Origin: Blautia sp.
GTDB taxonomy: Bacteria; Bacillota; Clostridia; Lachnospirales; Lachnospiraceae
DNA: 64,000 nt
Direction: 5' to 3'
Assembly: GCA_017475035.1 (NCBI GenBank)
Contig: JAFVGK010000163.1
Location: 1-64,000 of the forward strand
Shown here piece after piece: positions 1-64,000 of this stretch. The notes beneath the pieces are model-generated. The model was not told the DNA's origin. It worked only from the letters and a program-made list of their open reading frames with translations, and ran no database searches. Every line of letters begins with the position of its first letter. The first letter of the stretch is position 1. Both the position numbers and the translations under genes were made by a program.

Positions 1-140
1 CGCTCATTTTGCACAGAAAGATTTGCAAAGTCAAGTATAAATAGTGCAAAATGGCTACTTCCTCGTGTCTGTGGGCGACCCAATCTCATGCAAAAATGAG
101 CGAGCTCATTTTTGCATGACCTTTTGTCGCCTGAATCATA
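1..140 (-). repeat. GATTCAGG-family palindromic repeat, inverted copy at the window edge
   Basis: These 140 bases are the reverse complement of 15981-16120, with about three mismatches by eye. The copy contains a palindrome with 15-base arms CATGCAAAAATGAGC (87-101) and its complement (104-118), separated by two bases. The window edge cuts the element, so the true repeat may be longer. A shorter relative starts near 222 (ATTCAGGCGGCAAAAGGTCATG). Between 141 and 350 I see no gene. Confidence 0.9.
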
Positions 141-350
141 ATAATAACACTTGAAAGAATCAGTAGGCAAGTGGCAATCAGAGAAAGCGCAAAACGAGAT
201 CTTTGTCTTACGCATAGTATAATTCAGGCGGCAAAAGGTCATGCAAAACTGAGCTTGCATATTTCTTTCATGAGATGATGGGATGATACCGTTTACGAAA
301 TGCAAAATCGACGCAGTAAAAGAATCAAAATGAAGCATTTCACTACACAG

Positions 351-577
351 CTCGGCTCATAACCTTGAGGCGGACGGGTCGATGTCACAATGAGCGACGC
401 ATTGGAAAAATAATTGACGAGACTGAAACCGATGGGAGACTTGAGGTCTGAGGTGGCTCCGGCTCGTCCGGAGACATTTCAGACCTTTAGTCTCCCACGG
501 GAGATGGCTCGGCTGTTATTTTTCGGCAGAGCGAATGTGACATCGATCCGGGAGCCAGCGCAGGCCCTGAAGCCGAG
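351..577 (+). repeat. MITE-like nested palindrome, CTCGGCT family, copy 1
   Basis: The element begins CTCGGCTCAT and ends AGCCGAG. Inside these ends, TCGATGTCACAATGAGCG is mirrored by GAGCGAATGTGACATCGA, and deeper in, GGGAGACTT and GGTCTGA are mirrored by TTCAGACC and AGTCTCCC. The whole 227 bases could fold into one long hairpin. Other copies lie at 607-750, 50606-50765 and 59287-59515, with fragments at 16636-16711 and 59560-59645. No transposase is nearby, so it would be non-autonomous. The short open frames running through it are by-products of the repeat. Confidence 0.85.
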
Positions 578-606
578 CGTCAGTTACCAAAGCTTATACT
601 TTTCAG

Positions 607-750
607 CTCAGCTCATCCTCCTCGGAAGGCGGACGGGTCGATGTCACAATGAACGACGTATTAGATAATGACGGGAGAAGACTCGCTGTTATTTTTCGGC
701 AGAGCGAATGTGACATCGATCCGGGAGCCGGCGCAGGCTCTGAAGCCGAG
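607..750 (+). repeat. MITE-like nested palindrome, CTCGGCT family, copy 2 (short form)
   Basis: This copy shares the outer arms of copy 1 (GGACGGGTCGATGTCACAAT and GAGCGAATGTGACATCGATC) and the AGCCGAG end, but lacks the central stem, giving about 144 bases. It lies about 30 bases after copy 1 in the same orientation. The region 751-855 is A/T-rich and holds no recognisable gene. Confidence 0.8.
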
Positions 751-855
751 CGTCATGTTAAGCTATATTTAAGAAAAATGCATAAAAAAGAAAAAAAAGT
801 ACATCTTTTCATCCCACAGAAAAGATCCGGTCGCAAAAGACCCAAAAATATTACA

Positions 856-884
856 TTTTCATAAGACCTTCCCAAAGATATAAT
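856..884 (+). promoter_or_regulatory. Likely sigma-A promoter of the glycan-uptake locus
   Basis: TTTTCA (856-861) and a perfect TATAAT (879-884) are separated by 17 bases. The start codon of the binding-protein gene follows at 919, after an AAGGAGG Shine-Dalgarno at 903-909. The -35 matches the consensus at four of six positions, which would suit a promoter that needs an activator such as the AraC-type regulator at 9544. Confidence 0.6.
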
Positions 885-918
885 GATTGCATCATAAATC
901 TTTAAGGAGGATTCCATC

Positions 919-2196
919 ATGAAAAAGAGATTCTTCAGTGCAGTTCTTACAGCCGCTATGATTGCGGGTTCATTGACCTCTGCGTTTACCGCGCAGGCAG
1001 AAGAGCAGGTGACATTAAAATGGGCTCTCTGGGATATTGCCAGCACCGTATATTATGAGCCGCTGATTGAAGCCTATGAAGCCCAGCATCCGGAAATCAA
1101 GATCGAGATGGTAGATCTTGGCTCTACCGATTACAGTACCGTTCTCGGAACACAGCTGTCCGGTTCCGGTTCCGATTTCGATGTCGTAACCATCAAGGAC
1201 GTTCCCGGATACGTCACGCTTGTAAACAAGGGCGTTTTGGAGCCATTGGGAGAAAAAATCGAGCAGGACGGCATTGATCTTGGACAGTACAGCGGCATTA
1301 CGGACCAGGTTACCATTGACGGCGCTCTTTACGAATTGCCTTTCCGTTCTGATATCTGGGTTCTGTACTACAATAAAGACGTTTTTGACAATGCAGGCGT
1401 TGACTACCCGACCAATGATATGACCTGGGAAGAATACGATGCCCTTGCAAGATCCGTGACCAATACCACTCCGGGCGAGGAAGTCTATGGCGCCCACTAT
1501 CATACCTGGAGATCCACGATTCAGCTGGACGGTATCCTGGATGGACAGCATACAGCCCTGGACGGCGATTACGAATTCACAAAGCCTTACTATGAAATGG
1601 TTCTCGCACAGCAGACGGATGAAGTCTGCCAGGACTATGCAACGCTGAAAACCCAGGGTCTCCATTATTCAGATGCCTTCGCGCAGGGAAATGTCGCTAT
1701 GATGAATCAGGGCTCCTGGTTTATCGGCACACTGATCAATAAGATTGCTTCCGGAGAATATACCGATTGTGCAAACTGGGGCATGGTCAAATATCCTCAT
1801 GCTGAGGGAGTAGACGCAGGCTCTACTCTGGCTACCATCACCGCTTTAGCTCTTCCTGTTTCCGCTCCTCATAAGGATGAAGCCTGGGATTTCATTAAGT
1901 TCGTAACCGGTGCCGAAGGCGCGGAGATACTTGCGGCTACCGGAACGATTCCGGCAATGACCAATGATGCAGTCATCGAACTGATTTCCTCCATGGAGGG
2001 ATATCCCCAGGACGAAAACTCCAGGACAGCTCTGGAGACCAGCCATACCTATCTGGAAATGCCCGCCAGCGACAAGTCCTCTGAGATTGAAACAGTGCTG
2101 AACGAGCAGCATGACCTGATCATGACGGAATCCGTAAGCATTGAAGAAGGAATCGAAGCGATGAACGAAGGCGTTCAGGCGATCCTGAATCAGTAA
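919..2196 (+). CDS. Extracellular sugar-binding protein of a CUT1 ABC transporter
   Basis: The 425-residue protein is a family 1 extracellular solute-binding protein that would capture an oligosaccharide outside the cell for the permeases at 2540 and 3480. It has a Lys-Lys-Arg start, a hydrophobic stretch and an AQA-EE cleavage site near residue 27. The mature part has the usual features of the fold (EAYEAQHPEIKIE, the DVV strand, and YYNKDVF near residue 153). It has no lipobox cysteine, unlike most Gram-positive binding proteins. An AAGGAGG precedes the ATG. The neighbouring GH88 and lyase genes suggest a uronide oligosaccharide as ligand. Family assignment is firm; ligand is inferred. Confidence 0.9.
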   Translation: MKKRFFSAVLTAAMIAGSLTSAFTAQAEEQVTLKWALWDIASTVYYEPLIEAYEAQHPEIKIEMVDLGSTDYSTVLGTQLSGSGSDFDVVTIKDVPGYVTLVNKGVLEPLGEKIEQDGIDLGQYSGITDQVTIDGALYELPFRSDIWVLYYNKDVFDNAGVDYPTNDMTWEEYDALARSVTNTTPGEEVYGAHYHTWRSTIQLDGILDGQHTALDGDYEFTKPYYEMVLAQQTDEVCQDYATLKTQGLHYSDAFAQGNVAMMNQGSWFIGTLINKIASGEYTDCANWGMVKYPHAEGVDAGSTLATITALALPVSAPHKDEAWDFIKFVTGAEGAEILAATGTIPAMTNDAVIELISSMEGYPQDENSRTALETSHTYLEMPASDKSSEIETVLNEQHDLIMTESVSIEEGIEAMNEGVQAILNQ

Positions 2197-2212
2197 GGAA
2201 TCATTTCCGAGT

Positions 2213-2241
2213 AAAAAGCCTGCCATACAATCAGGCTTTTT
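2213..2241 (+). terminator. Rho-independent terminator after the binding-protein gene
   Basis: AAAAAGCCTG (2213-2222) pairs perfectly with CAGGCTTTTT (2232-2241) across a nine-base loop. Partial read-through here would explain how one promoter could give much more binding protein than permease. Confidence 0.85.
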
Positions 2242-2262
2242 CCGATAACAGAATATATACTC

Positions 2263-2358
2263 GGTAACGGAAATGTCTGCCGATCTGCCCAACGTATAAC
2301 GAGTGAACGCGCTCCCTTTTCAATCCGAAAGCGGCAGTTAAATGCGTTCACGAGTATA
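2263..2358 (+). repeat. GTTCAC-family repeat, copy 1
   Basis: About 95 bases reappear as the reverse complement at 50190-50286 with about four mismatches by eye. The element contains imperfect inverted arms (AGTGAACGC and GCGTTCAC) around the conserved core TCAATCCGAAAGCGGCAG. It lies between the terminator at 2213 and the hairpin at 2373. Confidence 0.85.
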
Positions 2359-2372
2359 AGCGGAATCTCATC

Positions 2373-2420
2373 AAGGAGGCGCTGATCACAGCACAGGCGG
2401 CTGCGACAGGCGCCTCCTTT
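2373..2420 (+). terminator. Second hairpin in the binding protein/permease gap, possible terminator
   Basis: AAGGAGGCGC (2373-2382) pairs with GCGCCTCCTT (2410-2419), followed by a short T run. It lies immediately upstream of the Shine-Dalgarno repeat at 2435, so it may be part of the same leader and not a true terminator. Confidence 0.5.
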
Positions 2421-2434
2421 TCAGGGTATAGACC

Positions 2435-2531
2435 GGAGACTGATTTTGTCTCCGGCAGTCCAACTGCCGAAGCGGCAAAATCGTCATCCGAAGACATTGA
2501 GTCAACCTGCAAAACTGCGTTTTGGGAGGAG
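2435..2531 (+). repeat. Shine-Dalgarno-bearing leader repeat, copy in front of the permease
   Basis: This is a good type copy of the family. It runs from GGAGAC, through a stem in which GATTTTG pairs with CAAAATC around an inner GGCAGT/ACTGCC stem, through the conserved block TCATCCGAAGACATTGAGTC and a small CAAAAC/GTTTTG hairpin, to GGGAGGAG. That last block is the ribosome-binding site of the gene at 2540. The copy is also open in one frame (ETD...AEAAKSSSEDIEST). Relatives are listed at 6966, 10810, 14714, 21181, 24284, 35657, 39135, 50022 and 59911. Confidence 0.9.
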
Positions 2532-2539
2532 AAATAATC

Positions 2540-3466
2540 ATGTCATCCGAAAATCTAAAGCAGGCGGAAAAAAACCACAGGAGACGCAAGAGAAAGCAGG
2601 CATTGGTCGCATACTCCTTTATAGCGCCAAACTTCATAGGGTTTGCCATTTTTACCCTGGGGCCGATTATCCTGGCTTTTATCATAGCCTTCATGGAGTG
2701 GGACGGCAACAATGCCATGAAATTTGTGGGATTACAGAATTTCACAACGATTTTCTCGGAGGATCGCTTTGTGTCTTCTTTACGGAATACGCTGGTTTAC
2801 AGTGTATTCACGGTACCCATTACATTGATCATTGCTCTTGGACTTGCGATTTTGCTGAATCAGAAGATCTGGGGCCGCAATTTCTTCCGTACCGTGACCT
2901 TTTTCCCCTATGTGGCATCTCTGGTAGCTGTAACGGCGGTCTGGAATATGCTGTTTACCCCTGCCAAGGGTGGTATTATGAATCAGTTTTTGATGAATGT
3001 GCTTCATATGGCGCCTTCCAAATGGGCTGCTTCACCCAAAACAGTCATGCTTACGATCATCATGTTTTCCGTCTGGAAAAATATGGGATACTACATGGTT
3101 ATCTATCTGGCCGGGCTGCAGGGGATCAGTGAGGATCTTTATGAAGCGGCGAGCCTGGACGGGGCAAACGCGCTGCAGCGTTTTTGGTATGTCACTGTTC
3201 CCCAGCTGCGTCCGACCACGTTTTTTGTCTCCATCATGCTGACAATCAATTGCTTTAAGGTGTATGATATCGTATATATGCTGGCTGGCGGCTCCAATGG
3301 CGTCATCAACAAGAGCGCGATTGTTATCGTTTATTATATCTATGAAGAGGCGTTCCGCAACTGGAAGCTGGGCAAAGCTTCTGCTTCCGCCATTATACTG
3401 TTTGCGATTGTACTCGTTATCACCCTGATCCAGTTCCGGGGCGAGAGAAACTATGCAAACGATTAA
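2540..3466 (+). CDS. CUT1 sugar ABC transporter permease, MalF/UgpA type
   Basis: The 308-residue inner-membrane permease has a basic cytoplasmic N terminus (KNHRRRKRKQ), about six membrane segments and the EAA loop EAASLDGANALQRF that docks the ATPase. The ATG at 2540 is preferred over an in-frame TTG at 2522, because the TTG overlaps the GGGAGGAG ribosome-binding site supplied by the leader repeat. It pairs with the permease at 3480. No ATP-binding subunit is encoded in the locus, so a shared MsmK/MalK-type ATPase elsewhere is expected. The transported substrate is inferred from the hydrolases downstream. Confidence 0.92.
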   Translation: MSSENLKQAEKNHRRRKRKQALVAYSFIAPNFIGFAIFTLGPIILAFIIAFMEWDGNNAMKFVGLQNFTTIFSEDRFVSSLRNTLVYSVFTVPITLIIALGLAILLNQKIWGRNFFRTVTFFPYVASLVAVTAVWNMLFTPAKGGIMNQFLMNVLHMAPSKWAASPKTVMLTIIMFSVWKNMGYYMVIYLAGLQGISEDLYEAASLDGANALQRFWYVTVPQLRPTTFFVSIMLTINCFKVYDIVYMLAGGSNGVINKSAIVIVYYIYEEAFRNWKLGKASASAIILFAIVLVITLIQFRGERNYAND

Positions 3467-3479
3467 GGGGGTGGGAAAG

Positions 3480-4316
3480 ATGAGGAGCAAAACGTTTCAC
3501 AGGCGGCTGGGAAAGTTTGTTGTGTATGCGCTGCTGATCCTGCTGGCCGTAATTATGCTGATTCCTTTTATCTGGATGCTTTCGGCGTCTCTCAAATTCA
3601 ACAAGGATATCTTTGTCATTCCCTTTGCCTGGATTCCAAAGAATCCGCAGTTTCGGAACTACGTGGATATCTGGAAAAAGATACCTTTGGCAAGGTTCAC
3701 CTTGAATACGGCAAAGCTGACTGTGATTGTCACGCTGCTGCAGCTGTTTACTTCCAGCTTCGCAGCCTATGCTTTCGCGAAGCTGCAGTTTAGAGGAAGG
3801 AATGTTCTCTTTCTTGCCTATGTTGCTACCATCGCTGTACCGTGGCAGGTATACATGGTACCCCAGTTCATGTTCATGAGAAGCCTGGGGCTTGCGGATA
3901 CCCATCTGGCTATTATTATCCTGCAGGCATTCTCTGCTTTTGGCGTGTTCCTGATGAGGCAGTTCTATGAAGGAATACCGGATTCCCTTTGTGAAGCAGC
4001 CAGAATCGACGGGATGAATGAATACCAGATTTACGCACAGATCATGCTGCCCCTGTCAAAGCCTGCATTATCAACGCTGATCATTTTTACTTTTGTAAAT
4101 ACATGGAATGATTTTTTAGGACCATTGATTTACCTGACTTCAGAGTCCAAGAAGACCTTGCAGATCGGATTAAAAATGTTTATTTCACAGTATTCGGCAG
4201 AGTACGGGCTGATTATGGCAGCCTCGGTGCTGTCCCTGATTCCGGTGCTGGTCGTTTTTCTTGCTTTGCAGAAGTATTTTGTTGCCGGCATAACCACCGG
4301 GGCCGTAAAAGGATAA
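3480..4316 (+). CDS. CUT1 sugar ABC transporter permease, MalG/UgpE type
   Basis: The 278-residue inner-membrane protein has about six membrane segments and the EAA motif EAARIDGMNEYQIYAQIMLP near residue 180, which contacts the ATPase. It ends in GITTGAVKG, the typical MalG-family C terminus. The ATG at 3480 lies just after GGGGGTGGGAAAG; an in-frame ATG at 3453 would overlap the end of the previous gene. It is 13 bases downstream of the partner permease and 20 bases before the GH88 gene, which indicates one operon. Confidence 0.92.
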   Translation: MRSKTFHRRLGKFVVYALLILLAVIMLIPFIWMLSASLKFNKDIFVIPFAWIPKNPQFRNYVDIWKKIPLARFTLNTAKLTVIVTLLQLFTSSFAAYAFAKLQFRGRNVLFLAYVATIAVPWQVYMVPQFMFMRSLGLADTHLAIIILQAFSAFGVFLMRQFYEGIPDSLCEAARIDGMNEYQIYAQIMLPLSKPALSTLIIFTFVNTWNDFLGPLIYLTSESKKTLQIGLKMFISQYSAEYGLIMAASVLSLIPVLVVFLALQKYFVAGITTGAVKG

Positions 4317-4336
4317 GACGAGAAAAAGAGGAAAAA

Positions 4337-5548
4337 ATGGAAATCAGAAAATGGATTACCGAAAAAGAGTTTGCCACATATCCGGAGATCACCATGGCTG
4401 AGGCAAAGAAGTCCATGGCAGTCTGTGTAGATAAAGTGGATGCGATGCTGAAGGACTTTACCGATGCCTTTCCGGGTCCCGCAAGTGAAAACAATTATTA
4501 TGTTCCGGGTCCGAATCGGAGCTGGACCAGCGGATTCTGGACGGGTGAAGTATGGCTGGCCTATGAAAACGCCGCTTCGCCGGCACAGAAAGATCGATTT
4601 CTGGAGGCGGGACAGCGTCAGATGGCTTCTTTTCTGGAAAGAATCCGCACGCACAATGATGTAGATCATCATGACATGGGCTTTATGTTCTCTCCTTCCT
4701 GTGTCGCAGGTTACAAGCTGACAGGAGCTTTGACGGGAAGGGAAGCCGCGATTCTTGCGGCGGATCAGCTGCTGACACGGTTTCAGCCGATCGGCGGCTT
4801 TCTGCAGGCGTGGGGAGAGATGGGAGCGCCGGACAATTATCGTTTTATTATCGATTGCCTGTGCAATCTTCCTCTGTTATATTGGGCGTCAGAGGAGACA
4901 GGAGATCCAGGATACAGAGAGATTGCAGAAAAACACTTACATACAGCGATGTCCTATGTCATACGGGAGGATGATTCTACGTGGCATACGGTATTTATGA
5001 ATCCCGCAACAGGAGAGTTTGACCATGGCGCCACCTGTCAGGGCTTCCGTGACGGATCAGCCTGGGCGAGGGGGCAGGCCTGGGGCGTGTACGGAACCGC
5101 GATGGCATATCGCTATACCCGCAAAGAAGAGTATCTTCTGGCCTTTCGCAGAGTGACGGGCTATTTTTTGCGGCATCTTCCGAAAGACCTCTGCCCGTTC
5201 TGGGATCTTACGTTCGGAAACGGAGATGAGAAGACGCAGCCCAGGGATTCCTCTTCGGCTGTGATAGCAGCCTGCGGCCTTTTACAGATGAGCAGGTTAC
5301 TGGAGGATGATGAAGCCGCCTGGTGTATTTCCGGCGCGGCTAAGCTTTTAAAAGCAATGGCTGATGGTTATCAGTCCGTGGATTCTTCCAAAAGCAGCGG
5401 ACAGCTTCTGCACGGCACGTATTCCAGGAAGAGCCCCTACAACACCTGTACACAGGAGGGAGTAGATGAGTGTGTGATCTGGGGGGATTACTATTTTATG
5501 GAAGGCCTCCAGAGGTTCCTTAGCCCGGAATGGAAGATCTACTGGTGA
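4337..5548 (+). CDS. GH88 unsaturated glucuronyl hydrolase
   Basis: The 403-residue protein belongs to the GH88 family, which removes 4,5-unsaturated uronic acid from the non-reducing end of lyase-generated oligosaccharides. The two family aspartates appear to be D113 in HHDMGF and D173 in RFIIDCLCNLPL (by analogy with Bacillus D88 and D149), and the aromatic motifs W-T-S-G-F-W and SAWARGQAWG are present. There is no signal peptide, so it acts in the cytoplasm after import. Together with the heparinase-like protein at 10876, it defines the locus as uronide degradation. No sulfatase accompanies it, which favours an unsulfated or desulfated substrate. Confidence 0.92.
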   Translation: MEIRKWITEKEFATYPEITMAEAKKSMAVCVDKVDAMLKDFTDAFPGPASENNYYVPGPNRSWTSGFWTGEVWLAYENAASPAQKDRFLEAGQRQMASFLERIRTHNDVDHHDMGFMFSPSCVAGYKLTGALTGREAAILAADQLLTRFQPIGGFLQAWGEMGAPDNYRFIIDCLCNLPLLYWASEETGDPGYREIAEKHLHTAMSYVIREDDSTWHTVFMNPATGEFDHGATCQGFRDGSAWARGQAWGVYGTAMAYRYTRKEEYLLAFRRVTGYFLRHLPKDLCPFWDLTFGNGDEKTQPRDSSSAVIAACGLLQMSRLLEDDEAAWCISGAAKLLKAMADGYQSVDSSKSSGQLLHGTYSRKSPYNTCTQEGVDECVIWGDYYFMEGLQRFLSPEWKIYW

Positions 5549-5585
5549 CGGAATGGACCGGATTGAATAAAACAGGTACGAAACG

Positions 5586-7745
5586 ATGAAATTCGAAAAC
5601 AGAGATTATGTTCTCAGTCCCTATACGGGTCTGACACGGGAACACTGGATATCAGCGGGCAGGACGCTCCTTGAGGGAATCTTCCGGCATATTCCGGATG
5701 AAGACGCCCCGGTGATCGTGGCACGGAAGGAAATGAAAGTGACATATCCGCACCTCGATGCACCGGAAAATGTGCGGCAGGCAGAGCAGAAGGCGGAAAT
5801 CTTTGAAGGATTGACGCGCTCCTTCCTGATTGCTTCGGTACTGCTTCATGAAGACCCGGAACTGAAGGTACACGGCATCAGTCTGGCAGAATATTACCGG
5901 AAGCATATTCTTCGCAGCTGCTGTGAAATAGATCATCCGGAGTATGTAGGCACCTATGATGAGATGCAGGAGCTGACCGCTCATAAGGATCCTTTTCGCC
6001 CGTTTCAGCAGACGGTGGAAACCTGTGCTTTGGTAATCGGTCTTTGGGCCAGCAGGAGCGAAGTCTGGGAGAAATATACCCGAGAGGAAAAAGACAGGAT
6101 AGCAGGGTTTTTGTCCGGGTATGCCAAAGCGAATACGGTACCCCAGAACTGGCGGCTTTTCAACATGCTGGACATGGCTTTTTTATATCAGGAAGGCTAT
6201 GAAACAGACAGAAATATCATGCGGGAGCATGCGCAGGCTATTCTGGCTTATGATGCATGCGACGGCTGGTATCGTGACGGACATTCCTTTGATTATTATT
6301 CCTGCTGGGCGTTTCAGTTTTACACTCCTTTGTGGAATCTGTGGTATGGTTATGAAAAGGAACCCTATCTGGCTGCCAGGTTTGAAGAGAATTCCAATCT
6401 GCTGATGGAAAATTACCCTTTCTTCTTTGACAGGGAAGGGTTTACCAATATGTGGGGGCGTTCCGGAATTTACCGAAATGCTTCCACGAGCGCTCTTGAC
6501 GCGAATTTTCTGCTGCGTAATCCGACGCTGAATCCCGGTCTTGCCCGGCGTATCTGTTCCGGCAGTCTGCTGCAGTTTTTTGAACGGGATGATTTTCTTT
6601 GGGAAGGAGTGCCTGTCCTGGGTTTTTACAGGCAGTTTACCCCTCTGGTCCAGGCTTATTCCTGCGCAGAGTCGGTCTTTTGGCTTGGCAAGGCCTTTTT
6701 TTGCCTGCATCTGCCGGCTGATCATCCCTTCTGGACCAGCACGGAAGAGAACGGAATCTGGGGAAAGCTTCAGCCCCGGGAGGTACATGAAACGATCCTG
6801 GACGGTCCGGCGCTTGCGGTTACCAATCATGAGGCCAACGGCGCAACTATCCTTCGTACCGGCAAGGCTGTGAAACAGGCGGATGATCAGCATGGGATGT
6901 GGGCCTACGCGAAGCTTTGTTATCATACCAAGCTTCCCTGGGAAGCGGCTCCCGCGGTTCTGAAAGAGACAGAGCCTGTCTTTGGCAGCCCGGCTGCGGA
7001 AGCAGCAGAATCGTCAACCGAAAATATGAAGTCAACGGACAATAAAGCGTCTTTAATCCGTCAGGATGTGGAATCCCAGCAATATGTGCTGGAAGATCTG
7101 TCAATCCCCGGTTTTCAGCGTGGAAATGCTGTGTTCTGGCATGGAACTTCAGAAGGCGTTCTGTACCGGCGGCAGTTTTTTGACTATGTGCCGGAAAAAG
7201 AATGTCATTGGCTGCATGCTGTCAATCTTGCTGACTTCCCTGTCCCCTACGGACTTATGCGGGCTGATAAACTCCGCCTTTACAAAAGACCTATGCGGAT
7301 CACCCTGGGGGCCTATGGCTTTCCGGATAATGGGACAAAAATCAGCCGCCTGAAATGTGGGAAAGCCAGCGCGATTTTATTGGAGGGGAGAAATCACTGT
7401 CAAATCCCGTTTTCCATGGCCATGACTATTTATGATGGCTGGGACAGACTGGAATATCTGCACAGCGTCGGCAGTAATCCGGATTCCGAAAGGTCTGTTC
7501 TGGTATATGCCTCGGCAGACCGGCTGAGACAATATGATGCCTCAGAGCCATATGTCATGATTTCGCAGGTGATCACCCGTACGGATGGAAATGACTTTAC
7601 GGAAGATGATATTTTCCCGATTCGGGAGATCAGATATACAGATGATACGCATACGGGAGCGTATGGCCCCATTACAATCATCCTGAAGGACGGGACAGAG
7701 CGCAGGATCAGTTTTGATAAAATAGAAGGCAGAATGCTGCTTTAA
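5586..7745 (+). CDS. DUF2264-like carbohydrate-active protein with an in-frame repeat insertion
   Basis: The 719-residue protein resembles DUF2264 proteins, found with GH88 and lyase genes in gut bacteria; members have been linked to a glucuronidase family (GH154), an assignment I recall but cannot verify here. The N-terminal ~400 residues are rich in Trp and Tyr helices typical of an (alpha/alpha) barrel (WYRDGHSFDYYSCWAFQFY, WGRSGIYRNAS), followed by a beta-rich C-terminal half. There is no signal peptide. Residues ~461-488 (ETEPVF...AEAAESSTENMKST) are encoded by a copy of the leader repeat inserted without breaking the frame. It lies 37 bases after GH88 and 23 before the sensor kinase. 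Confidence 0.75.
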   Translation: MKFENRDYVLSPYTGLTREHWISAGRTLLEGIFRHIPDEDAPVIVARKEMKVTYPHLDAPENVRQAEQKAEIFEGLTRSFLIASVLLHEDPELKVHGISLAEYYRKHILRSCCEIDHPEYVGTYDEMQELTAHKDPFRPFQQTVETCALVIGLWASRSEVWEKYTREEKDRIAGFLSGYAKANTVPQNWRLFNMLDMAFLYQEGYETDRNIMREHAQAILAYDACDGWYRDGHSFDYYSCWAFQFYTPLWNLWYGYEKEPYLAARFEENSNLLMENYPFFFDREGFTNMWGRSGIYRNASTSALDANFLLRNPTLNPGLARRICSGSLLQFFERDDFLWEGVPVLGFYRQFTPLVQAYSCAESVFWLGKAFFCLHLPADHPFWTSTEENGIWGKLQPREVHETILDGPALAVTNHEANGATILRTGKAVKQADDQHGMWAYAKLCYHTKLPWEAAPAVLKETEPVFGSPAAEAAESSTENMKSTDNKASLIRQDVESQQYVLEDLSIPGFQRGNAVFWHGTSEGVLYRRQFFDYVPEKECHWLHAVNLADFPVPYGLMRADKLRLYKRPMRITLGAYGFPDNGTKISRLKCGKASAILLEGRNHCQIPFSMAMTIYDGWDRLEYLHSVGSNPDSERSVLVYASADRLRQYDASEPYVMISQVITRTDGNDFTEDDIFPIREIRYTDDTHTGAYGPITIILKDGTERRISFDKIEGRMLL
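6966..7050 (+). repeat. Leader repeat copy inside the DUF2264 coding sequence
   Basis: The copy starts GAGACAGAGCCTGTC, carries the stem GGCAGCCCGGCTGC and the blocks AGCAGAATCGTCAACCGAAA and AAGTCAACGGAC, and decays before the Shine-Dalgarno end. It is read in the same frame as the copy at 24284-24381, so both proteins contain related peptides (ETE/DxVFxS..AEAA..SSTEN/SSEDM). The divergence from the type copy suggests an old insertion. Confidence 0.8.
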
Positions 7746-7768
7746 GACGGCGTGGGACGTACGAAATC

Positions 7769-9547
7769 ATGGATCAGGAGAATAAACAGGAAAAGAAGAA
7801 AAAGACGTTTGTCCATTCCATCCGCACCTATGTGCTTTTGTGGGCTGTTGGCTTTGCCACAGCCCTTGCTTTGCTGGTGTCGGGCATCAGTTACGGTCTG
7901 ACGCAGAAATATCTGAAGCAGACCCAGCGGCAGACGGCCATAAACAGTGTTCAGCTGCTGGGCAGTGAGATCGGGGCGGATCTGGATGATGTCATAAAGC
8001 TGGCTAACTGGATCTGCCTGGATCATACAATCAGTGATTGCCTCAGACAGATGGGACAGGCAAAAGGAGCAGACCGATCTGCCGACAGCCTGCGTACGCA
8101 GTCGGTGGAAGCATGGAATCATCTGAGCGCGGAGCTGAATGCTTCCAGCATCCGGAGCCTGCTGCGGCGTGTGATTGTATCCGTCCCGGACGGAAGCAGC
8201 TTTTTGCAGATCATTCCGGTTTATGACTCGGTGAATCTGAAACAGGGTGCCCGTCTTCTGACGGAACAGGGTTATTTTTCTCAGCTGCTGACAGCCCGGG
8301 ATTTTACCTGGATCGGATTGACAGAATGTATTCTGAGTCCTTTTTATCCGAAAAAAATCATCCCTGTGTTCCGCCCGATCCAGAGCAGTACCTCTACCCA
8401 GGTGGTAGGATGGGTTTATCTGGAAATATCACAGGACCTGGCCGGAAGGCGGCTGGAAAATTATACAATCGCCGAAGATGAAAGCCTTTACCTTACGATA
8501 GGGGAAGGCGGAACGTATCGGTATGAAAAGGGAGAATTTACAAAGGAGGAGCTGCCCCGGGAGGTGGTTTCCTATCAACTGCCTTCCTGCGGATGGCAGG
8601 TATCTCTTCTTCCTTCGCGTCTGGAGCTGAGGGAGCGAAGCCGTTATGATCTGCTGATGATCTCGGTCATCTTTTTTGCGATTCTGATGGCGGGAGCATG
8701 GATGGCACATTCTTTGCGAAGGGTGATAACCCGTCCGGTAACGGCGCTGCTGGAAAAGCTGGACAGGATCGGGCAGGGGGATTTTTCTGCTGATCCCTCG
8801 ATAGAATGGGATAATGAACTGGGAGAAATCGGCAGGGGGATCAATCATCTGTCCGAAAATGTTTCTGCCCTGATGGAAAAAAAGGTGCAGGATGAAAAGA
8901 CGCGTCAGGAGCTGGAATATCGCGTTCTGCAGTCTCAGATCAATCCCCATTTCATGTATAATACCCTGAATACCATCAAATGGATGGCGACGATCCAGGG
9001 GGCCGAAGGGATTGCGGATATGTCCACGGCTCTTTCCCGTCTGCTGAAGAATGTTTCCAAAGAAACAGCCGGCCTGATTCCGGTCAGGAAAGAGTTCAGC
9101 CTTTTGGATGATTATTTTACAATCATGAAGTATCGGTATGGCGGAACGATATCGCTGGAGTATGAGATTGAAGATCCTGACCTGCTCTGCTGCCTTGTGA
9201 ATCGCTTTTGCCTGCAGCCTATTGTGGAGAACGCCATTTTCCATGGGATTGAACCGAAGGGCGGGGCCGGAACCATCCTGGTTCATCTGTATCAGAAGGA
9301 AAGGATGTTGATGCTGGAAGTGAAGGACAATGGAGTCGGAATGGATGAGGCTACCATTCATCGTGTCCTTGCGGGCAGTGCGGAGGACCCTAATGATTTT
9401 TTCAGGCAGCTCGGGATCGCGAATGTGGATCAGAGAATCCGCCATTCCTTTGGAGATGCTTATGGGATCGTGATTGAAAGTGAACCGGGAAATTATACGA
9501 TGATGCGTCTGCGCTTTCCGGTGATCAGGGAGGCTGAAGCATTATGA
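7769..9547 (+). CDS. YesM-type sensor histidine kinase
   Basis: The 592-residue membrane kinase has a first membrane segment at ~23-46, an extracytoplasmic sensing domain of ~250 residues, a second segment at ~294-315, a HAMP linker and a His_kinase module with the phospho-acceptor H394 in INPHFMYNTLNTIKWM. An ATPase domain follows with the N-box PIVENAIFHG and G-box DNGVGM. It is expected to sense the glycan or its binding protein and phosphorylate the regulator at 9544, whose ATG overlaps its TGA. Placement inside the operon implies autoregulated induction. Confidence 0.93.
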   Translation: MDQENKQEKKKKTFVHSIRTYVLLWAVGFATALALLVSGISYGLTQKYLKQTQRQTAINSVQLLGSEIGADLDDVIKLANWICLDHTISDCLRQMGQAKGADRSADSLRTQSVEAWNHLSAELNASSIRSLLRRVIVSVPDGSSFLQIIPVYDSVNLKQGARLLTEQGYFSQLLTARDFTWIGLTECILSPFYPKKIIPVFRPIQSSTSTQVVGWVYLEISQDLAGRRLENYTIAEDESLYLTIGEGGTYRYEKGEFTKEELPREVVSYQLPSCGWQVSLLPSRLELRERSRYDLLMISVIFFAILMAGAWMAHSLRRVITRPVTALLEKLDRIGQGDFSADPSIEWDNELGEIGRGINHLSENVSALMEKKVQDEKTRQELEYRVLQSQINPHFMYNTLNTIKWMATIQGAEGIADMSTALSRLLKNVSKETAGLIPVRKEFSLLDDYFTIMKYRYGGTISLEYEIEDPDLLCCLVNRFCLQPIVENAIFHGIEPKGGAGTILVHLYQKERMLMLEVKDNGVGMDEATIHRVLAGSAEDPNDFFRQLGIANVDQRIRHSFGDAYGIVIESEPGNYTMMRLRFPVIREAEAL

Positions 9548-10818
9548 TATACAAAGTTCTGATCGTGGATGATGAGCCTCTGGTGCAGATCGGGCTGAAA
9601 TCCATACTCTCTCAGGGAATTTCACAGGTGGAAGTGACAGGTACCGCTTCTAACGGCGAGGATGCTCTGGATCAGATCGGCAGACTGCAGCCGGATATTG
9701 TGATTGCCGATATCAGGATGCCTTTGATGTCCGGCCTGGAGCTGCTGAAAGAATCCCGCAGGAAGTATGGGGCGGTTCCTGTTTTTATTATGCTGACTGC
9801 CTACGAAGAATTTGAAATGGCAAGACAGGCACTTTCCGGCCAGGCTGTGGATTATCTGGTTAAAATCGAATTGACGAAGGAACTGCTGAACCGTTCCCTG
9901 GAAAAGGCAATCGTGCGCCTGGATGAGGTGAGGCCGAAAAAGGAGCGGGAAGATAACGGGACATCTACACTGGAAGATCTTCAGCAGAAATTTATGGTAC
10001 GGTTATTGAATGGACAGCTGCAAAACAGGGAAGGGCTGATCAACCAGGCAAAAGAATTAAACCTGGATTTTCATTATGACCGTTATGTTGCTGCGTATGG
10101 CAAAATAGATGGCGGAAATACATCGGGGAATGCTTTCGTCCTGTATACTTCCTGCCTGAATATGACCAGGGAGATTGTGAGACGGTATCTTCCCTGTCAC
10201 GTGGTTTCCAATGATCTTCAGCATTTTACACTGATCTTTCTCTTTGAAGCAAGCCGGGCTATGGCTGATATGATGACCTTGATTCAGGAAGCGGTCGATA
10301 ACACAAGGGATATGGTGGACCGTTATTTCAACGTTTCCCTGTATTTCGGCATCGGCGTAGCCGTAACGGATCCCATGGATATCCCGGACGCTTTTAAGGA
10401 GGCAGTTGCGGCACAGGAGCATGCGGACGATAACAGTCCGGTACGCCTGTTCAGCCATATCGTAGGGGCAAACCGCCGTTCCGGTAAGGATCGGCTGATT
10501 GCCTCGATCCAGGATTATATCAATGAAAACCTTGGGGGAAAGCTTCAGCTGAACGAAGTGGCAGAGGTTTTTGGCCTTTCTCCGGCATATCTTTCGGTTA
10601 TTTTTAAAAAGAACACCGAGATTGGCTTTTCGGAATATGTCTATACACAGAAAATCGAAAAAGCCAAAGAAATGCTTTTAAGCGGCGACATGAAAATATA
10701 TGAAGTGGCAGATGCCCTGGGGTTTGAATCCGCTTTTTATTTTTCAAAGGTATTTAAAAAGGTTGACGGCAAGAGCCCCAGAGAATATATCCAGAGCAAG
10801 GAAGGGCAAGGAGACTGA
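9544..10818 (+). CDS. YesN-type response regulator with AraC DNA-binding domain
   Basis: The 424-residue protein has an N-terminal receiver domain with the acidic pair DDE near residue 9, phospho-acceptor D56 in DIVIADIRMP and K105 in DYLVKI. A middle region of ~180 residues precedes a C-terminal AraC/XylS domain with two helix-turn-helix units (LNEVAEVFGLSPAYLSVIFKK and IYEVADALGFESAFYFSKVF). It overlaps the kinase gene by four bases. The probable target is the promoter at 856. Its stop codon lies in the first bases of a leader repeat, so the last residues GQGD may derive from the insertion. Confidence 0.93.
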   Translation: MIYKVLIVDDEPLVQIGLKSILSQGISQVEVTGTASNGEDALDQIGRLQPDIVIADIRMPLMSGLELLKESRRKYGAVPVFIMLTAYEEFEMARQALSGQAVDYLVKIELTKELLNRSLEKAIVRLDEVRPKKEREDNGTSTLEDLQQKFMVRLLNGQLQNREGLINQAKELNLDFHYDRYVAAYGKIDGGNTSGNAFVLYTSCLNMTREIVRRYLPCHVVSNDLQHFTLIFLFEASRAMADMMTLIQEAVDNTRDMVDRYFNVSLYFGIGVAVTDPMDIPDAFKEAVAAQEHADDNSPVRLFSHIVGANRRSGKDRLIASIQDYINENLGGKLQLNEVAEVFGLSPAYLSVIFKKNTEIGFSEYVYTQKIEKAKEMLLSGDMKIYEVADALGFESAFYFSKVFKKVDGKSPREYIQSKEGQGD

Positions 10819-10870
10819 TTCTGTCTTCGGCAGCCTGCTGCCGAAGCAGCAAAATGCTTGCATTGACAAA
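10810..10870 (+). repeat. Truncated leader repeat between regulator and lyase genes
   Basis: GGAGACTGATTCTGTCTTCG, the stem GGCAGCCTGCTGCC and AAGCAGCAAAAT match the first half of the family. The second half is reduced to ATTGACAAAAAGAGATG. The copy begins at the end of the regulator gene and ends next to the ATG at 10876. Confidence 0.75.
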
Positions 10871-10875
10871 AAGAG

Positions 10876-12879
10876 ATGAAAAGAGATTTATTTAAAACCC
10901 TGTTGTCAGGGAAGAAAGCAGAAGAGATCGATAAGATGGCCCTGGAAGACTGGCTGGCATTTCCGGACGTGGAGAAGCGGACAGTCTGGGAAAATCTGGA
11001 ACCGGAACTTACGGAAGAGCTCATCAGGGCAGGGAGGAAGGCGAAGGAAACGGATTTTCCTCAATTGCTGCTCAGCGATTACCGGGAGCTTTCCCGGAAC
11101 GGCTGCCGCGTTCATTTTGAAGACAAATATTTCCTCCGCCGCAGACTGGTCACCAGGCTGACTGTGGCGGAATGCGTGGCGGATAACGGAGAATTTCTCG
11201 GAAAAATAACAGACGGTCTGTGGATGATTCTGGAAGAAACCTCCTGGTGTCTTCCGGCGCACAACAGCTATATACGTGACACGCCTTTTTTGCCGGTTCC
11301 CGATCCTGCAAGGCCGGTGATCGACCTGTTTGCCGCGGAGTCGGCGGCGATCCTGGGGTTAAGCGAATATCTTTTACGTTCCCGTATGGAGAAGGTCAGT
11401 CCGGTAATCAGAAAATATCTGGATCAGGAGATAAGGATCAGGATATTGGAACCTTATCTTTCCTATCCCTTCTGGTGGAAAGGGGACGGGGTACAAAAGC
11501 TCCTGAACTGGACGCCCTGGATTACGCAGAACATCCTGACAGCCCTGTTTTCCCGGACTCCTGATTTCTGGAGGGAAGGAGAAAAAAAGGCTGTTCTTTG
11601 CCAGGCGGCGCGCTCACTGGATTATTATCTGGACATATATGGTGATGATGGATGCTGCGATGAAGGCGCTCAATACTTCAGCCATGCCGGACTCTGTCTT
11701 TTTGGGTGCATGGACATTCTGGAACGTATTATGATAAGCATCTCTATGGCTTCGGAACAGGTACGTTCTGCAGCTATGTCTTTGCCGAAAAGCCGGGACA
11801 GGAGCAGAATAAAGGCAGATATGAGAGAGGAGCCTTTCATATCTGCCTTAATGGCTCCTGCACCTGCGCGCGGAGCCGGAAGCGGGGAATGCATGAACGA
11901 TTTGTGGAGGGAACCTCTGATCAGGAATATAGCCGCCTATATTTCCAAGATGTATGTCGGGAACGGATATTACCTGAACTTTGCTGACTGTTCGCCTTTT
12001 CCGGGACATCGTACTGCCAGAGATTTTCTGTTTGGTCTGCGGACAGGAAATGAAAAACTGGCGGCCTTTGCCGCCAGGGACTATCGGGAGCAGGAATGGC
12101 CGGACAGGCTGATGGAGGGAGAAGAAAACCTTTACTATCACATCCTGCAGATTTTTTCTCACCGGAAGCTGATGCAGCAGCCGAACTCTGAGCTCGTTCC
12201 GGAAGATTCCTGGTTTGAGAGTACCGGCCTGTTTGTTGTTCGGGATACCCGTTTTTGTCTTGCTGTAAAAGCAGGCTCGAACGCCGACAATCATAATCAT
12301 AATGATGTGGGCTCTGTGATACTGTACCATGACAACAGGCCTTATCTGATCGACCTTGGTGTCGAGACCTATACCGCAAAAACGTTTTCGGAACGGCGGT
12401 ACGAAATCTGGACAATGCAGTCTGCCTACCATAATCTTCCCACCTTTTATGACGGGGAAAAGGCTGTGATGCAGAAAGACGGAGCGGAGTATCATGCTGT
12501 CATAGCAGAAAAATCATCAGGCAGGGAAAAAGCATGGATTGCAATGGAGCTTTCCAAAGCGTATCCTGATCCCCGTATCATCAGCTATCACAGAAAAGTG
12601 ACCCTCTATAAAGGCAGCAGAGTAGAAATAGAGGATGATTATCGGGGATCGCTTTCCTGTGTTCTTTCCCTCATGACCTATGAAGAACCCGTCTGCGAGG
12701 AATCAGATATACGTGTGGGGGAAATCGGAACCGTTAAATTGGAAGGCGCGGAAAGGATAGAAATCGAACGCTGCCCCATAAGGGATCCCAGATTGGCTGC
12801 CGCATGGAAACACGATTGCTTTCGCATCCGGATCTTCTTTAAACAGGGAAAGCTTCTGGCTGCTTTTTACGGTTCCTGA
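10876..12879 (+). CDS. Heparinase II/III-family polysaccharide lyase-like protein
   Basis: The 667-residue protein resembles heparinase II/III enzymes, which cleave uronic-acid-containing chains by beta-elimination and generate the unsaturated ends that GH88 removes. It has an N-terminal helical half (CDEGAQYFSHAG near residue 258) and a C-terminal beta half with the family motif NADNHNHNDVGS (H473, H475, D477), then LIDLGVETYT and the Tyr-rich stretch that follows. No signal peptide is seen, so it should act on imported oligosaccharides. Between the CLFGCMDIL and REPLIRNI motifs lies an extra low-complexity segment of about 50 residues containing a DNA palindrome (11799-11860). The 3' end overlaps the opposite gene by 13 bases. 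Exact substrate is unknown. Confidence 0.85.
   Translation: MKRDLFKTLLSGKKAEEIDKMALEDWLAFPDVEKRTVWENLEPELTEELIRAGRKAKETDFPQLLLSDYRELSRNGCRVHFEDKYFLRRRLVTRLTVAECVADNGEFLGKITDGLWMILEETSWCLPAHNSYIRDTPFLPVPDPARPVIDLFAAESAAILGLSEYLLRSRMEKVSPVIRKYLDQEIRIRILEPYLSYPFWWKGDGVQKLLNWTPWITQNILTALFSRTPDFWREGEKKAVLCQAARSLDYYLDIYGDDGCCDEGAQYFSHAGLCLFGCMDILERIMISISMASEQVRSAAMSLPKSRDRSRIKADMREEPFISALMAPAPARGAGSGECMNDLWREPLIRNIAAYISKMYVGNGYYLNFADCSPFPGHRTARDFLFGLRTGNEKLAAFAARDYREQEWPDRLMEGEENLYYHILQIFSHRKLMQQPNSELVPEDSWFESTGLFVVRDTRFCLAVKAGSNADNHNHNDVGSVILYHDNRPYLIDLGVETYTAKTFSERRYEIWTMQSAYHNLPTFYDGEKAVMQKDGAEYHAVIAEKSSGREKAWIAMELSKAYPDPRIISYHRKVTLYKGSRVEIEDDYRGSLSCVLSLMTYEEPVCEESDIRVGEIGTVKLEGAERIEIERCPIRDPRLAAAWKHDCFRIRIFFKQGKLLAAFYGS
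11799..11860 (+). repeat. Palindrome within the lyase coding sequence, probable in-frame insertion
   Basis: AAGGCAGATATGA (11812-11824) is perfectly mirrored by TCATATCTGCCTT (11837-11849), and outside it CAGGAGC (11799-11805) is mirrored by GCTCCTG (11854-11860). The hairpin is about 20 pairs with a small internal loop. It falls in the extra segment of the protein, which suggests that a palindromic element entered the gene without breaking its frame. Confidence 0.7.
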
Positions 12880-14705
12880 GTGTCTTGTGTTTTTAAAACC
12901 TTCAGAAGGATATCCCGGGCTTTCTGCGTACGCAGAATACCAAACCAGGATAGTTCCGGATGAGCGCCGGATCTGTTTTCAACAATCCTTATGATGTCCC
13001 CGTAACGCAGCGGGGAAGATAACTTTGCAGGCTCACTGCTTTTATTCAGATAAACGAAAAACCCGGAGAGGCAGCTGGTTCTATAGATTAAAACGAAATC
13101 GAGTACCGTAGATCCCATCGGGATTTCCAGGCGTTCCGTAGGTCTTTCTTTTAAGTAGACATAAGTGGGAGGAGCCGATGATTCCGCCCGTGTTTCCAGC
13201 CAGCGGGACAGGACGTGGACAGCCTCCCGCGTATGCAGATATTCAAACCATCGGATCGTAGCGTGCGGGATATCCTCTTTGTCCGGTTCACGGAAGTGAT
13301 CCGAACGGATCACAACGACATCCCCCGCGTTCAGTCTTGTGTGGATAGGAAACACGCAATGGCTACCGTTTATCATGGCGCCTTTACAGCATAATCCCAT
13401 ATCAGGATTGAGCTTAAAAGCCAGATCAAGGACGGTGGCGCCCTTTTCGATCATGGTTAACTGTCCGTCTTCCAGATACACATGGATTTTGGGACGCTCC
13501 GGTTCGTCCGGTTCCGCAAGATTCAGATAGGGCAGATTCACCGTAGGAGTATTGGACCTGCCGTTCAGACCGAAACCGAAGGTACGCTGCATCAGATCGG
13601 ATTCCGTGGAGATAAACAGACGGTAGCGATTATGAAAACGGTCTTCCAGCAGCAAAAAAGGAGAGGCTGTAGTTTTTGCCTTTCCGAATCCTTTAATGAG
13701 GGTACGAAAACGACTGTGATACAATCTGGGATAGAGCTTCATGAAGATGCGGTATTCTTCTCCCTGGTATTCATTACTTACCGTAAAATGAATATTCATC
13801 AGCGGTACATGCTGTTTATCGATCAATCCCGCGATTTCACCGTGAGTCTGAGTGACCGGAAGATTACGGTATATACTGTCCGCACAGCGTTTGTTGAAAT
13901 GCAGAGACAGAATGCCTTCCCGCTCCTCGGGCTTGGCCACAGCCAACACGTCCCGGAAAAACGACATGAAACCTTCCGGACCTGCAATGCTGTAATAATT
14001 GTCATTCAGGAGCTTCTGGTACCTGTCTGTGATAATGTTAAACAAGGGCTCATTCGTAATCTTCATGCACTGAGTTTCCAACTGCTCGGCAAGAACATAG
14101 ACACCCAATTTATAAGCGGCAGGAAGCAATACATGGAGCGTATGCTGCACTTTGGCTTTTTGCTTCTCTTCCGAAACACAATCAATGGTATCGAGATTGT
14201 GCATACGGTCAGCCAATTTAACAAAAAGAGCGCGCAGATTATGATGTTCTAAGATTTCCTTCAGAAATTTATTATCAGACAGGGCATCCACATCAGCCTT
14301 CTGCATTTCAGGATCGGAAGTCTCCTGGGCAGTGATCTGTGTTACTCCGTAAACGGTTGCCGCTATGACAGGCCCAAAGGCAGCGTTTATCTCTTCAATC
14401 GTACAGTCACAGTCTTCTACGGTATCATGGAGAAGAGCCGCGGCGACGAGCTCACTGTCCAGGCCTAAATCTGCCAGGATATAGGCGACTTCAAGCGGAT
14501 GTGTAAGAAAAGGATCTCCACCTTGTCTTCTCTGCCCGTCATGCTTGATATAAGCAAAATCATATGCTTTTTTTAACAGATCTGTATTAGGTCCCGTTCC
14601 TTTTTTCATAGCATTCAGAACATCCCTGAAACGTTTGTCACAGCTATACTGCTCGGAACGGGAAAGATCGGTATTTTTTCTGTATTCATTATATGGATGG
14701 CTCAT
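12867..14705 (-). CDS. RelA/SpoT-like HD hydrolase with two TGS domains and no recognisable synthetase
   Basis: The 612-residue protein starts with an HD domain like the (p)ppGpp hydrolase half of Rel/SpoT: H69 in THPLEVA, H93-D94 in LLHDTVED and D166/N170 in KLADRMHN. The region where a synthetase should follow (~230-390) lacks the usual GR-x-K and Y-x-S-x-H type motifs. It ends with two TGS-like domains (IHVYLEDGQLTMIEKGATVL at ~407 and TYVYLKERP at ~514), instead of one TGS plus ACT. It may hydrolyse alarmones or other nucleotides. The ATG follows a GGGGAGGAGGG carried by a leader repeat. It lies downstream of, and possibly with, the XRE-like regulator. Confidence 0.8.
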   Translation of the reverse strand: MSHPYNEYRKNTDLSRSEQYSCDKRFRDVLNAMKKGTGPNTDLLKKAYDFAYIKHDGQRRQGGDPFLTHPLEVAYILADLGLDSELVAAALLHDTVEDCDCTIEEINAAFGPVIAATVYGVTQITAQETSDPEMQKADVDALSDNKFLKEILEHHNLRALFVKLADRMHNLDTIDCVSEEKQKAKVQHTLHVLLPAAYKLGVYVLAEQLETQCMKITNEPLFNIITDRYQKLLNDNYYSIAGPEGFMSFFRDVLAVAKPEEREGILSLHFNKRCADSIYRNLPVTQTHGEIAGLIDKQHVPLMNIHFTVSNEYQGEEYRIFMKLYPRLYHSRFRTLIKGFGKAKTTASPFLLLEDRFHNRYRLFISTESDLMQRTFGFGLNGRSNTPTVNLPYLNLAEPDEPERPKIHVYLEDGQLTMIEKGATVLDLAFKLNPDMGLCCKGAMINGSHCVFPIHTRLNAGDVVVIRSDHFREPDKEDIPHATIRWFEYLHTREAVHVLSRWLETRAESSAPPTYVYLKERPTERLEIPMGSTVLDFVLIYRTSCLSGFFVYLNKSSEPAKLSSPLRYGDIIRIVENRSGAHPELSWFGILRTQKARDILLKVLKTQDTQEP

Positions 14706-14713
14706 TCACATTT

Positions 14714-14785
14714 CCCTCCTCCCCTCAAAACGAAGTTTTGTACGTTGACTCAATGTCTTCGGATGATGGTTTTGTTCCTTTCTTC
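14714..14785 (-). repeat. Leader repeat in front of the HD/TGS gene
   Basis: Read on the minus strand, it has CATCATCCGAAGACATTGAG, TCAACGTACAAAACTTCG and TTTTGAGGGGAGGAGGG directly before the ATG at 14705. The 5' hairpin half is diverged or replaced. The CAAAAC/GTTTTG mini-hairpin abuts the ribosome-binding site, as in the other copies. Confidence 0.85.
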
Positions 14786-14846
14786 CCTAATGACACCTTC
14801 GCAAGGATGCGCGGATCATGAAAAAGGAAAGCTGCTTCCTGCAGCA

Positions 14847-15920
14847 TTAATCTGCGGCAGAGGCGGGCGATTTGGGATGGAACTGACGAATGTAATGGTA
14901 AAAGGCATCATCGTCATTAAGGGTCGCTACCCTGGTGCGGTAGAGATTTTTTTCGAGAGTGTCATTGATCACGGATTCGATCTGATCCCGAAGAATCGTC
15001 CGCTTCTGCTCCTCAGGAATCAAAGAAGCTATGCCGCTCTCCGCATTGCTATACAGATCTGCTGCCGTATTAACAAGTCCGTCCAGGTACTCATAGACAT
15101 GGAGCTTCGGGTATCCGGGAATGAGAGCCTCTGCGATTTCATCCTTTGAAGATGGAAGGGACGCCCTGGAAAATCCGATGTATTCCATACATGGCTTCGG
15201 CTGGTTGCCGATCGTTGTGGATAACATCAAGCCTAAGCCGCCATAATACATTGCGTTGGTTCCTGTTTCGCGGTGAAGGATAATATAGGCACGGTCCAGG
15301 TCTTCAAAAGAAAATTGAAAGTAAATCTGCTGAAGGGTAATCTCCATAACGCCCCGGTAAAGACGGCGCTCTTCACTGCCTGATTCTTCCATTCGTTTCT
15401 GGGCGACGTACATTCCTCCTTCATCATATGCTTCACGAATATCCTGGTAGATCTGGTCGGACTCTTCTTTGGGAAGATTGAAGAGGGCGAGACATTCATA
15501 ATACTGCCTCTTATTCGGATTCTGGTAGATATAAACGAGACCGGTGGTAAGCGCCATACTGTGAGGCCCTCTTTCCCTTCCGCGGAAAGCCCCGTTTGTC
15601 TGAAAAAAATACACCTCATAAAGACCGACGTACTTTTTACGGACGGCTTCAGAAAACATAGGATTGTCAAGGCCGCCGTTTTCCGCCTCTCTCAGATTGG
15701 TGTAAAGCATGTCATCCATATTATAGCCAAACCTGTCACGGACGTTCGTGAAGAAAGGAATCACGGAAGGAATCGTGCCCTTCGTCAGAATCCGGCTCAA
15801 GGAAGGCTCCGAGATGCCCACTTTAGCGGCCATTTCCTTGTTGCTTTTCAAATGAAACTTCTGCATAAGATAGCTGGTGTTTTTACTTAAATTCGACTGG
15901 ATAATCGCATCGCTAAGCAT
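14847..15920 (-). CDS. XRE-like transcriptional regulator with a large uncharacterised C-terminal domain
   Basis: The 357-residue protein has a helix-turn-helix at ~16-45 (HLKSNKEMAAKVGISEPSLS then RIL), which is characteristic of Cro/C1-type DNA binding. The remaining ~300 residues resemble nothing I can name; they include a FGYNMDDMLYTNL segment typical of XRE linkers and a mixed region with an aromatic motif (YYECLALFNLPKEE) that might be a sensory fold. There are no membrane segments. The next gene in the same direction is the HD/TGS protein 141 bases downstream. Function of the C-terminal part is unknown. Confidence 0.75.
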   Translation of the reverse strand: MLSDAIIQSNLSKNTSYLMQKFHLKSNKEMAAKVGISEPSLSRILTKGTIPSVIPFFTNVRDRFGYNMDDMLYTNLREAENGGLDNPMFSEAVRKKYVGLYEVYFFQTNGAFRGRERGPHSMALTTGLVYIYQNPNKRQYYECLALFNLPKEESDQIYQDIREAYDEGGMYVAQKRMEESGSEERRLYRGVMEITLQQIYFQFSFEDLDRAYIILHRETGTNAMYYGGLGLMLSTTIGNQPKPCMEYIGFSRASLPSSKDEIAEALIPGYPKLHVYEYLDGLVNTAADLYSNAESGIASLIPEEQKRTILRDQIESVINDTLEKNLYRTRVATLNDDDAFYHYIRQFHPKSPASAAD

Positions 15921-15980
15921 TTGAGTACCTTCCTTTCTAAATTAAATGAATAGATTTAAATGCAACAGATCATCTGATAA

Positions 15981-16120
15981 TATGATTCAGGCGACAGAAG
16001 GTCATGCAAAAATGAGCTCGCTCATTTTTGCATGAGATTGGGTCGCCCACAGACACGAGGAAGCAGCCATTTTGCACTATTTATTCTTGACTTTGCAAAT
16101 CTTTCTGTGCAAAATGAGCG
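15981..16120 (+). repeat. GATTCAGG-family palindromic repeat, partner of 1-140
   Basis: It starts TATGATTCAGGCGACAGAAG, contains the same 15-base palindrome arms (CATGCAAAAATGAGC) and ends GTGCAAAATGAGCG. It is the inverted near-identical partner of 1-140. Downstream, AATGAGCGGATTCCGAGTGG and the GAATCAGGCTTTTGTCGATG block near 16167 recur in part at 25348-25410 and 30190-30280. Confidence 0.9.
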
Positions 16121-16635
16121 GATTCCGAGTGGCTGTAGGATCGCGAGAGCAGCTCCGCTGCGAAGCGATCCGTAGAATCAGGCTTTTGTCGATGCAATCA
16201 TAATATGTTAATGTGTCGTCCAACAGAAAAAATCTGATCTGTGAATCGATACTGTCCAACAAAAAGATGATGAAATAATAAAACCTGAACCACTTGCATG
16301 AGAAAACTTTGCCCGGCGATGAGGCTGGCAGGACCGACTCGCCGGGAACAACAGCATAAGGGGTTTGCTGGACAAAAACCCGACAATAGAAAAATAATAC
16401 AAATATTATGTGATAAAACGAGACAAACGAGATAATTGGTTGATATTTTGACAGTATATACATTGCAAAGAAATTTGTCAACCCCTAAAACCGGCTTTCA
16501 ATATTAAATTTGAAATTTCAACAAAGAAATTTCAGATCTGAAATGTCATGTCGTTTTTTGACGGTTAAACCAATACCCGTGAACACAGACATCCGTTGTG
16601 GGAAATAATAAACCACAGATCAGCTTTCAAATACA
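16121..16635. other. Non-coding A/T-rich gap with several small palindromes
   Basis: No convincing gene is seen. There is an eight-base hairpin CCCGGCGA (16312-16319) with TCGCCGGG (16339-16346), a perfect 16-base palindrome ATTTCAGATCTGAAAT (16529-16544) that could be an operator, and a doubled GAAATTTC just before it. The first part continues the repeat composite that starts at 15981. Confidence 0.5.
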
Positions 16636-16711
16636 GCCCGGCTGTTATTTTTAGCAGAGCGAATGTGACATCGATCCGGAAGCCGGTGAAAGCCCTGCAG
16701 CTTATCGTCAA
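16636..16711 (+). repeat. Fragment of the CTCGGCT MITE-like element
   Basis: Only the right arm is present: CGGCTGTTATTTTTAGCAGA, GCGAATGTGACATCGATCC and a degraded GGAAGCCGGTG end. The left arm is missing, so this looks like a decayed copy. Confidence 0.75.
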
Positions 16712-16747
16712 GCTACTGCACATTCCGATGTTCTCTAAGAAAACAGA

Positions 16748-16776
16748 TTGAAAATACCCCGAAAGGGTGCTATCAT
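16748..16776 (+). promoter_or_regulatory. Sigma-A promoter for the aldo/keto reductase gene
   Basis: TTGAAA (16748-16753) and TATCAT (16771-16776) are separated by 17 bases. The GTG start of the reductase follows at 16853, which leaves a leader of about 70 bases. Confidence 0.65.
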
Positions 16777-16852
16777 AACAAGGAAACAAACGACATCATC
16801 CCACATCAGATATATAACACTTTTTATTACGCGATCAGAAGGGAGGAAAAAG

Positions 16853-17878
16853 GTGAAACAACTGACCCTGGGAAAAACCGGCATCACAGTGCCGAAAAAT
16901 GCGTTCGGCGCATTACCCGTTCAACGAGTGGACATGGAGACAGCCGTAAAGCTTCTGCGCCATGCCTGTGATGGCGGAATGCGCTACTTTGATACGGCCA
17001 GAGATTACTCCGACAGTGAAGAAAAGCTGGGTGAAGCCTTTGATGGAATGAGAGACAGACTCTACATTGCCACAAAGACACACGCAAAGACACCCGAAGG
17101 CTTTTGGAAGGATCTGGAGACCTCCCTGCGAAATCTGAGGACAGATTATATCGATGTATATCAGTTCCATTGCGCGGATCAATGCTACAAGCCTGATGAC
17201 GGAACCGGAATGTATGAATGCATGTTAAAGGCAAAAGAGCAAGGAAAGATCAGACACATCGGTATCACGGCCCACAAACTTCAGGTTGCCTTTGACAGTG
17301 TCGAAAGCGGCCTTTATGAGACCCTGCAGTTCCCGTTCTCCTACCTTTCTTCAGAGAAAGAGATTCGCCTGACAAAAGCCTGCCGGGATGCGGAAGTAGG
17401 ATTTATCGCAATGAAAGGTCTGGCCGGAGGCCTGATCACCCGGTCGGAAGTCGCGATGGCATTTATGATGCAGTATGACAACGTATTGCCGATCTGGGGC
17501 GTACAGCGCATGAAAGAGCTGGAGGAATGGCTTTCCTATATGGATGAGACTCCTTCGATGACGCCGGAGATTGCCTCATACATCGAGAAAGAGAAAGCTG
17601 AACTGTCCGGAGAATTCTGCCGTGGCTGCGGCTACTGCATGCCCTGCCCTGCCGGCATCGAGATCAATAACTGCGCGAGGATGTCCCTGATGCTGCGGCG
17701 CGCCCCGTCTAAGGCATGGCTTACCCCTGCCTGGCAGGAAAAAATGAAAAAAATTGAAGGCTGCCTGAACTGCCGTAAATGTACAAAAGCATGTCCCTAT
17801 GAGCTTTCGACGCCGGAGCTTCTGAAAAAGAACTACGAGGATTATAAGAGAGTACTTGCCGGAGAAGTATCAGTATAA
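16853..17878 (+). CDS. Aldo/keto reductase with C-terminal 4Fe-4S clusters
   Basis: The 341-residue protein has an aldo/keto reductase barrel with the catalytic tetrad D47, Y52, K75 and H106 (FDTARDYSDSE, ATKTH, YQFHCAD). A C-terminal ferredoxin-like domain follows, with cysteines at 256, 259, 262, 265 and 274, then 304, 307, 310 and 314 in CLNCRKCTKACPY. It probably reduces a carbonyl compound using electrons that pass through the clusters; the substrate is unknown. The GTG at 16853 after GGGAGGAAAAAG is preferred, because upstream in-frame codons precede the promoter or lack a ribosome-binding site. The gene is followed closely by an ECF transporter. Confidence 0.9.
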   Translation: MKQLTLGKTGITVPKNAFGALPVQRVDMETAVKLLRHACDGGMRYFDTARDYSDSEEKLGEAFDGMRDRLYIATKTHAKTPEGFWKDLETSLRNLRTDYIDVYQFHCADQCYKPDDGTGMYECMLKAKEQGKIRHIGITAHKLQVAFDSVESGLYETLQFPFSYLSSEKEIRLTKACRDAEVGFIAMKGLAGGLITRSEVAMAFMMQYDNVLPIWGVQRMKELEEWLSYMDETPSMTPEIASYIEKEKAELSGEFCRGCGYCMPCPAGIEINNCARMSLMLRRAPSKAWLTPAWQEKMKKIEGCLNCRKCTKACPYELSTPELLKKNYEDYKRVLAGEVSV

Positions 17879-17903
17879 AACTGTATTTTAAGAGGAGAAA
17901 AGT

Positions 17904-18452
17904 ATGAAACTGTCAGTAAAAACAATTGTAGCGATCGGTATCGGCGCCGCTCTGTTTTTTGTCTGCGGGCGGTTTATCTCGATTCCAAGCCCTGTGCCGA
18001 ATACAACCATTACGATCCAATATGGTATTCTTGCATTTATGGCTGCTCTGTTTGGACCGGCAGCCGGCGTATTGATCGGGTTGATCGGTCACGCCCTGAT
18101 AGATTTTTCCTATGGCTGGGGAATCTGGTGGAGCTGGGTGATCGCTTCCGGTGTGTTCGGTCTCCTGGTCGGCTTTCTGACAATGAAGCTCGGACTGGAA
18201 GACGGTGTGTTTGCCAGAAGAGAACTCATCCGCTTTAATGGTTCCCAGATCGTCAGCCATTGTCTGTGCTGGGGACTGCTCGCTCCTGCCCTGGATATCT
18301 GGATGTATCAGGAGCCTGCCAATAAGGTATTTCTTCAGGGGTTGATCTCCGGTGTCTCGAACTGTGTGACCACAGCAATAATAGGAAGCGCTCTTTGTCT
18401 GGCATATGCGGCCTCCAGGCCAAAGAAAGGTTCCCTAAAGAAAGAAATGTAA
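17904..18452 (+). CDS. ECF transporter S component, UPF0397-like
   Basis: The 182-residue protein has about five or six membrane segments (AIGIGAALFFVCGRF, YGILAFMAALFGPAAGVLIG, IWWSWVIASGVFGLLVGFL) and the UPF0397 pattern of a substrate-binding subunit for energy-coupling-factor importers. It would pair with the fused ATPase at 18566 and the T subunit at 20350. An AAGAGGAGAAAAGT leader supports the ATG. Substrate is not determined by sequence; the neighbouring chelatase and FecCD genes hint at a tetrapyrrole-related cofactor, but other vitamins are possible. Confidence 0.85.
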   Translation: MKLSVKTIVAIGIGAALFFVCGRFISIPSPVPNTTITIQYGILAFMAALFGPAAGVLIGLIGHALIDFSYGWGIWWSWVIASGVFGLLVGFLTMKLGLEDGVFARRELIRFNGSQIVSHCLCWGLLAPALDIWMYQEPANKVFLQGLISGVSNCVTTAIIGSALCLAYAASRPKKGSLKKEM

Positions 18453-18465
18453 AAAATCGGTGATC

Positions 18466-18525
18466 AAAAGCATCCCTTTAGGAATCTGCGAAGACAGACA
18501 GTATCCCATTGGGGTGCTTTTTGAT
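18466..18525 (+). terminator. Hairpin between ECF S and A genes, possible attenuator
   Basis: AAAAGCATCCC (18466-18476) pairs with GGGGTGCTTTT (18511-18521), 11 pairs including one G-U, around a 34-base loop and ending in a T run. It could partially terminate transcription, or stabilise the upstream message, so that S and A/T components are made in different amounts. Confidence 0.55.
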
Positions 18526-18565
18526 GCATGGCACATTGGTTTAGGCTGTATGGATTGTAAGAATA

Positions 18566-20353
18566 ATGAAAAAACCAATTATCGAATTTCATGATTTTTC
18601 CTGGCAATATCTTGCACAATCGGAACCGACTCTTCATAATCTGAATTTCACGATCCGGGAAGGAGAGAAGATTCTGATTGCCGGTCCGTCAGGCTGCGGG
18701 AAATCGACGATGGCGCATGTGATCAATGGGTTGATTCCTTTTTCATACCGGGGAGAGATGAAGGGAGAAGTTCGGATCTGCGGAAAAAAAACATCGGAAT
18801 TAAGCCTTTTTGATATTTCCCATATGGTTGGTACCGTTCTGCAGGATTCTGACGCACAGTTTGTGGGACTGACGGTAGCGGAGGATATCGCCTTTGCTTT
18901 GGAAAATGAAAATGTGCCGGCAAAAGACCTTTTTCCGAGGGTACGGCATGCTGCCGAGGAGGTCGGAGTGGAGGGAGTGCTTCATCACGCGCCCAGCGAG
19001 ATATCCGGAGGACAGAAGCAGAGAGTCTCGCTTGCAGGTGTACTGGCGGAGAATGTTCCGATTTTGCTTTTTGATGAACCATTGGCGAATCTTGATCCGG
19101 AAACAGGGAAACAGGCTGTTAAAATGATCGATGAGATTCAAAAAAAGAGATCCGTCACGGTCATTATCATTGAGCATCGGATTGAAGATGTCCTGTACAG
19201 AGATGTGGATCGTATTCTTCTGCTGCAGGAAGGCAGACTGCAGGCCGATCTTTCTCCGGATAAACTTTTGTCATCAGATCTGTTGTTGTCTGCGGGGATC
19301 CGGGAGCCTCTTTATATTGCCGCATTAAAACAGGCAGGGGTTTCGATCCATGCTGACATGCATCCACGCAGTATGGAGACAATCATTCTCTCGGAAACGG
19401 ATAAGGAAAAAGTGCGTTCATGGTTTTTTTCTTTTGTGGAACAAAAAGATGCTGCTCCGTCGGAAGAACTGCTGGAATGCCGGGATGTCTGTTTTGCTTA
19501 TGAAAAAGGAACACAGGCTTTGCAGGGGATTACGCTGACGATCCGACGAGGCGAGATGCTTGCGGTTGTGGGAACAAATGGCGCCGGAAAGAGTACATTT
19601 GCCAAAGTGATCTGTGGGTTTGAACGACAGCAGGAAGGTACTCTTTTCATGACCCGCAGAAACGGAGAAAAGGTTTCCCTGATGGATCTTTCCGTGAAAG
19701 AGAGGGCGGAAGAGATCGGCTATGTGATGCAGAATCCGAATCAGATGATTTCCCGGGTCGTTGTTTTTGACGAAACCGCGTTGGGGCTTCGTGTAAGACG
19801 AGAGGCTGCGAAACGTGCACAGAAAGAGGGAAAGCTTTCCGAAACCATGAAGGAATATCTCTCATTGGAAGACGAGGAGATCAAAAGGCGCACAGAAGAC
19901 GCGTTGAGGATCTGCGGACTCTATGAGATGCGGAACTGGCCGGTCAGCGCCTTGAGTTATGGACAGAAAAAAAGAGTTACGATCGCGTCTATCCTGGTAT
20001 TGGATCCGGAAATGATTATACTGGACGAACCGACAGCGGGACAGGATTATCGTCATTATACGGAAATCATGGATTTTCTGGGAAAGATAAACAACAGCGG
20101 GAAAACCATTGTGATGGTTACGCATGATATGCATCTGATGCTGGAATATTGTACCAGGGCGTTTGTTTTTTCAGAAGGACATCTGCTCCGGGACGATGCT
20201 CCCGAGATCATACTTACCGACCCTGATGTGGTGAGAAAAGCTTCTTTGAGACGGACATCTCTTTATGATCTTTCCATAATGTGCGGGATCGACGATGCCG
20301 CAGGCTTTGTACGGGTTTTTGTTCAAAAGGAGCAGGAAAAGAGAGTGCCATGA
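18566..20353 (+). CDS. ECF transporter ATPase with two fused ABC domains
   Basis: The 595-residue protein carries two complete ABC ATPases in tandem, equivalent to EcfA1 and EcfA2. The first has Walker A GPSGCGKST, signature ISGGQKQR and Walker B LLFDEPLANLD; the second has GTNGAGKST, LSYGQKKR and MIILDEPTAGQD. It powers uptake through the T subunit encoded next, whose ATG overlaps its stop codon. It acts at the inner face of the membrane. Fused forms of this kind are known for YkoD-type systems. Confidence 0.92.
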   Translation: MKKPIIEFHDFSWQYLAQSEPTLHNLNFTIREGEKILIAGPSGCGKSTMAHVINGLIPFSYRGEMKGEVRICGKKTSELSLFDISHMVGTVLQDSDAQFVGLTVAEDIAFALENENVPAKDLFPRVRHAAEEVGVEGVLHHAPSEISGGQKQRVSLAGVLAENVPILLFDEPLANLDPETGKQAVKMIDEIQKKRSVTVIIIEHRIEDVLYRDVDRILLLQEGRLQADLSPDKLLSSDLLLSAGIREPLYIAALKQAGVSIHADMHPRSMETIILSETDKEKVRSWFFSFVEQKDAAPSEELLECRDVCFAYEKGTQALQGITLTIRRGEMLAVVGTNGAGKSTFAKVICGFERQQEGTLFMTRRNGEKVSLMDLSVKERAEEIGYVMQNPNQMISRVVVFDETALGLRVRREAAKRAQKEGKLSETMKEYLSLEDEEIKRRTEDALRICGLYEMRNWPVSALSYGQKKRVTIASILVLDPEMIILDEPTAGQDYRHYTEIMDFLGKINNSGKTIVMVTHDMHLMLEYCTRAFVFSEGHLLRDDAPEIILTDPDVVRKASLRRTSLYDLSIMCGIDDAAGFVRVFVQKEQEKRVP

Positions 20354-21177
20354 CGAATCTGTTCAATTATATAGAACGCTCATCTCCGATTCACCGGCTG
20401 ACAGGTGCGACAAAGCTTATCTGCCTTTTGCTTTGGACATTTGCGGCTATGATCACCTATGATACGAGACTGCTGGCACTGCTTTTCATCGGAGCGCTGG
20501 TATTGTTTAAGCTTTCCGGAATACGTCCGGGAGAAATAAAGTTCATGCTGTATGCGACATTTGCATTCTGCCTGCTGAATAATATCACGATTTTTATGCT
20601 TTCACCGCAGCATGGCGTGGATATTTATGGATCAAAAACGATTCTTTTTTCTCTGGGGGGACCTTATGTTGTTACGGCTCAGCAGCTGTTTTATCATTTA
20701 AATCTTTTTTTGAAATATCTTGGCACGATTCCGCTGGTCATCCTGTTTGTCTGTACGACCAATCCCAGTGAATTTGCCGCTTCCTTAAACAGGATCGGAG
20801 TAAACTACAAAATAGCCTATTCGGTAGCCCTGGCTTTGCGTTATATTCCGGACATTCAGAGAGAATTCCACGATATTTCCCTGTCGCAGCAGGCAAGAGG
20901 GATCGAGATGTCAAAAAAGGAGACTTTGATCAAGCGCCTGCAGGCTGCTTCCGGGATTCTGATTCCCCTGATCATGTCCTCCATGGATCATATTACCGTG
21001 ATATCCAACGCAATGGAGCTCCGCGGTTTTGGGAAGGAAAAGAAACGTACCTGGTATATGGGAAAACGGTACGAAACATCGGATTATATATGTATAGCCA
21101 TCTGTATTGCATTGCTTGGGTTTACAATGTGGCTTCTCTATTCTGCGGGAACCAGGTTTTACAATCCTTTTTTATAA
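20350..21177 (+). CDS. ECF transporter T component
   Basis: The 275-residue membrane protein has the features of EcfT: about five membrane segments in the N-terminal and middle parts, and the cytoplasmic helices with the motif SQQARGIEM near residue 177 plus MELRGFG, which contact the two ATPase domains. The start is the ATG at 20350, which overlaps the previous stop (ATGA), so translation is coupled. An upstream in-frame extension lies inside the ATPase gene and is not used. Confidence 0.92.
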   Translation: MTNLFNYIERSSPIHRLTGATKLICLLLWTFAAMITYDTRLLALLFIGALVLFKLSGIRPGEIKFMLYATFAFCLLNNITIFMLSPQHGVDIYGSKTILFSLGGPYVVTAQQLFYHLNLFLKYLGTIPLVILFVCTTNPSEFAASLNRIGVNYKIAYSVALALRYIPDIQREFHDISLSQQARGIEMSKKETLIKRLQAASGILIPLIMSSMDHITVISNAMELRGFGKEKKRTWYMGKRYETSDYICIAICIALLGFTMWLLYSAGTRFYNPFL

Positions 21178-21180
21178 TGT

Positions 21181-21303
21181 GATTCAGGCGCCAAAAGGTC
21201 ATGTTTAAAGGAGACATATTCTGTCCCGGAGCGTGAAGCGCGACAGGCAGAAAAATAGTCATCCGGACGATATATCGGTTTACAATTAACATTGTAAGAG
21301 GAG
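21181..21303 (+). repeat. Composite of GATTCAGG fragment and variant leader repeat
   Basis: GATTCAGGCGCCAAAAGGTC (21181-21200) is the head of the palindromic family. It runs into AAAGGAGACATATTCTGTCC, a GGAGCGTGAAGCGCGACAGG stem, ATAGTCATCCGGACGATATA and finally AAGAGGAG, a variant leader repeat ending in a ribosome-binding site. The two families meet head to tail here. Confidence 0.65.
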
Positions 21304-21307
21304 AAAT

Positions 21308-21385
21308 ATGCCGTGTACGATGGATGATCAATTCGGCGCGGTAAACAGAAGAAAGAGATTTTTCAGCATAGAAAATGGAAGATAA
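21308..21385 (+). CDS. Possible 25-residue leader peptide
   Basis: An ATG lies at ideal distance (AAGAGGAGAAAT) from the ribosome-binding site at the end of the leader repeat. The frame MPCTMDDQFGAVNRRKRFFS and five more residues runs to TAA at 21383-21385 and overlaps the start of the sigma-like gene at 21375 in a different frame. The next gene has only a weak ribosome-binding site, so coupled translation is plausible. No conservation evidence is available to me. Confidence 0.4.
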   Translation: MPCTMDDQFGAVNRRKRFFSIENGR

Positions 21386-22112
21386 GAGTATAACAGACGA
21401 TTTTCAAAAGATAAAAGAGCGTTTACAGCAGCTGCTCCTTCTCGCAAAGGAGCAGAACATGAGCCTCAGGGGGGAGCAGCTTCGGGAGGCATTCAAAGAC
21501 ATGCCGCTGGATGCGGAACAACTGTCGGCTTTGATTGTGTCTCTGCAGAAAAACGCCATCAGGGTAGAGTCGATGCTGCCTCCGACGGAACAGGACCAGA
21601 GCGCCCGGATTGACCCGGACCTATGTGCGCGGCATGAGCAGCAGTCTGGGACTCCTGTGTCGCTGACCTCCCGGGAGGAGGCATTTGTCAGGGAATATCT
21701 GTCGAACCTTCGCCGGTCAGCCGAAAGGGAAAATACAATGCTTTCTTCCTGGCTGGTTCGTGCGGCAGAGCTTGCGGTTTCCATGAATTGCGAAGAGCTG
21801 CCCATCCAGGACCTTTTGTCAGAAGCCAGTGTGGCGATCCTGACGATTCTCAGTGAGAATGATCCTGATCTGATCGGAGAGAAACAGATCCTATCCATGC
21901 TGAGAACTGCCCTGAACGATTCCATTCAAAGCCAGATCAGTGTCAAAGAATCAGATCAGGCATTGGTTCAGAAGGTTGCAAAACTGGAAGAAGCAGTGCG
22001 GGAGGTGAATGACGGAGAGGGAGAGAATTTTTCGATAGCGGAGCTGGCGGTCCTGCTCGATATGGATGCAGAGGAAATCCACAGAATATTGAAATTGACA
22101 GGGGATGAATGA
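21375..22112 (+). CDS. Degenerate sigma-70-like protein
   Basis: The 245-residue cytoplasmic protein is reminiscent of primary sigma factors without a full promoter-binding core. Residues ~13-60 resemble the region 1.1 fold (LLLLAKEQNMSLRGEQLREA then DMPLDAEQLSALI). Residues ~105-195 look like regions 1.2/2 (EAFVREYLSNLRRSAE, ELPIQDLLSEASVAILTIL), and the C terminus (NFSIAELAVLLDMDAEEIHR) looks like region 3. A canonical region 4 is absent. It sits between the ECF and FecCD importers, with its stop overlapping the next start, so it may regulate them. Family assignment is tentative. Confidence 0.6.
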   Translation: MEDKSITDDFQKIKERLQQLLLLAKEQNMSLRGEQLREAFKDMPLDAEQLSALIVSLQKNAIRVESMLPPTEQDQSARIDPDLCARHEQQSGTPVSLTSREEAFVREYLSNLRRSAERENTMLSSWLVRAAELAVSMNCEELPIQDLLSEASVAILTILSENDPDLIGEKQILSMLRTALNDSIQSQISVKESDQALVQKVAKLEEAVREVNDGEGENFSIAELAVLLDMDAEEIHRILKLTGDE

Positions 22113-23185
22113 GATTGAAGAATAAGAAAGAAGAGGCGTCCGTCAGCTTTCGCGAAGAAACGATGCAAAGACGCGGACGATATGTCCTGGTTTTTTTCTT
22201 TCTTTTGTCTGCGCTGTGTGTCATGGCAATTCTGAATCTTTATATCGGCAGCGTTTCGATCTCGGCCGGGGATTTGCTTCGGGTTTTACTGCTGCGGGAA
22301 GAGACGGATGGGTATTATGCGATTATCTGGAAGATCCGTTTTCCCCGTATGCTGATGGCAGGGATGCTCGGCGGCGCCCTTTCGGTATCCGGCTTTCTGC
22401 TTCAGACTTTTTTCCACAACCCTATTGCCGGACCTTATGTCCTGGGTATTTCCTCCGGGGCCAAAATGGCGGTTGCCCTGACCATGGTACTTTATCTGCG
22501 GCATTTTTCTTCCGTATCTTCCTGTACATTGGTTGCGGCGGCTTTTGCGGGATCTTTAATCAGCGTGGGCTTTATTCTCTTATTCAGCCGGAAAACCCGG
22601 AATATGGCTTCTCTTTTGGTTGCCGGGATTATGATGGGCTATATCTGCTCAGCCGTGACGGATTTTGTGGTCACTTTTGCGGAGGATGCGGATATTGTCA
22701 ATCTGCACGGCTGGTCGTTAGGCAGTTTTTCCGGTATGAACTGGAATCATGTGAAGGTCTGTGTGTGGATTGTCGGGATCAGCGTCGGATTTGTATTTTG
22801 CATGTCCAAGCCGATCAGCGCTTACCAGCTTGGAGAAACCTATGCCAGGAGCGTTGGCGTGAACATTCCGCTGTTCCGGATTTTCCTGATTTTGATGTCC
22901 AGTATCCTTTCGGCTTGCGTTACGGCTTTTGCCGGAGCTGTTTCTTTCGTTGGAATCGCTGTTCCTCATCTGATGAAAAGAGGGCTGGAAACGGAAAAAC
23001 CGTTGATAGTGATACCGGCTGCCTTTTTGGGCGGAGCTTTGTTTTGCATGGCCTGTGATCTGATTGCCCGGACTGTGTTTTCACCGATGGAACTGAGCAT
23101 CAGTACGGTGACTTCGATTCTGGGAGCGCCGGTGGTGATCGCCATGATGCTTGGAAGGATTCATAGATCGGGATCAGGAGGATAA
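22109..23185 (+). CDS. FecCD/BtuC-family ABC transporter permease
   Basis: The 358-residue protein has about nine or ten membrane segments and the family motifs KIRFPRMLMAGMLGGALSVS, NPIAGPYVLGISSGA and FVGIAVPHLMKR. These permeases import iron-siderophore, haem or cobalamin. The ATG overlaps the stop of the sigma-like gene and the ATPase gene follows within five bases. No dedicated substrate-binding protein is encoded next to it; the exported proteins at 24389 and 25582 are candidates for that role. Confidence 0.9.
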   Translation: MRLKNKKEEASVSFREETMQRRGRYVLVFFFLLSALCVMAILNLYIGSVSISAGDLLRVLLLREETDGYYAIIWKIRFPRMLMAGMLGGALSVSGFLLQTFFHNPIAGPYVLGISSGAKMAVALTMVLYLRHFSSVSSCTLVAAAFAGSLISVGFILLFSRKTRNMASLLVAGIMMGYICSAVTDFVVTFAEDADIVNLHGWSLGSFSGMNWNHVKVCVWIVGISVGFVFCMSKPISAYQLGETYARSVGVNIPLFRIFLILMSSILSACVTAFAGAVSFVGIAVPHLMKRGLETEKPLIVIPAAFLGGALFCMACDLIARTVFSPMELSISTVTSILGAPVVIAMMLGRIHRSGSGG

Positions 23186-23189
23186 GCAG

Positions 23190-24386
23190 ATGGGCGAGGG
23201 ATACCTGCGCACAGAGGATCTGAGCGTCGGATATGACAGAAGGGCTTTGATCCGGGATATTTGCCTGGATATCCGCAAAGGCGAGATTATCGTTCTGGCG
23301 GGCCCGAACGGATCCGGAAAATCTACGATATTAAAGAGCCTTACCCGGCAGCTTTCACTCATTTCCGGATCGGTGGTGCTTGACGGAAAAGATCTTGAAC
23401 GGATGAACGGAAAGCTGTTGTCGAAAAAGCTGGCGGTTGTCCTGACACAGCAGATCCGGCCTGAGCTGATGACCTGCTTTGAGATGGTAGCCGCGGGACG
23501 TTACCCTCACACGGGATGTCTCGGGATCCTTACGGAAGAAGACCGGCAAAAGGTGGAAGAAGCGCTCAGAATTGTCCATGCCGGGGAATTGGGATCACAT
23601 TTTTTTCATGAACTGAGTGATGGGCAGAGACAGAGGATCCTGCTGGCACGGGCAATCTGCCAGGAACCGGAGATGATTGTGTTGGATGAACCGACATCTT
23701 TTCTGGATATCCGATATAAGCTGGAACTGCTATCTATTCTCAGAAGCATGTCAAGAGAAAAAAAGATTACGGTCATCTTATCCTTACATGAGATTGAGCT
23801 GGCGCAGAAGTTTGCCGACCGGGTATTGTGTGTGAAGGGTGAGACGATTTTCATGTTCGGACCGCCTGAGGAGGTGTTTGAGGAAAAACGGATCTGTGAG
23901 CTGTACGGGCTTACATCCGGGAGCTATGATCCCTTGTTTGGGAATCTGGAGCTGCCGTCGCCGCAGGGAAAGCCTGAGATTTTTGTAATTTCCGGCGCGG
24001 GGACGGGCATCCGGGTATTTCGCAGACTGCAGAGGGAGCAAAAGCCCTTTCGATGCGGAATTCTGTATACAAATGATGTTGACTATGCCCTGGCGAGGCA
24101 TCTGGCTGATCAGGTCGTCACGGAGGAACCCTTTATGGAGATTTCGGATCAGGCTGTCGCCCTGGCCATGAAAGAAATCCATGCTTCCCGCCAGGTCATA
24201 TGTACCTCTTTTCCCATCGGCAGGATGAACCGCAGAGTTCTTTCCCTGATAAAAGAAGCGGAAAAGCAAAAAAAATTAAAAATGGAGACAGATTCTGTCT
24301 TCGACAGCCAAACTGCCGAAGCGGCAAAATGGTCATCCGAAGACATGGAGTCAACGTACAAAACTTTGTTAAAAGAGGAGGAATAA
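23190..24386 (+). CDS. FecE/BtuD-family ABC ATPase with C-terminal extension
   Basis: The 398-residue protein has an ABC domain (Walker A GPNGSGKST, signature LSDGQRQR, Walker B MIVLDEPTSFLD) and an extra C-terminal domain of ~130 residues (FVISGAGTGIRVFRRL onwards) of a Rossmann-like character, seen in some cobalamin/haem-type importers. The start is the ATG at 23190 after CAGGAGGATAAGC. The last ~34 residues (ETDSVFDSQTAEAA...) are encoded by a leader repeat, so the native C terminus was probably near EAEKQKKLK. The gene ends three bases before the chelatase ATG. Confidence 0.9.
   Translation: MGEGYLRTEDLSVGYDRRALIRDICLDIRKGEIIVLAGPNGSGKSTILKSLTRQLSLISGSVVLDGKDLERMNGKLLSKKLAVVLTQQIRPELMTCFEMVAAGRYPHTGCLGILTEEDRQKVEEALRIVHAGELGSHFFHELSDGQRQRILLARAICQEPEMIVLDEPTSFLDIRYKLELLSILRSMSREKKITVILSLHEIELAQKFADRVLCVKGETIFMFGPPEEVFEEKRICELYGLTSGSYDPLFGNLELPSPQGKPEIFVISGAGTGIRVFRRLQREQKPFRCGILYTNDVDYALARHLADQVVTEEPFMEISDQAVALAMKEIHASRQVICTSFPIGRMNRRVLSLIKEAEKQKKLKMETDSVFDSQTAEAAKWSSEDMESTYKTLLKEEE
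24284..24381 (+). repeat. Leader repeat spanning the end of the ATPase gene and the chelatase ribosome-binding site
   Basis: The full-length copy starts GGAGACAGATTCTGTCTTCG, continues with the GACAGCCAAACTGCC stem and TGGTCATCCGAAGACATGGA, and ends AAGAGGAGG. It does two things at once: it extends the upstream protein in frame and supplies the Shine-Dalgarno of the gene at 24389. Its frame is the same as that of the copy inside the DUF2264 gene. Confidence 0.9.
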
Positions 24387-24388
24387 CA

Positions 24389-25342
24389 ATGAAGAACACA
24401 TCTTTAAAGCTTTTGATCGGAATGCTTTCGGCAATGGTATTCGTAAATGGCTGTCATATCGTCAGCGCAGAGGAAGAATACGAAGATACGGGCATACCGA
24501 CAGAGACGGCCCAGACGGTATATGAGCCCGGAGTGGATCCGGATGCCGTGAAGGATCAGGCGATCCTGGTTGTCTCCTTTGGCACCAGCTATAATGACAG
24601 CCGCGCTCTGACGATCCAGGCTATCGAAGATGCGATTGTTGAGAAATATCCGGAGTACGATGTGAGACGGGCGTTCACGGCTCAGATTATCATTGACAAG
24701 CTTTATGCCCGCGACGGCGTCATGATTGACAATTTTGGAGAAGCGCTGAACCGGGCGATCGACGATGGAGTGAAAACCTTAATCGTACAGCCGACTCATC
24801 TGATGGATGGTTTTGAGTACAATGATATGATGGATGAACTGGCGGGCTATGCGGATTCCTTTGACCGGATAGCCGTAGCACAGCCCTTGCTGACATCAGA
24901 CGAGGATTTTGAGGCAGTTATTGCTGCAATTACTGACCGGACTGCCGAGTTTGACGATGGCAAGACTGCGATCTGCTTTATGGGGCATGGCACCGAGGCA
25001 GAATCCAATCAGGTCTATGAAAAGATGCAGGGCGTACTGACGGCAGAAGGCCTGGCGAACTATTATATAGGTACGGTTGAGGCAGAACCGACGCTGGAGG
25101 ATGTGCTTCAGGCTGTCGGCGAAGGAGAATATACCAGGGTTGTCCTGGAACCGTTGATGGTAGTTGCGGGTGATCACGCGAATAATGATATGGCAGGCGA
25201 TGAAGAGGATTCCTGGAAATCCATATTTGAAGCTGCCGGATATGAGGTTGACTGTCAGCTGGTGGGACTCGGACAGATTCCGGCGATACGGGACATCTAT
25301 CTGGCGCATACCCAGGCCGCGATCGATTCCCTTACAGAATAA
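24389..25342 (+). CDS. Exported CbiK-like sirohydrochlorin chelatase
   Basis: The 317-residue protein resembles anaerobic cobaltochelatase CbiK, which inserts metal into sirohydrochlorin. Family landmarks are VVSFGTSYNDSR at ~62, PTHLMDGFEY, the probable metal-binding H200 in CFMGHGTEAES and H263 in VAGDHANNDMAGDEEDSW (63 residues apart, close to the spacing of the two CbiK histidines). It has an N-terminal export signal, with C22 in FVNGC as a weak lipobox, so it would act outside the membrane, as reported for periplasmic CbiK forms. It follows a FecCD/FecE importer, suggesting tetrapyrrole scavenging or a binding role. Activity is inferred. Confidence 0.85.
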   Translation: MKNTSLKLLIGMLSAMVFVNGCHIVSAEEEYEDTGIPTETAQTVYEPGVDPDAVKDQAILVVSFGTSYNDSRALTIQAIEDAIVEKYPEYDVRRAFTAQIIIDKLYARDGVMIDNFGEALNRAIDDGVKTLIVQPTHLMDGFEYNDMMDELAGYADSFDRIAVAQPLLTSDEDFEAVIAAITDRTAEFDDGKTAICFMGHGTEAESNQVYEKMQGVLTAEGLANYYIGTVEAEPTLEDVLQAVGEGEYTRVVLEPLMVVAGDHANNDMAGDEEDSWKSIFEAAGYEVDCQLVGLGQIPAIRDIYLAHTQAAIDSLTE

Positions 25343-25347
25343 TCATG

Positions 25348-25410
25348 ATGCTTCAGGCAGCAGAAGGTCATTCCAAAATGAGCGGATTCCGAGCGGCTGC
25401 AGCTGCTGCA
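25348..25410 (+). repeat. GATTCAGG-family repeat fragment
   Basis: ATGCTTCAGGCAGCAGAAGG, TCATTCCAAAATGAGCGGAT and TCCGAGCGGCTGCAGC match the composite at 15985-16140. The rest of the 240-base gap up to 25581 contains TCCCGCTGCGAAGCG, also found near 16160, and no gene. I looked for a cobalamin riboswitch here and found no convincing B12-box. Confidence 0.6.
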
Positions 25411-25581
25411 TGACGTCGGCACACTGAAGTCGTCCTTCAGGATATGTTCAGCAACGACTGTTTCTGGTTCCCGGCGGGTATCGTTTCGCAACGACCGGCC
25501 CGGAAGGCGGGACACGGAAAGCAAAACCCTGGAGCAGTCCCGCTGCGAAGCGTTATGCCTGAAAAAACAGGAAAGGAAGAT

Positions 25582-26457
25582 ATGATACATAATAAAAAAT
25601 TGTTTCTCATGATGCTGTCATGCGCTGTACTTTCAGGAAATCCGGTTTTTGCGCAGGAGACGGGTTCGAAGGTGGCAGGCGCGGCGGATATGGCCCCGGT
25701 GCAGGAGGTGACGGACGAAGGTCTGGAACCGGTTTTAGCCTCCGCGATTGAACCGGGAGAATATGATATTGATGTGGATTGTTCCTCCTCCATGTTCCCG
25801 ATCGACAATTGTCTTTTGCGCGTAACAGACAATGGCATGACAGTCACTCTGACGATGGGTGGAGAGGGTTATCTTTATGTTTATCCGGGAACGGCAGAGG
25901 AGGCCGCCAAGGCCGACAAAGAAGAGTATATCAGCTTTGTTCCGGATGAAGAGGGACGCCAGACCTGCTCCTTTGAAATCCATGCGCTTGATGAGTGCAT
26001 GGATCTGGCTGCTTTCAGCCGGCGCAAAGAAATGTGGTATGACAGAACCCTCCTGTTTCACGCGTCAGGCCTTCCGGCTGCGGCTCTGAAAGGGGTTGAG
26101 GAGGTTACCGTTGAAACACTTGGACTGACGGACGGCAGTTATCTGGCGGAAGTGACGCTTAAAGGGGGCTCCGGGAGAACCTGTGTGGAAAGCCCCTGCC
26201 GTCTGACAGTAGAGAATCGGCAGGCTTTTGCGGAAATAATCTGGCCGAACAACAATTATGATTATATGATTGTCGGAGACCGGACGTTTACCTATGACGG
26301 AACGAAAGAGAAGGCTGTGTTTTATATCCCTGTTCAAAGCTTTGACGTTCCCTTACCGGTCACGGTCGATACTACAGCCTTGGGCAGACAGACGGAGATC
26401 GGCTATACGCTGACCTTTGACTCGGAAACCATTGCGGAAGAAGGACAGGGAAACTGA
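25582..26457 (+). CDS. Exported protein with two beta-rich domains, possible metal/haem-binding surface protein
   Basis: The 291-residue protein has a signal peptide cleaved around VFAQ-ETG (~25), then two similar beta-rich units: one at ~55-165 (EYDIDVDCSSSMFPIDNCLL, a GEGYLYVYPGT turn, YISFVPDEEG) and one at ~185-285 (SYLAEVTLKGGSGRTCVESP, NNNYDYMIV, KAVFYIPV). The units share a pattern of Cys/Ser-rich loop, a Tyr-containing hairpin and a VPV-type strand. This might be an iron-regulated NEAT-like fold, but I cannot confirm that. Position after a FecCD importer and CbiK-like protein suggests tetrapyrrole or metal capture. GAAAGGAAGAT supports the ATG at 25582. Confidence 0.65.
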   Translation: MIHNKKLFLMMLSCAVLSGNPVFAQETGSKVAGAADMAPVQEVTDEGLEPVLASAIEPGEYDIDVDCSSSMFPIDNCLLRVTDNGMTVTLTMGGEGYLYVYPGTAEEAAKADKEEYISFVPDEEGRQTCSFEIHALDECMDLAAFSRRKEMWYDRTLLFHASGLPAAALKGVEEVTVETLGLTDGSYLAEVTLKGGSGRTCVESPCRLTVENRQAFAEIIWPNNNYDYMIVGDRTFTYDGTKEKAVFYIPVQSFDVPLPVTVDTTALGRQTEIGYTLTFDSETIAEEGQGN

Positions 26458-26479
26458 TTTACGCCAGGAAGGAATAGAG

Positions 26480-27442
26480 ATGAAGATCATTCATTCGGAT
26501 CATTATAAAGAAACCATGGAAACATTGGTGCTGCCATATCTTGCGAAGAGAAAGCAGACGGGTTTTTTCTCCCGTATACAGGACCAGAATCTTTTTTATC
26601 AGCATTTTACCGCAGATCAGGAAAGAGCGATCCTGGTGATGCTGCATGGCTTTACGGAAGGGGTAGACAAATTTGCGGAGAGCGTTTATTACCTTTTACA
26701 GGATGGAATTTCCGTCTGGCAGCTGCAGCAGAGGGAACATGGAGAATCCTATCGAAGCACGCGGGATCCTGCTCTGATCTATATAGAAAACTATAATGAT
26801 CTGATCGAAGATGTTCACGCCTTTTTCCATACCGTCGTATTTCCTGCAGAAAAATCAAAGGGTTTCCCCTTCTTTCTTTATGGACATTCCATGGGAGGAG
26901 GTGTCAGCAGCTGTTATCTGGAGAGATACCCCGATGATTTTGCCAGAGCGGTCTTAAGCTCCCCCATGCTGGAGATGAAAAGCGGAAAGGTACCTGTACC
27001 CGTTACCACTGCTTTTGTGAAATTCCTTCTCCTGTTAGGAAAAGGAAAAGACTATCTTCCCGGAAGCGTACCCTTCAACGGGATTGCGGACTTTGCTGAC
27101 AGCTGTTCAAATTGTGAGCCGCGCTATCTGTATTGGTTTCAGGAAACAGCGGCAAATGTGAAAAATCAGATGTGCGTGCCCGCCCTCCGTACAACCCTGG
27201 AATTTCTCCGGATCACACAGGAGGCCACGAAACCGGAGAACTGCAGAAAGGTCAGGGCAAAAGTACTGATGATGCAGGCCGGCAAAGATCTGCTTGTGGG
27301 AGCGGGAGGACAGGAGGCTTTTATCAGCCGGATCTCAGATGGACGGATTGTCCGATTTCCGGAAGCGAAGCATGAAATATATATGGGAAAAGATGAGGAT
27401 CTGGAGAAGTATTGGACGGAAATCCTTGCTTTCTTCAGATAA
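26480..27442 (+). CDS. Alpha/beta hydrolase, lysophospholipase-like
   Basis: The 320-residue cytoplasmic hydrolase carries the nucleophile elbow GHSMGG with S137, an oxyanion HGFTE near residue 56, and the probable catalytic Asp and His in QAGKDLLVG and EAKHEIYMG. The pattern fits the monoacylglycerol lipase/lysophospholipase (PldB) group, which hydrolyses acyl esters. The ATG at 26480 follows CAGGAAGGAATAGAG; an in-frame start inside the previous gene is unlikely. The gene is last in the importer cluster, with 22 bases between. Confidence 0.88.
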   Translation: MKIIHSDHYKETMETLVLPYLAKRKQTGFFSRIQDQNLFYQHFTADQERAILVMLHGFTEGVDKFAESVYYLLQDGISVWQLQQREHGESYRSTRDPALIYIENYNDLIEDVHAFFHTVVFPAEKSKGFPFFLYGHSMGGGVSSCYLERYPDDFARAVLSSPMLEMKSGKVPVPVTTAFVKFLLLLGKGKDYLPGSVPFNGIADFADSCSNCEPRYLYWFQETAANVKNQMCVPALRTTLEFLRITQEATKPENCRKVRAKVLMMQAGKDLLVGAGGQEAFISRISDGRIVRFPEAKHEIYMGKDEDLEKYWTEILAFFR

Positions 27443-27581
27443 GACAACAACGCAGCCTGGGGGGATTCAGACGCTCCGGACGTAAAGGTCATTTATGCCC
27501 GGATCCCAGGAAGCATCGCGCATACGATGCCTGTTTGGGAACCCTTGCCTGAACAGGAAGTATTTTGGAGAACACAATAAT

Positions 27582-29192
27582 ATGATTCGAATTACCCAGC
27601 TGAAGCTGCCGGTCACACATACGGAGCGCGACCTGGAGAACAGACTTCGTTCGCGTCTGCGCCTTATGGAAGCACCCATGTCCTATGAGATACGAAGGCA
27701 ATCCCTGGACGCCCGGGAAAAGCAGCAGAAGCTTTTTGTATATACGGTTGATGTTGCTTTGCCCCAGGGAGAGGAAAAACTTGTCCGACGCTTACGGGAT
27801 AAGGAAGTCAGCATTGTTGCGGAAAAACCCTACCGGTTCCCTTCCAACGGAGAGCTTCCCCTGAAGGAACGACCGGTCATCGTGGGGAGCGGACCTGCGG
27901 GTTTGTTTTGCGCCTGGTATCTGGCCAGGGCAGGTTTTGCCCCTGTCATCCTGGAACGGGGTGAAGAAGCGGAAAAACGGAAAAAGGCAGTGGAAAGCTT
28001 CTGGAAGGGCGGAGTTCTTGATCCCGATACCAATGTACAGTTTGGAGAAGGCGGAGCCGGAACCTTTTCAGATGGAAAGCTGAACACTTTGGTTAAGGAT
28101 GCTTCCGGAAGAAACCTTGAGGTATTACGCCGTTTTGTGGAAGCCGGAGCCCCGGCGGAAATCCTGTATCAGCAAAAGCCGCATCTGGGGACGGACCGAT
28201 TGATCCGTATTGTAACGGCCTTAAGAAAACAGATTGAAGAGATGGGCGGTGCTTTTTGCTTTCGTTCTCAGGCGACGGCTCTGCGCTTTGAGGATGACGG
28301 GATATGCCGGGTGAGGGTAAACGGAAGCAATGAGATCCCGGCGGGAGTCTGTGTCCTTGCGATCGGACACAGCGCGAGGGATACTTTCCGTTATCTTTAT
28401 GACCTCGGGCTTTCGATGGAAGCGAAAGCATTTGCGGTGGGAGTCCGTGTGCTCCATCCGCAGTCGGTTATCAATCAGTCTTTATATGGAGAAAAGGAGA
28501 ACCCGCCGCTTTTAGGTCCGGCGAGCTATAAGGTGACGCATACCTGCGGGGATGGCAGAGGGGTTTACTCGTTCTGTATGTGCCCCGGCGGATATGTCGT
28601 GAATGCTTCCTCGGAGGATGGCTGCCTGTGCGTAAATGGGATGAGCTACGCCGACAGAGCTTCTCTTTCGGCTAACAGTGCCGTGATTGTTACGGTTCGT
28701 CCGGAAGACTTTCCGGGAACTCACCCATTGAAGGGAGTGGATTTCCAAAGAGAATTAGAGCGCAAGGCTTTCGAAGTATCCGGAGGAAAAATACCCGTGC
28801 AGAGGTTTGGGGATTTCTGCGAAAAAAGGCAGGGAATCAAAGAGCTTCCGGAAGATCTCTGCATCAAAGGGTTATATGCTCCGGCGGACGTACGGGGTAT
28901 TCTGCCGGAAATGATCGCTGCAGACATCGAGGAAGGCATGCTGGCCTTTGGCCGTAAAATCCAGGGCTTTTCCGATCCGGATACCTTGCTTTGCGGGGTG
29001 GAAAGCCGTACCTCTTCTCCGGTTCGCCTCCTGCGCGGCCGTGATTTTGCCAGTTTGTCCCATCCTCTCGTTTATCCCTGCGGAGAAGGCGCCGGTTACG
29101 CAGGCGGCATTACCTCTGCCGCTATGGACGGCCTGAAAACTGCCGAAGCGATCGCCGCAAGGTACAGGCCGGATTTTCGATCAACGGGGTGA
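27582..29192 (+). CDS. FAD-dependent oxidoreductase, uncharacterised family
   Basis: The 536-residue flavoprotein starts with a small ~85-residue alpha/beta domain, then an FAD-binding fold VIVGSGPAGLFCAWYLARAG with GxGxxG at 102-107. Further motifs are LERGEEAEKRK, the QFGEGGAGTFSDGKLNT region and a C-terminal PCGEGAGYAGGITSAAMDG that closes over the FAD. It belongs to a widespread family of 500-540 residue bacterial proteins of unknown substrate. The start is chosen at ATG 27582 after TTTTGGAGAAC; a more 5' in-frame start would lack a ribosome-binding site. Confidence 0.85.
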   Translation: MIRITQLKLPVTHTERDLENRLRSRLRLMEAPMSYEIRRQSLDAREKQQKLFVYTVDVALPQGEEKLVRRLRDKEVSIVAEKPYRFPSNGELPLKERPVIVGSGPAGLFCAWYLARAGFAPVILERGEEAEKRKKAVESFWKGGVLDPDTNVQFGEGGAGTFSDGKLNTLVKDASGRNLEVLRRFVEAGAPAEILYQQKPHLGTDRLIRIVTALRKQIEEMGGAFCFRSQATALRFEDDGICRVRVNGSNEIPAGVCVLAIGHSARDTFRYLYDLGLSMEAKAFAVGVRVLHPQSVINQSLYGEKENPPLLGPASYKVTHTCGDGRGVYSFCMCPGGYVVNASSEDGCLCVNGMSYADRASLSANSAVIVTVRPEDFPGTHPLKGVDFQRELERKAFEVSGGKIPVQRFGDFCEKRQGIKELPEDLCIKGLYAPADVRGILPEMIAADIEEGMLAFGRKIQGFSDPDTLLCGVESRTSSPVRLLRGRDFASLSHPLVYPCGEGAGYAGGITSAAMDGLKTAEAIAARYRPDFRSTG

Positions 29193-29465
29193 CCGTAAGG
29201 CTGCGATGCCGGGACCGGATTTATCCGGACAGGATATAAAGCATACGAGGCACAGGACGGAATTTTTCTCGGAATTAGAGTATACACTTCTCCGGTTTTG
29301 TGCTAAACTAAATGGATACTGCCGCTTTTTGTTTCTGTGATATGATGATCCGGGCAATCAGGCTTCTGTCGATACAGTCGCGGCATCTGAACAGGATGAC
29401 AGGATAAAAAGAAAACACTGGGGGAAATTTATGTGGTTTTATGCGGGGAGCGGCCGGTAAAATGA

Positions 29466-30191
29466 ATGAAAGAAAAAAAAGACATCAGGATGAAAGATCT
29501 GCCGGAGAGTGACAGACCATATGAAAAAGCTTTGCGGCAAGGTGTTCAGATCCTTTCGGATCAGGAGCTGCTGGCGGTAATCCTCAGGAGCGGGATGCCC
29601 GGTTTCAGCTCTCTGGATCTTGCCGCCGCATTGATGCGGCTCAGCAAAAGCACCTCTTATCCGGGTCTTACGGGGATTCTGCATCTGTCTGTTACGGATC
29701 TCATGGAGATTCCCGGCATCGGCAAGGTCAAAGCGCTTCAGATCAAGTGTATCGGGGAATTATCCAAACGTATTTCACAGTCTGCCGCCAGGCGGCAGCT
29801 TTCCTTTACGGATGCCGCTTCCATAGGGGCTTTCTATATGGAACAGCTCCGGCATGAGGAGCAGGAGCATCTGATCGCGATGATGCTGGACTGCAAGAAT
29901 AATCTGATCACGGACATCGCTTTGGCAAAGGGCACCGCGAATACGGCATTTATCACACCGAGAGAGATTTTTGTCGAAGCGCTTCGCCAGCATGCGGCAC
30001 ATCTGATTCTTGTGCATAATCATCCGAGCGGGGATCCGACGCCCAGCAGGGCAGACATACAATTTACGCAGCAGGTAGCCCGGACCGGCGAGCTGGTGGG
30101 GATTCATCTCCTGGATCATGTGATCATAGGAGATCAACGCTATTACAGCTTTGTGGAAGAAGGAACTTTCGGAAAATGGGAACCATGTTGA
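29466..30191 (+). CDS. radC: RadC/DUF2466-family JAB-domain protein
   Basis: The 241-residue protein has an N-terminal helix-hairpin-helix (LMEIPGIGKVKALQI near residue 80) and a JAB/MPN-like metalloprotease fold with HNHPSGDPTPSRAD (H184, H186), the likely zinc site. It is called RadC by homology; its molecular role is not settled. The gene lies directly upstream of mreB, mreC and mreD, the conserved Bacillota arrangement. The ATG at 29466 is the first in frame; ATG 29490 is an alternative that would remove eight residues. Confidence 0.92.
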   Translation: MKEKKDIRMKDLPESDRPYEKALRQGVQILSDQELLAVILRSGMPGFSSLDLAAALMRLSKSTSYPGLTGILHLSVTDLMEIPGIGKVKALQIKCIGELSKRISQSAARRQLSFTDAASIGAFYMEQLRHEEQEHLIAMMLDCKNNLITDIALAKGTANTAFITPREIFVEALRQHAAHLILVHNHPSGDPTPSRADIQFTQQVARTGELVGIHLLDHVIIGDQRYYSFVEEGTFGKWEPC

Positions 30192-30280
30192 TTCAGGCGG
30201 CGACAGGCCATGCAAAAATGGGCCCGCTCAGTTTTACATGAGATCGGAGCCGCAGAATCAGGCTTTTGCCAATGCATGAA
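30190..30280 (+). repeat. GATTCAGG-family repeat between radC and mreB
   Basis: GATTCAGGCGGCGACAGGCC, ATGCAAAAATGGGCCCGCTC and AGTTTTACATGAGATCGGAG mark a diverged copy of the palindromic family. GCAGAATCAGGCTTTTGCCA then recalls the block at ~16170. The arms are imperfect compared with 15981-16120. Confidence 0.7.
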
Positions 30281-30309
30281 CAAAGAAAACAGGATTTCGT
30301 GGGTGGGCC

Positions 30310-31302
30310 ATGATATTTGAAAAAAAATATGGAATTGACCTTGGCAGCGATACCGTGAAGATTTATTCTCAGTTTCGCAATAAAGTTTATAAGGCAAGAA
30401 ATCTGGTAGCTGCTTCAGACCATACGATCATCGCCGTCGGAAATGAGGCTTTTGAGATGTGGGAGAAAACCCCCGCCGAGATTCAGGTGTTTTCGCCGAT
30501 GGAAATGGGCAACATCGCGAATCTCGAGCTGCAGGAGATTTTAATCTACCGGATGATGCTGGGGCTGGATCGATTCTGGAGAACCGGATCCAAAGTTTAT
30601 TTTTCCGTCCCTCCGGATATGAGCGCGATTGAGCGCCGGGCGTTTCATCAGGTGGTAAACGGTCATTGGATCAGGCGAGGGAAGACATTTCTGGTTGAAG
30701 CGGCCTTTTGTGATGCCCTGGGCATGGATTTAGACCCGGACCGGGAAGAAGGCATGATGCTGGTCAATATGGGAGATCAGACAACAAGGTTTTCCATTAT
30801 CAGCGCCGGACGCATTTTAATGAGCAGAGTGATCCCGATAGGCGGCGCGAAAATAGATGCCGCGATTGCGCAGGAGATCCGCAGGAGATATCAGATCCAG
30901 TCAGGCTACCGCACGGCTTCCAGGCTGAAGCTGGAGATGGGCAGATTATCTGATCAGAAGAAGGAGACACGCCGTATCGTGGGAATCGATATGGTCTCTG
31001 GCCTGCCCAGGGAGGAAGAAGTATCTTCTTATGTCGTGAATGCGGGTATTATGAACTGTATCAATGAACTGGCGGATCAGATCAGGATTTTTATGGAAAG
31101 GATACCGCCCTCGATGTCTTACCGGATTTCCAGCGAAGGGATTTTTTTATGTGGAGGATGCGCCAGGATTCCATATCTGGAAACCTATCTCGGCAGCAGT
31201 ACAGGGTATACGTTTAACCTGTCTGAACGCTATGAAGATACTACCGTCGTAGGTCTTGAAAAAGTCATTCATGAGAAAGCTTACCGGAAATGGGTTATGT
31301 AA
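30310..31302 (+). CDS. mreB: Divergent MreB-like actin homologue
   Basis: The 330-residue protein is an actin-fold ATPase expected to direct side-wall growth with MreC, MreD, PBP2 and RodA, which follow. Visible motifs are phosphate-1 YGIDLGSDTVKIY (~7-19) and adenosine CGGCARIPYLETYL (~281). The phosphate-2 loop is unusual: NMGDQTTRFSI (~153) replaces the usual D-x-G-x-G-T, so nucleotide binding or hydrolysis may be altered. Position supports the name, although it is far from typical MreB. A second, canonical copy may exist elsewhere. Confidence 0.82.
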   Translation: MIFEKKYGIDLGSDTVKIYSQFRNKVYKARNLVAASDHTIIAVGNEAFEMWEKTPAEIQVFSPMEMGNIANLELQEILIYRMMLGLDRFWRTGSKVYFSVPPDMSAIERRAFHQVVNGHWIRRGKTFLVEAAFCDALGMDLDPDREEGMMLVNMGDQTTRFSIISAGRILMSRVIPIGGAKIDAAIAQEIRRRYQIQSGYRTASRLKLEMGRLSDQKKETRRIVGIDMVSGLPREEEVSSYVVNAGIMNCINELADQIRIFMERIPPSMSYRISSEGIFLCGGCARIPYLETYLGSSTGYTFNLSERYEDTTVVGLEKVIHEKAYRKWVM

Positions 31303-31342
31303 CGATCCGGATGAGTCCTGAAATGATCGAGGCAATCAAAAT

Positions 31343-32254
31343 ATGAAGAAAAAAAAGAAATGGAATATCAGCTTTCATCTTAAAAGCAGGCATCTGATTG
31401 CCGTGATGACGATTTTTTTGCTAAGCGCGGCGGTAGGAACCCTGGCTGCCGGGATCAGTACTTCTCCGTTGAAGGAAACGGCAGGGATGCTGCTGGTTCC
31501 TTTTGAACAGAGCATCTACCGCATCAGTGCGGTATTTACGAATATGAAGGATCATCTTCGGTCAACGGAGGAACTGCTGCTGGAAAATGAACAGCTTAAA
31601 GCGGAAGTGGCAGGTCTGACCAGCCAGAACAACAAGCTTCTCCAGGACCAGCAGGAATATGAAAGGCTTCGTGAGCTTTATGAACTGGATCAGGAATATA
31701 CCCAGTATCCGAAGGTTGCGGCCCAGATCATAGCAAAGGACCCGGGGAACTGGTATGATACCTTTATGATCAATCGCGGCGCGAAAGACGGGATCCGGAT
31801 CAATAATAACGTCATTGCCGGACGGGGCCTGATCGGTATCGTTACGTCCGTAGGACAGAACTGGGCGACGGTCCGTACGATCATTGACGACAGCAGTTCC
31901 GTGAGTGCCATGACAGTGAGTACGCAGGACAATTTTATCGTGCATGGGGATCTTGAGCTGATCGATCAGGGGAAACTCAGATTCGAGCAGCTGTACGATC
32001 TGGACGATGTTGTGACCGCCGGTGAGCGTGTTGTGACCTCAAACATCAGTGAAAATTATGTAGAGGGTATTTTTATCGGGTATATCAACGAGGTCTATCA
32101 GGATTCCAACAATCTTACGAAAGCCGGTACGATCGTTTCTCCGATCGATTTTGCCCATTTAAAGGATGTCCTGGTGATTACGGTTAATAAAGAAGACAGC
32201 ATCCTCGCGCAGTCACCGGAAAGCGAAGAGGTGGGGGATATCAGTGAAGAGTAA
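31343..32254 (+). CDS. mreC: Rod-shape determining protein MreC
   Basis: The 303-residue protein has a basic cytoplasmic tail, one membrane segment (~14-36), a coiled coil (~75-115, LLENEQLKAEVAGLTSQNNK) and an extracytoplasmic beta-barrel domain (INRGAKDGIRINNNVIAGRG). It is a scaffold for the elongation complex and binds PBP2. The next gene starts inside its 3' end. The last ~20 residues are acidic. Confidence 0.93.
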   Translation: MKKKKKWNISFHLKSRHLIAVMTIFLLSAAVGTLAAGISTSPLKETAGMLLVPFEQSIYRISAVFTNMKDHLRSTEELLLENEQLKAEVAGLTSQNNKLLQDQQEYERLRELYELDQEYTQYPKVAAQIIAKDPGNWYDTFMINRGAKDGIRINNNVIAGRGLIGIVTSVGQNWATVRTIIDDSSSVSAMTVSTQDNFIVHGDLELIDQGKLRFEQLYDLDDVVTAGERVVTSNISENYVEGIFIGYINEVYQDSNNLTKAGTIVSPIDFAHLKDVLVITVNKEDSILAQSPESEEVGDISEE

Positions 32255-32771
32255 AATCATACAGTTATGTCAGATTCTTCTGTGCTTTTTGCTCCAGTGT
32301 ACGGTACTGTCCGGGATTTCCATCGGCCACATCAAGCCGAACCTCATGCTTGTGCTGTGCGTGAGCATGGGCTTGCTGCGAGGCAGGAAGTGCGGACTGT
32401 GGACCGGCTTTTTTTCAGGTTTGCTGACGGACCTGTTTTTCGGTTCGGTTTTTGGGTTTTATGCCCTGGTCTATATGTATGTCGGATATCTCAGCGGATA
32501 TGCGCATATGATCTATTATGATAATGACATCAAGGTTCCCACGGTGATGACCGCCATTGCGGACCTGGGATACAACGCCGCGGTATACGCGCTTCAGTTT
32601 CTGTTAAGGGGACGTCTGGGACTGGACCGGTACCTGCTGCGGATCATGCTTCCGGAAATGTTTTATACAACGTTTTTTACACTTATAACCTATCGCCTGT
32701 TTCGCTGGATCAATTATAGATTTTTAGTGTCTTCATGGAGGGAAAGTGAATCGATTTGGGTAATCAAGTAA
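32244..32771 (+). CDS. mreD: Rod-shape determining protein MreD
   Basis: The 175-residue integral membrane protein has about five membrane segments (ILLCFLLQCTVLSGISIGH, LVLCVSMGLLRG, WTGFFSGLLTDLFFG). It starts with GTG at 32244 after AGAGGTGGGGGATATCA and overlaps mreC by 11 bases, which indicates coupled translation. It belongs to the elongasome and precedes the PBP2 gene. Confidence 0.92.
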   Translation: MKSKIIQLCQILLCFLLQCTVLSGISIGHIKPNLMLVLCVSMGLLRGRKCGLWTGFFSGLLTDLFFGSVFGFYALVYMYVGYLSGYAHMIYYDNDIKVPTVMTAIADLGYNAAVYALQFLLRGRLGLDRYLLRIMLPEMFYTTFFTLITYRLFRWINYRFLVSSWRESESIWVIK

Positions 32772-35656
32772 AAACAATGGCTAAAAGGCTGAAATTTGGC
32801 AGAGGTACGGTGCTGATCCTTGCGTTTCTTGTCATGTCTTTTATTCTTTTACATGAGCTGTACCAGCTTCAGATTATTGAAGGACAGGATTTTATAGACA
32901 GCTTCCAGGTAAGGACGACAAAAACAAGGACACTCAAGAGTACCAGGGGAAAGATTTATGACCGCAATGGCAAGCTGATCGCTTATAACAAGCTGGCTTA
33001 TTCTGTCACATTGGAGGATAACGGGTCATATGAGTCCTCGAGGCAGAAGCAATTGTCCTTAAATTCCATTGCCTATCGGATTATCAATATCCTGGAAAAA
33101 AATGGGGATTCCCTTTCCATTTCATTTCATATTGTCGTGGATGAAAACGGGAATTATGTTTTCGACGTGGATCCCGGTTTTACCTTGAGCCGTTTCAGGG
33201 CGGATATTTACGGACATCCTTATATTGACGAGCTTACGGAGGAAGAAAAAAACGCCACGGCTGCCGAAATGATCAATTTCCTTGCGGGAACCGACGGTTT
33301 CTTTATTACCCCGGAGGGAAACAGCGCCTATTCCAGGCTGGAACTGTCCAGATATCATCTGCCGGAACAGTTTACGCCGGAAGAGATACTGAAAATCGCA
33401 ATGATCCGGTATGAACTGAATACGAACAGCTTTAAAAAGTATATGCCTGTCACGATTGCGAGAAATGTCAGTGAAGAGTCTGTTGCTGCTTTGATGGAAA
33501 ACCAGGCGATTCTGACAGGAATCGATATCGTGGAGGATACGACCCGCGTCTATGTTGACGAGATCAGTATGGGTCCGATCCTCGGATACATCGGCCAGGC
33601 ATCTGCGGAAGAGCTTGCCGAGCTCAGGCAGCAGCGCCCGGAATATACCAATGATGCCATCATCGGCAAGGCGGGGATTGAGCAGTCCATGGAGCTGATC
33701 CTGCAGGGTACCAACGGGGAAGAGACGGTGACGGTGGACAACCTGGGCAAGGTTCTGAGCATCGATGAAGAAACACGGATCGAACCCGTAGCCGGAAACG
33801 ATATCCAGCTGACAATTGACACAGAGATCCAGGCAGGGATCTATGAGATTCTGAAGCAGAGGGTGGCAGGAATCCTGCTTGCCAAGATCGAAGCGACGAA
33901 AACCTTTGATTTTGATTACATTATTGATTCCGGACAGATTAATATCCCGATTTATGATGTATATTTTGCGCTGGTGGATAACGGCGTGATTGATATCCGG
34001 CTGTTTGACAGGGCAGATGCTTCACAGATCGAAAAAGTACTGTATGGGAAGTTCCAGAAGAAGCAGGAACTGATTTTCAGCCTCATCCGTGAGAGGCTGA
34101 CCGGATTTAACCCGCTGCCTTACAAGGAGGAGAGCGAAGAAATCCAGACTTATCTGTCCTATATCTGCAATGACCTTCTCCGGGATACGCTGAAGATCAT
34201 TTCCAGTGATGCCGTCGATACGGGTGATGCGACTTTTAAAGCCTGGAATGATGAACAGAGCATCAGCCTGAAGGAATATCTTACCTATGCGGCAAGCCAG
34301 AACTGGCTGAATACATCGGACATTGATCTGACCGGAGAATACCTGGATTCCATGGAGGTCTATGAGGCTCTGACGGACTATATGATCGAGTATCTTCGGA
34401 CAGACTATGGTTTCTCAAAGCTGTTGTACAAATATATGCTTCTGGAGGATACCGTATCCGGCTCTGAGCTTTGTCAGGTCTGCTATGAGCAGGGCGTGCT
34501 GGATAAGGAAGACGGGATGTACGAAGCCCTGCAGAACGGGGCGATCGGCGGATATGATTTTATGGTTTCCAAAATCGCTACTCTGGAAATCGAGCCGGCC
34601 ATGCTCGCGTTAATGCCCTGTTCCGCTTCCGCAGAGGTAATTGACGTCGCGACCGGTGATGTCATTGCGGTTGTAACGTATCCGGGTTATTACAGCAATC
34701 CGCTGACCAATGATATGGACGTGGATTATTTCATAAAGCTGGCGCTGGATAAATCCAGTCCCTTCTTCAATAAGGCAACCCAGCAGCGCACCGCGCCGGG
34801 ATCTACCATGAAGCTTTTGTCTACGATCGCGGGTATGAGTGAAGGAGCGATTAATGACGGTACTTATATCGACTGTACCGGCTCCTTTGATCTTGTACAG
34901 CCGCCGATCAATTGCTGGAATACCTATGGACATGGGCCGATCGAGGTGACGGAAGCATTGGAGCAGTCCTGCAACTATTTCTTCAATATGGTTGGCTTCC
35001 TTTTGGGAAGAGTCGGTGACGGAGAGTTTTCCGAGAGCCTGAGTCTTTCCATGCTGCAGAAATATGCCGCCATGGTTGGGCTGGATCGGGAAACCGGGAT
35101 AGAGATTATCGAAGCAACGCCCCATGTATCGGATTCCCTGGCTGTTCCTTCTTATATGGGACAGGGTACGCATTTGTATACGACCAGCCAGCTGGGGCGA
35201 TATGCTCTTGTCATGGCGACCAGGGGAAAGGTTTATAAACTCACGCTGATCGACAAAATCCTGAAGCCTTCGGGTGAGATTCTGGAGGATAATCAGCCTG
35301 TGATCGAGAACACTCTCACCAACATTTCTGAAAATGTCTGGGACGACATCCACGCCGGCATGAGGCGTGTGGTTCTGACACATCGCATGTTTGACAGCGT
35401 TAACCTTGAGGTTTCCGCAAAAACCGGTACGGCCCAGGTAGATCTGTACCATCCGGATCATGGGCTGTTTGTCGGCTTTGCCCCGTCTTATGACCCGCAG
35501 TATGCGATATCCTGCCGGGTGGAGAACGGGTACTCATCAGGAAACGCCTGCCTGGTCGCGGCGGATATTGTGAAATACATATTTGGCTTAAAAGAGCCGA
35601 ATGAGATTATTACAGGTTATGCGTCGGGAGACGTCAGTGATACTTCAAACGATTAA
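32756..35656 (+). CDS. mrdA: Penicillin-binding protein 2, with a large internal insertion
   Basis: The 966-residue class B transpeptidase would cross-link peptidoglycan during elongation. It has one membrane segment (~17-38), a pedestal domain, and the transpeptidase motifs S683-T-M-K686, S738-C-N740 and K889-T-G-T892. Between the dimerisation part (DTEIQAGIYEILKQ, ~360) and the transpeptidase start (~618) lies a mostly helical insertion of ~220 residues absent from E. coli-type PBP2. A TTG at 32756 fits the GGAGGG ribosome-binding site better than ATG 32777. A leader repeat follows immediately after the stop. Confidence 0.92.
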   Translation: MGNQVKTMAKRLKFGRGTVLILAFLVMSFILLHELYQLQIIEGQDFIDSFQVRTTKTRTLKSTRGKIYDRNGKLIAYNKLAYSVTLEDNGSYESSRQKQLSLNSIAYRIINILEKNGDSLSISFHIVVDENGNYVFDVDPGFTLSRFRADIYGHPYIDELTEEEKNATAAEMINFLAGTDGFFITPEGNSAYSRLELSRYHLPEQFTPEEILKIAMIRYELNTNSFKKYMPVTIARNVSEESVAALMENQAILTGIDIVEDTTRVYVDEISMGPILGYIGQASAEELAELRQQRPEYTNDAIIGKAGIEQSMELILQGTNGEETVTVDNLGKVLSIDEETRIEPVAGNDIQLTIDTEIQAGIYEILKQRVAGILLAKIEATKTFDFDYIIDSGQINIPIYDVYFALVDNGVIDIRLFDRADASQIEKVLYGKFQKKQELIFSLIRERLTGFNPLPYKEESEEIQTYLSYICNDLLRDTLKIISSDAVDTGDATFKAWNDEQSISLKEYLTYAASQNWLNTSDIDLTGEYLDSMEVYEALTDYMIEYLRTDYGFSKLLYKYMLLEDTVSGSELCQVCYEQGVLDKEDGMYEALQNGAIGGYDFMVSKIATLEIEPAMLALMPCSASAEVIDVATGDVIAVVTYPGYYSNPLTNDMDVDYFIKLALDKSSPFFNKATQQRTAPGSTMKLLSTIAGMSEGAINDGTYIDCTGSFDLVQPPINCWNTYGHGPIEVTEALEQSCNYFFNMVGFLLGRVGDGEFSESLSLSMLQKYAAMVGLDRETGIEIIEATPHVSDSLAVPSYMGQGTHLYTTSQLGRYALVMATRGKVYKLTLIDKILKPSGEILEDNQPVIENTLTNISENVWDDIHAGMRRVVLTHRMFDSVNLEVSAKTGTAQVDLYHPDHGLFVGFAPSYDPQYAISCRVENGYSSGNACLVAADIVKYIFGLKEPNEIITGYASGDVSDTSND

Positions 35657-35850
35657 GGAGGCGTATTTTGTCCACGGCTGCGGTTTTTGCAGACGTGGCT
35701 GCAAAATAATCATCCGTGATCATTGAGTCAACGTATAAATTTCGTTTTGGGGAGGAAACTGATTTTCCGCTTCGGCAGCCCGGCTGCCGAAGCAGCAGAA
35801 TCGTTATCCCAAGACATTGAGTCAACATGCAAAACTAAGTCTGGGAGGAG
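35657..35850 (+). repeat. Two tandem leader repeats in front of rodA
   Basis: The first copy (35657-35755) uses the stem variant CCACGGCTGC/GCAGACGTGG inside ATTTTG/CAAAAT. The second (35751-35850) uses CTTCGGCAGCC/GGCTGCCGAAG inside the same closing bases. The GGGGAGGA at the junction ends one unit and begins the next. The second copy ends CTGGGAGGAG, the ribosome-binding site of rodA at 35862. Confidence 0.9.
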
Positions 35851-35861
35851 CAAAAGAGCGG

Positions 35862-37022
35862 ATGTTTCGACAGTACAAGCTGAAAGACTATAATTTTCGT
35901 CTTTTATTTTATCTGCTTCTGATCTGCGGCATCGGAGTGCGTCTGGTTGGAACTGCGATGCCTTCGCTTCGGACAAGGCAGATACTGGGAGATGCTTTGG
36001 GAATTGCAGTGATGCTCATTCTTTCGTTTATTGACTATTCCTGGATTCTGAATTTTCAATGGCTGATCTATTTCTTTAACATTCTGATGCTCCTGGCCGT
36101 GTATGCCTTCGGCGACAGTGCAAATGGGGCGGCAAGGTGGATGGATCTGGGATTTATCCGGTTTCAGCCTACAGAACTGTCCAAAATCCTTCTGATTATG
36201 TTTTTCGCGAAATTTTTTATGGATCACGAGGATGATCTGAACAAGATCAGGACATTGTTTTTGTCGGTGGTATATCTTGGTATTCCGCTGTTTCTGATTT
36301 ATCAGCAGCCGGATCTGAAAAATACCATTACGATTCTGCTGATTTTCTGTATTCTTTATTATATTTCCGGACTCAGTTACCGTGTTATAATAACGATTGT
36401 ACTGACAATGATACCGCTTCTTCTGGTTTTCCTTGCTATCGTAATTCAGCCTGACCAGAAATTGATCAGAGATTATCAGAGAGACAGGATCATGTCTTTC
36501 CTTTATCCCGAGGATGACGAATATTCGGATGAAATAGAACAACAGAGTAATTCCCGGACCGCAATCGCATCCGGAGAATTGCTGGGACGCAGGCTGGGGC
36601 AGAGGGAAGATGTCTATTCCGTAAATGAGGGCAACTTCGTGGCGGAAAATCAGACAGACTTTATTTTTGCCGTGGCAGGAGAGGAATATGGCTTTGTCGG
36701 CTGCGCCACGATTATTTTTCTTCTGTTCGGGATTGCGATCGAATGTATCCTTACAAGCTTCCGGGCAAAGGATCTGGCCGGAAAGGTTCTCTGCTGCGGC
36801 GTAGGAAGTGTGGTGGCGATTCAGAGCTTTATGAATATCTGCGTGGCAACAGGTATCGCGCCGAATACGGGTACACCTCTCCCATTTGTAAGTTACGGAC
36901 TGACTTCTATTGTATCTTTGTTTATCGGCATGGGATTGGTGCTGAATGTCGGCATGCAAAGCAGCACATATTATCGTGAGCTGCGGTTAACCGAGCATGA
37001 GTTGAAGGAAGAGTATCTATGA
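35862..37022 (+). CDS. rodA: RodA/FtsW-type SEDS glycosyltransferase
   Basis: The 386-residue polytopic protein (about ten membrane segments) is the SEDS partner of PBP2 and polymerises glycan strands from lipid II. Visible SEDS features are GARWMDLGFIRFQPTELSK, the NFVAENQTDFIFAVAGEE loop with its conserved acidic residues, and SYGLTSIVSLFIGMGLVLNV. The ATG at 35862 is taken because it lies 11 bases after GGGAGGAG of the tandem leader repeat; an upstream frame extension would be repeat-encoded. The next gene overlaps by four bases. Confidence 0.93.
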   Translation: MFRQYKLKDYNFRLLFYLLLICGIGVRLVGTAMPSLRTRQILGDALGIAVMLILSFIDYSWILNFQWLIYFFNILMLLAVYAFGDSANGAARWMDLGFIRFQPTELSKILLIMFFAKFFMDHEDDLNKIRTLFLSVVYLGIPLFLIYQQPDLKNTITILLIFCILYYISGLSYRVIITIVLTMIPLLLVFLAIVIQPDQKLIRDYQRDRIMSFLYPEDDEYSDEIEQQSNSRTAIASGELLGRRLGQREDVYSVNEGNFVAENQTDFIFAVAGEEYGFVGCATIIFLLFGIAIECILTSFRAKDLAGKVLCCGVGSVVAIQSFMNICVATGIAPNTGTPLPFVSYGLTSIVSLFIGMGLVLNVGMQSSTYYRELRLTEHELKEEYL

Positions 37023-38242
37023 GTGATCAGCGGGAAGACGGGGCGGATTTTTCTTTTATGGATGGTCTGGAGGATAAAATTCTCTCTCAGATAGATCCTG
37101 AGGAATTATCGAAAGTAAAACAAGAAGAAGAGAGAAAAAAAAGAGAAGAAAAGAAAGAGAAAATGGAAGAGGCCAGGCGCCGGAAAGCGGTGGAGACGGA
37201 AAGAAAGCGAAAAAAAATGAGGGCGAGGCAGAGAAAGAAAGCCCGCATACGCAGAAAGATCCTTTCCGGCGCCCTGATCGTTCTGCTTCTTGCCATGGTA
37301 TCCGGTGTCGGGACGTTCATATTTATGCTCCGCGGGGGCAGCTTTTCCGAATTTATTCAGCCATACTCCACGGCAAGGGAATATCCCGGACGCGTGGAAG
37401 AAAAGGAAATTCTGCGTCTGGAACCATTCGCGGAGAAGCTGTGCATTGTTGAGGGAGATGTGCCTCTTGAAGGCATCGAACTGCCGGATTATCAGGAAGG
37501 TCTTCTCATGGATATCAGCTCCCGGAAAACCGTATTTGCCCAGGATGCTCTGAACCGGGTATATCCGGCGAGCATTACCAAGCTTGTGACGGCGATCCTT
37601 GCTCTTGAGCATGGAGGACTGGATGAAACGGTTACGATTACCGAGGAGGATCTGGATCTGGAATGGGGCTCCCAGGTATGCGGATTTATGGTGGGAGACA
37701 AACTGACGATGAATCAGCTGTTGCATTGCCTGCTCGTATATTCCGGAAACGACGCCGCGAATGCCATCGCCACCCATGTGGGCGGCAGTATCCCTGCTTT
37801 TGTGGACATGATGAACGAATACGCGAAAAGCCTTGGCTGTACGGGAACACATTTTGTCAATCCTCACGGCCTTCAGGATGAGAATCATTACACGACGCCC
37901 TACGATATTTATCTTCTGCTGAAAGAGGCGGCGAAATATCCTTCCTTTACGGAGATATCTCAGATGCCTTCCTATACGGTAGAGTATAACCGGGCGGACG
38001 GTACAAGGATCATCACCTACCTGGAAGCGACGGATCATTACCTGACAGGTGAGGCAACACTTCCCAGAAATGTTACGGTACTGGGAGGCAAAACCGGCAC
38101 CACCAACGAAGCCGGAAACTGTCTTGCCCTTTTGAGCCAGAATGCTTTTGGAAAGCCGTTTGTTTCGATCATACTCGGCGCATGGGAGAAGGAGGAGCTG
38201 TACGAGCAGATGAATCAGCTGCTGCAGCATATCAATGATTAA
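37019..38242 (+). CDS. Serine D-alanyl-D-alanine carboxypeptidase with a charged cytoplasmic N terminus
   Basis: The 407-residue protein is a DacA/PBP5-class peptidase: S185-I-T-K188, S242-G-N244 and K358-T-G-T361. Unlike PBP5 it has no cleavable signal; residues ~30-80 are a highly charged helix (EEERKKREEKKEKMEEARRR), followed by a single membrane anchor (~82-104), so it is type II. It trims stem peptides in wall synthesis and sits at the end of the elongation operon, with its ATG overlapping the rodA stop. The charged segment may contact cytoplasmic partners. Confidence 0.9.
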   Translation: MSDQREDGADFSFMDGLEDKILSQIDPEELSKVKQEEERKKREEKKEKMEEARRRKAVETERKRKKMRARQRKKARIRRKILSGALIVLLLAMVSGVGTFIFMLRGGSFSEFIQPYSTAREYPGRVEEKEILRLEPFAEKLCIVEGDVPLEGIELPDYQEGLLMDISSRKTVFAQDALNRVYPASITKLVTAILALEHGGLDETVTITEEDLDLEWGSQVCGFMVGDKLTMNQLLHCLLVYSGNDAANAIATHVGGSIPAFVDMMNEYAKSLGCTGTHFVNPHGLQDENHYTTPYDIYLLLKEAAKYPSFTEISQMPSYTVEYNRADGTRIITYLEATDHYLTGEATLPRNVTVLGGKTGTTNEAGNCLALLSQNAFGKPFVSIILGAWEKEELYEQMNQLLQHIND

Positions 38243-38590
38243 ATATACAGTCTGCAGGGGCAGGTCTTTTTTAGCCGACAGCACAAAAAAAGATCAATTA
38301 CATAATAAGAGGTGTGAACATCCGGACCGTGATGATTCACGATTTTGAAACAAAAATTTAAGTTGTCAGCATTAGAGAAATAGTGTACAATTAAACTGCC
38401 AAGGTGAATAAGTATTCCGCATTCGACAGTTGTGTTGGGCCGGCTTTGCTTTTGTATGCCGGAGACAACAGGCTGGTTCGTTGTGTATACCGCGGCATGA
38501 CAGATCTTTAAGGCTTATGGTTTTTATTTGCAGTATAGATGAGGATATGCGCCATGGTTCTGGAGCTTTAATATTAAGGAGGATTACGAT
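38243..38590. other. Intergenic region with a promoter and a structured leader
   Basis: No gene is seen. After the promoter at 38363-38391, a transcript start near 38398 would give a leader of ~190 bases. In it, a GTTGT...ACAAC stem encloses CCGGC/GCCGG. The AAGGAGG of the next gene lies at 38577-38583. Confidence 0.5.
38363..38391 (+). promoter_or_regulatory. Sigma-A promoter before the small P-loop gene
   Basis: TTGTCA (38363-38368) and TACAAT (38386-38391) have 17 bases between them. Both hexamers are close to consensus. Confidence 0.75.
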
Positions 38591-39010
38591 ATGCTTGAGC
38601 TGATAGTGGGAAATAAAGGTAAAGGAAAGACAAAGATTCTGCTGGACAGAGTTAACTCTGCGATTAAAGAGGCAAACGGGACGATCGTTTACCTTGATAA
38701 GAGTACGAAACATATGTTCGAGCTGAACAACCGCGTTCGTCTGATTGACGCTTCTGCCTATCCTTTAAAAAACGCGGATGAGTTCATCGGCTTTATCTGT
38801 GGTATCATTTCTCAGGATCATGACTTAGAGCAGATTTATCTTGACAGCTTTCTGAAGATCGCAAAGCTTGAGGATAAAGACGTTACATCCACATTGGAGC
38901 AGCTGAATGATATCGGCCAGAAGTATAAAGTGACAATTATTGTCAGCATTTCTCTGGACAAAGAGTTTATCCCTGCTTCTGTGCAAAATAATATCACTGT
39001 GGCACTTTAA
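38591..39010 (+). CDS. Small P-loop protein of unknown function
   Basis: The 139-residue cytoplasmic protein begins with a P-loop (GNKGKGKT, residues 7-14), followed by alternating strands and helices (TIVYLDKSTKHMF, IYLDSFLKIA, VTIIVSISLD). The size allows one compact Rossmann-like domain and no extra domains. No partner gene is obvious. It has its own promoter and terminator, so it is an independent unit. It may be an ATPase of a Clostridia-specific family; I do not recognise the function. Confidence 0.75.
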   Translation: MLELIVGNKGKGKTKILLDRVNSAIKEANGTIVYLDKSTKHMFELNNRVRLIDASAYPLKNADEFIGFICGIISQDHDLEQIYLDSFLKIAKLEDKDVTSTLEQLNDIGQKYKVTIIVSISLDKEFIPASVQNNITVAL

Positions 39011-39101
39011 AAACACGGATTGGCCGGAAAGCGGCAGCTGTGACCCGTATTGTATGGGGGAACAGGATCAGAAAAAGCAGAAACGTGTTGCGTAAGGAAA
39101 G

Positions 39102-39134
39102 GAGGGTGCTTTCATGATTGCGCCCTCTTTTTTT
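39102..39134 (+). terminator. Terminator after the P-loop gene
   Basis: GAGGGTGC (39102-39109) pairs with GCGCCCTC (39120-39127), followed by seven T. The leader repeat that serves the next gene starts immediately after it. Confidence 0.85.
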
Positions 39135-39183
39135 ATGGCAGCAAAATTGTCATCCGAAGAAATTGAGTCAGATAAAGGAGGGG
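39135..39183 (+). repeat. Half leader repeat before the HlyD-like gene
   Basis: GGCAGCAAAATTGTCATCCG, AAGAAATTGAGTCAGATAAA and GGAGGGG match the second half of the family. The 5' hairpin half is missing or has been replaced by the terminator at 39102. The GGAGG is the ribosome-binding site of the TTG start at 39188. Confidence 0.8.
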
Positions 39184-39187
39184 TACT

Positions 39188-40645
39188 TTGCCGGACAGGA
39201 AAAATAAAAAACCGGGCTTAGGGGCAAAAATCCTCTGGCAGGTTCGCCGCATATTCGGATTAAATATTGGCACCATGATTTTCGGCGTACTCTTTTTATA
39301 TATGATCTTTACTGCTGTCGTATATCTGACTTCTTCCCATATAGAAGCTTATCAGGTTACGGTAAGTCCGCTTTCCCGAAATGAAACCTACACCGGGCTG
39401 GCGATTCATGATGAGATTGTCTGCCAGGCTCCCAACAGCGGATATGTAAATTATTACGCCAGGGAATGCGGAAAAGTAAACGCGGGAGGGGTTGTATACG
39501 GACTGTCTCAGACGCAGATTCCTGTTGGGGAAGTTACTCTTTCCGAAGAGCAGATGGCAAAAGTAAAAAGCGATATGCTGAGCTTTGCGAGAAATTTCTC
39601 TTCAAGCCGGTTCAATACAGCCTACAGCTTTAAATATCAGCTTGAGGGCAGCGTTCTGCAATATGCCGGGGTAATCGATGAGATGCTGCCGGCAGGGAAC
39701 ACAAGCACGGGAGCAGCGAATGCTTCCACAGCCACAGCCGCTCTCCTCGGTAATCAGACGTTGTGCAAGGCTCCGGCTGACGGGATCGTTCTGTATTCAA
39801 AAGACGGCTATGCCGGAAAGACACTGGAAACACTCAACCTTTCCGATTTTAATCAGAATTCCTATCATGAAACGGATCTGAAAACAAATAAATCCGTTCA
39901 TGCAGGGCAGGATATTTATACCTTGATCACGGATGAAGACTGGAGTCTTCTGATTCCTCTTTCTGATAAACAGATTGTCCGTCTGAAGGATCGTACCGCG
40001 ATCCGCGTAAAGTTTCTGAAGGATGATATGACGCAGGTGGGGGATTTTTCTGTTATTCAGATCCAGGGAGCCAATTATGGAAAACTGGATTTCAGCAGAG
40101 GACTCGTGCGGTATGCCCAGGATCGCTTTCTGGATATTGAATTGGTTACAAATACCTCGACGGGATTGAAAATCCCGCTTTCCGCGATTGTGACAAAAGA
40201 GTTTTATACGATACCGGCCAGCTTCGCCACGCAGGATGACGAATATGGTTTTTTCCTTGAACAAAGAGCCATAGACGGATCCTACGAGAAAAAAAGCGTT
40301 TACCCGACGATATACGCAAGCATTTCCGACAACATGACGACATATCTTTCGACGGACGCGACAAGGTCGGCAAATACACGGCTTTATGTAGATAAAAGCG
40401 TATTCAGAAAGGGAGACGTTCTTGTAAAAGAAGACGGAGAAGAGAGATTTGTAATCGGGGATACGGATGTGCTGGAAGGCGTCTACAGCATGAATCAGGG
40501 ATATGCCGTATTCCGCCGGATTATCGTTCTGGATCAGAACGAAGAGTTTGCCATTGTGGAAAAGGATACCGACTATGGCCTGGTACGCTATGATCATATA
40601 GTCTGGGACGCAAAGGATGTCAGCGAAAAGGATATTTTATATTGA
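39188..40645 (+). CDS. HlyD-like membrane fusion protein
   Basis: The 485-residue protein has a basic N terminus, one membrane segment (~28-48) and an extracytoplasmic part with a barrel-sandwich-like piece (LCKAPADGIVLYSKDGYAGK, ~193) typical of HlyD/RND adaptors. It may link a wall or export process; no inner-membrane partner is encoded nearby. Such genes are common directly before ylmE and sepF in Clostridia, which suggests a role near the division site. The TTG at 39188 is supported by GGAGGGG from the half leader repeat. Confidence 0.7.
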   Translation: MPDRKNKKPGLGAKILWQVRRIFGLNIGTMIFGVLFLYMIFTAVVYLTSSHIEAYQVTVSPLSRNETYTGLAIHDEIVCQAPNSGYVNYYARECGKVNAGGVVYGLSQTQIPVGEVTLSEEQMAKVKSDMLSFARNFSSSRFNTAYSFKYQLEGSVLQYAGVIDEMLPAGNTSTGAANASTATAALLGNQTLCKAPADGIVLYSKDGYAGKTLETLNLSDFNQNSYHETDLKTNKSVHAGQDIYTLITDEDWSLLIPLSDKQIVRLKDRTAIRVKFLKDDMTQVGDFSVIQIQGANYGKLDFSRGLVRYAQDRFLDIELVTNTSTGLKIPLSAIVTKEFYTIPASFATQDDEYGFFLEQRAIDGSYEKKSVYPTIYASISDNMTTYLSTDATRSANTRLYVDKSVFRKGDVLVKEDGEERFVIGDTDVLEGVYSMNQGYAVFRRIIVLDQNEEFAIVEKDTDYGLVRYDHIVWDAKDVSEKDILY

Positions 40646-40662
40646 AAAAAAGGGGGAGTGCG

Positions 40663-41346
40663 ATGATTGCGGAGAATATCAGGCAGGTCAGGGAGAGGAT
40701 CCGAGAAGCCTGCCGGATGGCGGGAAGAGATCCGGGTGAGGTTACTTTGATAGCCGTAACCAAAACCATGCCATGTGAAGCTGTGATGGAGGCTTATGCT
40801 GCCGGAGAGCGTATTTTCGGGGAAAACCGGGTGCAGGAAATCCTGGAAAAGCAGCCGAAACTGCCTTCGGATGTACGATGGCATATGATCGGTCACCTGC
40901 AAAGAAACAAAGTGAAGGATGTAATTGACAGAGCAGAGATGATTCATTCTGTCGATTCATTGCGTCTTGCACAGGAGATTGAAACACAAGCACAAAAGGC
41001 GGATCTTATCGCGAAGATCCTGCTTGAAGTAAATGTTGCCGGGGAAGCGAGCAAGTTTGGACTGAAAGCAGAAGAGGTGGCTTCCGTTTGTGAAGAGCTG
41101 AGTTGTCTGCCGCATATCCGGGTGTGCGGATTGATGACGGTAGCGCCATATACACCGATACCGGAAGAAAATCGCGAGGTTTTTCGGAAATTAAAAAAAT
41201 TAAGTGTTGACATTCGCCTGAAAAACATAAATAATATAAATATGAATGTCCTGAGTATGGGTATGACAAATGATTATGAAATAGCCATACAGGAAGGCGC
41301 AACGATGATCAGGGTAGGCACTGGCATTTTTGGAGAGAGGATCTGA
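40663..41346 (+). CDS. ylmE: PLP homeostasis protein, YggS/YlmE family
   Basis: The 227-residue protein is a pyridoxal-phosphate-binding alanine-racemase-like barrel. The PLP lysine is K34 in TLIAVTKT; other family motifs are FGENRVQE, WHMIGHLQRNK and GLMTVAPYTP. It buffers PLP and affects amino-acid balance. The ATG at 40663 follows AAGGGGGAGTGCG; an upstream TTG at 40642 is in frame but overlaps the previous stop. The gene leads the sepF-ylmH block. Confidence 0.93.
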   Translation: MIAENIRQVRERIREACRMAGRDPGEVTLIAVTKTMPCEAVMEAYAAGERIFGENRVQEILEKQPKLPSDVRWHMIGHLQRNKVKDVIDRAEMIHSVDSLRLAQEIETQAQKADLIAKILLEVNVAGEASKFGLKAEEVASVCEELSCLPHIRVCGLMTVAPYTPIPEENREVFRKLKKLSVDIRLKNINNINMNVLSMGMTNDYEIAIQEGATMIRVGTGIFGERI

Positions 41347-41626
41347 AGAGGCAGCCCTTTCCGCAGGGGAGCGATCGAACTGCTTCCGAAGCGTTGTGTC
41401 TGCAGCACGATAAAAGTACCGTATTTTTTTGTAGAAGGGCGAAAAAATATGATCTTCTGACAGCAGAAGGAGAGCGGTCAGAAGAGCGGGTACGGGATGC
41501 ATCTGCCTGATGCGGATGTGTACGGATGCTGCAGCAAGATATGCTTTGATATATATGGCAGAGAGATCAAGGAGAAGGAACGTGCTGGATCTTCGACCGA
41601 AGATGAAAGGAATGGAGTAGAGGGTT

Positions 41627-42367
41627 ATGTTCGATATTTTTCACTCGATGATGGACGCGATGAAGCTTAATGACTATGATGACGACAGCTTTCTCGATGA
41701 AGATGACGTCGATGATTATGAAGACGAGTTCATAGACGACATTGATGAAGTAGAGGAACGAGAAAAGGAAAAGCGGGGAAGTCTTTTTGAAAAACTGGCC
41801 AAACGCAAAAATACCCGTAAGTCCAGAAAAGAGTCCGCAGATTATGAATCTGAGTCGGATGACAGGGATGACTCCTATGATGACAGTTACGCGGATATTG
41901 AAAATTATGCGAGCGGTGGTACAAGAGCCAGATCCGGATCCGTTTCCGCGGATTATTCCGCCGACAGGACACAGTCTAAGACATTTAAGGCTCGTGAAGA
42001 GCAGCCTGCAAGAGAACCAAAGACATCTTCAAAGGTGACTCCTATGAGAAGTTCTGCAAAAAGGAGGGATACATATATGGGACCGGCGGGTGTGAATTTT
42101 CAGCGGCCCAAAACGATGGAAGATGCTGAAATGGTTGCCGAGGAATTGATGCACGGTAATGTTGTGGTCCTTAACCTCGAAGGATTGGATATGGAAGTTG
42201 CGCAGAGGATTGTGGATTTTACTGCCGGCTGCTGCTTTGCATTGGATGGTACGTGTACGGAAGTCACGAGTTATGTCTTTGCTTTTACGCCGAGTGATAT
42301 TCCTGTATCCGGTGATCAGATGGATACAAGGGGAGGCAGTATTCCGTATGTAAATGCAGGATATTAA
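41627..42367 (+). CDS. sepF: Cell division protein SepF with a long acidic linker
   Basis: The 246-residue protein has the amphipathic membrane-targeting helix MFDIFHSMMDAMKL, a very acidic stretch (~15-47, rich in Asp and Glu), a charged Ser/Arg linker (~55-145), and the SepF core at ~155-235 (PAGVNFQRPKTMEDAEMVAE, VAQRIVDFTAGCCFALDG). SepF polymerises and tethers FtsZ to the membrane. Canonical SepF is ~150 residues, so the linker is expanded. The region 41347-41626 before it shows no gene. Confidence 0.9.
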   Translation: MFDIFHSMMDAMKLNDYDDDSFLDEDDVDDYEDEFIDDIDEVEEREKEKRGSLFEKLAKRKNTRKSRKESADYESESDDRDDSYDDSYADIENYASGGTRARSGSVSADYSADRTQSKTFKAREEQPAREPKTSSKVTPMRSSAKRRDTYMGPAGVNFQRPKTMEDAEMVAEELMHGNVVVLNLEGLDMEVAQRIVDFTAGCCFALDGTCTEVTSYVFAFTPSDIPVSGDQMDTRGGSIPYVNAGY

Positions 42368-42407
42368 ATCTTTTTGTCTGCTTTTCGTGTAAGAATCAGG
42401 TGAAAAC

Positions 42408-43160
42408 GTGGAGCATAAAGATATATTCAGTAATAGGATCCGGGAATTGGCGGCCCTCTCCTGGCGAAGAGGGATTGCCATTTTCTCGGATTTTCTTGAT
42501 TTGTATGAACAGGATCTGGCCCAGGCGCAGAAACCGGAAAGTCTGGGAGTGACGGTGACCAGATTCGGAGGTTTTTCGTCCGCCGAAAGATGTGTGATGG
42601 GCTTTTCTCCTGACGGACCTGTAAAAGGATCGGATTTCCCTGTTGATTGTATTCAGATATCACCGACATCGGAGAAATTCGCCCAGACCCTTTCCCATCG
42701 GGATTATCTGGGCGCTGTGCTGAATCTGGGCATAGAACGCCAGGTGACCGGTGATATTCTGGTGGAAGACAAGATGGCATATCTGTTCTGCCTTTCCAAG
42801 GTTTCGGATTATATCTGTGAGTATCTGGAGCAGGTCAGTCATACAAAGGTAAAGGCAGTGAAGATTACCTCGCCGGAAAGACTGCCCTCGCCTCGATTCA
42901 GCCAAAAGACCGGCTCTGTTGCATCAGTCAGACTGGACAGTCTTTTAAGCCTTGCGTTTGGACAGTCAAGAAGCTCTCTTGTGGGAGAGATAGAACAGGG
43001 ACAGGTTTTTGTGAATGGAAGACTGATTACTTCCCCGGCCTTTACACCAAAAGAAAATGACCTGATTTCCGTCCGACACAAAGGCAAATTCCGGTTTGAC
43101 GAGATCGGACAGCGGTCAAAAAAAGGACGGATTTACGTCACGATATCAAAATATGAATGA
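42408..43160 (+). CDS. ylmH: YlmH-type S4 RNA-binding protein
   Basis: The 250-residue protein has the YlmH N-terminal domain (CVMGFSPDG, ISPTSEKFAQTLSHRDYLGA, RQVTGDILVEDKMAY) and a C-terminal S4 RNA-binding domain (~174-232, RLDSLLSLAFGQSRSSLVGE and GQVFVNGRLI). In other Bacillota, YlmH-like proteins bind ribosomal RNA and are linked to division. A GTG at 42408 follows CAGGTGAAAAC. It follows sepF at 40 bases. Confidence 0.9.
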   Translation: MEHKDIFSNRIRELAALSWRRGIAIFSDFLDLYEQDLAQAQKPESLGVTVTRFGGFSSAERCVMGFSPDGPVKGSDFPVDCIQISPTSEKFAQTLSHRDYLGAVLNLGIERQVTGDILVEDKMAYLFCLSKVSDYICEYLEQVSHTKVKAVKITSPERLPSPRFSQKTGSVASVRLDSLLSLAFGQSRSSLVGEIEQGQVFVNGRLITSPAFTPKENDLISVRHKGKFRFDEIGQRSKKGRIYVTISKYE

Positions 43161-43219
43161 TTCCGGCGGCAAAAGGCTGTTTACACAGGCTTTTTGACGA
43201 CGCGGTCATAGTTATTATG

Positions 43220-43256
43220 GTAAACGAATAAAATGCCTGCATTCTGATTCGTTTAC
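43220..43256. promoter_or_regulatory. Nested palindrome upstream of aroB
   Basis: GTAAACGAAT (43220-43229) is perfectly mirrored by ATTCGTTTAC (43247-43256), and inside it AATGC is mirrored by GCATT. The 37-base palindrome lies 101 bases before aroB and could be an operator or RNA hairpin. It has no T run, so a terminator is less likely. Confidence 0.55.
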
Positions 43257-43356
43257 TGCGCCGGATGTACGTTGCAAGAGGCATGATTCCGCAGTAAATT
43301 CGTGCGCATACTACAAAAAGGAAAGTAAGTATCAGAGGAGTTTTGAGGGAAATAGC

Positions 43357-44454
43357 ATGCAGCGAATAGAAGTGCGGTCAAAACTACAGGAGGAAGGCTT
43401 CTCCTATCCGATTTACTTTACAAAAGGGTTTTCGGATCTTCTTATTGCACTTAAGGAAACGGGGCTGACAGGACGCAGGTTTTGCGTGGTTACGGATTCA
43501 AATGTCGCTCCGTTGTATCTGAAGGCACTGGAAATGGTTTTAAGTAAAGCCGGTGTGGTGTGCGCGTCTTTTGTTTTAGAAGCGGGAGAAGAGCATAAAA
43601 CACTATCTGCCGTACAACAGCTGTATGAACATCTGATCCGGGAGGGAATGGATCGGAAAGGGATGCTTTGCGCGTTAGGCGGAGGTGTGACCGGTGATCT
43701 GACCGGATTCGCTGCGGCTACCTACTTAAGGGGAATTGATTTCATTCAGATTCCCACGACTTTGCTCGCCCAGGTAGATTCCAGCGTGGGCGGGAAAACA
43801 GGGGTTGATTTTCTGCAATATAAAAATATGGTCGGGGCTTTTCATCAGCCCAGGCTGGTGTACATGAATATGGATACGCTTGCCACTCTTGACGAGGATC
43901 AGTTTTCCTGCGGGATGGGTGAAGTGCTGAAGACCGGTCTGCTCGCCGACGGGGCTTTTTACCGGGATATCTGCGGACAGACGACAGCTGTAAGGAAAAG
44001 AGACCCGGATTTGCTGCAGATGATCATCAGGGGCTGCTGCCATATCAAGGCTGAGATTGTCGAAGAGGATCCGAAAGAACAGGGTAAAAGGGCATTGCTG
44101 AATCTGGGACATACTGTCGGACATGCTGTGGAGAAGCTGAAAGACTTTACATTGCTTCACGGGCAATGCGTCGCGATCGGCCTGGTCGCTGCCGCCAGGA
44201 TTTCCCTGAACCGGGATCTGCTTACCCGGACGGAATTTGATGAGATCCGGTCAGGTCTTGTTTCCTTTGGCCTGCCTGTTAAGGTGGAAGGCCTTACAAG
44301 GGAGGAGATCCTTGCTGCGATGAAGAAAGATAAGAAAAAGGAGAACGGAAGGATCAAATTCATTTTGCCGGACGGGATCGGAAAAGCCATTATGGAAACA
44401 GGTCTCAGCGAGGAAGAGCTGGCTGCCGGGATAGACGAGATCCTGGAAAACTGA
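43357..44454 (+). CDS. aroB: 3-dehydroquinate synthase
   Basis: The 365-residue NAD-dependent enzyme converts DAHP into 3-dehydroquinate, the second step of chorismate synthesis. Family motifs include ALGGGVTGDLTGFAAATYLR, PTTLLAQVDSSVGGKTGVDF and the metal-binding LNLGHTVGHAVEK (two His) with DKKKENGRIKFILP. The ATG at 43357 lies after AGAGGAGTTTTGAGGGA. No other shikimate genes are adjacent; the downstream partner is lspA. Confidence 0.95.
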   Translation: MQRIEVRSKLQEEGFSYPIYFTKGFSDLLIALKETGLTGRRFCVVTDSNVAPLYLKALEMVLSKAGVVCASFVLEAGEEHKTLSAVQQLYEHLIREGMDRKGMLCALGGGVTGDLTGFAAATYLRGIDFIQIPTTLLAQVDSSVGGKTGVDFLQYKNMVGAFHQPRLVYMNMDTLATLDEDQFSCGMGEVLKTGLLADGAFYRDICGQTTAVRKRDPDLLQMIIRGCCHIKAEIVEEDPKEQGKRALLNLGHTVGHAVEKLKDFTLLHGQCVAIGLVAAARISLNRDLLTRTEFDEIRSGLVSFGLPVKVEGLTREEILAAMKKDKKKENGRIKFILPDGIGKAIMETGLSEEELAAGIDEILEN

Positions 44455-44477
44455 ATACCCGGGGGGTTGGCTTTTTC

Positions 44478-44954
44478 ATGAAAACAAATAAACAACATCT
44501 GCTTTTGATCTGTCTTGCCTTATCTGCATTATGCCTGCTTCTGGATCAGTGGTCCAAGCACCTGGCGGCTGCATCTCTGAAGGGGAAACCTCCCATCAGT
44601 CTGATTCCCGGTGTTCTGGAGCTGACTTACGTGGAAAATACGGGCGTTGCTTTCGGCATGCTGCATCGTACCTCGATTTTTCCTTTGATATTGGGAATCA
44701 TCCTGCTTTGCGCGCTTTTGGGTTTTTGTGTGCATCTGAGGAAAATTCTGGACCGGATATCGGTTTGTTTTCTTTCCTTGTTGTTATCCGGCGCTGTGGG
44801 CAATCTCGTGGACCGGATTCGGCTGGGCTTTGTCGTGGACTTTATTTATATAAGGCTCATACGCTTTCCGGTATTCAACATTGCCGATTGCTGTGTTGTG
44901 CTTGGTACCTTCGGACTGGGTTTTTGGCTGTGGACAAAAGGAGATGGAAAATAG
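44478..44954 (+). CDS. lspA: Lipoprotein signal peptidase (SPase II)
   Basis: The 158-residue polytopic protease cleaves prolipoprotein signal peptides at the lipidated cysteine. It has four membrane segments, the DQWSKH entry motif, VENTGVAFGM, and the catalytic region N109-L-V-D-R113, D121 (VVDFIY) and N134-I-A-D137. The dyad is probably D121 and D137 by comparison with the Pseudomonas enzyme. It is 23 bases downstream of aroB and followed by the rluD-type gene. Confidence 0.95.
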   Translation: MKTNKQHLLLICLALSALCLLLDQWSKHLAAASLKGKPPISLIPGVLELTYVENTGVAFGMLHRTSIFPLILGIILLCALLGFCVHLRKILDRISVCFLSLLLSGAVGNLVDRIRLGFVVDFIYIRLIRFPVFNIADCCVVLGTFGLGFWLWTKGDGK

Positions 44955-44981
44955 ACAATAACGTAAATGAGGAATCACGAA

Positions 44982-45902
44982 ATGGATTTTGATGATGAAC
45001 TTCGGTTAATTGTCACGGAAGACCAGAACGGAATGCGTCTGGACCGCTGTCTGGCAGAACTCGATGAAGAACATTCCAGGTCGTTTTTACAGAAGCTGAT
45101 CGAGCAGGGAGAAGTGTATCTCAACGGAAAGAACGTAAAGGCAAAAGACCAGGTAAAAACAGGAGATGAAGTGTATGTCTGTCTGCCGCCTGTAAAAGAA
45201 CTGGTGGCTGAGCCTGAGAATATTCCTCTTGATATCCTTTATGAAGATGAGGATCTGCTGGTTGTGAACAAGGGAAAGGGAATGGTCGTTCATCCGGCGC
45301 CCGGACATCCTTCCGGGACATTGGTAAACGCTGTTTTATTTCACTGCGGGGGACAGCTTTCCGGTATAAACGGGATACTCAGGCCTGGTATTGTACATCG
45401 TATAGACCAGGATACGACCGGCGCGATTGTTGTCTGCAAAAATGATATGTCTCATCATGCCCTTGCCGAACAATTGGCAGTTCATTCCATTACCAGGAGA
45501 TATCATGCCATTGTGCAGGGCGGCTTTGCTTCTGACGAAGGCACCGTGGATAAGCCCATCGGAAGGAATCCGGCAGACCGCAAGAAAATGGCGGTAAATG
45601 AAAAAAACGGACGAAGAGCGGTGACGCATTATCGGGTGCTTCAAAGATTTTCCGGCGCGACATATGTGGAATGCAGTCTGGAGACGGGCAGGACACATCA
45701 GATCCGCGTGCATATGGCAAGTATCGGTCATCCGCTGCTCGGAGACCTGGTATACGGCAGCGGGAAAAATCCCTATCATTTGCAGGGACAGGCGCTGCAC
45801 GCAAAGATACTTGGTTTTATTCACCCAGGAACCGGTAAATACATGGAGTTTGACGCGCCTTTGCCGGATTACTTTGTGGAGCTGCTTGAAAAGCTTGCAT
45901 AG
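44982..45902 (+). CDS. RluD-family pseudouridine synthase
   Basis: The 306-residue protein has an N-terminal S4 domain (~18-65) and a RluA-type catalytic domain with HRIDQDTTG, catalytic D142, and the substrate-binding HQIRVHMASIGHPLLGD. It isomerises specific uridines of rRNA; the lspA-rluD order is conserved in Bacillota (ylyB). The ATG at 44982 is preferred because GAGG lies nine bases upstream; ATG 44967 would add five residues. Confidence 0.92.
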   Translation: MDFDDELRLIVTEDQNGMRLDRCLAELDEEHSRSFLQKLIEQGEVYLNGKNVKAKDQVKTGDEVYVCLPPVKELVAEPENIPLDILYEDEDLLVVNKGKGMVVHPAPGHPSGTLVNAVLFHCGGQLSGINGILRPGIVHRIDQDTTGAIVVCKNDMSHHALAEQLAVHSITRRYHAIVQGGFASDEGTVDKPIGRNPADRKKMAVNEKNGRRAVTHYRVLQRFSGATYVECSLETGRTHQIRVHMASIGHPLLGDLVYGSGKNPYHLQGQALHAKILGFIHPGTGKYMEFDAPLPDYFVELLEKLA

Positions 45903-46089
45903 CAGAGGCGGATTTTGTTCCTGTCGTACCGGATTTTGCACAGAAAGATTCATGATATCGATTTCTGAAAAGGTTATCGATGAAACTTGCGTTTTAAAAG
46001 AAATAAGCGTGACGCCGAAAAACCGCGGATATGTCGGTTTGGGCGGGAAGTTCTTTCAAAGAGAAGAGATCATGGAAGGTGGAAGAAAA

Positions 46090-46743
46090 ATGAGTGAAAC
46101 GACATCTATTATTTCAATCGGCAGAGAATTTGGAAGCGGGGGGCGTCAGATCGGAGAAGAGCTTGCAAAGAAGCTTGGCATAAAATATTATGATAAGGAA
46201 TTGCTGGATCATGCGGCAGAGCACAGCGGGTTGTGCAAAGAGCTTTTCGAAAATCATGATGAAAAACCGACAAACAGTTTTCTGTATTCCCTGGTTATGG
46301 ATTCTTATTCGCTTGGATATTCAGCGGCGGGTTTTACGGAGATGCCGATGAACCATAAAGTATTTCTGGCACAGTTTGAAACCATCCGTCATCTTGCTGA
46401 GGAAGGCCCCTGCGTGATGGTTGGCCGCTGTGCGGACTATGCGCTTGCGGATAACCCAAATCTTTTCAGCGTGTTTATCCATGCTGGTCTTGACAGCAGG
46501 ATAGCCCGTATCTCCGCAAAGTATTTAAAATCACCAAAAGAGAGCCGGGATGCCATCCAGAAAATGGATAAGAGCCGTTCCAGCTATTATAATTACTACA
46601 CGAACAAAAAATGGGGCAGTGCGCAGAGTTATGATCTGTGTATCGATTCCTCGAAACTAGGCATCGACGGGTCGGTAGATACGATCATATGCGCGCTGAA
46701 GATTTTTGAAGAAAAGAAAAATGCCGGAAAAACTGATAAGTGA
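46090..46743 (+). CDS. Cytidylate kinase-like protein
   Basis: The 217-residue protein has a P-loop variant GREFGSGGRQIGEELAKKLG at the N terminus and the motifs MVGRCADYAL and KMDKSRSSYYNYYTNKKWG. It belongs to the cytidylate-kinase-like family that is separate from Cmk proper; the substrate is uncertain. The ATG at 46090 follows GAAGGTGGAAGAA. Its sequence shows no membrane or export signal. Confidence 0.88.
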   Translation: MSETTSIISIGREFGSGGRQIGEELAKKLGIKYYDKELLDHAAEHSGLCKELFENHDEKPTNSFLYSLVMDSYSLGYSAAGFTEMPMNHKVFLAQFETIRHLAEEGPCVMVGRCADYALADNPNLFSVFIHAGLDSRIARISAKYLKSPKESRDAIQKMDKSRSSYYNYYTNKKWGSAQSYDLCIDSSKLGIDGSVDTIICALKIFEEKKNAGKTDK

Positions 46744-46780
46744 GACATAATTCAGGAATGAAAGGATTCCTTTCCGAAAA

Positions 46781-48319
46781 ATGAAATTTTCTTGGAATGA
46801 TGAAAAAAAACACATTACAGTTGGCGTGACGGCATTCCTTGTAATAGCCGCCAGCATGATTTTGTATATCATACTGTTTCATGGCGGAGGCGTAAAACAA
46901 AATCTGAGACATGTGACATCCGTGCTTGCTCCTTTAATCTATGGCCTTGCCATCGCGTTCTTATTGAATCCTATGGTGAGATTTCTGGAAGAACAGGTGG
47001 TTGGCACGGTCTTATTCAAACTCCGGCTGAATCCGGCCAGGAAATGGAAAACACTGATAAGATGGATTTGCGCGGTAGCATCTTTGTTTTTGTTTCTGGT
47101 TGTGATTTTTGCGCTGCTGGCCATGATCGTACCGGAGCTGATCACCAGTATCATGAGCCTGATTACCAATATCCCTGTATACGCCGAAAATATTACAAAA
47201 TTCCTCCAGAAGGAAGTGGAAAGCGGAACCTGGATCAACGAGGACATGGTTGAAACCTTCAACGAGTATTACACGAAGCTCTGGGACTATGTTTCGACGA
47301 ACGTGGTGCCGCAATTCCAGGATATGGTCCGGAATATTACCTCGGGTGTTGTTGATCTTGTTAATTTCTTTAAAAATTTTATAGTCGGTTCCTTAATATC
47401 ACTTTATGTGATGGCGGGAATCGAAAAATACGTCGCGAAGGCAAAACAGCTCGTATATGCGGTGATTCCTTTAAAATGGGCGGATATCCTGATTCGCTCG
47501 GCGAGGTATACGGGTAAAACCTTTGGAGGATTTATCAGCGGAAAGCTGGTGGATTCCATAATTATCGGCGCGATCTGTTATGTCGGCTGTACATTTTTGG
47601 AAATGCCTTATACCTTGCTGGTCAGTGTGGTGATCGGAGCAACCAATGTGATCCCGTTCTTCGGGCCTTTTTTGGGAGCGCTCCCCTGCACTTTGCTGAT
47701 TTTGATTGTTGATCCGATTAAAAGTATTTATTTTGTGATTTTTATTCTGATTCTGCAGCAGTTTGACGGAAACATCCTGGGACCCAAAATACTGGGAGAT
47801 TCAACGGGCTTGTCCAGCCTCATGGTTATTGTGGCAATTATTATCGGGGGCGGATTCTTCGGCTGGTTCGGAATGCTTGTCGGCGTGCCTGCTTTTGCGG
47901 TGGGCTCGACTGCGATTGAGTATCTTATGAAACGGTCTTTGGGAATCAGGAATTATCCGTTGGAGGAAGAAGCTTATTATGAGATTGACAGACTGGATCC
48001 TGTGGATCATAAGCCGATTCCGCTGGATCCTGATACGGCAAGAGGCGTGGAGCCATTGCGGGAGCCTCCGAAACGGAAGTCGCTGTTCAGCAGGGTTTTT
48101 ATGTTCTTCTGGAATATCATTACGGGATTTGTGATCACTACGATCAAGTTTATTTTCGGGCTGATCGTAATGGTATTTAATGATATCCGGGAACGGATCC
48201 ATCAATATAAGAAAAATCATCCAAAAATCAACAAGCCGGGAAAGCTGACACTCAGGCAGCGTCTTGCGGACCGCAGACGACGTATCCGTGAAAAATACAG
48301 CAGGAACAGTGACGAATAG
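46781..48319 (+). CDS. AI-2E family (PerM) membrane protein with a basic C-terminal tail
   Basis: The 512-residue protein has about eight membrane segments and the family motif VVIGATNVIPFFGPFLGALP near residue 285, followed by QQFDGNILGPKILGDSTGLS. Members export small molecules or mediate ion exchange; some are called AI-2 exporters, others sodium/proton antiporters. The C-terminal ~120 residues are unusual for the family: a Pro-rich part, another hydrophobic stretch and a strongly basic tail (KKNHPKINKPGKLTLRQRLA). Confidence 0.88.
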   Translation: MKFSWNDEKKHITVGVTAFLVIAASMILYIILFHGGGVKQNLRHVTSVLAPLIYGLAIAFLLNPMVRFLEEQVVGTVLFKLRLNPARKWKTLIRWICAVASLFLFLVVIFALLAMIVPELITSIMSLITNIPVYAENITKFLQKEVESGTWINEDMVETFNEYYTKLWDYVSTNVVPQFQDMVRNITSGVVDLVNFFKNFIVGSLISLYVMAGIEKYVAKAKQLVYAVIPLKWADILIRSARYTGKTFGGFISGKLVDSIIIGAICYVGCTFLEMPYTLLVSVVIGATNVIPFFGPFLGALPCTLLILIVDPIKSIYFVIFILILQQFDGNILGPKILGDSTGLSSLMVIVAIIIGGGFFGWFGMLVGVPAFAVGSTAIEYLMKRSLGIRNYPLEEEAYYEIDRLDPVDHKPIPLDPDTARGVEPLREPPKRKSLFSRVFMFFWNIITGFVITTIKFIFGLIVMVFNDIRERIHQYKKNHPKINKPGKLTLRQRLADRRRRIREKYSRNSDE

Positions 48320-48366
48320 GGCAGACGATAAGACTGTTCCTGCAGCCTGCCTTCTTCGCAGGCTGC
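48302..48366 (+). terminator. Two hairpins at the end of the AI-2E family gene
   Basis: AGGAACAGT (48302-48310) is mirrored by ACTGTTCCT (48333-48341), and GCAGCCTGC (48342-48350) by GCAGGCTGC (48358-48366). The first overlaps the stop codon. Neither is followed by a T run, so they may protect the 3' end and not terminate. Confidence 0.45.
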
Positions 48367-48463
48367 CACTTACCGACAGGTGCCTGTTTTCTTTGGACTG
48401 CTTTGTGAGATTGTGACAGGCGGCAATCACTTATTCTGCCGTCCAGGGAAAAAACATGGGATA

Positions 48464-48503
48464 AAAACAGGACTGACAGAAAATTGTCAGCCCTGTTTTT
48501 TTT
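48464..48503. terminator. Bidirectional terminator at the recombinase gene end
   Basis: AAAACAGGACTGACA (48464-48478) pairs with TGTCAGCCCTGTTTT (48485-48499) with one mismatch, and T or A runs lie on both sides. The stop codon of the minus-strand recombinase gene is inside the hairpin. Confidence 0.85.
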
Positions 48504-49551
48504 GTTCTCTCAGCCTTACCGCCTGGGCGGCGCTTCTTCGGCGATCTTCCTCCATTGCAGCGTAATGCTTGCGGGTTGTATTGACATCCTTATGCCCGAG
48601 GACATCGGCAACCAGATAGATGTCCCCGGTCTCCTGATAGAGGGCGGTTCCGTAAGTACTGCGGAGCTTGTGGGGAGTGATTTTTTTTGACGTGGTTATT
48701 TCAGAGGCATATTTTTTAACCAGATTTTCAACAGCCTGTACTCCGATGCGCTTGCGCTGGGTAGAATAGAACAGTGCATGCTCATGGCCCGCAAGAGGCG
48801 TAATGCCTTTTCGGACTTCCAGATAATCTCTGAGAGCTTTTTCAACTTCCTCGCCAAAATACACCGTCATCTGGTTTCCGCCCTTTCGGGTGACAGTGAT
48901 TCCGTTATTGCGGAAATCCACATCCTCAACATCCAGGCCGACACATTCGGAGACACGGATGCCGGTACCCAACAACAGGGTAATCAACGCAAGATCCCTC
49001 TCCCTCGTTTTTTCATAATAACGCTTCTTCTGTCCGGTGAGCGCATCTCCCGCATGCTCGATGTAATCCAGCAGCATTGCCACTTCTCCGGCGTCAAGCC
49101 GGATAATGGTTTTATCATGAATCTTTGGAACATCGATCAGAACGGAGGGATTTGTTCTGATGAGCTCATGTCTGTAGTAATAAGCATAAAAACTGCGCAG
49201 AGAGCATATCTTCCTTTTTAATCCCCGCTCTTCGTTGGTCTGCAGTTCCCCTTTATGATAATAGGCCTTTAAATACTCCTCATATTCTTCCAGATCGACG
49301 GCCTGAACCTCGTCCAGATTCTCGATGCTGATTTCTTTCAGGGTTTTTTCTTTCAGTGAAGGAAGGCAGGTAAGCAAAAAGGTAAAAAACACCCGCAGGT
49401 CATAGGCGTAGGAGATGCGTGTTTTCGCAGAGGTATTCGGATCAATGGCCCGGAAAAAATCCCGGCAGAAATCCGGGAGTGTATCCAGAACTTCACGAAG
49501 CTGGAAGGTATACTCCACCTTCATCTGGTCATGATAGGTGACTCGATTCAT
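48487..49551 (-). CDS. Tyrosine recombinase, XerS-like
   Basis: The 354-residue protein has a SAM-like core-binding N-terminal half and a catalytic half with R199 (TGIRVSE), K223 (KGG), H294-x-x-R297, H320 (LGHK) and nucleophile Y330 (HYAAM). The size and long N terminus match XerS-type single recombinases that resolve chromosome dimers. No phage or transposon genes are adjacent, which argues against an integrase role. Its target site is not visible in the window. Confidence 0.88.
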   Translation of the reverse strand: MNRVTYHDQMKVEYTFQLREVLDTLPDFCRDFFRAIDPNTSAKTRISYAYDLRVFFTFLLTCLPSLKEKTLKEISIENLDEVQAVDLEEYEEYLKAYYHKGELQTNEERGLKRKICSLRSFYAYYYRHELIRTNPSVLIDVPKIHDKTIIRLDAGEVAMLLDYIEHAGDALTGQKKRYYEKTRERDLALITLLLGTGIRVSECVGLDVEDVDFRNNGITVTRKGGNQMTVYFGEEVEKALRDYLEVRKGITPLAGHEHALFYSTQRKRIGVQAVENLVKKYASEITTSKKITPHKLRSTYGTALYQETGDIYLVADVLGHKDVNTTRKHYAAMEEDRRRSAAQAVRLREQKKQG

Positions 49552-49605
49552 ATTTTCTCATCCTCAGTTTCGATCCTGACAGCAGGCAAAGGCGCGGCGG
49601 CATAA

Positions 49606-50010
49606 TTATAATGTCTCAAAGCCTTTAGCGGCCAGGCAGGCCTCTACCTCGTAGATATCCGCGGTATGGACAATCATGATCGGCATGCCGCTGTCACGGT
49701 TAAAAGAAAGATAAAGGTAATCCGCGTTGATGTTGCTGTCAAGCATAGCCTGAAGAAGCTTGTTGAGATTTCCTACCTCATCTTTGACTTCGATGCCCAG
49801 GACATCTGTCTGCTTGCAGATATATCCGGCCTTCTGCAAAGCCTTGATGGCCCCATCCGTGTCGGAAACAACCATTCTGATAATCCCGTATTCGGCGCTG
49901 TCATTCGTTACGGATCCAAGGATATTGATTTTCTCTGCGGCAAGTACGCTGGTGATTGTGTAAAAGGTTCCTTTTTTATTTTCGGCAAAAATAGAGATTT
50001 GCTTTAACAT
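49606..50010 (-). CDS. Tandem ACT-domain protein
   Basis: The 134-residue protein consists of two ACT domains (~1-66: LKQISIFAENKKGTFYTITS; ~70-134: VLGIEVKDEVGNLNKLLQAM). ACT domains bind amino acids, so a ligand-sensing role is likely; the enzyme partner is unknown. Translation starts at ATG 50010, after a GGGAGGAGG from the leader repeat at 50022-50126. The recombinase gene is downstream and may be co-transcribed. Confidence 0.88.
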   Translation of the reverse strand: MLKQISIFAENKKGTFYTITSVLAAEKINILGSVTNDSAEYGIIRMVVSDTDGAIKALQKAGYICKQTDVLGIEVKDEVGNLNKLLQAMLDSNINADYLYLSFNRDSGMPIMIVHTADIYEVEACLAAKGFETL

Positions 50011-50021
50011 CGAAGTTTAAT

Positions 50022-50126
50022 TCCTCCTCCCAAAAACGAAGTTTTGTACGTTGACTCAATGATAACGGATGACTATTTTGCAGCCACGCCTTCAAAAAAC
50101 GCAGCAGTGAGAAAAATATGTCTCCT
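50022..50126 (-). repeat. Full leader repeat in front of the ACT gene
   Basis: On the minus strand, GGAGACATATTTTTCTCACT, a GCTGCG...TGGCTGC stem, AAAATAGTCATCCGTTATCA, TTGAGTCAACGTACAAAACT and TCGTTTTTGGGAGGAGG occur in this order, then the ATG of the ACT gene 11 bases on. This is one of the best-preserved copies with both hairpins. Confidence 0.9.
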
Positions 50127-50189
50127 CATAAAAAGATAAAAAGCAAATTATAAATTGATATACCGTTCAGATGACGATTTTGCTGCTGT

Positions 50190-50286
50190 TATACTCGTGA
50201 ACGCATTTAACTGCCGCTTTCGGATTGAAAAGGGAGCGCGTTCACTTGTTATACGTTGAGCAGATCGGAAGGCATTTCCGTTACCG
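50190..50286 (-). repeat. GTTCAC-family repeat, copy 2
   Basis: The reverse complement of 2263-2358, with about four mismatches. The remaining gap up to the tRNA (50287-50397) has no gene. Confidence 0.85.
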
Positions 50287-50397
50287 GGTATAAGTAACGG
50301 AGTTTATTATAGCACAATTGAGCGGGTAAGAGAAAGAGCAGAAAAAGAAAAAAAATACTTGCATTCCCCAAAAAGATGTGGTAAACTGTCTTGCGTT

Positions 50398-50470
50398 GGG
50401 GCATTAGCGCAGCTGGGAGCGCGCCACACTGGCAGTGTGGAGGCCGTGGGTTCGAGTCCCATATGCTCCA
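50398..50470 (+). tRNA. tRNA-Ala(GGC)
   Basis: The 73-base cloverleaf has acceptor GGGGCAT/ATGCTCC with one G-U, D arm GCGC/GCGC, anticodon stem CCACA/TGTGG with loop CTGGCAG (GGC anticodon at 50431-50433), T arm GTGGG/CCCAT with TTCGAGT, and discriminator A. The 3' CCA is not encoded and would be added by the nucleotidyltransferase. Confidence 0.95.
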
Positions 50471-50475
50471 CTGAC

Positions 50476-50520
50476 AAGGTCATGTTTGAACCATACCGGT
50501 TCGAATATGACCTTTTTTTT
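50476..50520 (+). terminator. Terminator of the tRNA-Ala gene
   Basis: AAGGTCAT and TTGAACC pair with GGTTCGA and ATGACCTT across a short loop, followed by eight T. It begins five bases after the tRNA. Confidence 0.85.
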
Positions 50521-50605
50521 ATGGCGAGGGCGACGAAATGGATCTTGTCACCTGAAGGTGACCGGTACCCGCATTCCCGCTCTTCTCCGCAGTTTTCATA
50601 ACCGG

Positions 50606-50765
50606 CTCGGCTCATCATATCCTTAGCAGGCGGACGGATCGATGTCACAATGAGCGATGCATTTAGAAAAATAACAGACTCCCACGGGAGATGGCTCGGC
50701 AGTTATTTTTCTGCAGAGCGAATGTGACATCGATGCCGGGAGCCGGTGCAGGCCCATAAGCCGAG
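50606..50765 (+). repeat. MITE-like nested palindrome, CTCGGCT family, copy 3
   Basis: CTCGGCTCATCATATCCTTA starts the copy and the AAGCCGAG end closes it. The arms GATCGATGTCACAATGAGCG and GAGCGAATGTGACATCGATG are conserved; the centre is short. It lies between the tRNA terminator and the terminator of the lacI-type gene. Confidence 0.85.
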
Positions 50766-50786
50766 AGTCAAGCTTAATCTCAATAA

Positions 50787-50818
50787 AAAAAGCCCGCCGG
50801 CTATAAAAACCAGCGGGC
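50787..50818 (-). terminator. Terminator of the LacI-type regulator gene
   Basis: On the minus strand, GCCCGCTGG (50818-50810) pairs with CCGGCGGGC (50800-50792) with one G-U, and is followed by seven T. Confidence 0.88.
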
Positions 50819-50833
50819 ATCATAATTAATTCC

Positions 50834-51874
50834 TTAATACCCCTGCCCGATATACTCCGTAGTCTCGCGCTGATAAAGCACAGGCATAATCACCTGATGC
50901 CTGATTTCAAGCGGCTCCTGAGGATGCTCCTTTTTCTGCCGGATCAACTCCACAAGGAGTTTGACGGCAGTCCTGGCGATGACATCGATCTGCTGTCCTA
51001 CAGTGCTGATGGGAAAAACGGCTGTTTCCGCGATCGGAGAATTATCAAAGCCAACGATACGATAGGAATCCGGAAGAGTGCCGTATTGGCGTACCAGAAG
51101 ATTTAAAAACTCGTTTGCCCTGGTATCGTCCGAGAAAAAGATTCCCTTTCGTTCATAGGGATAACGCTCCTCGATTTCCGTCAGGATGCGTCGCATTGCG
51201 GGTGAGACAGTACTATGTGTAACGCCCATATTTTTTACAATGATCTCATGTCGGATGCTGTTCTCCCTGCAGAAATCCCGGAAGCCCTGGATACGCTGAA
51301 AAGCGGGGGTGTTTTCGGAAGTAGGGGAATTCACATGTATGAGAACATCGCAGCCGTGACGAACCAGCAGACGGGTAGCCTGAATCGCGCCCATATAATT
51401 ATCACAGTTCACACTGCTGATATATTCATCCTCCCGCTCAATACTGACGATGGGGCAGGGCAGTTCTTTTAATTCGGCAGAAGGAATCGTATGACTCATG
51501 ATGATCAGCCCTTCAATCTGATAGGACATCAACTCTTCGAGATATCGTTTCTCTACCTCTTCGTTCTCATTCCCGACAAATACAAGAAATTTGTAACCGA
51601 ATTCTTCATATGTGAGAAGAATCTGATTCAGCATTTCAGAGAAATAGTGCTGATAAAGATTCGGCACGAGAATGCCGACAAATTCTGTCTGTCCTTTGGC
51701 CAGAATTTTGGCGACTTTATTTTCCTTATAATTCAGATCAATGAGCGCCTGGCGGATTCGCTCCTGATTCTCAGGCGTCAGGGAATCCGGGCGGTTAAAG
51801 TACCGCGAAATGGTGGTCTTCGAAAAATTAGTATACCTGGCGATATCGCTAAAGGTAACATGTTGTTTTCCCAT
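50834..51874 (-). CDS. LacI-family regulator of the alpha-galactoside module
   Basis: The 346-residue repressor has an N-terminal helix-turn-helix (FSDIARYTNFSKTTISRYFN) with the hinge, and a periplasmic-binding-like sugar domain (VGILVPNLYQHYFSE, IGFDNSPIAETAV-like GFDNSPIAE). It is divergently transcribed from the binding-protein/permease/alpha-galactosidase genes. Two operator-like palindromes (51954 and 52082) lie in the shared region. It probably represses the module until the galactoside binds. Confidence 0.92.
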   Translation of the reverse strand: MGKQHVTFSDIARYTNFSKTTISRYFNRPDSLTPENQERIRQALIDLNYKENKVAKILAKGQTEFVGILVPNLYQHYFSEMLNQILLTYEEFGYKFLVFVGNENEEVEKRYLEELMSYQIEGLIIMSHTIPSAELKELPCPIVSIEREDEYISSVNCDNYMGAIQATRLLVRHGCDVLIHVNSPTSENTPAFQRIQGFRDFCRENSIRHEIIVKNMGVTHSTVSPAMRRILTEIEERYPYERKGIFFSDDTRANEFLNLLVRQYGTLPDSYRIVGFDNSPIAETAVFPISTVGQQIDVIARTAVKLLVELIRQKKEHPQEPLEIRHQVIMPVLYQRETTEYIGQGY

Positions 51875-51920
51875 CGCTGCCTCCGGTACGATTTTCTGGT
51901 ATTACAATTGTTACACATTT

Positions 51921-51949
51921 ATTATAACAGAGCAGTCAAAGCTTGGCAA
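51921..51949 (-). promoter_or_regulatory. Promoter of the LacI-type gene
   Basis: On the minus strand, TTGCCA (51949-51944) and TATAAT (51926-51921) have 17 bases between them. The leader to the ATG at 51874 is about 40 bases. Confidence 0.7.
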
Positions 51950-51953
51950 GGAA

Positions 51954-51963
51954 TAACCGGTTA
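51954..51963. promoter_or_regulatory. LacI-type operator, upstream half-site
   Basis: TAACCGGTTA is a perfect 10-base palindrome and matches the centre of the stronger operator at 52082. It sits just upstream of the -35 of the regulator promoter, so it could serve autoregulation or looping to 52082 (about 131 bases between centres). Confidence 0.75.
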
Positions 51964-52040
51964 CCCTTTATTGCATTTGTGAAATATAAACAAAATATTA
52001 TGATTGATTTTGTAAGAATTACCGAAGTTTTAAAATTCCC

Positions 52041-52069
52041 TTGACGTAAGTTATTGTAAGGTGTAATAT
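52041..52069 (+). promoter_or_regulatory. Promoter of the alpha-galactoside transport genes
   Basis: TTGACG (52041-52046) and TAATAT (52064-52069) have 17 bases between them. Transcription would start near 52076, just before the operator. Confidence 0.8.
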
Positions 52070-52081
52070 GAAACTATCGTT

Positions 52082-52097
52082 AAGTAACCGGTTACTT
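52082..52097. promoter_or_regulatory. LacI-type operator, main site
   Basis: AAGTAACCGGTTACTT is a perfect 16-base palindrome located just after the predicted transcription start, where bound repressor would block RNA polymerase. The core matches 51954-51963. Confidence 0.85.
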
Positions 52098-52234
52098 GTA
52101 CCGGCTGCACACGTATTACTAAAAGACGCGGCTTGGCCTGAGGCTTCTGATACCTTTGAGAATTCCTGTCGGCAGGCTCCGGTAAAGGTTTGCGTCAACC
52201 AACTACTTTTATTCATGTTAAGGAGGACAAAAAC

Positions 52235-53488
52235 ATGAAGAAAGCCTTATCATTGGCTCTGGCGGCAGCTCTGGCTGTCTCCATGATTCCTGCTGTACCG
52301 GCAAGCGCCGCAGATGTATCCATCACCATCTTCAACTCCAAGATGGAGATCCAAAGCCAGCTCGAAGAGATGGCTGCACAGTATTCCACAGAAAAGGGCG
52401 TAGATGTTGCGGTATACTATTCCAGCGACACGGTAGCGGCTCATATGTCCACCAGATATGCTTCCAACGCTCCTTATACCATTTCCATGGTTGATGCGAA
52501 AGACATCTATTCCCTGGCTCCGGAGCATGGCGCAGACCTTTCCGATCAGGACTGGGTAAACGATACAGCTCAGGCTATCGCCATTGACGGCGTCGTTTAT
52601 GGATTCCCGGTCTGTGTGGAAGCCCGCGGCATCATCTATAACAAGACTGCGATCGAGGATACACTCGGCGAGGAGTTTAATCCTGCTGACTATGCCACCT
52701 ACGATGCTTTCGCAGAGCTCCTTGAGAAGCTGAAAGAGAACGGCATGGAAACCCCGACCGGCGTTATGAAAGAAGACTGGTCCTTAGGCGCTCATTATCT
52801 GCAGCAGGTTTATGAGATGAGAGACGACGTGGAAGGCTGCATCGCTGCTCTTCATGCAGGAGAGCTCGACCTTGCAAATGATGAGAGATACAACTCCCTG
52901 ATGGATACCTTTGATCTTCTGAAAGAGAATAACTATGCGAAGGACTCCGCTGTCGCCGCAGTTCGTGAAGATACCGAAATGTATCTTGCCGACGGCGATA
53001 TCGCCTTCATGTTCGGCGGCAACTGGGATTGGTCCGTTCTGAATGAGTATGATCCTGAGGGCGAAATGGGCATGATGCCTGTACCGCAGAACGATGACGC
53101 TTACAATGGCAAGCTGGTTGGCGGCGGTTCCAAGTATTTCTTCATTGACAATTCTGATCAGACTTCCGAAGAGCAGGCTGCTGCTGCGAAGGATTTCCTG
53201 AACTGGCTTGTTTATGACGCTGAAGGACAGGATTTCCTGGTAAATACCTGTGCGCTGGTACCGGCATTCTCAAACATCGACCTTCCGGTTTCTGATCCGC
53301 TCGGTGTTTCCGTTAAGGCTTATGCTGATTCTGATAACCTGGTAGCTGACTATCGTTATGCTCCGGATGATCATTATGCAAAGAACGGTGCTTCCTTCCA
53401 GAAGTATCTTGCAGACCAGATCGACCGTGCAGGCCTTGCCGCTGAGATCGAAGCTTACTGGCAGGCTACTACGCCGGTAGAGCACTGA
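52235..53488 (+). CDS. Extracellular sugar-binding protein, probable alpha-galactoside ligand
   Basis: The 417-residue family 1 binding protein has a signal peptide cleaved near PASA-AD (~27) and no lipobox cysteine. Mature features are FEG-type sugar-binding motifs (PVCVEARGIIYNKTA, FGGNWDWSVLNEYDP, LVGGGSKYFFI). It delivers a sugar to the permeases at 53675 and 54535. AAGGAGGACAAAAAC precedes the ATG; upstream in-frame codons lie outside the signal peptide. Alpha-galactoside is inferred from the GH36 downstream. Confidence 0.9.
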   Translation: MKKALSLALAAALAVSMIPAVPASAADVSITIFNSKMEIQSQLEEMAAQYSTEKGVDVAVYYSSDTVAAHMSTRYASNAPYTISMVDAKDIYSLAPEHGADLSDQDWVNDTAQAIAIDGVVYGFPVCVEARGIIYNKTAIEDTLGEEFNPADYATYDAFAELLEKLKENGMETPTGVMKEDWSLGAHYLQQVYEMRDDVEGCIAALHAGELDLANDERYNSLMDTFDLLKENNYAKDSAVAAVREDTEMYLADGDIAFMFGGNWDWSVLNEYDPEGEMGMMPVPQNDDAYNGKLVGGGSKYFFIDNSDQTSEEQAAAAKDFLNWLVYDAEGQDFLVNTCALVPAFSNIDLPVSDPLGVSVKAYADSDNLVADYRYAPDDHYAKNGASFQKYLADQIDRAGLAAEIEAYWQATTPVEH

Positions 53489-53674
53489 TTGTAAAAAGAC
53501 ATCGGGTGTTTTCGACAACAAAGAGCAAACAGGATTGTTTGTTTAGGATCCTTTCGTTTCTGCTGAATGACAGTTTTTGAAGACGCCTGAGCATAGCTGA
53601 TTAAGAAAAGCTTTTTGCAGGAGCGCCGGGGAACAGAATATTCTTTGACGCTCCTGTTTCATGAGGACTGATTC

Positions 53675-54538
53675 ATGGATAGAAATAAAATGTCTTATAA
53701 GGTCAGTCAGTTCCTGATGTTTGGCGGTGTTGCGACTTTACTTTTCATTGGTGTCGTCATTCTTCCTTTCATCTATGGTCTGTATCTTACCTTTACCAGC
53801 TGGGACGGTGTTTCACGTTCCAAACCTTTTGTCGGCATTGCCAATTATACGGCAGCTTTTGCTGACACTGCCTTCTGGCAGGCTCTCGGACGTACGGCGA
53901 TCTATTCGATTTTTGCCGTTGTCTTGATCAATGTGGTAGCATTTATCCTTGCTTACCTTGTCACGAGCGGTGTCAAGGGGCAGAATTTCTTCCGTGCGGG
54001 CTTCTTCATTCCTAACCTGATCGGCGGTATCGTTTTAGGTTATGTATGGCAGTTCGTGTTTAACCGCGCATTCCCGGCTATCTTTAAGGGAACGACTTCC
54101 ATGCTTGGCACGACAAACGGAGCTATGGCAGCCTTGATCATCGTTTCCGTATGGCAGTTTGCCGGTTATATGATGTTGATTTATGTCGCAGGCTTCATGA
54201 GTGTATCCAAGACCCTGATGGAAGCCGCTCAGATTGACGGATGTACGCCCTCCCAGTCCACCTGGTACGTGACGGTTCCGTTGATGCGTTCCTCCTTCGT
54301 GCAGTGTCTGTTCCTTTCTATTACAAGATGCTTCATGGTATACGATGTCAACTTGTCCTTGACGAAAGGCGAACCGTTCGGTTCCTCCGTCATGGCAGCC
54401 ATGCACGTGTACAATCAGGCCTTCACGTACAAGAACTATGGTATCGGCCAGGCACAGGCGCTGATTCTGTTCGTCGTCTGCGCAATCGTCGGCGTAACAC
54501 AGGTTTACATTGGTAAGAAAGGGGAGGTGGCAGCATGA
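53675..54538 (+). CDS. CUT1 ABC permease, first subunit of the alpha-galactoside importer
   Basis: The 287-residue membrane protein has about six segments and the EAA motif EAAQIDGCTPSQSTWYVTVP for the ATPase. It starts at ATG 53675 after GAGGACTGATTC and overlaps the next gene by four bases. No ATPase gene is adjacent; a shared one is expected elsewhere. Confidence 0.92.
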   Translation: MDRNKMSYKVSQFLMFGGVATLLFIGVVILPFIYGLYLTFTSWDGVSRSKPFVGIANYTAAFADTAFWQALGRTAIYSIFAVVLINVVAFILAYLVTSGVKGQNFFRAGFFIPNLIGGIVLGYVWQFVFNRAFPAIFKGTTSMLGTTNGAMAALIIVSVWQFAGYMMLIYVAGFMSVSKTLMEAAQIDGCTPSQSTWYVTVPLMRSSFVQCLFLSITRCFMVYDVNLSLTKGEPFGSSVMAAMHVYNQAFTYKNYGIGQAQALILFVVCAIVGVTQVYIGKKGEVAA

Positions 54539-55398
54539 TCCAGGACAGCGAAAAAGCTCTGGCAAGGAAGAAAAGAATTCATGCGATCATGATGGTTTTC
54601 CTCATCATTGTGTTTATCGCCTTTATCTTCCCCTTCTTATTGGTTGTGATTAACGTATTCAAGCAGAAGAGCGATATCATGAGAGATCCTCTTGCCCTTA
54701 TCGGATCGAAGGGCTTCACGCTTGAGAACTTCCCGAATGCCATGGAAAAAATGGGATTCTGGAGATCCTTCGCGAACTCTCTGATTATCACGGTATCTTC
54801 TACGGTATTGACCCTGTTGTTCTCTTCCATGACGGCTTTTGTTATCGTGAGAAACAAATGGAAAGCCTGCGCTCTTCTTTTCGCCGCCATGATCGCTTCC
54901 ATGGTCATTCCGTTCCAGGTTCTTATGGTTCCGCTGGTATCTCTTTACGGCGGTATCTTTGGCGTATTGAACCATCGTATTACCTTGATTCTGATGCATA
55001 CAGGCTTCTCTCTTTCCATGGCGACCTTTATGTTCCATGGCGCGATCCACACGAATATTCCGCTGGAGCTTGAGGAAGCTGCTTTCATCGATGGATGTAC
55101 GAGATGGCAGACCTGGTGGAAGATCGTTTTCCCGTTGCTGAAACCGACGATCGCGACTGTTGCGATTATCGATGCTATGGCATTCTGGAATGACTACCTG
55201 CTTCCGAGCCTGGTTCTTCAGAAGAAGGAACTGTATACCATTCCGATTGCCACACAGGCTTTCTATGGTACATATACATCAGACCTCGGCCTTATCATGG
55301 CAGCCCTGCTGCTGGCTATGCTGCCGATCCTGATTCTCTATGTGCTTCTGCAGCGCTTCATTGTCGAAGGTGTTACCTCCGGTGCTGTTAAGGGCTGA
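54535..55398 (+). CDS. CUT1 ABC permease, second subunit of the alpha-galactoside importer
   Basis: The 287-residue MalG-type permease has about six membrane segments, EAAFIDGCTRWQTWWKIVFP and the C terminus VEGVTSGAVKG. The ATG overlaps the stop of the first permease gene, indicating coupled translation. A strong terminator follows at 55417. Confidence 0.92.
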   Translation: MIQDSEKALARKKRIHAIMMVFLIIVFIAFIFPFLLVVINVFKQKSDIMRDPLALIGSKGFTLENFPNAMEKMGFWRSFANSLIITVSSTVLTLLFSSMTAFVIVRNKWKACALLFAAMIASMVIPFQVLMVPLVSLYGGIFGVLNHRITLILMHTGFSLSMATFMFHGAIHTNIPLELEEAAFIDGCTRWQTWWKIVFPLLKPTIATVAIIDAMAFWNDYLLPSLVLQKKELYTIPIATQAFYGTYTSDLGLIMAALLLAMLPILILYVLLQRFIVEGVTSGAVKG

Positions 55399-55416
55399 TC
55401 AGAGAGCTTTACGTAT

Positions 55417-55450
55417 AAAAAGCCAAGGCGCATTGCACCTTGGCTTTTTT
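55417..55450 (+). terminator. Terminator after the permease genes
   Basis: AAAAAGCCAAGG (55417-55428) pairs perfectly with CCTTGGCTTTTT (55438-55449) across nine bases. Confidence 0.92.
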
Positions 55451-55480
55451 CAGGCAGGGGCGCCGTAAGGATTGCCACGT

Positions 55481-55610
55481 AAATAAATGGATCAATTCTC
55501 GCGTCTAAATCACTGTATGCTTCGTTGTCGTCGGTCGTCGATGCCCGCATCGACTTCCTCCTCCGCCTCGCCTGCAGTGATTTATCCTGTGAGACTTGTT
55601 CCATTTATTT
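55481..55610. repeat. Triple nested palindrome upstream of the alpha-galactosidase gene
   Basis: AAATAAATGGA (55481-55491) is mirrored by TCCATTTATTT (55600-55610), TAAATCACTG (55506-55515) by CAGTGATTTA (55575-55584), and a central GTCGATG by CATCGAC. The three perfect arms are co-centred. The whole sits in the 370-base gap before the GH36 start; in-frame codons here look like repeat and not protein. It could be a MITE-like insertion or a structured leader. Confidence 0.7.
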
Positions 55611-55771
55611 TCGCGGCTATCCCAGGAAATATGCCGCCTGGCGGTGAGCGGGTGTTCCCCCGGGGGCAGAGATTCGGCTGTGCCTTACTTTGCCTGATGA
55701 GAAATGTTGTCCGGAATCCAATGTTTAGAGCAGTGTATAAATTGAAACAGGAAGCGGGAGTAGAGTCATTC

Positions 55772-57970
55772 ATGAATTATGTCACATTTAATGAACAATC
55801 TATGGTGTTTACGCTCCGTACGGAGCATACGATGTACCAGATGCAGGTACGTCAGTTTGGCATACTTTGCCATCTTTATTATGGTCCTTTCTTAGGAGAG
55901 GATGAATTAGACTATCGTATTATAGAGCTGGATCGTGGCTTTTCTCCAAATCCCTACGAGGCGGATCGTGATCGGACTATCTCCCTGGACATTCTGCCCC
56001 AGGAATATTCCGGATATGGAAATGGCGATTACCGTGTCTGTGCGGCGGAAGTCGATTTCCAGGATGGCAGTGCCGCCCTGGATCTTCGTTATCAGGGATA
56101 TGAGGTATTGAAAGGGAAATATAAGCTTCCCGGTATGCCGGCGATGTTCGGGGATGATACACAGGCCGAGACATTGGAGATTCGTCTCGCAGATGAATAC
56201 AGCGGAGCAAACGCTGTGTTGATGTTTGGTATTTTTCCGAAGCTGGATCTGATCACACGGGCGGTCCGGTTTGAAAATCTTGGAGACCGTTCTTACCGGC
56301 TGCGCAAGGTTATGTCGGCACAGCTCGATTTTCTGGACGGTCCTTTTGAACTGATCCATTTCCATGGACGGCATACGATGGAGAGAATGCCGGAACGTTT
56401 GCCTCTGATGCATGGTATGGCGAGATTCGGGAGCAGACGGGGAACTTCCAGCCATCAACACAACCCCTTTGCAATTCTTTGCCGGCCGGATACGACGGAA
56501 GAGAGAGGTCTCTGCTATGGCTTGTCTCTTGTTTACAGCGGGAATTTTCTGTTTGAGGCGGAAGTAGACCAGATGAACCAGGTACGGGTGATGATGGGGA
56601 TTCATCCGGCTCATTTCTGGCAGGAGGTACAGTGCGGAGATGTTTTTTATACTCCGGAAATCATCATGGGCTGCTCGGAAGACGGTCTGACGGGTCTTTC
56701 CCATCTTTTCCATGACGGAATGCGACAGAACCTGATGCGGGGAAAATATGTGTTTTCACCGAGACCGGTTTTGATTAACAACTGGGAAGCAACCTACTTT
56801 ACCTTCGATGAAGAAAAGATTTTCTCTATTGCAGAAAAGGCTCTGGATCTGGGAGTTGATCTTTTTGTTCTGGATGACGGATGGTTCGGTAAGAGGGATT
56901 CTGATTTTTCAGGATTAGGAGACTGGACGGTTAACGAAGAAAAGATACGGGGAGGACTGAAAAATCTTTCTGAAAGGATCCGTTCTCTTGGATTAAAGCT
57001 GGGATTATGGATTGAGCCGGAGATGGTTTCCGAAGACAGTAACCTGTATCGGGAACACCCGGATTGGTGCCTGCGGGTTCCGGGGCGGCTGCCTGTAAGA
57101 GGAAGATATCAGCTGAATCTGGATATAACCAGGCAGGAAGTCAGAGACCATGTAATGGAACAGATTATCTCATTGATAGAAGAGTGCCATATATCGTACA
57201 TCAAATGGGACATGAACAGAAGCCTCGGAAACGTGTATTCATCTGTACTGATTCCGCAAAAACAGGGAGAAGTCTTCCATCGTTATGTGCTTGCACTGTA
57301 TGAGATGCAGGAGAGCCTGATTACCCGTTTCCCGGATCTGCTTTTCGAGAATTGTTCCGGCGGCGGCGGGCGCTTTGACGCCGGCATGCTCTATTATTCG
57401 CCCCAGATCTGGTGCAGTGACAATACGGATGCGGTTGACCGCCTGCGTATTCAATACGGGACTTCCTTTGGATATCCGATCACTTCTATGGGAGCGCATG
57501 TCAGCGCGGTGCCGAATCATCAGACCGGCCGCAGCGTATCCATCAGGACACGGTCTGTCGTTGCCTCATGTGGAACCTATGGCTTTGAACTGGATCCGGA
57601 AAAGATGACAAAAGAGGAGATGCAGGAAGCGAGAAAAGGCCTGGAGGAATATAAAGCGACAGAAAATCTGCGGTTGTGCGGAGATTTCTATCGTTTGAGC
57701 AATCCTTTTATGAATCAGGATTTTTGCCTGTGGCAATTTGTTTCGAAGGAGAAAAAGGAAACTCTGGTAGAGGGAGTGATCCTCCGACATCAGGCAAATT
57801 CCCCGGTGTTTTATGTTTACCTGCGTGGTTTGAAGGCGGATGCACGTTATCAAAGAACCGATACCGGCCGTGTGTATTCCGGTGCGGCATTGATGAAAGC
57901 GGGCCTTCCTCTGCCTCTGGAATTGGGAGAATATCAACCGGTTCGGATGATATTCCGGGAAATTCCGTGA
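55772..57970 (+). CDS. Alpha-galactosidase, GH36
   Basis: The 732-residue enzyme hydrolyses terminal alpha-galactose from raffinose-type sugars. The retaining catalytic residues are the nucleophile D480 in KWDMNRS and the acid/base D550 in WCSDNTDAVDRL (compare D478/D548 in a Geobacillus enzyme). Other GH36 motifs are VLDDGWFG, GLWIEPEMVS and ENCSGGGGRFD. No signal peptide is present, so it is cytoplasmic. The ATG at 55772 is preferred: the usual GH36 start (YVTFNEQSMVFTLRTEHTMY) begins there and GGGAG lies 11 bases before it. Confidence 0.94.
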   Translation: MNYVTFNEQSMVFTLRTEHTMYQMQVRQFGILCHLYYGPFLGEDELDYRIIELDRGFSPNPYEADRDRTISLDILPQEYSGYGNGDYRVCAAEVDFQDGSAALDLRYQGYEVLKGKYKLPGMPAMFGDDTQAETLEIRLADEYSGANAVLMFGIFPKLDLITRAVRFENLGDRSYRLRKVMSAQLDFLDGPFELIHFHGRHTMERMPERLPLMHGMARFGSRRGTSSHQHNPFAILCRPDTTEERGLCYGLSLVYSGNFLFEAEVDQMNQVRVMMGIHPAHFWQEVQCGDVFYTPEIIMGCSEDGLTGLSHLFHDGMRQNLMRGKYVFSPRPVLINNWEATYFTFDEEKIFSIAEKALDLGVDLFVLDDGWFGKRDSDFSGLGDWTVNEEKIRGGLKNLSERIRSLGLKLGLWIEPEMVSEDSNLYREHPDWCLRVPGRLPVRGRYQLNLDITRQEVRDHVMEQIISLIEECHISYIKWDMNRSLGNVYSSVLIPQKQGEVFHRYVLALYEMQESLITRFPDLLFENCSGGGGRFDAGMLYYSPQIWCSDNTDAVDRLRIQYGTSFGYPITSMGAHVSAVPNHQTGRSVSIRTRSVVASCGTYGFELDPEKMTKEEMQEARKGLEEYKATENLRLCGDFYRLSNPFMNQDFCLWQFVSKEKKETLVEGVILRHQANSPVFYVYLRGLKADARYQRTDTGRVYSGAALMKAGLPLPLELGEYQPVRMIFREIP

Positions 57971-58016
57971 TTTTTAACAAAAGTACCGTTTAAAAGACAG
58001 TTTCAGAAAAATTCTA

Positions 58017-58045
58017 TTGCCAAGATATTAATAATGTGTTACAAT
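58017..58045 (+). promoter_or_regulatory. Sigma-A promoter before the Ig-like protein gene
   Basis: TTGCCA (58017-58022) and TACAAT (58040-58045) have 17 bases between them, giving a leader of ~110 bases to the start at 58160. Confidence 0.75.
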
Positions 58046-58159
58046 ACTCAATGTTAAACAGGGAAAGTGGAAGAGATTGCAGACGCATATTCCTTCCATA
58101 TGGTTTCTATCAGGAAAAACCGACTCTCTTTGTTGCTTGTGAACCGGTAATGAAGAGCC

Positions 58160-59179
58160 ATGCGAAAGGGGTTTTGTATTATTATGATAGCAAAGGACCG
58201 AGACCGGATGAAGGGCAGTGCCTTCGCTTTAAGCCTGATGACATTGATATTGCTTTTGATGTTCATCCATCCGGTATCAGCTGCGGTAACCTTAAATAAG
58301 ATTCAAACCAGCGTCTATGTTGGCGGTTCTGTGGTTTTAAAGCCCACCTCGGGTAAAGCTACGAAGTGGAAAAGCAGCAATACCTCCATTGCTACGGTAA
58401 ATAGCTCTGGCAAGGTTGTGGGAAGAAGAAAAGGGACTTGTACCATCATGTGCAAGGTTTCCGGCAAGACTCTGTCATGTACGATGAATGTCCGCCTGAA
58501 GAATACCAGCGCATATGTGACGAATGCACAGGCTAAGGTCTGGCTGAATATTTTAGGCGCAGTGGAGAGCGGCGGCCAGGTATACGGAAGACGCGATTAT
58601 GCCGCATTTGCCGGGCCCGGAGCGAATGCTCCCAGTGAGTACAGCAGTACGGCAGGCGCATATCAGGAGTATGGGGAGAATCTCCGTCAGCTTTTGATCG
58701 CGATTAAGACACAGTATCCTTATTCTTTTATCGGCAGAGACAAAGCGGGGATTGCATCTGACATCAAATATGTATGGTCTGACAGCAGGCCTTATCGTGT
58801 TAATATGGGCTCATCCAAGGCTGTCAGTATCCAGAACATTATTTCAAGCAATGCCGGTGCCTTTGTTCAGGATCTCAGAGCGATTGAGCTGTTGGATTCT
58901 TACCTGAAGGATATCAGGGCAATGGGCATCACAAATCTGCGCTGCGGCATGTTTATGGCAGAGTGCTATCATCTGGGTGGACTGGGTCCGGTTAAGCGGG
59001 TTGTAAGCCGCTGTAAAAACAAGAATAATCTGGATTCGCTCAAAGCTTCTCTTTACAGAGATCAGTATGACAGGAGTAATAATCTTCAGATTGGGGACAG
59101 TATGTATCAGTCCCGTCATGAAGCGGTGTATAAGTGGCTGAAGACTTATATTCCGAAGAATGCCCGGATCAGGGGGTAA
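58160..59179 (+). CDS. Secreted Ig-like protein with a possible lytic-transglycosylase-like domain
   Basis: The 339-residue protein has a signal peptide or anchor at ~20-42 (cleavage after PVSA), a Big_2-type Ig-like domain (~43-112, TSVYVGGSVVLKP, WKSSNTSIATVNSSGKVVG) and a C-terminal domain starting VWLNILGAVESGGQVYG, whose E136-S-G-G pattern recalls lysozyme/transglycosylase sites. This suggests a wall hydrolase acting outside the cell, but I cannot confirm the fold. In-frame alternative starts exist at 58184 and 58208; the start is uncertain. Confidence 0.65.
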   Translation: MRKGFCIIMIAKDRDRMKGSAFALSLMTLILLLMFIHPVSAAVTLNKIQTSVYVGGSVVLKPTSGKATKWKSSNTSIATVNSSGKVVGRRKGTCTIMCKVSGKTLSCTMNVRLKNTSAYVTNAQAKVWLNILGAVESGGQVYGRRDYAAFAGPGANAPSEYSSTAGAYQEYGENLRQLLIAIKTQYPYSFIGRDKAGIASDIKYVWSDSRPYRVNMGSSKAVSIQNIISSNAGAFVQDLRAIELLDSYLKDIRAMGITNLRCGMFMAECYHLGGLGPVKRVVSRCKNKNNLDSLKASLYRDQYDRSNNLQIGDSMYQSRHEAVYKWLKTYIPKNARIRG

Positions 59180-59192
59180 ATTTGCAGGATGG

Positions 59193-59228
59193 ACTGCGTC
59201 AGGTGAAGAATCTGGCGCAGTTTTTTTT
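59193..59228 (+). terminator. Terminator after the Ig-like protein gene
   Basis: ACTGCGTCAG (59193-59202) pairs with CTGGCGCAGT (59212-59221) with one G-U, and is followed by a run of T. Confidence 0.88.
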
Positions 59229-59286
59229 GTTCACTGAGCCGCTCATTTGCATGTAAAGTCCGTTAATGAGAAGTGATAACCTGACG

Positions 59287-59515
59287 CTCGGCTTCAGGGC
59301 CTGCAAGGGCTCCCGGATCGATGTCACATTCGCTCAGCCGAAAAATAACAGCCGAGCCATCTCCCGTGGGAGACTAAAGGTGTGAGGTGTCTCCGGAAGA
59401 GCCGGAGCCACCTCACGCCTTAAGTCTCCCATCGGTTTCAGTCTCGTCAATTATTTTTCTGATGCGTCGCTCATTGTGACATCGATCCGGGAGCCGGTGA
59501 AGGTTATGAGCCGAG
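59287..59515 (-). repeat. MITE-like nested palindrome, CTCGGCT family, copy 4 (long form)
   Basis: This copy is in reverse orientation relative to 351-577 and has the long central stem (GGGAGACT...AGTCTCCC). The 229-base length and paired ends CTCGGCTTCA and GAGCCGAG match copy 1. Confidence 0.88.
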
Positions 59516-59559
59516 TTGTGTGTTGAAAGAGATTCGGAGCTTTAATTGGTAAGGTGACG

Positions 59560-59645
59560 CTCGGCTTCGAGGCTTGCACGGGCTCCCGGATCGATGTCAC
59601 ATTCGCTCAGCCGAAAAATAACAGCCGAGCCATCTCCCCTGGGTA
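59560..59645 (-). repeat. Truncated CTCGGCT-family element
   Basis: Only one arm is left: CTCGGCTTCGAGGCTTGCAC, ATCGATGTCACATTCGCTCA and CCGAAAAATAACAGCCGAGC. The other arm is missing, so the copy is broken. It lies next to the full copy in the same direction. Confidence 0.8.
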
Positions 59646-59713
59646 CTAAAGATACGAGATGAAAGGCGCGAGATGACTCCGGTACATCAAAATGAAATCC
59701 GTTGAAAAAACAC

Positions 59714-59742
59714 TTGACAAAAAGCAAATCAAAGCATATACT
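59714..59742 (+). promoter_or_regulatory. Strong sigma-A promoter upstream of the TasA-like operon
   Basis: TTGACA (59714-59719) and TATACT (59737-59742) have 17 bases between them, close to consensus. A start near 59749 gives a leader of ~500 bases that includes the three tandem leader repeats. From 59750 to 59910 I see only A/T-rich sequence with repeated GACAAAAAG-like words, no gene. Confidence 0.8.
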
Positions 59743-59910
59743 TATTGTACATCAATTCAAAGATATTCATTCGAATATTTGACTCCACAATTAAATGAAA
59801 CTTAATATGGCAAAATAAGACAAAAAGTACTAAAAAACGACAAATTCCGCCAAAAAGTGTTGTTCTGTATGGCCTGGTGGATATTATTCTGCCTTTTTGA
59901 CTTTTTTTAT

Positions 59911-60198
59911 GGGAGATTGATTCCGTTTTCAGCATGGGAGGCGTCGGAACGATAAAATCATTGCCCCAAAAAAGAGTCAGCGTACAAAACCTCGTTTTGG
60001 GAGATATATTTTGCCCACAACTGTGTTTTTTGCAGGAATGGCTGCGATATTAGTCATTCGAGATCGTTGAGTCAGCGTCCAAAGCTCCGTATGGGAGGAG
60101 ACATGTTTTGCCCACAGCTGCGTTTTCTGCAGGCGTGGCTGCAAAATAGTCATCCGTGGGCATTGAATCAGCGTAAAAAACTTCGTTTTGGAAGGAGG
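59911..60198 (+). repeat. Three tandem leader repeats before the TasA-like operon
   Basis: Copies lie at 59911-60003 (diverged), 60000-60100 and 60095-60198. The second and third share the stem variant CCCACAACTG/CAGG and CCCACAGCTGC/GCAGGCGTGG within TTTTG/CAAAA. Each ends with GGGAG or GGAGG that starts the next copy. The last ends AAGGAGGTGATTCC, a full match to the anti-Shine-Dalgarno, but the first long gene starts only at 60250, about 50 bases on. Confidence 0.88.
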
Positions 60199-60249
60199 TG
60201 ATTCCCTTGGGTATGGTGATAGACAGATCATGAAACGAGAGGTGAAGAG

Positions 60250-60777
60250 ATGAAAAGAAAAATGAGAATATTTCGGATGGCTGCAGGTGTCGTGATGATA
60301 TGCTTTTGTTTTTCGAATGTACAGGCATATCTGACGGATGATGATGGGAAGGATAATGTTTTGCTGGCGACGGAGAATCAGGTGACGGTTCTGGAGGAAT
60401 TTGATCCGCCTTCACAGATTGTTCCGGGGACAAGTTTCACAAAAAAGCCTGTGGTGAGAAACGATAGCCGGGAAGACTGTTATGTGCGGGTACGGATAAC
60501 TTTTTCGGAGGAAAAGGCGCGGGAAGTCTGCGAACCATTGCAGACAGATCCTTTCTGGATTCTGCGTGAAGACGGTTTTTGGTATTATAAAGAGCCTCTT
60601 CGCTATCAGGAGTGTACTACGCCTGTTTTTTCTGAAGTGAAATTTCGAGAAGATATTTCAAAAGATGAAATCGATGCAGTACTTCCCTTTGAGCTTTCCG
60701 TTTACGTGGAAAGTGTTTCTTGTCTTGGAAAAACCGAGAGTGAAGCGTGGCTGGTAACAGAAGGGAGAGGGGGTTGA
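60250..60777 (+). CDS. Exported protein 1 of the TasA/SipW-type cluster
   Basis: The 175-residue protein has an N-terminal export signal (~7-27, ending FSNVQAYLTDDD, a SipW-type processing pattern) and a beta-rich domain with FVxN-type motifs (PGTSFTKKPVVRNDSREDCY, VRVRITFSEEKA). It resembles the TasA/camelysin superfamily of fibre or matrix subunits. The ATG follows GAGGTGAAGAG. The stop overlaps the next gene by one base. Confidence 0.72.
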   Translation: MKRKMRIFRMAAGVVMICFCFSNVQAYLTDDDGKDNVLLATENQVTVLEEFDPPSQIVPGTSFTKKPVVRNDSREDCYVRVRITFSEEKAREVCEPLQTDPFWILREDGFWYYKEPLRYQECTTPVFSEVKFREDISKDEIDAVLPFELSVYVESVSCLGKTESEAWLVTEGRGG

Positions 60778-61508
60778 TGAGGGATCAAAGGGATATATGG
60801 AAAAAGCTGTCGGAAGGGGAACGGCATTTGTCTGTCCTGTTTGTTGTGTGCAGTCTGTGTTCTGCCCTGCTGTTTACCGTAAAGCCGGTGCAGGCGTATA
60901 TGCAGGAGGAAACCTGCAGTGTGAATCATTTCAGTTTTGCCCACATCAGGACGCTTTCAGCGGAATTGACAGAACCCGCCTGGAGGACGGAGGCAGGACA
61001 GTATTTTCTTCCGGGACAGGAGACCGCAAAGGATCCACAGATAAAAAACACGTCGACAGATGGCACGGATGAGCTGGTTGCCTTGCGTGTGACTTTTGTT
61101 TATCAGGATACCTGCCCGGATGAAGAAAAAAGAGGGAAACCGCTTACGGATGATGATATGCATATGCTATCCGGGATTCTGGACATTGATTTTGAAGCGG
61201 ATCAGAGCGGGATTGTACATTGGAACCGTTTTGCGGGGGAGAGAGCAGACGGGAATACACAGCACTTTTATTATGGTCCGGTTCTGAGAGGAAGTCCGGG
61301 CGGTGATGGGGAATCAACCATTCCATTGTTCACGAAGGTTCGTTTTCTGGGAGAAACAGGAAATGCGGAGTACGATTATCTGCGGGAATTGGGAGGATTC
61401 AGAATCCTGATTGACGGCTGTGTATGTGAATGTATTCTGGGAGATACTTTGTACGGACTTGATTCTCCGACATCAGCTTATGAAGCGGGAAGATTTGTTT
61501 TTCCGTAG
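60777..61508 (+). CDS. Exported protein 2 of the TasA/SipW-type cluster
   Basis: The 243-residue protein has a hydrophobic segment at ~19-38 ending PVQAYMQEE, the same AY processing pattern as its neighbour, followed by beta-strands with KDPQIKNTSTDGTDELVALR and FYYGPVLRGSPGG. It is likely another matrix or pilus-like subunit. The ATG at 60777 overlaps the previous TGA after AGGGAGAGGGGG. An in-frame upstream start is inside the previous gene. Confidence 0.7.
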   Translation: MRDQRDIWKKLSEGERHLSVLFVVCSLCSALLFTVKPVQAYMQEETCSVNHFSFAHIRTLSAELTEPAWRTEAGQYFLPGQETAKDPQIKNTSTDGTDELVALRVTFVYQDTCPDEEKRGKPLTDDDMHMLSGILDIDFEADQSGIVHWNRFAGERADGNTQHFYYGPVLRGSPGGDGESTIPLFTKVRFLGETGNAEYDYLRELGGFRILIDGCVCECILGDTLYGLDSPTSAYEAGRFVFP

Positions 61509-61516
61509 GAAAAGAA

Positions 61517-61690
61517 ATGGAGAAATGGGGGTCTGAAAAGAAAAAAGGTAACGAGAATGTACAAGAGTCCAGGCTGAAGGGGGCAGGACGATTGGATTTT
61601 TCTCATATGCGAAGTGTGCATGGCGAATCCGGGCTGAAAGAGCCGGATGAGGTTCATGCAGCTCTGGTTAGAAAGGATTATGAAAAATGA
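61517..61690 (+). CDS. Possible small 57-residue protein between the exported-protein genes
   Basis: A short frame, ATG at 61517, fills the gap between the second and third cluster genes and ends in a TGA that overlaps the next ATG (ATGA). The product is hydrophilic and charged (MEKWGSEKKKGNENVQESRL at the start, VHAALVRKDYEK at the end), without signal or membrane segment. AGGAAAAGAA is a weak ribosome-binding site. The tight coupling is the main support; the function is unknown. Confidence 0.4.
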   Translation: MEKWGSEKKKGNENVQESRLKGAGRLDFSHMRSVHGESGLKEPDEVHAALVRKDYEK

Positions 61691-62424
61691 AAAAGAGAAT
61701 GATACTTCTTACATCGTTACTGGTACTTACCGCATTTATTACCGGACAGACCATTGCTTACTTTACTGCTTCCGATGATGTGACGAATACCTTTACGGTC
61801 GGAGATCTGGATATACAAGAGGCAGAGTCGGACTGGAATGATGAAACGGATGGGAAAAACCTTTATCCGGGTTCTACGAAGTATAAGAATCCTACCGTGA
61901 AGAATGTAACGAACAAGGGTAATACCGACCAGCCGGGTTATGTCCGAATGATTCTGGAAGCGCAGGATCATAACGGAAATCCCATTACGGATGCGGAAAC
62001 ACTGGCTTTGATCTGGGAGACGATCCGCTATGATAAGACCTACAATGGTACATTTAAAGATAAGGCTACGACAGCATCCCTTGTGGAGGATCATGTGCCC
62101 GGATATAGCCTGGAGGCGTTAAAGGGATATGATATGACCAATGAAACGGAATTTGTCGAAGAGCCGGCGTACGTTTCGGGAAATAAAAGGGTTTTTGTCT
62201 ATAAAGCAAACAGCGGAAAGCTTGAGGTGGGTAAGGAAGCGACGTTATTTACGACAGTCGTAATACCTACGGATTGGAATCAGGAGCAGATCAGGAAGTT
62301 AGGAGATTACACGCTTGTGATCACGACGCAGGCGATTCAGGCTAAAGGCTTCAGCAGTCAGGCGGCTGCTTTCGCGGCTTTGGATAAAGAGATTGCGGAT
62401 GGAACCATGCAGTCAAACGGTTAA
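61687..62424 (+). CDS. TasA/camelysin-like exported matrix protein
   Basis: The 245-residue protein is the clearest member of the cluster: MKKRMILLTSLLVLTAFITG and TIAYFTASDDVTNTFTVGDL form the SipW-type signal and the conserved start of TasA/CalY proteins. The rest is beta-rich (YPGSTKYKNPTVKNVTNKGN, PGYVRMILEAQDH, LFTTVVIPTDWNQEQI). TasA forms amyloid-like matrix fibres in Bacillus. A fibre role here is inferred from family and operon. Confidence 0.85.
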   Translation: MKKRMILLTSLLVLTAFITGQTIAYFTASDDVTNTFTVGDLDIQEAESDWNDETDGKNLYPGSTKYKNPTVKNVTNKGNTDQPGYVRMILEAQDHNGNPITDAETLALIWETIRYDKTYNGTFKDKATTASLVEDHVPGYSLEALKGYDMTNETEFVEEPAYVSGNKRVFVYKANSGKLEVGKEATLFTTVVIPTDWNQEQIRKLGDYTLVITTQAIQAKGFSSQAAAFAALDKEIADGTMQSNG

Positions 62425-62448
62425 TAAACGAGAAAGGCACATAGACGA

Positions 62449-63936
62449 ATGAAGAGGAAGAAATGCATAGGCATGACTGCGCACCCCATCGTGATGTGTC
62501 TGGTGATTTTGACAGGAGGATTCCTTTTTTACCTGACAGTGGCTGCTGCCATGCGCGCGGAGGGGATCGCAAAGAACAGTTTATCCATGGCTCAACTGGA
62601 AACCAGGATCGTAGAGGATTATCGTGTTCCCCCTCATCTGATGCCCGGTACCCGTGTGAAAAAAGTTGTTCATGTTAAAAATACAGGGAATGTGGACGCA
62701 ATCGTTCGTGTGCGGGTAGAGAAAGCCTTGGGAATTCTCGACGGGGATGGTTCTTTTCTGCCTCAGGATGAGCTGAACCCTGATTGGATTGAGATTGATT
62801 ATGATGATTCTGGTACCTGGGTTTTGCTGGAAGACGGTTATTTTTATTATACGAAAGTACTGCAGGCCGGAAAAATGAGTGAAAAGCCTTTGATAAAGTC
62901 TTTCTCCCTTTCTACGGAGGCGAAAAATCCCTGCAAAGGGAAGGAAGGTCGCATTGATGTGCATATGGAAAGTGTTCAGGCGGAAGCAGATGCCGTTTCC
63001 CTGTGGGGACGAACCAAAGAAGAACTTGGGATTTTGTATGAAGCGGCGATAGAAGAAGCAGCGACGGATGTGGAATTTGCATCCTTTGAAGAGGGATTTT
63101 TGTTTCATCCGGTAAGCACGGATCTTTTTTCCTCTTTTCAATCCCTCTGTCCCGGATCAGAACGTACGCAGCTGATCCGGGTGAAAAATCAATCCGGAGA
63201 AAAGATCCGTATTTCCCTTCATGCGGCACCTGCGGTTCAGGAAACAAAGCCTGAGGATATTCCTCTTGTCGAAGAGGTGCTCCGAAAATATGCCAGGATA
63301 AAGGTAACACTTCAGAATGCAGATCAGGATACGGTATATGAAGGCGCGGCGGACGGCAATCCGTTACATGAGCGTCCAGAGGAAGCTTCTTTGGGAACCC
63401 CGGTTTCTCTTGGCGAATATCTTCCGGGAGAGGAAAAAAACATAAAGGTATTTCTGGATGTGTCTCCTGAGATGGATAACAGGTATATGTCACTGCTGGC
63501 CAAGGTGGACTGGATTTTTGAAGCAGCCGGACAAAGTCCGACGATTACACCTACCCGGATACCTGTGCAGACTGTTACGGTAACACCCACGCCTGGACCT
63601 GCGCAAAGTCCGACAGTGTCACCCACCCGGGTGCCTCCGACGCCAACCATAAGGCCGCAGAAAACGCCGACACCTTATCCCGGCAGGAATACGGCCGCAA
63701 CGGCGACCCCGCTGCCATGGAGGACGCCGACCCCGCAAGGCAGGGTTACGGTGCCGACTGATTATACCACAGTGCAGAATCCGGCTGTGACACACACGCC
63801 TGCTTCAACAGTAAGGAGAGATGTTTATCCGGATACCGCGGATCATTCAGATGTCAGTCTTTATGCCTTGATTCTTTGCCTTTCTTTCACAGCCGCCATG
63901 CTGGCAGGTCTCCGAAAAAAGAGGAGGGAAGGATGA
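62449..63936 (+). CDS. Large surface protein of the cluster with Pro/Thr-rich stalk and C-terminal anchor
   Basis: The 495-residue protein has an N-terminal membrane signal (~13-33), two related beta-rich units (VPPHLMPGTRVKKVVHVKNT at ~60 and LCPGSERTQLIRVKNQSGEK at ~232), a Pro/Thr stalk (~365-450, repeats of TPTP, SPTV and RTPTP type) and a C-terminal hydrophobic segment with a KKRR tail. The sequence before that segment, YPDTAD, could be a variant sorting motif in place of LPxTG. The likely role is to hold the fibre proteins at the cell surface. The gene after it overlaps by four bases. Confidence 0.78.
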   Translation: MKRKKCIGMTAHPIVMCLVILTGGFLFYLTVAAAMRAEGIAKNSLSMAQLETRIVEDYRVPPHLMPGTRVKKVVHVKNTGNVDAIVRVRVEKALGILDGDGSFLPQDELNPDWIEIDYDDSGTWVLLEDGYFYYTKVLQAGKMSEKPLIKSFSLSTEAKNPCKGKEGRIDVHMESVQAEADAVSLWGRTKEELGILYEAAIEEAATDVEFASFEEGFLFHPVSTDLFSSFQSLCPGSERTQLIRVKNQSGEKIRISLHAAPAVQETKPEDIPLVEEVLRKYARIKVTLQNADQDTVYEGAADGNPLHERPEEASLGTPVSLGEYLPGEEKNIKVFLDVSPEMDNRYMSLLAKVDWIFEAAGQSPTITPTRIPVQTVTVTPTPGPAQSPTVSPTRVPPTPTIRPQKTPTPYPGRNTAATATPLPWRTPTPQGRVTVPTDYTTVQNPAVTHTPASTVRRDVYPDTADHSDVSLYALILCLSFTAAMLAGLRKKRREG

Positions 63937-64000
63937 AAAGACTGTTGTATTGTATGAGTGAAATCCTGTCATTCCTTTATCTGTTGTTTTCGCTAACGGT
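63933..64000 (+). CDS. Start of a further gene, cut by the window edge; possible SipW-like signal peptidase
   Basis: The ATG at 63933 overlaps the previous TGA and follows GAGGAGGGAAGG. Only 22 residues are visible (MKRLLYCMSEILSFLYLLFS then LT), a basic start followed by a hydrophobic helix. This matches the beginning of SipW-type signal peptidases, which are expected in such an operon, but the visible part cannot prove it. Confidence 0.45.
   Translation, partial: MKRLLYCMSEILSFLYLLFSLT

What the first reader, a model, noticed from the sequence alone, without database searches (positions are those of the whole stretch)
2435..60198. A ~95-bp repeat that carries a Shine-Dalgarno sequence sits directly in front of many unrelated genes
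At least ten loci (2435, 6966, 10810, 14714, 21211, 24284, 35657, 39135, 50022, 59911) carry copies of one element, tandem at 35657 and 59911. Most read GGAG-hairpin-TCATCCGAAGACATTGAG-CAAAAC/GTTTTG hairpin-GGGAGGAG. The last block is the ribosome-binding site of genes for a permease, an HD/TGS protein, a chelatase, RodA, an HlyD-like protein and an ACT protein, on both strands. The element begins and ends with GGAG and tandem copies share it. My hypothesis is that it integrates at Shine-Dalgarno sites and recreates them, so the downstream gene keeps being translated. I know of no described element with this behaviour.
Basis: partly seen in the sequence, partly recalled or inferred. Interest (0 to 1): 0.9.

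Follow-up and report, generated by a model that had tools for sequence, protein, structure and literature searches.

The report
Repeat that inserts into ribosome-binding sites
A gut or rumen bacterium carries hundreds of copies of a roughly 97-letter repeat that appears to have inserted into the ribosome-binding sites of unrelated genes while supplying a fresh ribosome-binding site at its far end, so that the host gene can probably still be translated.

Summary
Confirmed and extended. The window belongs to a 5.08 Mb genome whose nearest named relatives are Lachnospiraceae MAGs. About 100 copies lie in the 838 kb examined, so roughly 600 in all.
- Anatomy: ~97 nt; a left hairpin that includes the 5' GGAG, and a small right hairpin followed by GGGAGGAG. 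Covariation across species supports both hairpins.
- Position: 67 of 85 array-terminal copies end 2-19 nt before the start of an ORF of at least 60 codons; of 1489 non-coding GGAGs in the same DNA, 499 do (odds ratio 12).
- The sequence left of the left GGAG has the A-rich profile of natural Shine-Dalgarno (SD) sites, so the host SD was split.
- Two base-level empty sites in relatives read AAGGAG| at the junction; a third relative has AAGGCG. 9 of 15 tandem junctions share exactly GGAG.
- Versions with the same architecture occur in 6 of 63 congeners.

Not shown: the mobilising enzyme, present mobility, the effect on translation, or active SD targeting as opposed to GGAG targeting plus survival. 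Seven searches of open papers found no such element described.

The parts
2435..2531 (+). type A copy, full length; SD GGGAGGAG 8 nt before ATG 2540 of a transporter permease gene
2540..3466 (+). downstream gene, BPD_transp_1 permease
6965..7060 (+). type A copy inside a 719-codon ORF (DUF2264), read in the GAG frame
10810..10856 (+). left part of a type A copy; the upstream ORF 9544-10818 ends at the stop inside it
14719..14775 (-). right part of a copy, directly before the HD/TGS gene 12867-14705
21210..21303 (+). type C copy, followed by ATG of a 25-codon ORF at 21308
24284..24380 (+). type A copy; the upstream ORF 23151-24386 reads through it, and it supplies the SD of the CbiK chelatase gene 24389-25342
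35657..35756 (+). type B copy, first of a tandem pair; its left GGAG follows the stop of the upstream ORF directly
35755..35850 (+). type A copy, second of the pair, SD of the FtsW/RodA gene at 35862
39137..39171 (+). 35-nt core fragment upstream of an HlyD-family gene (TTG 39188); no right end left
50024..50125 (-). type B copy before the ACT-pair gene 49606-50010
59912..60003 (+). first copy of a triple tandem array
60000..60100 (+). second copy of the array, sharing 4 nt with each neighbour
60097..60197 (+). third copy, type B, followed by TTG of an 8-codon ORF; the next long ORF starts at 60250

Best explanation
It is a small non-autonomous mobile element whose integration target is the tetranucleotide GGAG, read in a fixed orientation. 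The usual surviving target is the SD of a gene. Insertion places 93 nt (typical type A; about 97 nt in type B) directly 3' of the target GGAG, and the element itself ends in GGGAGGAG. The host SD is thereby split: its AAA-GGAG half is left upstream and a new GGAG lies at the old distance from the start codon. Shown by sequence: architecture, position, fixed orientation, shared GGAG in tandems, GGAG in most element-free sites, species-specific versions. Inferred: in the mRNA the left hairpin tends to bury the old GGAG (GGA pairs with UCC at the hairpin foot) and the new one is more open, so translation continues. Inferred and weaker: movement by a single-strand, hairpin-recognising (HUH/Y1-like) reaction supplied in trans, because there are no terminal inverted repeats, there are subterminal hairpins, and insertion is strand-specific 3' of a tetranucleotide. 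The enzyme was not found and may be lost; copies are old, with best pairwise identity 97%.
For: Position: 67 of 85 array-terminal copies in SD position; 57 of these 67 have a gene start predicted within 60 nt by a method that ignores SDs; control 499 SD, 990 other non-coding, 6166 coding GGAGs; Fisher p 1.6e-20, copies taken as independent. Spacing to the start peaks at 8 nt, as in element-free genes.
Split SD: A at -3/-2/-1 before the left GGAG is 50/54/57% (76 first copies), 41/49/53% at natural SDs (339), 30/27/27% at other non-coding GGAGs (1141).
Empty sites: own ATACGGAAGGAG[93 nt]GGCTGACAGATG against G043 ATACGGAAGGAGGCGTAGATCATG; own AAAAGGAG[93 nt]GTGGACTGATGCTGG against RUG12916 GGAAGGAGGTGCGCTGATGCTGG.
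Tandems: 9 of 15 junctions share exactly 4 nt, 5 share 2-3 nt in local alignments, 1 has a 1-nt gap.
Structure: 83 double-changed cells against 29.8 in shuffles, 0 of 500 as high.
Relatives: 22 of the 25 copies examined, of 40 listed, have a start codon within 19 nt.
Accessibility: old GGAG 0.26 unpaired, new GGAG 0.46; shuffled interior 0.38 and 0.38 (50 of the 67 copies).
Against: No transposase with these ends was seen. The own genome (93.6% complete) has one Y1_Tnp fragment at a contig end, and the 30 Y1_Tnp loci fetched have no element ends beside them. Guide complementarity as in IS200/IS605 elements was not evident by eye. 18 of 85 array-terminal copies are not in SD position (11 other intergenic, 5 sense, 2 antisense in genes). 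No within-species empty site or fresh insertion was available, and one of three base-level relatives (RUI485) has GGCG instead of GGAG. The left GGAG is exact in only 41 of 76 first copies. The right GGAG is intact about as often outside the SD class (16 of 18, plus 15 of 15 internal tandem copies) as inside it (65 of 67), so selection on the new SD is not demonstrated. In minimum-energy folds the GGA/UCC foot forms in 7 of 8 sequences, not in the 24284 copy, and part of the new SD tail is itself paired in 4 of the 7 that hold the tail. Frames of coding insertions do not differ from chance: 10 GAG, 3 third, 5 stop frame among 18.
Confidence: 0.82

Rival explanations
1. GGAG-specific element without any liking for SDs: it inserts at any GGAG, and mostly SD sites survive selection.
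For: Some copies lie in genes or elsewhere between genes; all it needs is GGAG.
Against: Among non-coding GGAGs only 34% are in SD position, but 67 of 78 non-coding array-terminal copies are. Selection against insertion at other non-coding GGAGs would have to be strong. AA-GGAG context alone raises the natural SD share only to 48%, under the slightly different SD definition of that call.
Confidence: 0.45
2. A conserved cis-regulatory leader RNA (riboswitch or translational control element) shared by a regulon.
For: Structured, covarying, mostly on the sense strand just before the start codon.
Against: Downstream genes are unrelated; orthologs without the element were found at the sites compared; tandem arrays; copies inside coding sequence; no Rfam match to the element at the curated thresholds in the window, and none better than E 0.05 for two stretches searched permissively.
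Confidence: 0.06
3. A classical MITE moved by a DDE transposase with a 4-bp target duplication that happens to be GGAG.
For: GGAG on both sides looks like a 4-bp duplication; small and without a transposase gene.
Against: No terminal inverted repeats by inspection of the consensus; the target is one fixed sequence in one orientation, with no copy having CTCC at the left junction.
Confidence: 0.08
4. Copies spread by recombination or gene conversion between SDs, without a recombinase.
For: Short homology at both ends (GGAG); copies old and diverged; no enzyme found.
Against: Four bases is too little homology for conversion; flanks are unrelated; hundreds of insertions with exact ends need a specific reaction (inference).
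Confidence: 0.05

Closest known systems
REP / REPIN elements moved by TnpA-REP (RAYT)
   Same: High-copy, species-specific, extragenic hairpin repeats with a conserved tetranucleotide at the hairpin foot (PMC6006769 and PMC8266576, passages seen).
   Different: The tetranucleotide is GGAG, not GT[AG]G, and recurs at the 3' end in the same orientation; ~97 nt; located mostly in SDs; no RAYT seen beside copies.
Non-autonomous derivatives of IS200/IS605 (peel-and-paste) elements
   Same: Subterminal hairpins, no inverted repeats, insertion beside a fixed tetranucleotide that flanks the left end (passages seen in PMC6006769; strand specificity recalled).
   Different: No TnpA with these ends found; guide sequences not evident; target and right-end sequence are the same GGAG, so the target function is regenerated.
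Rickettsia palindromic elements (RPE)
   Same: Small palindromic repeats found in unrelated genes; some copies here also lie in coding sequence (PMC10969869, passages seen).
   Different: Here coding insertions are the minority; main site is the SD; sequences not compared.
BOX / RUP / SPRITE of pneumococcus, ERIC, Correia-type repeats
   Same: Structured intergenic repeats near genes (PMC3049150, passages seen; ERIC and Correia recalled).
   Different: None of the passages seen reports insertion at SDs with SD re-creation.

Membership tests
REP/RAYT (REPtron) | GTAG or GTGG tetranucleotide at the 5' foot of a 21-65 nt hairpin | tested here: not met
   GGAG at the foot; whole element mostly 91-107 nt
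REP/RAYT (REPtron) | TnpA-REP gene flanked by copies | tested here: not met
   Six Y1 loci of relatives searched by pattern, 30 Y1 loci by model R2: no element ends; none found in the own genome. Further Y1 matches were not examined
IS200/IS605-derived element | Subterminal hairpins, no terminal inverted repeats | tested here: met
IS200/IS605-derived element | Insertion 3' of a fixed tetranucleotide in one orientation | tested here: met
IS200/IS605-derived element | Related autonomous element with TnpA and the same ends | tested here: not met
   Not found; genomes incomplete
IS200/IS605-derived element | Guide sequences complementary to the cleavage sites | tested here: inconclusive
   Looked for by eye in the consensus; no clear pair; no systematic test
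MITE of a DDE transposon | Terminal inverted repeats | tested here: not met
   Consensus ends GGAGACTGATTTTG and TTTTGGGAGGAG are not inverted copies
Rickettsia palindromic element | Mostly in-frame insertions in ORFs | tested here: not met
   7 of 85 array-terminal copies lie in genes, 5 of them sense
Cis-regulatory RNA family | Conserved with its gene across species | tested here: not met
   Element-free orthologs; no Rfam match to the element at curated thresholds; weak chance matches only

The most novel reading that the evidence does not exclude
A lineage of selfish DNA that homes to translation-initiation sites: its recombination target is the SD itself, its ends regenerate that SD, its hairpin hides the old SD, and the consensus body of type A is open in two of three frames, so that insertion into SDs, into operon junctions that overlap coding sequence, and sometimes into genes is survivable. 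(Probability lowered from 0.5 to 0.45 after one search removed the apparent frame preference.)
Probability: 0.45. Interest if true: 0.92.

Novelty: new variant of a known kind. Interest (0 to 1): 0.82.

Why it matters
Mobile elements usually avoid harm by landing between genes. This one sits in the most sensitive spot of a gene and appears to repair the damage with its own end, several hundred times in one genome. It offers a natural experiment on what an mRNA leader tolerates before a start codon, a source of C-terminal protein extensions in operons, and a lead to an unknown recombinase with SD specificity.

Tried and rejected
Regulatory RNA family: rejected (unrelated genes, element-free orthologs, no Rfam match to the element at curated thresholds). 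DDE MITE: rejected (no inverted repeats, fixed orientation).

Preference for stop-free frames in coding insertions: first seen as 10 GAG / 3 third / 0 stop frame of 13, but that criterion excluded the stop frame by construction. Recounted without it, 18 of 95 hits with a left end have an upstream predicted gene running across the left junction: 10 GAG, 3 third, 5 stop frame, not different from chance by my estimate. Claim withdrawn.

Protein-level selection on the type A frame: changes by codon position in the GAG frame are 57/51/51; 11 of 14 copies are open against 7.7 +/- 1.7 expected from random changes, an excess of about 2 SD (14 ungapped type A copies of the 118 hits). Not enough to claim it.

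Autonomous version: no left-only/right-only pair of ends within 3.5 kb in the 838 kb; no element ends at 30 Y1_Tnp loci. Paralogous empty sites inside the genome: the one case that I looked at, a larger hairpin repeat on C118, has a rearranged left side and was not used; part of that output was cut. Selection on the new SD through intactness of the right GGAG: non-SD copies are equally intact, so not used.

Viral contigs (exact pattern), phages (types A and B), plasmids (type A only): no match. Wider distribution: no GTDB r220 contig with the exact core pattern, own records possibly left out; copies of the congeners printed need not fit that pattern, so this is weak. Of 392 genomes drawn from the order only the own one has a match, but just 10 candidates per genome were scored with strict filters, so this is weak too. 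Papers: searches gave nothing that describes such an element; some asked for all terms at once and returned no paper; the library holds only openly licensed papers.
Full report
OBSERVATION. The repeat is real and far commoner than the window shows. The own genome (G000, 5.08 Mb in 200 contigs, 93.6% complete, 5.0% contaminated) gave 150 matches, the number of candidates that the call scored, all at E below 1e-9. In 837,752 bases (the window plus 40 stretches of large contigs) model R1 gave 127 matches up to E 0.5, and model R2 gave 101 up to E 0.01, a few of them palindromic shadows on the other strand. Extrapolated evenly this is about 600 copies; the stretches were chosen on long contigs known to hold copies, so the figure is rough.

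POSITION. nhmmer gave 118 distinct hits in the 838 kb. Of 100 with a complete 3' end, 85 are not followed by another copy. Of these 85, 67 end 2-19 nt before a start codon of an ORF of at least 60 codons, 11 are intergenic otherwise, 5 lie in a gene in sense and 2 in antisense. All 7655 GGAG sites outside elements, scored the same way: 499 SD, 990 other non-coding, 4468 sense, 1698 antisense (Fisher odds ratio 12.1 for SD against other non-coding, p 1.6e-20; copies are treated as independent). Genes were predicted with a home-made hexamer method that uses no SD information; it places a start within 60 nt for 57 of the 67. Of 107 intergenic hits of any length (2 of them with no upstream gene in the stretch), 102 have the next gene on the element's strand.

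THE HOST SD WAS SPLIT. Upstream of the left GGAG of 76 first copies, A is at 50/54/57% in positions -3/-2/-1. Natural SD GGAGs show 41/49/53%, other non-coding GGAGs 30/27/27%. In several operons the left GGAG follows the upstream stop codon directly (for example TTATTAA|GGAG before hslO) while the right GGAG lies a few nt before the next start.

EMPTY SITES. Two are at base level. The DppB/DppC-like junction reads ATACGGAAGGAG|GCGTAGATCATG in congener G043 and ATACGGAAGGAG[93 nt ending GGAG]GGCTGACAGATG here; both keep the reading ..DPRIRKE.., and GGAG-to-ATG is 9 nt in both. The permease/ATPase junction reads GGAAGGAG|GTGCGCTGATGCTGG in MAG RUG12916 and AAAAGGAG[93 nt]GTGGACTGATGCTGG here; MAG RUI485 has AAAGGCG|GTGGACTGATGCTGG, so that relative lacks the exact GGAG. 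At the purE site 20 of 20 syntenic relatives lack the element in the 70 nt before the start, and 19 of 20 have GGAG, both by my reading of the printout. At purM 20 of 20, and before the gene at L092:14905 (which follows a Clp-like ATPase gene; name recalled) 17 of 18, have GGAG within 20 nt. At these three sites the exact insertion point is inferred from SD spacing only. At hslO, own stop-to-start distance is 111 nt, i.e. 14 nt without a 97-nt insert; 29 relatives range from -4 to 328 nt. For the window's own CbiK gene the neighbourhood is not conserved and gave no empty site.

TANDEMS AND ORIENTATION. Fifteen junctions between neighbouring copies: 9 overlap by exactly 4 nt, 5 by 2-3 nt in local alignments, 1 has a gap of 1. 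No hit with a left end has CTCC at its left junction, so orientation to the target is fixed.

CODING CONTEXT. Type A typically adds 93 nt = 31 codons and its consensus is open in the GAG frame (E-TDFVFGSPTAEAAKSSSEDIESTYKTSFWE-E) and in one other frame. Of 95 hits with a left end, 18 have an upstream predicted gene that runs across the left junction: 10 in the GAG frame, 3 in the third frame, 5 in the frame that meets a stop inside the element. An earlier count of 13 had left out the stop frame by its criterion; the corrected frames give no evidence of preference. Three upstream proteins (C132:34536, C143:24284, C94:29568) read through the element and end 6-9 nt after it. For the first and third the empty sites show that this is the stop of the uninserted reading frame; for the second it is inferred. 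There is no codon-position bias (57/51/51), although 11 of 14 copies are open against 7.7 +/- 1.7 expected.

DISTRIBUTION. With R1, 7 of 64 genomes of the genus (own included) have matches at E up to 1e-6: G050 16, G062 7, G060 6, G069 6, G044 4, G018 1; at most 65 candidates per genome were scored with strict filters, so counts are lower bounds. Their copies are species-specific versions, for example GGAGACATATTTTGTCTCAGAGGCGAAGCCGATGAGGTACAAAATAGTCATCCGACAACAGTATGTCCGTATATACTTCGTATAAGAGGAG in G062. I examined 25 of these 40: 22 have a start codon of a long ORF within 19 nt; the misses are L240 (my coordinates there may be off), L242 and L247. Viral contigs and other GTDB species gave none by exact pattern, phages (types A and B) and plasmids (type A) none by blastn.

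HOW IT MAY WORK. For 50 of the 67 SD-class copies (those with complete ends) partition-function folding gives the old left GGAG a mean unpaired probability of 0.26 and the new right one 0.46; with the interior shuffled (ten plain shuffles each) both are 0.38 (left p 4e-5, right p 0.011; left against right p 1.3e-5). The fold thus tends to hide the old SD and leave the new one more open. That is prediction, not measurement. As to movement: no inverted repeats, hairpins at both ends, and strand-specific insertion 3' of a tetranucleotide resemble the single-strand reactions of IS200/IS605 and REP systems. But the genome holds only one Y1_Tnp fragment, at a contig end, and none of the 30 Y1_Tnp loci fetched (own fragment included; 37 of 64 genomes have matches, others not examined) has these ends. 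The family looks old: nearest-neighbour identity of 76 copies is at most 97%. I rate the SD-splitting history at about 0.8 and a Y1-type enzyme at about 0.4.

KNOWN KINDS. REP elements have GT[AG]G and a TnpA-REP (passages of PMC6006769 and PMC8266576; PMC3733652 has no occurrence of GGAG or Shine). A review of bacterial MITEs (passages of PMC10969869) describes in-frame insertions but has no occurrence of Shine or ribosome binding. Seven paper searches gave no description of an element that inserts into SDs and re-creates them; subscription literature was not searchable.

Noticed in passing
window 15983-16180 and 1-143: Clostridiales-1 RNA (RF01699) matches the window once, and its stretch (about 15980-16205) has about a dozen further copies of 95-99% identity in this genome, some at contig ends, which looks like a mobile or amplified repeat rather than a single sRNA gene.
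   Followed up: partly
window 340-780, 16640-16715, 50615-50770, 59271-59643: Another repeat: large hairpins (GTCACAATGAGCGACGCATT..TTATTTTTC..GAGCGAATGTGACATCGATCC) whose tips differ between copies; one on C118 holds a copy of the GGAG element.
   Followed up: partly
window 2256-2359 and 50189-50292: 104-nt inverted pair, 95% identical, near two GGAG elements; nature unknown; a 99% copy on C112.
   Followed up: no
G000 C105:62452-62491 and C3:63865-63908: Short derivatives of about 40 nt (GGAGACATTGAGTCA..) that lack the left hairpin, as if deleted between GGAGAC and GAAGAC.
   Followed up: no
G000 C143:98509-98783 (L083): Three tandem type A copies inside one predicted gene, read in the GAG frame, adding roughly 90 codons.
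   Followed up: partly
G062 L242 and L247: Two copies not before a gene but followed by a similar stretch (TCA.AGGG.CAGGTTCC), perhaps inserted next to another repeat.
   Followed up: no
G044 L285, G069 L287, G010 L283, G051 L284: Y1 transposases in longer frames (217-277 codons, RAYT-like by length) in congeners, two of which (G044, G069) carry the element; no element ends next to them.
   Followed up: partly
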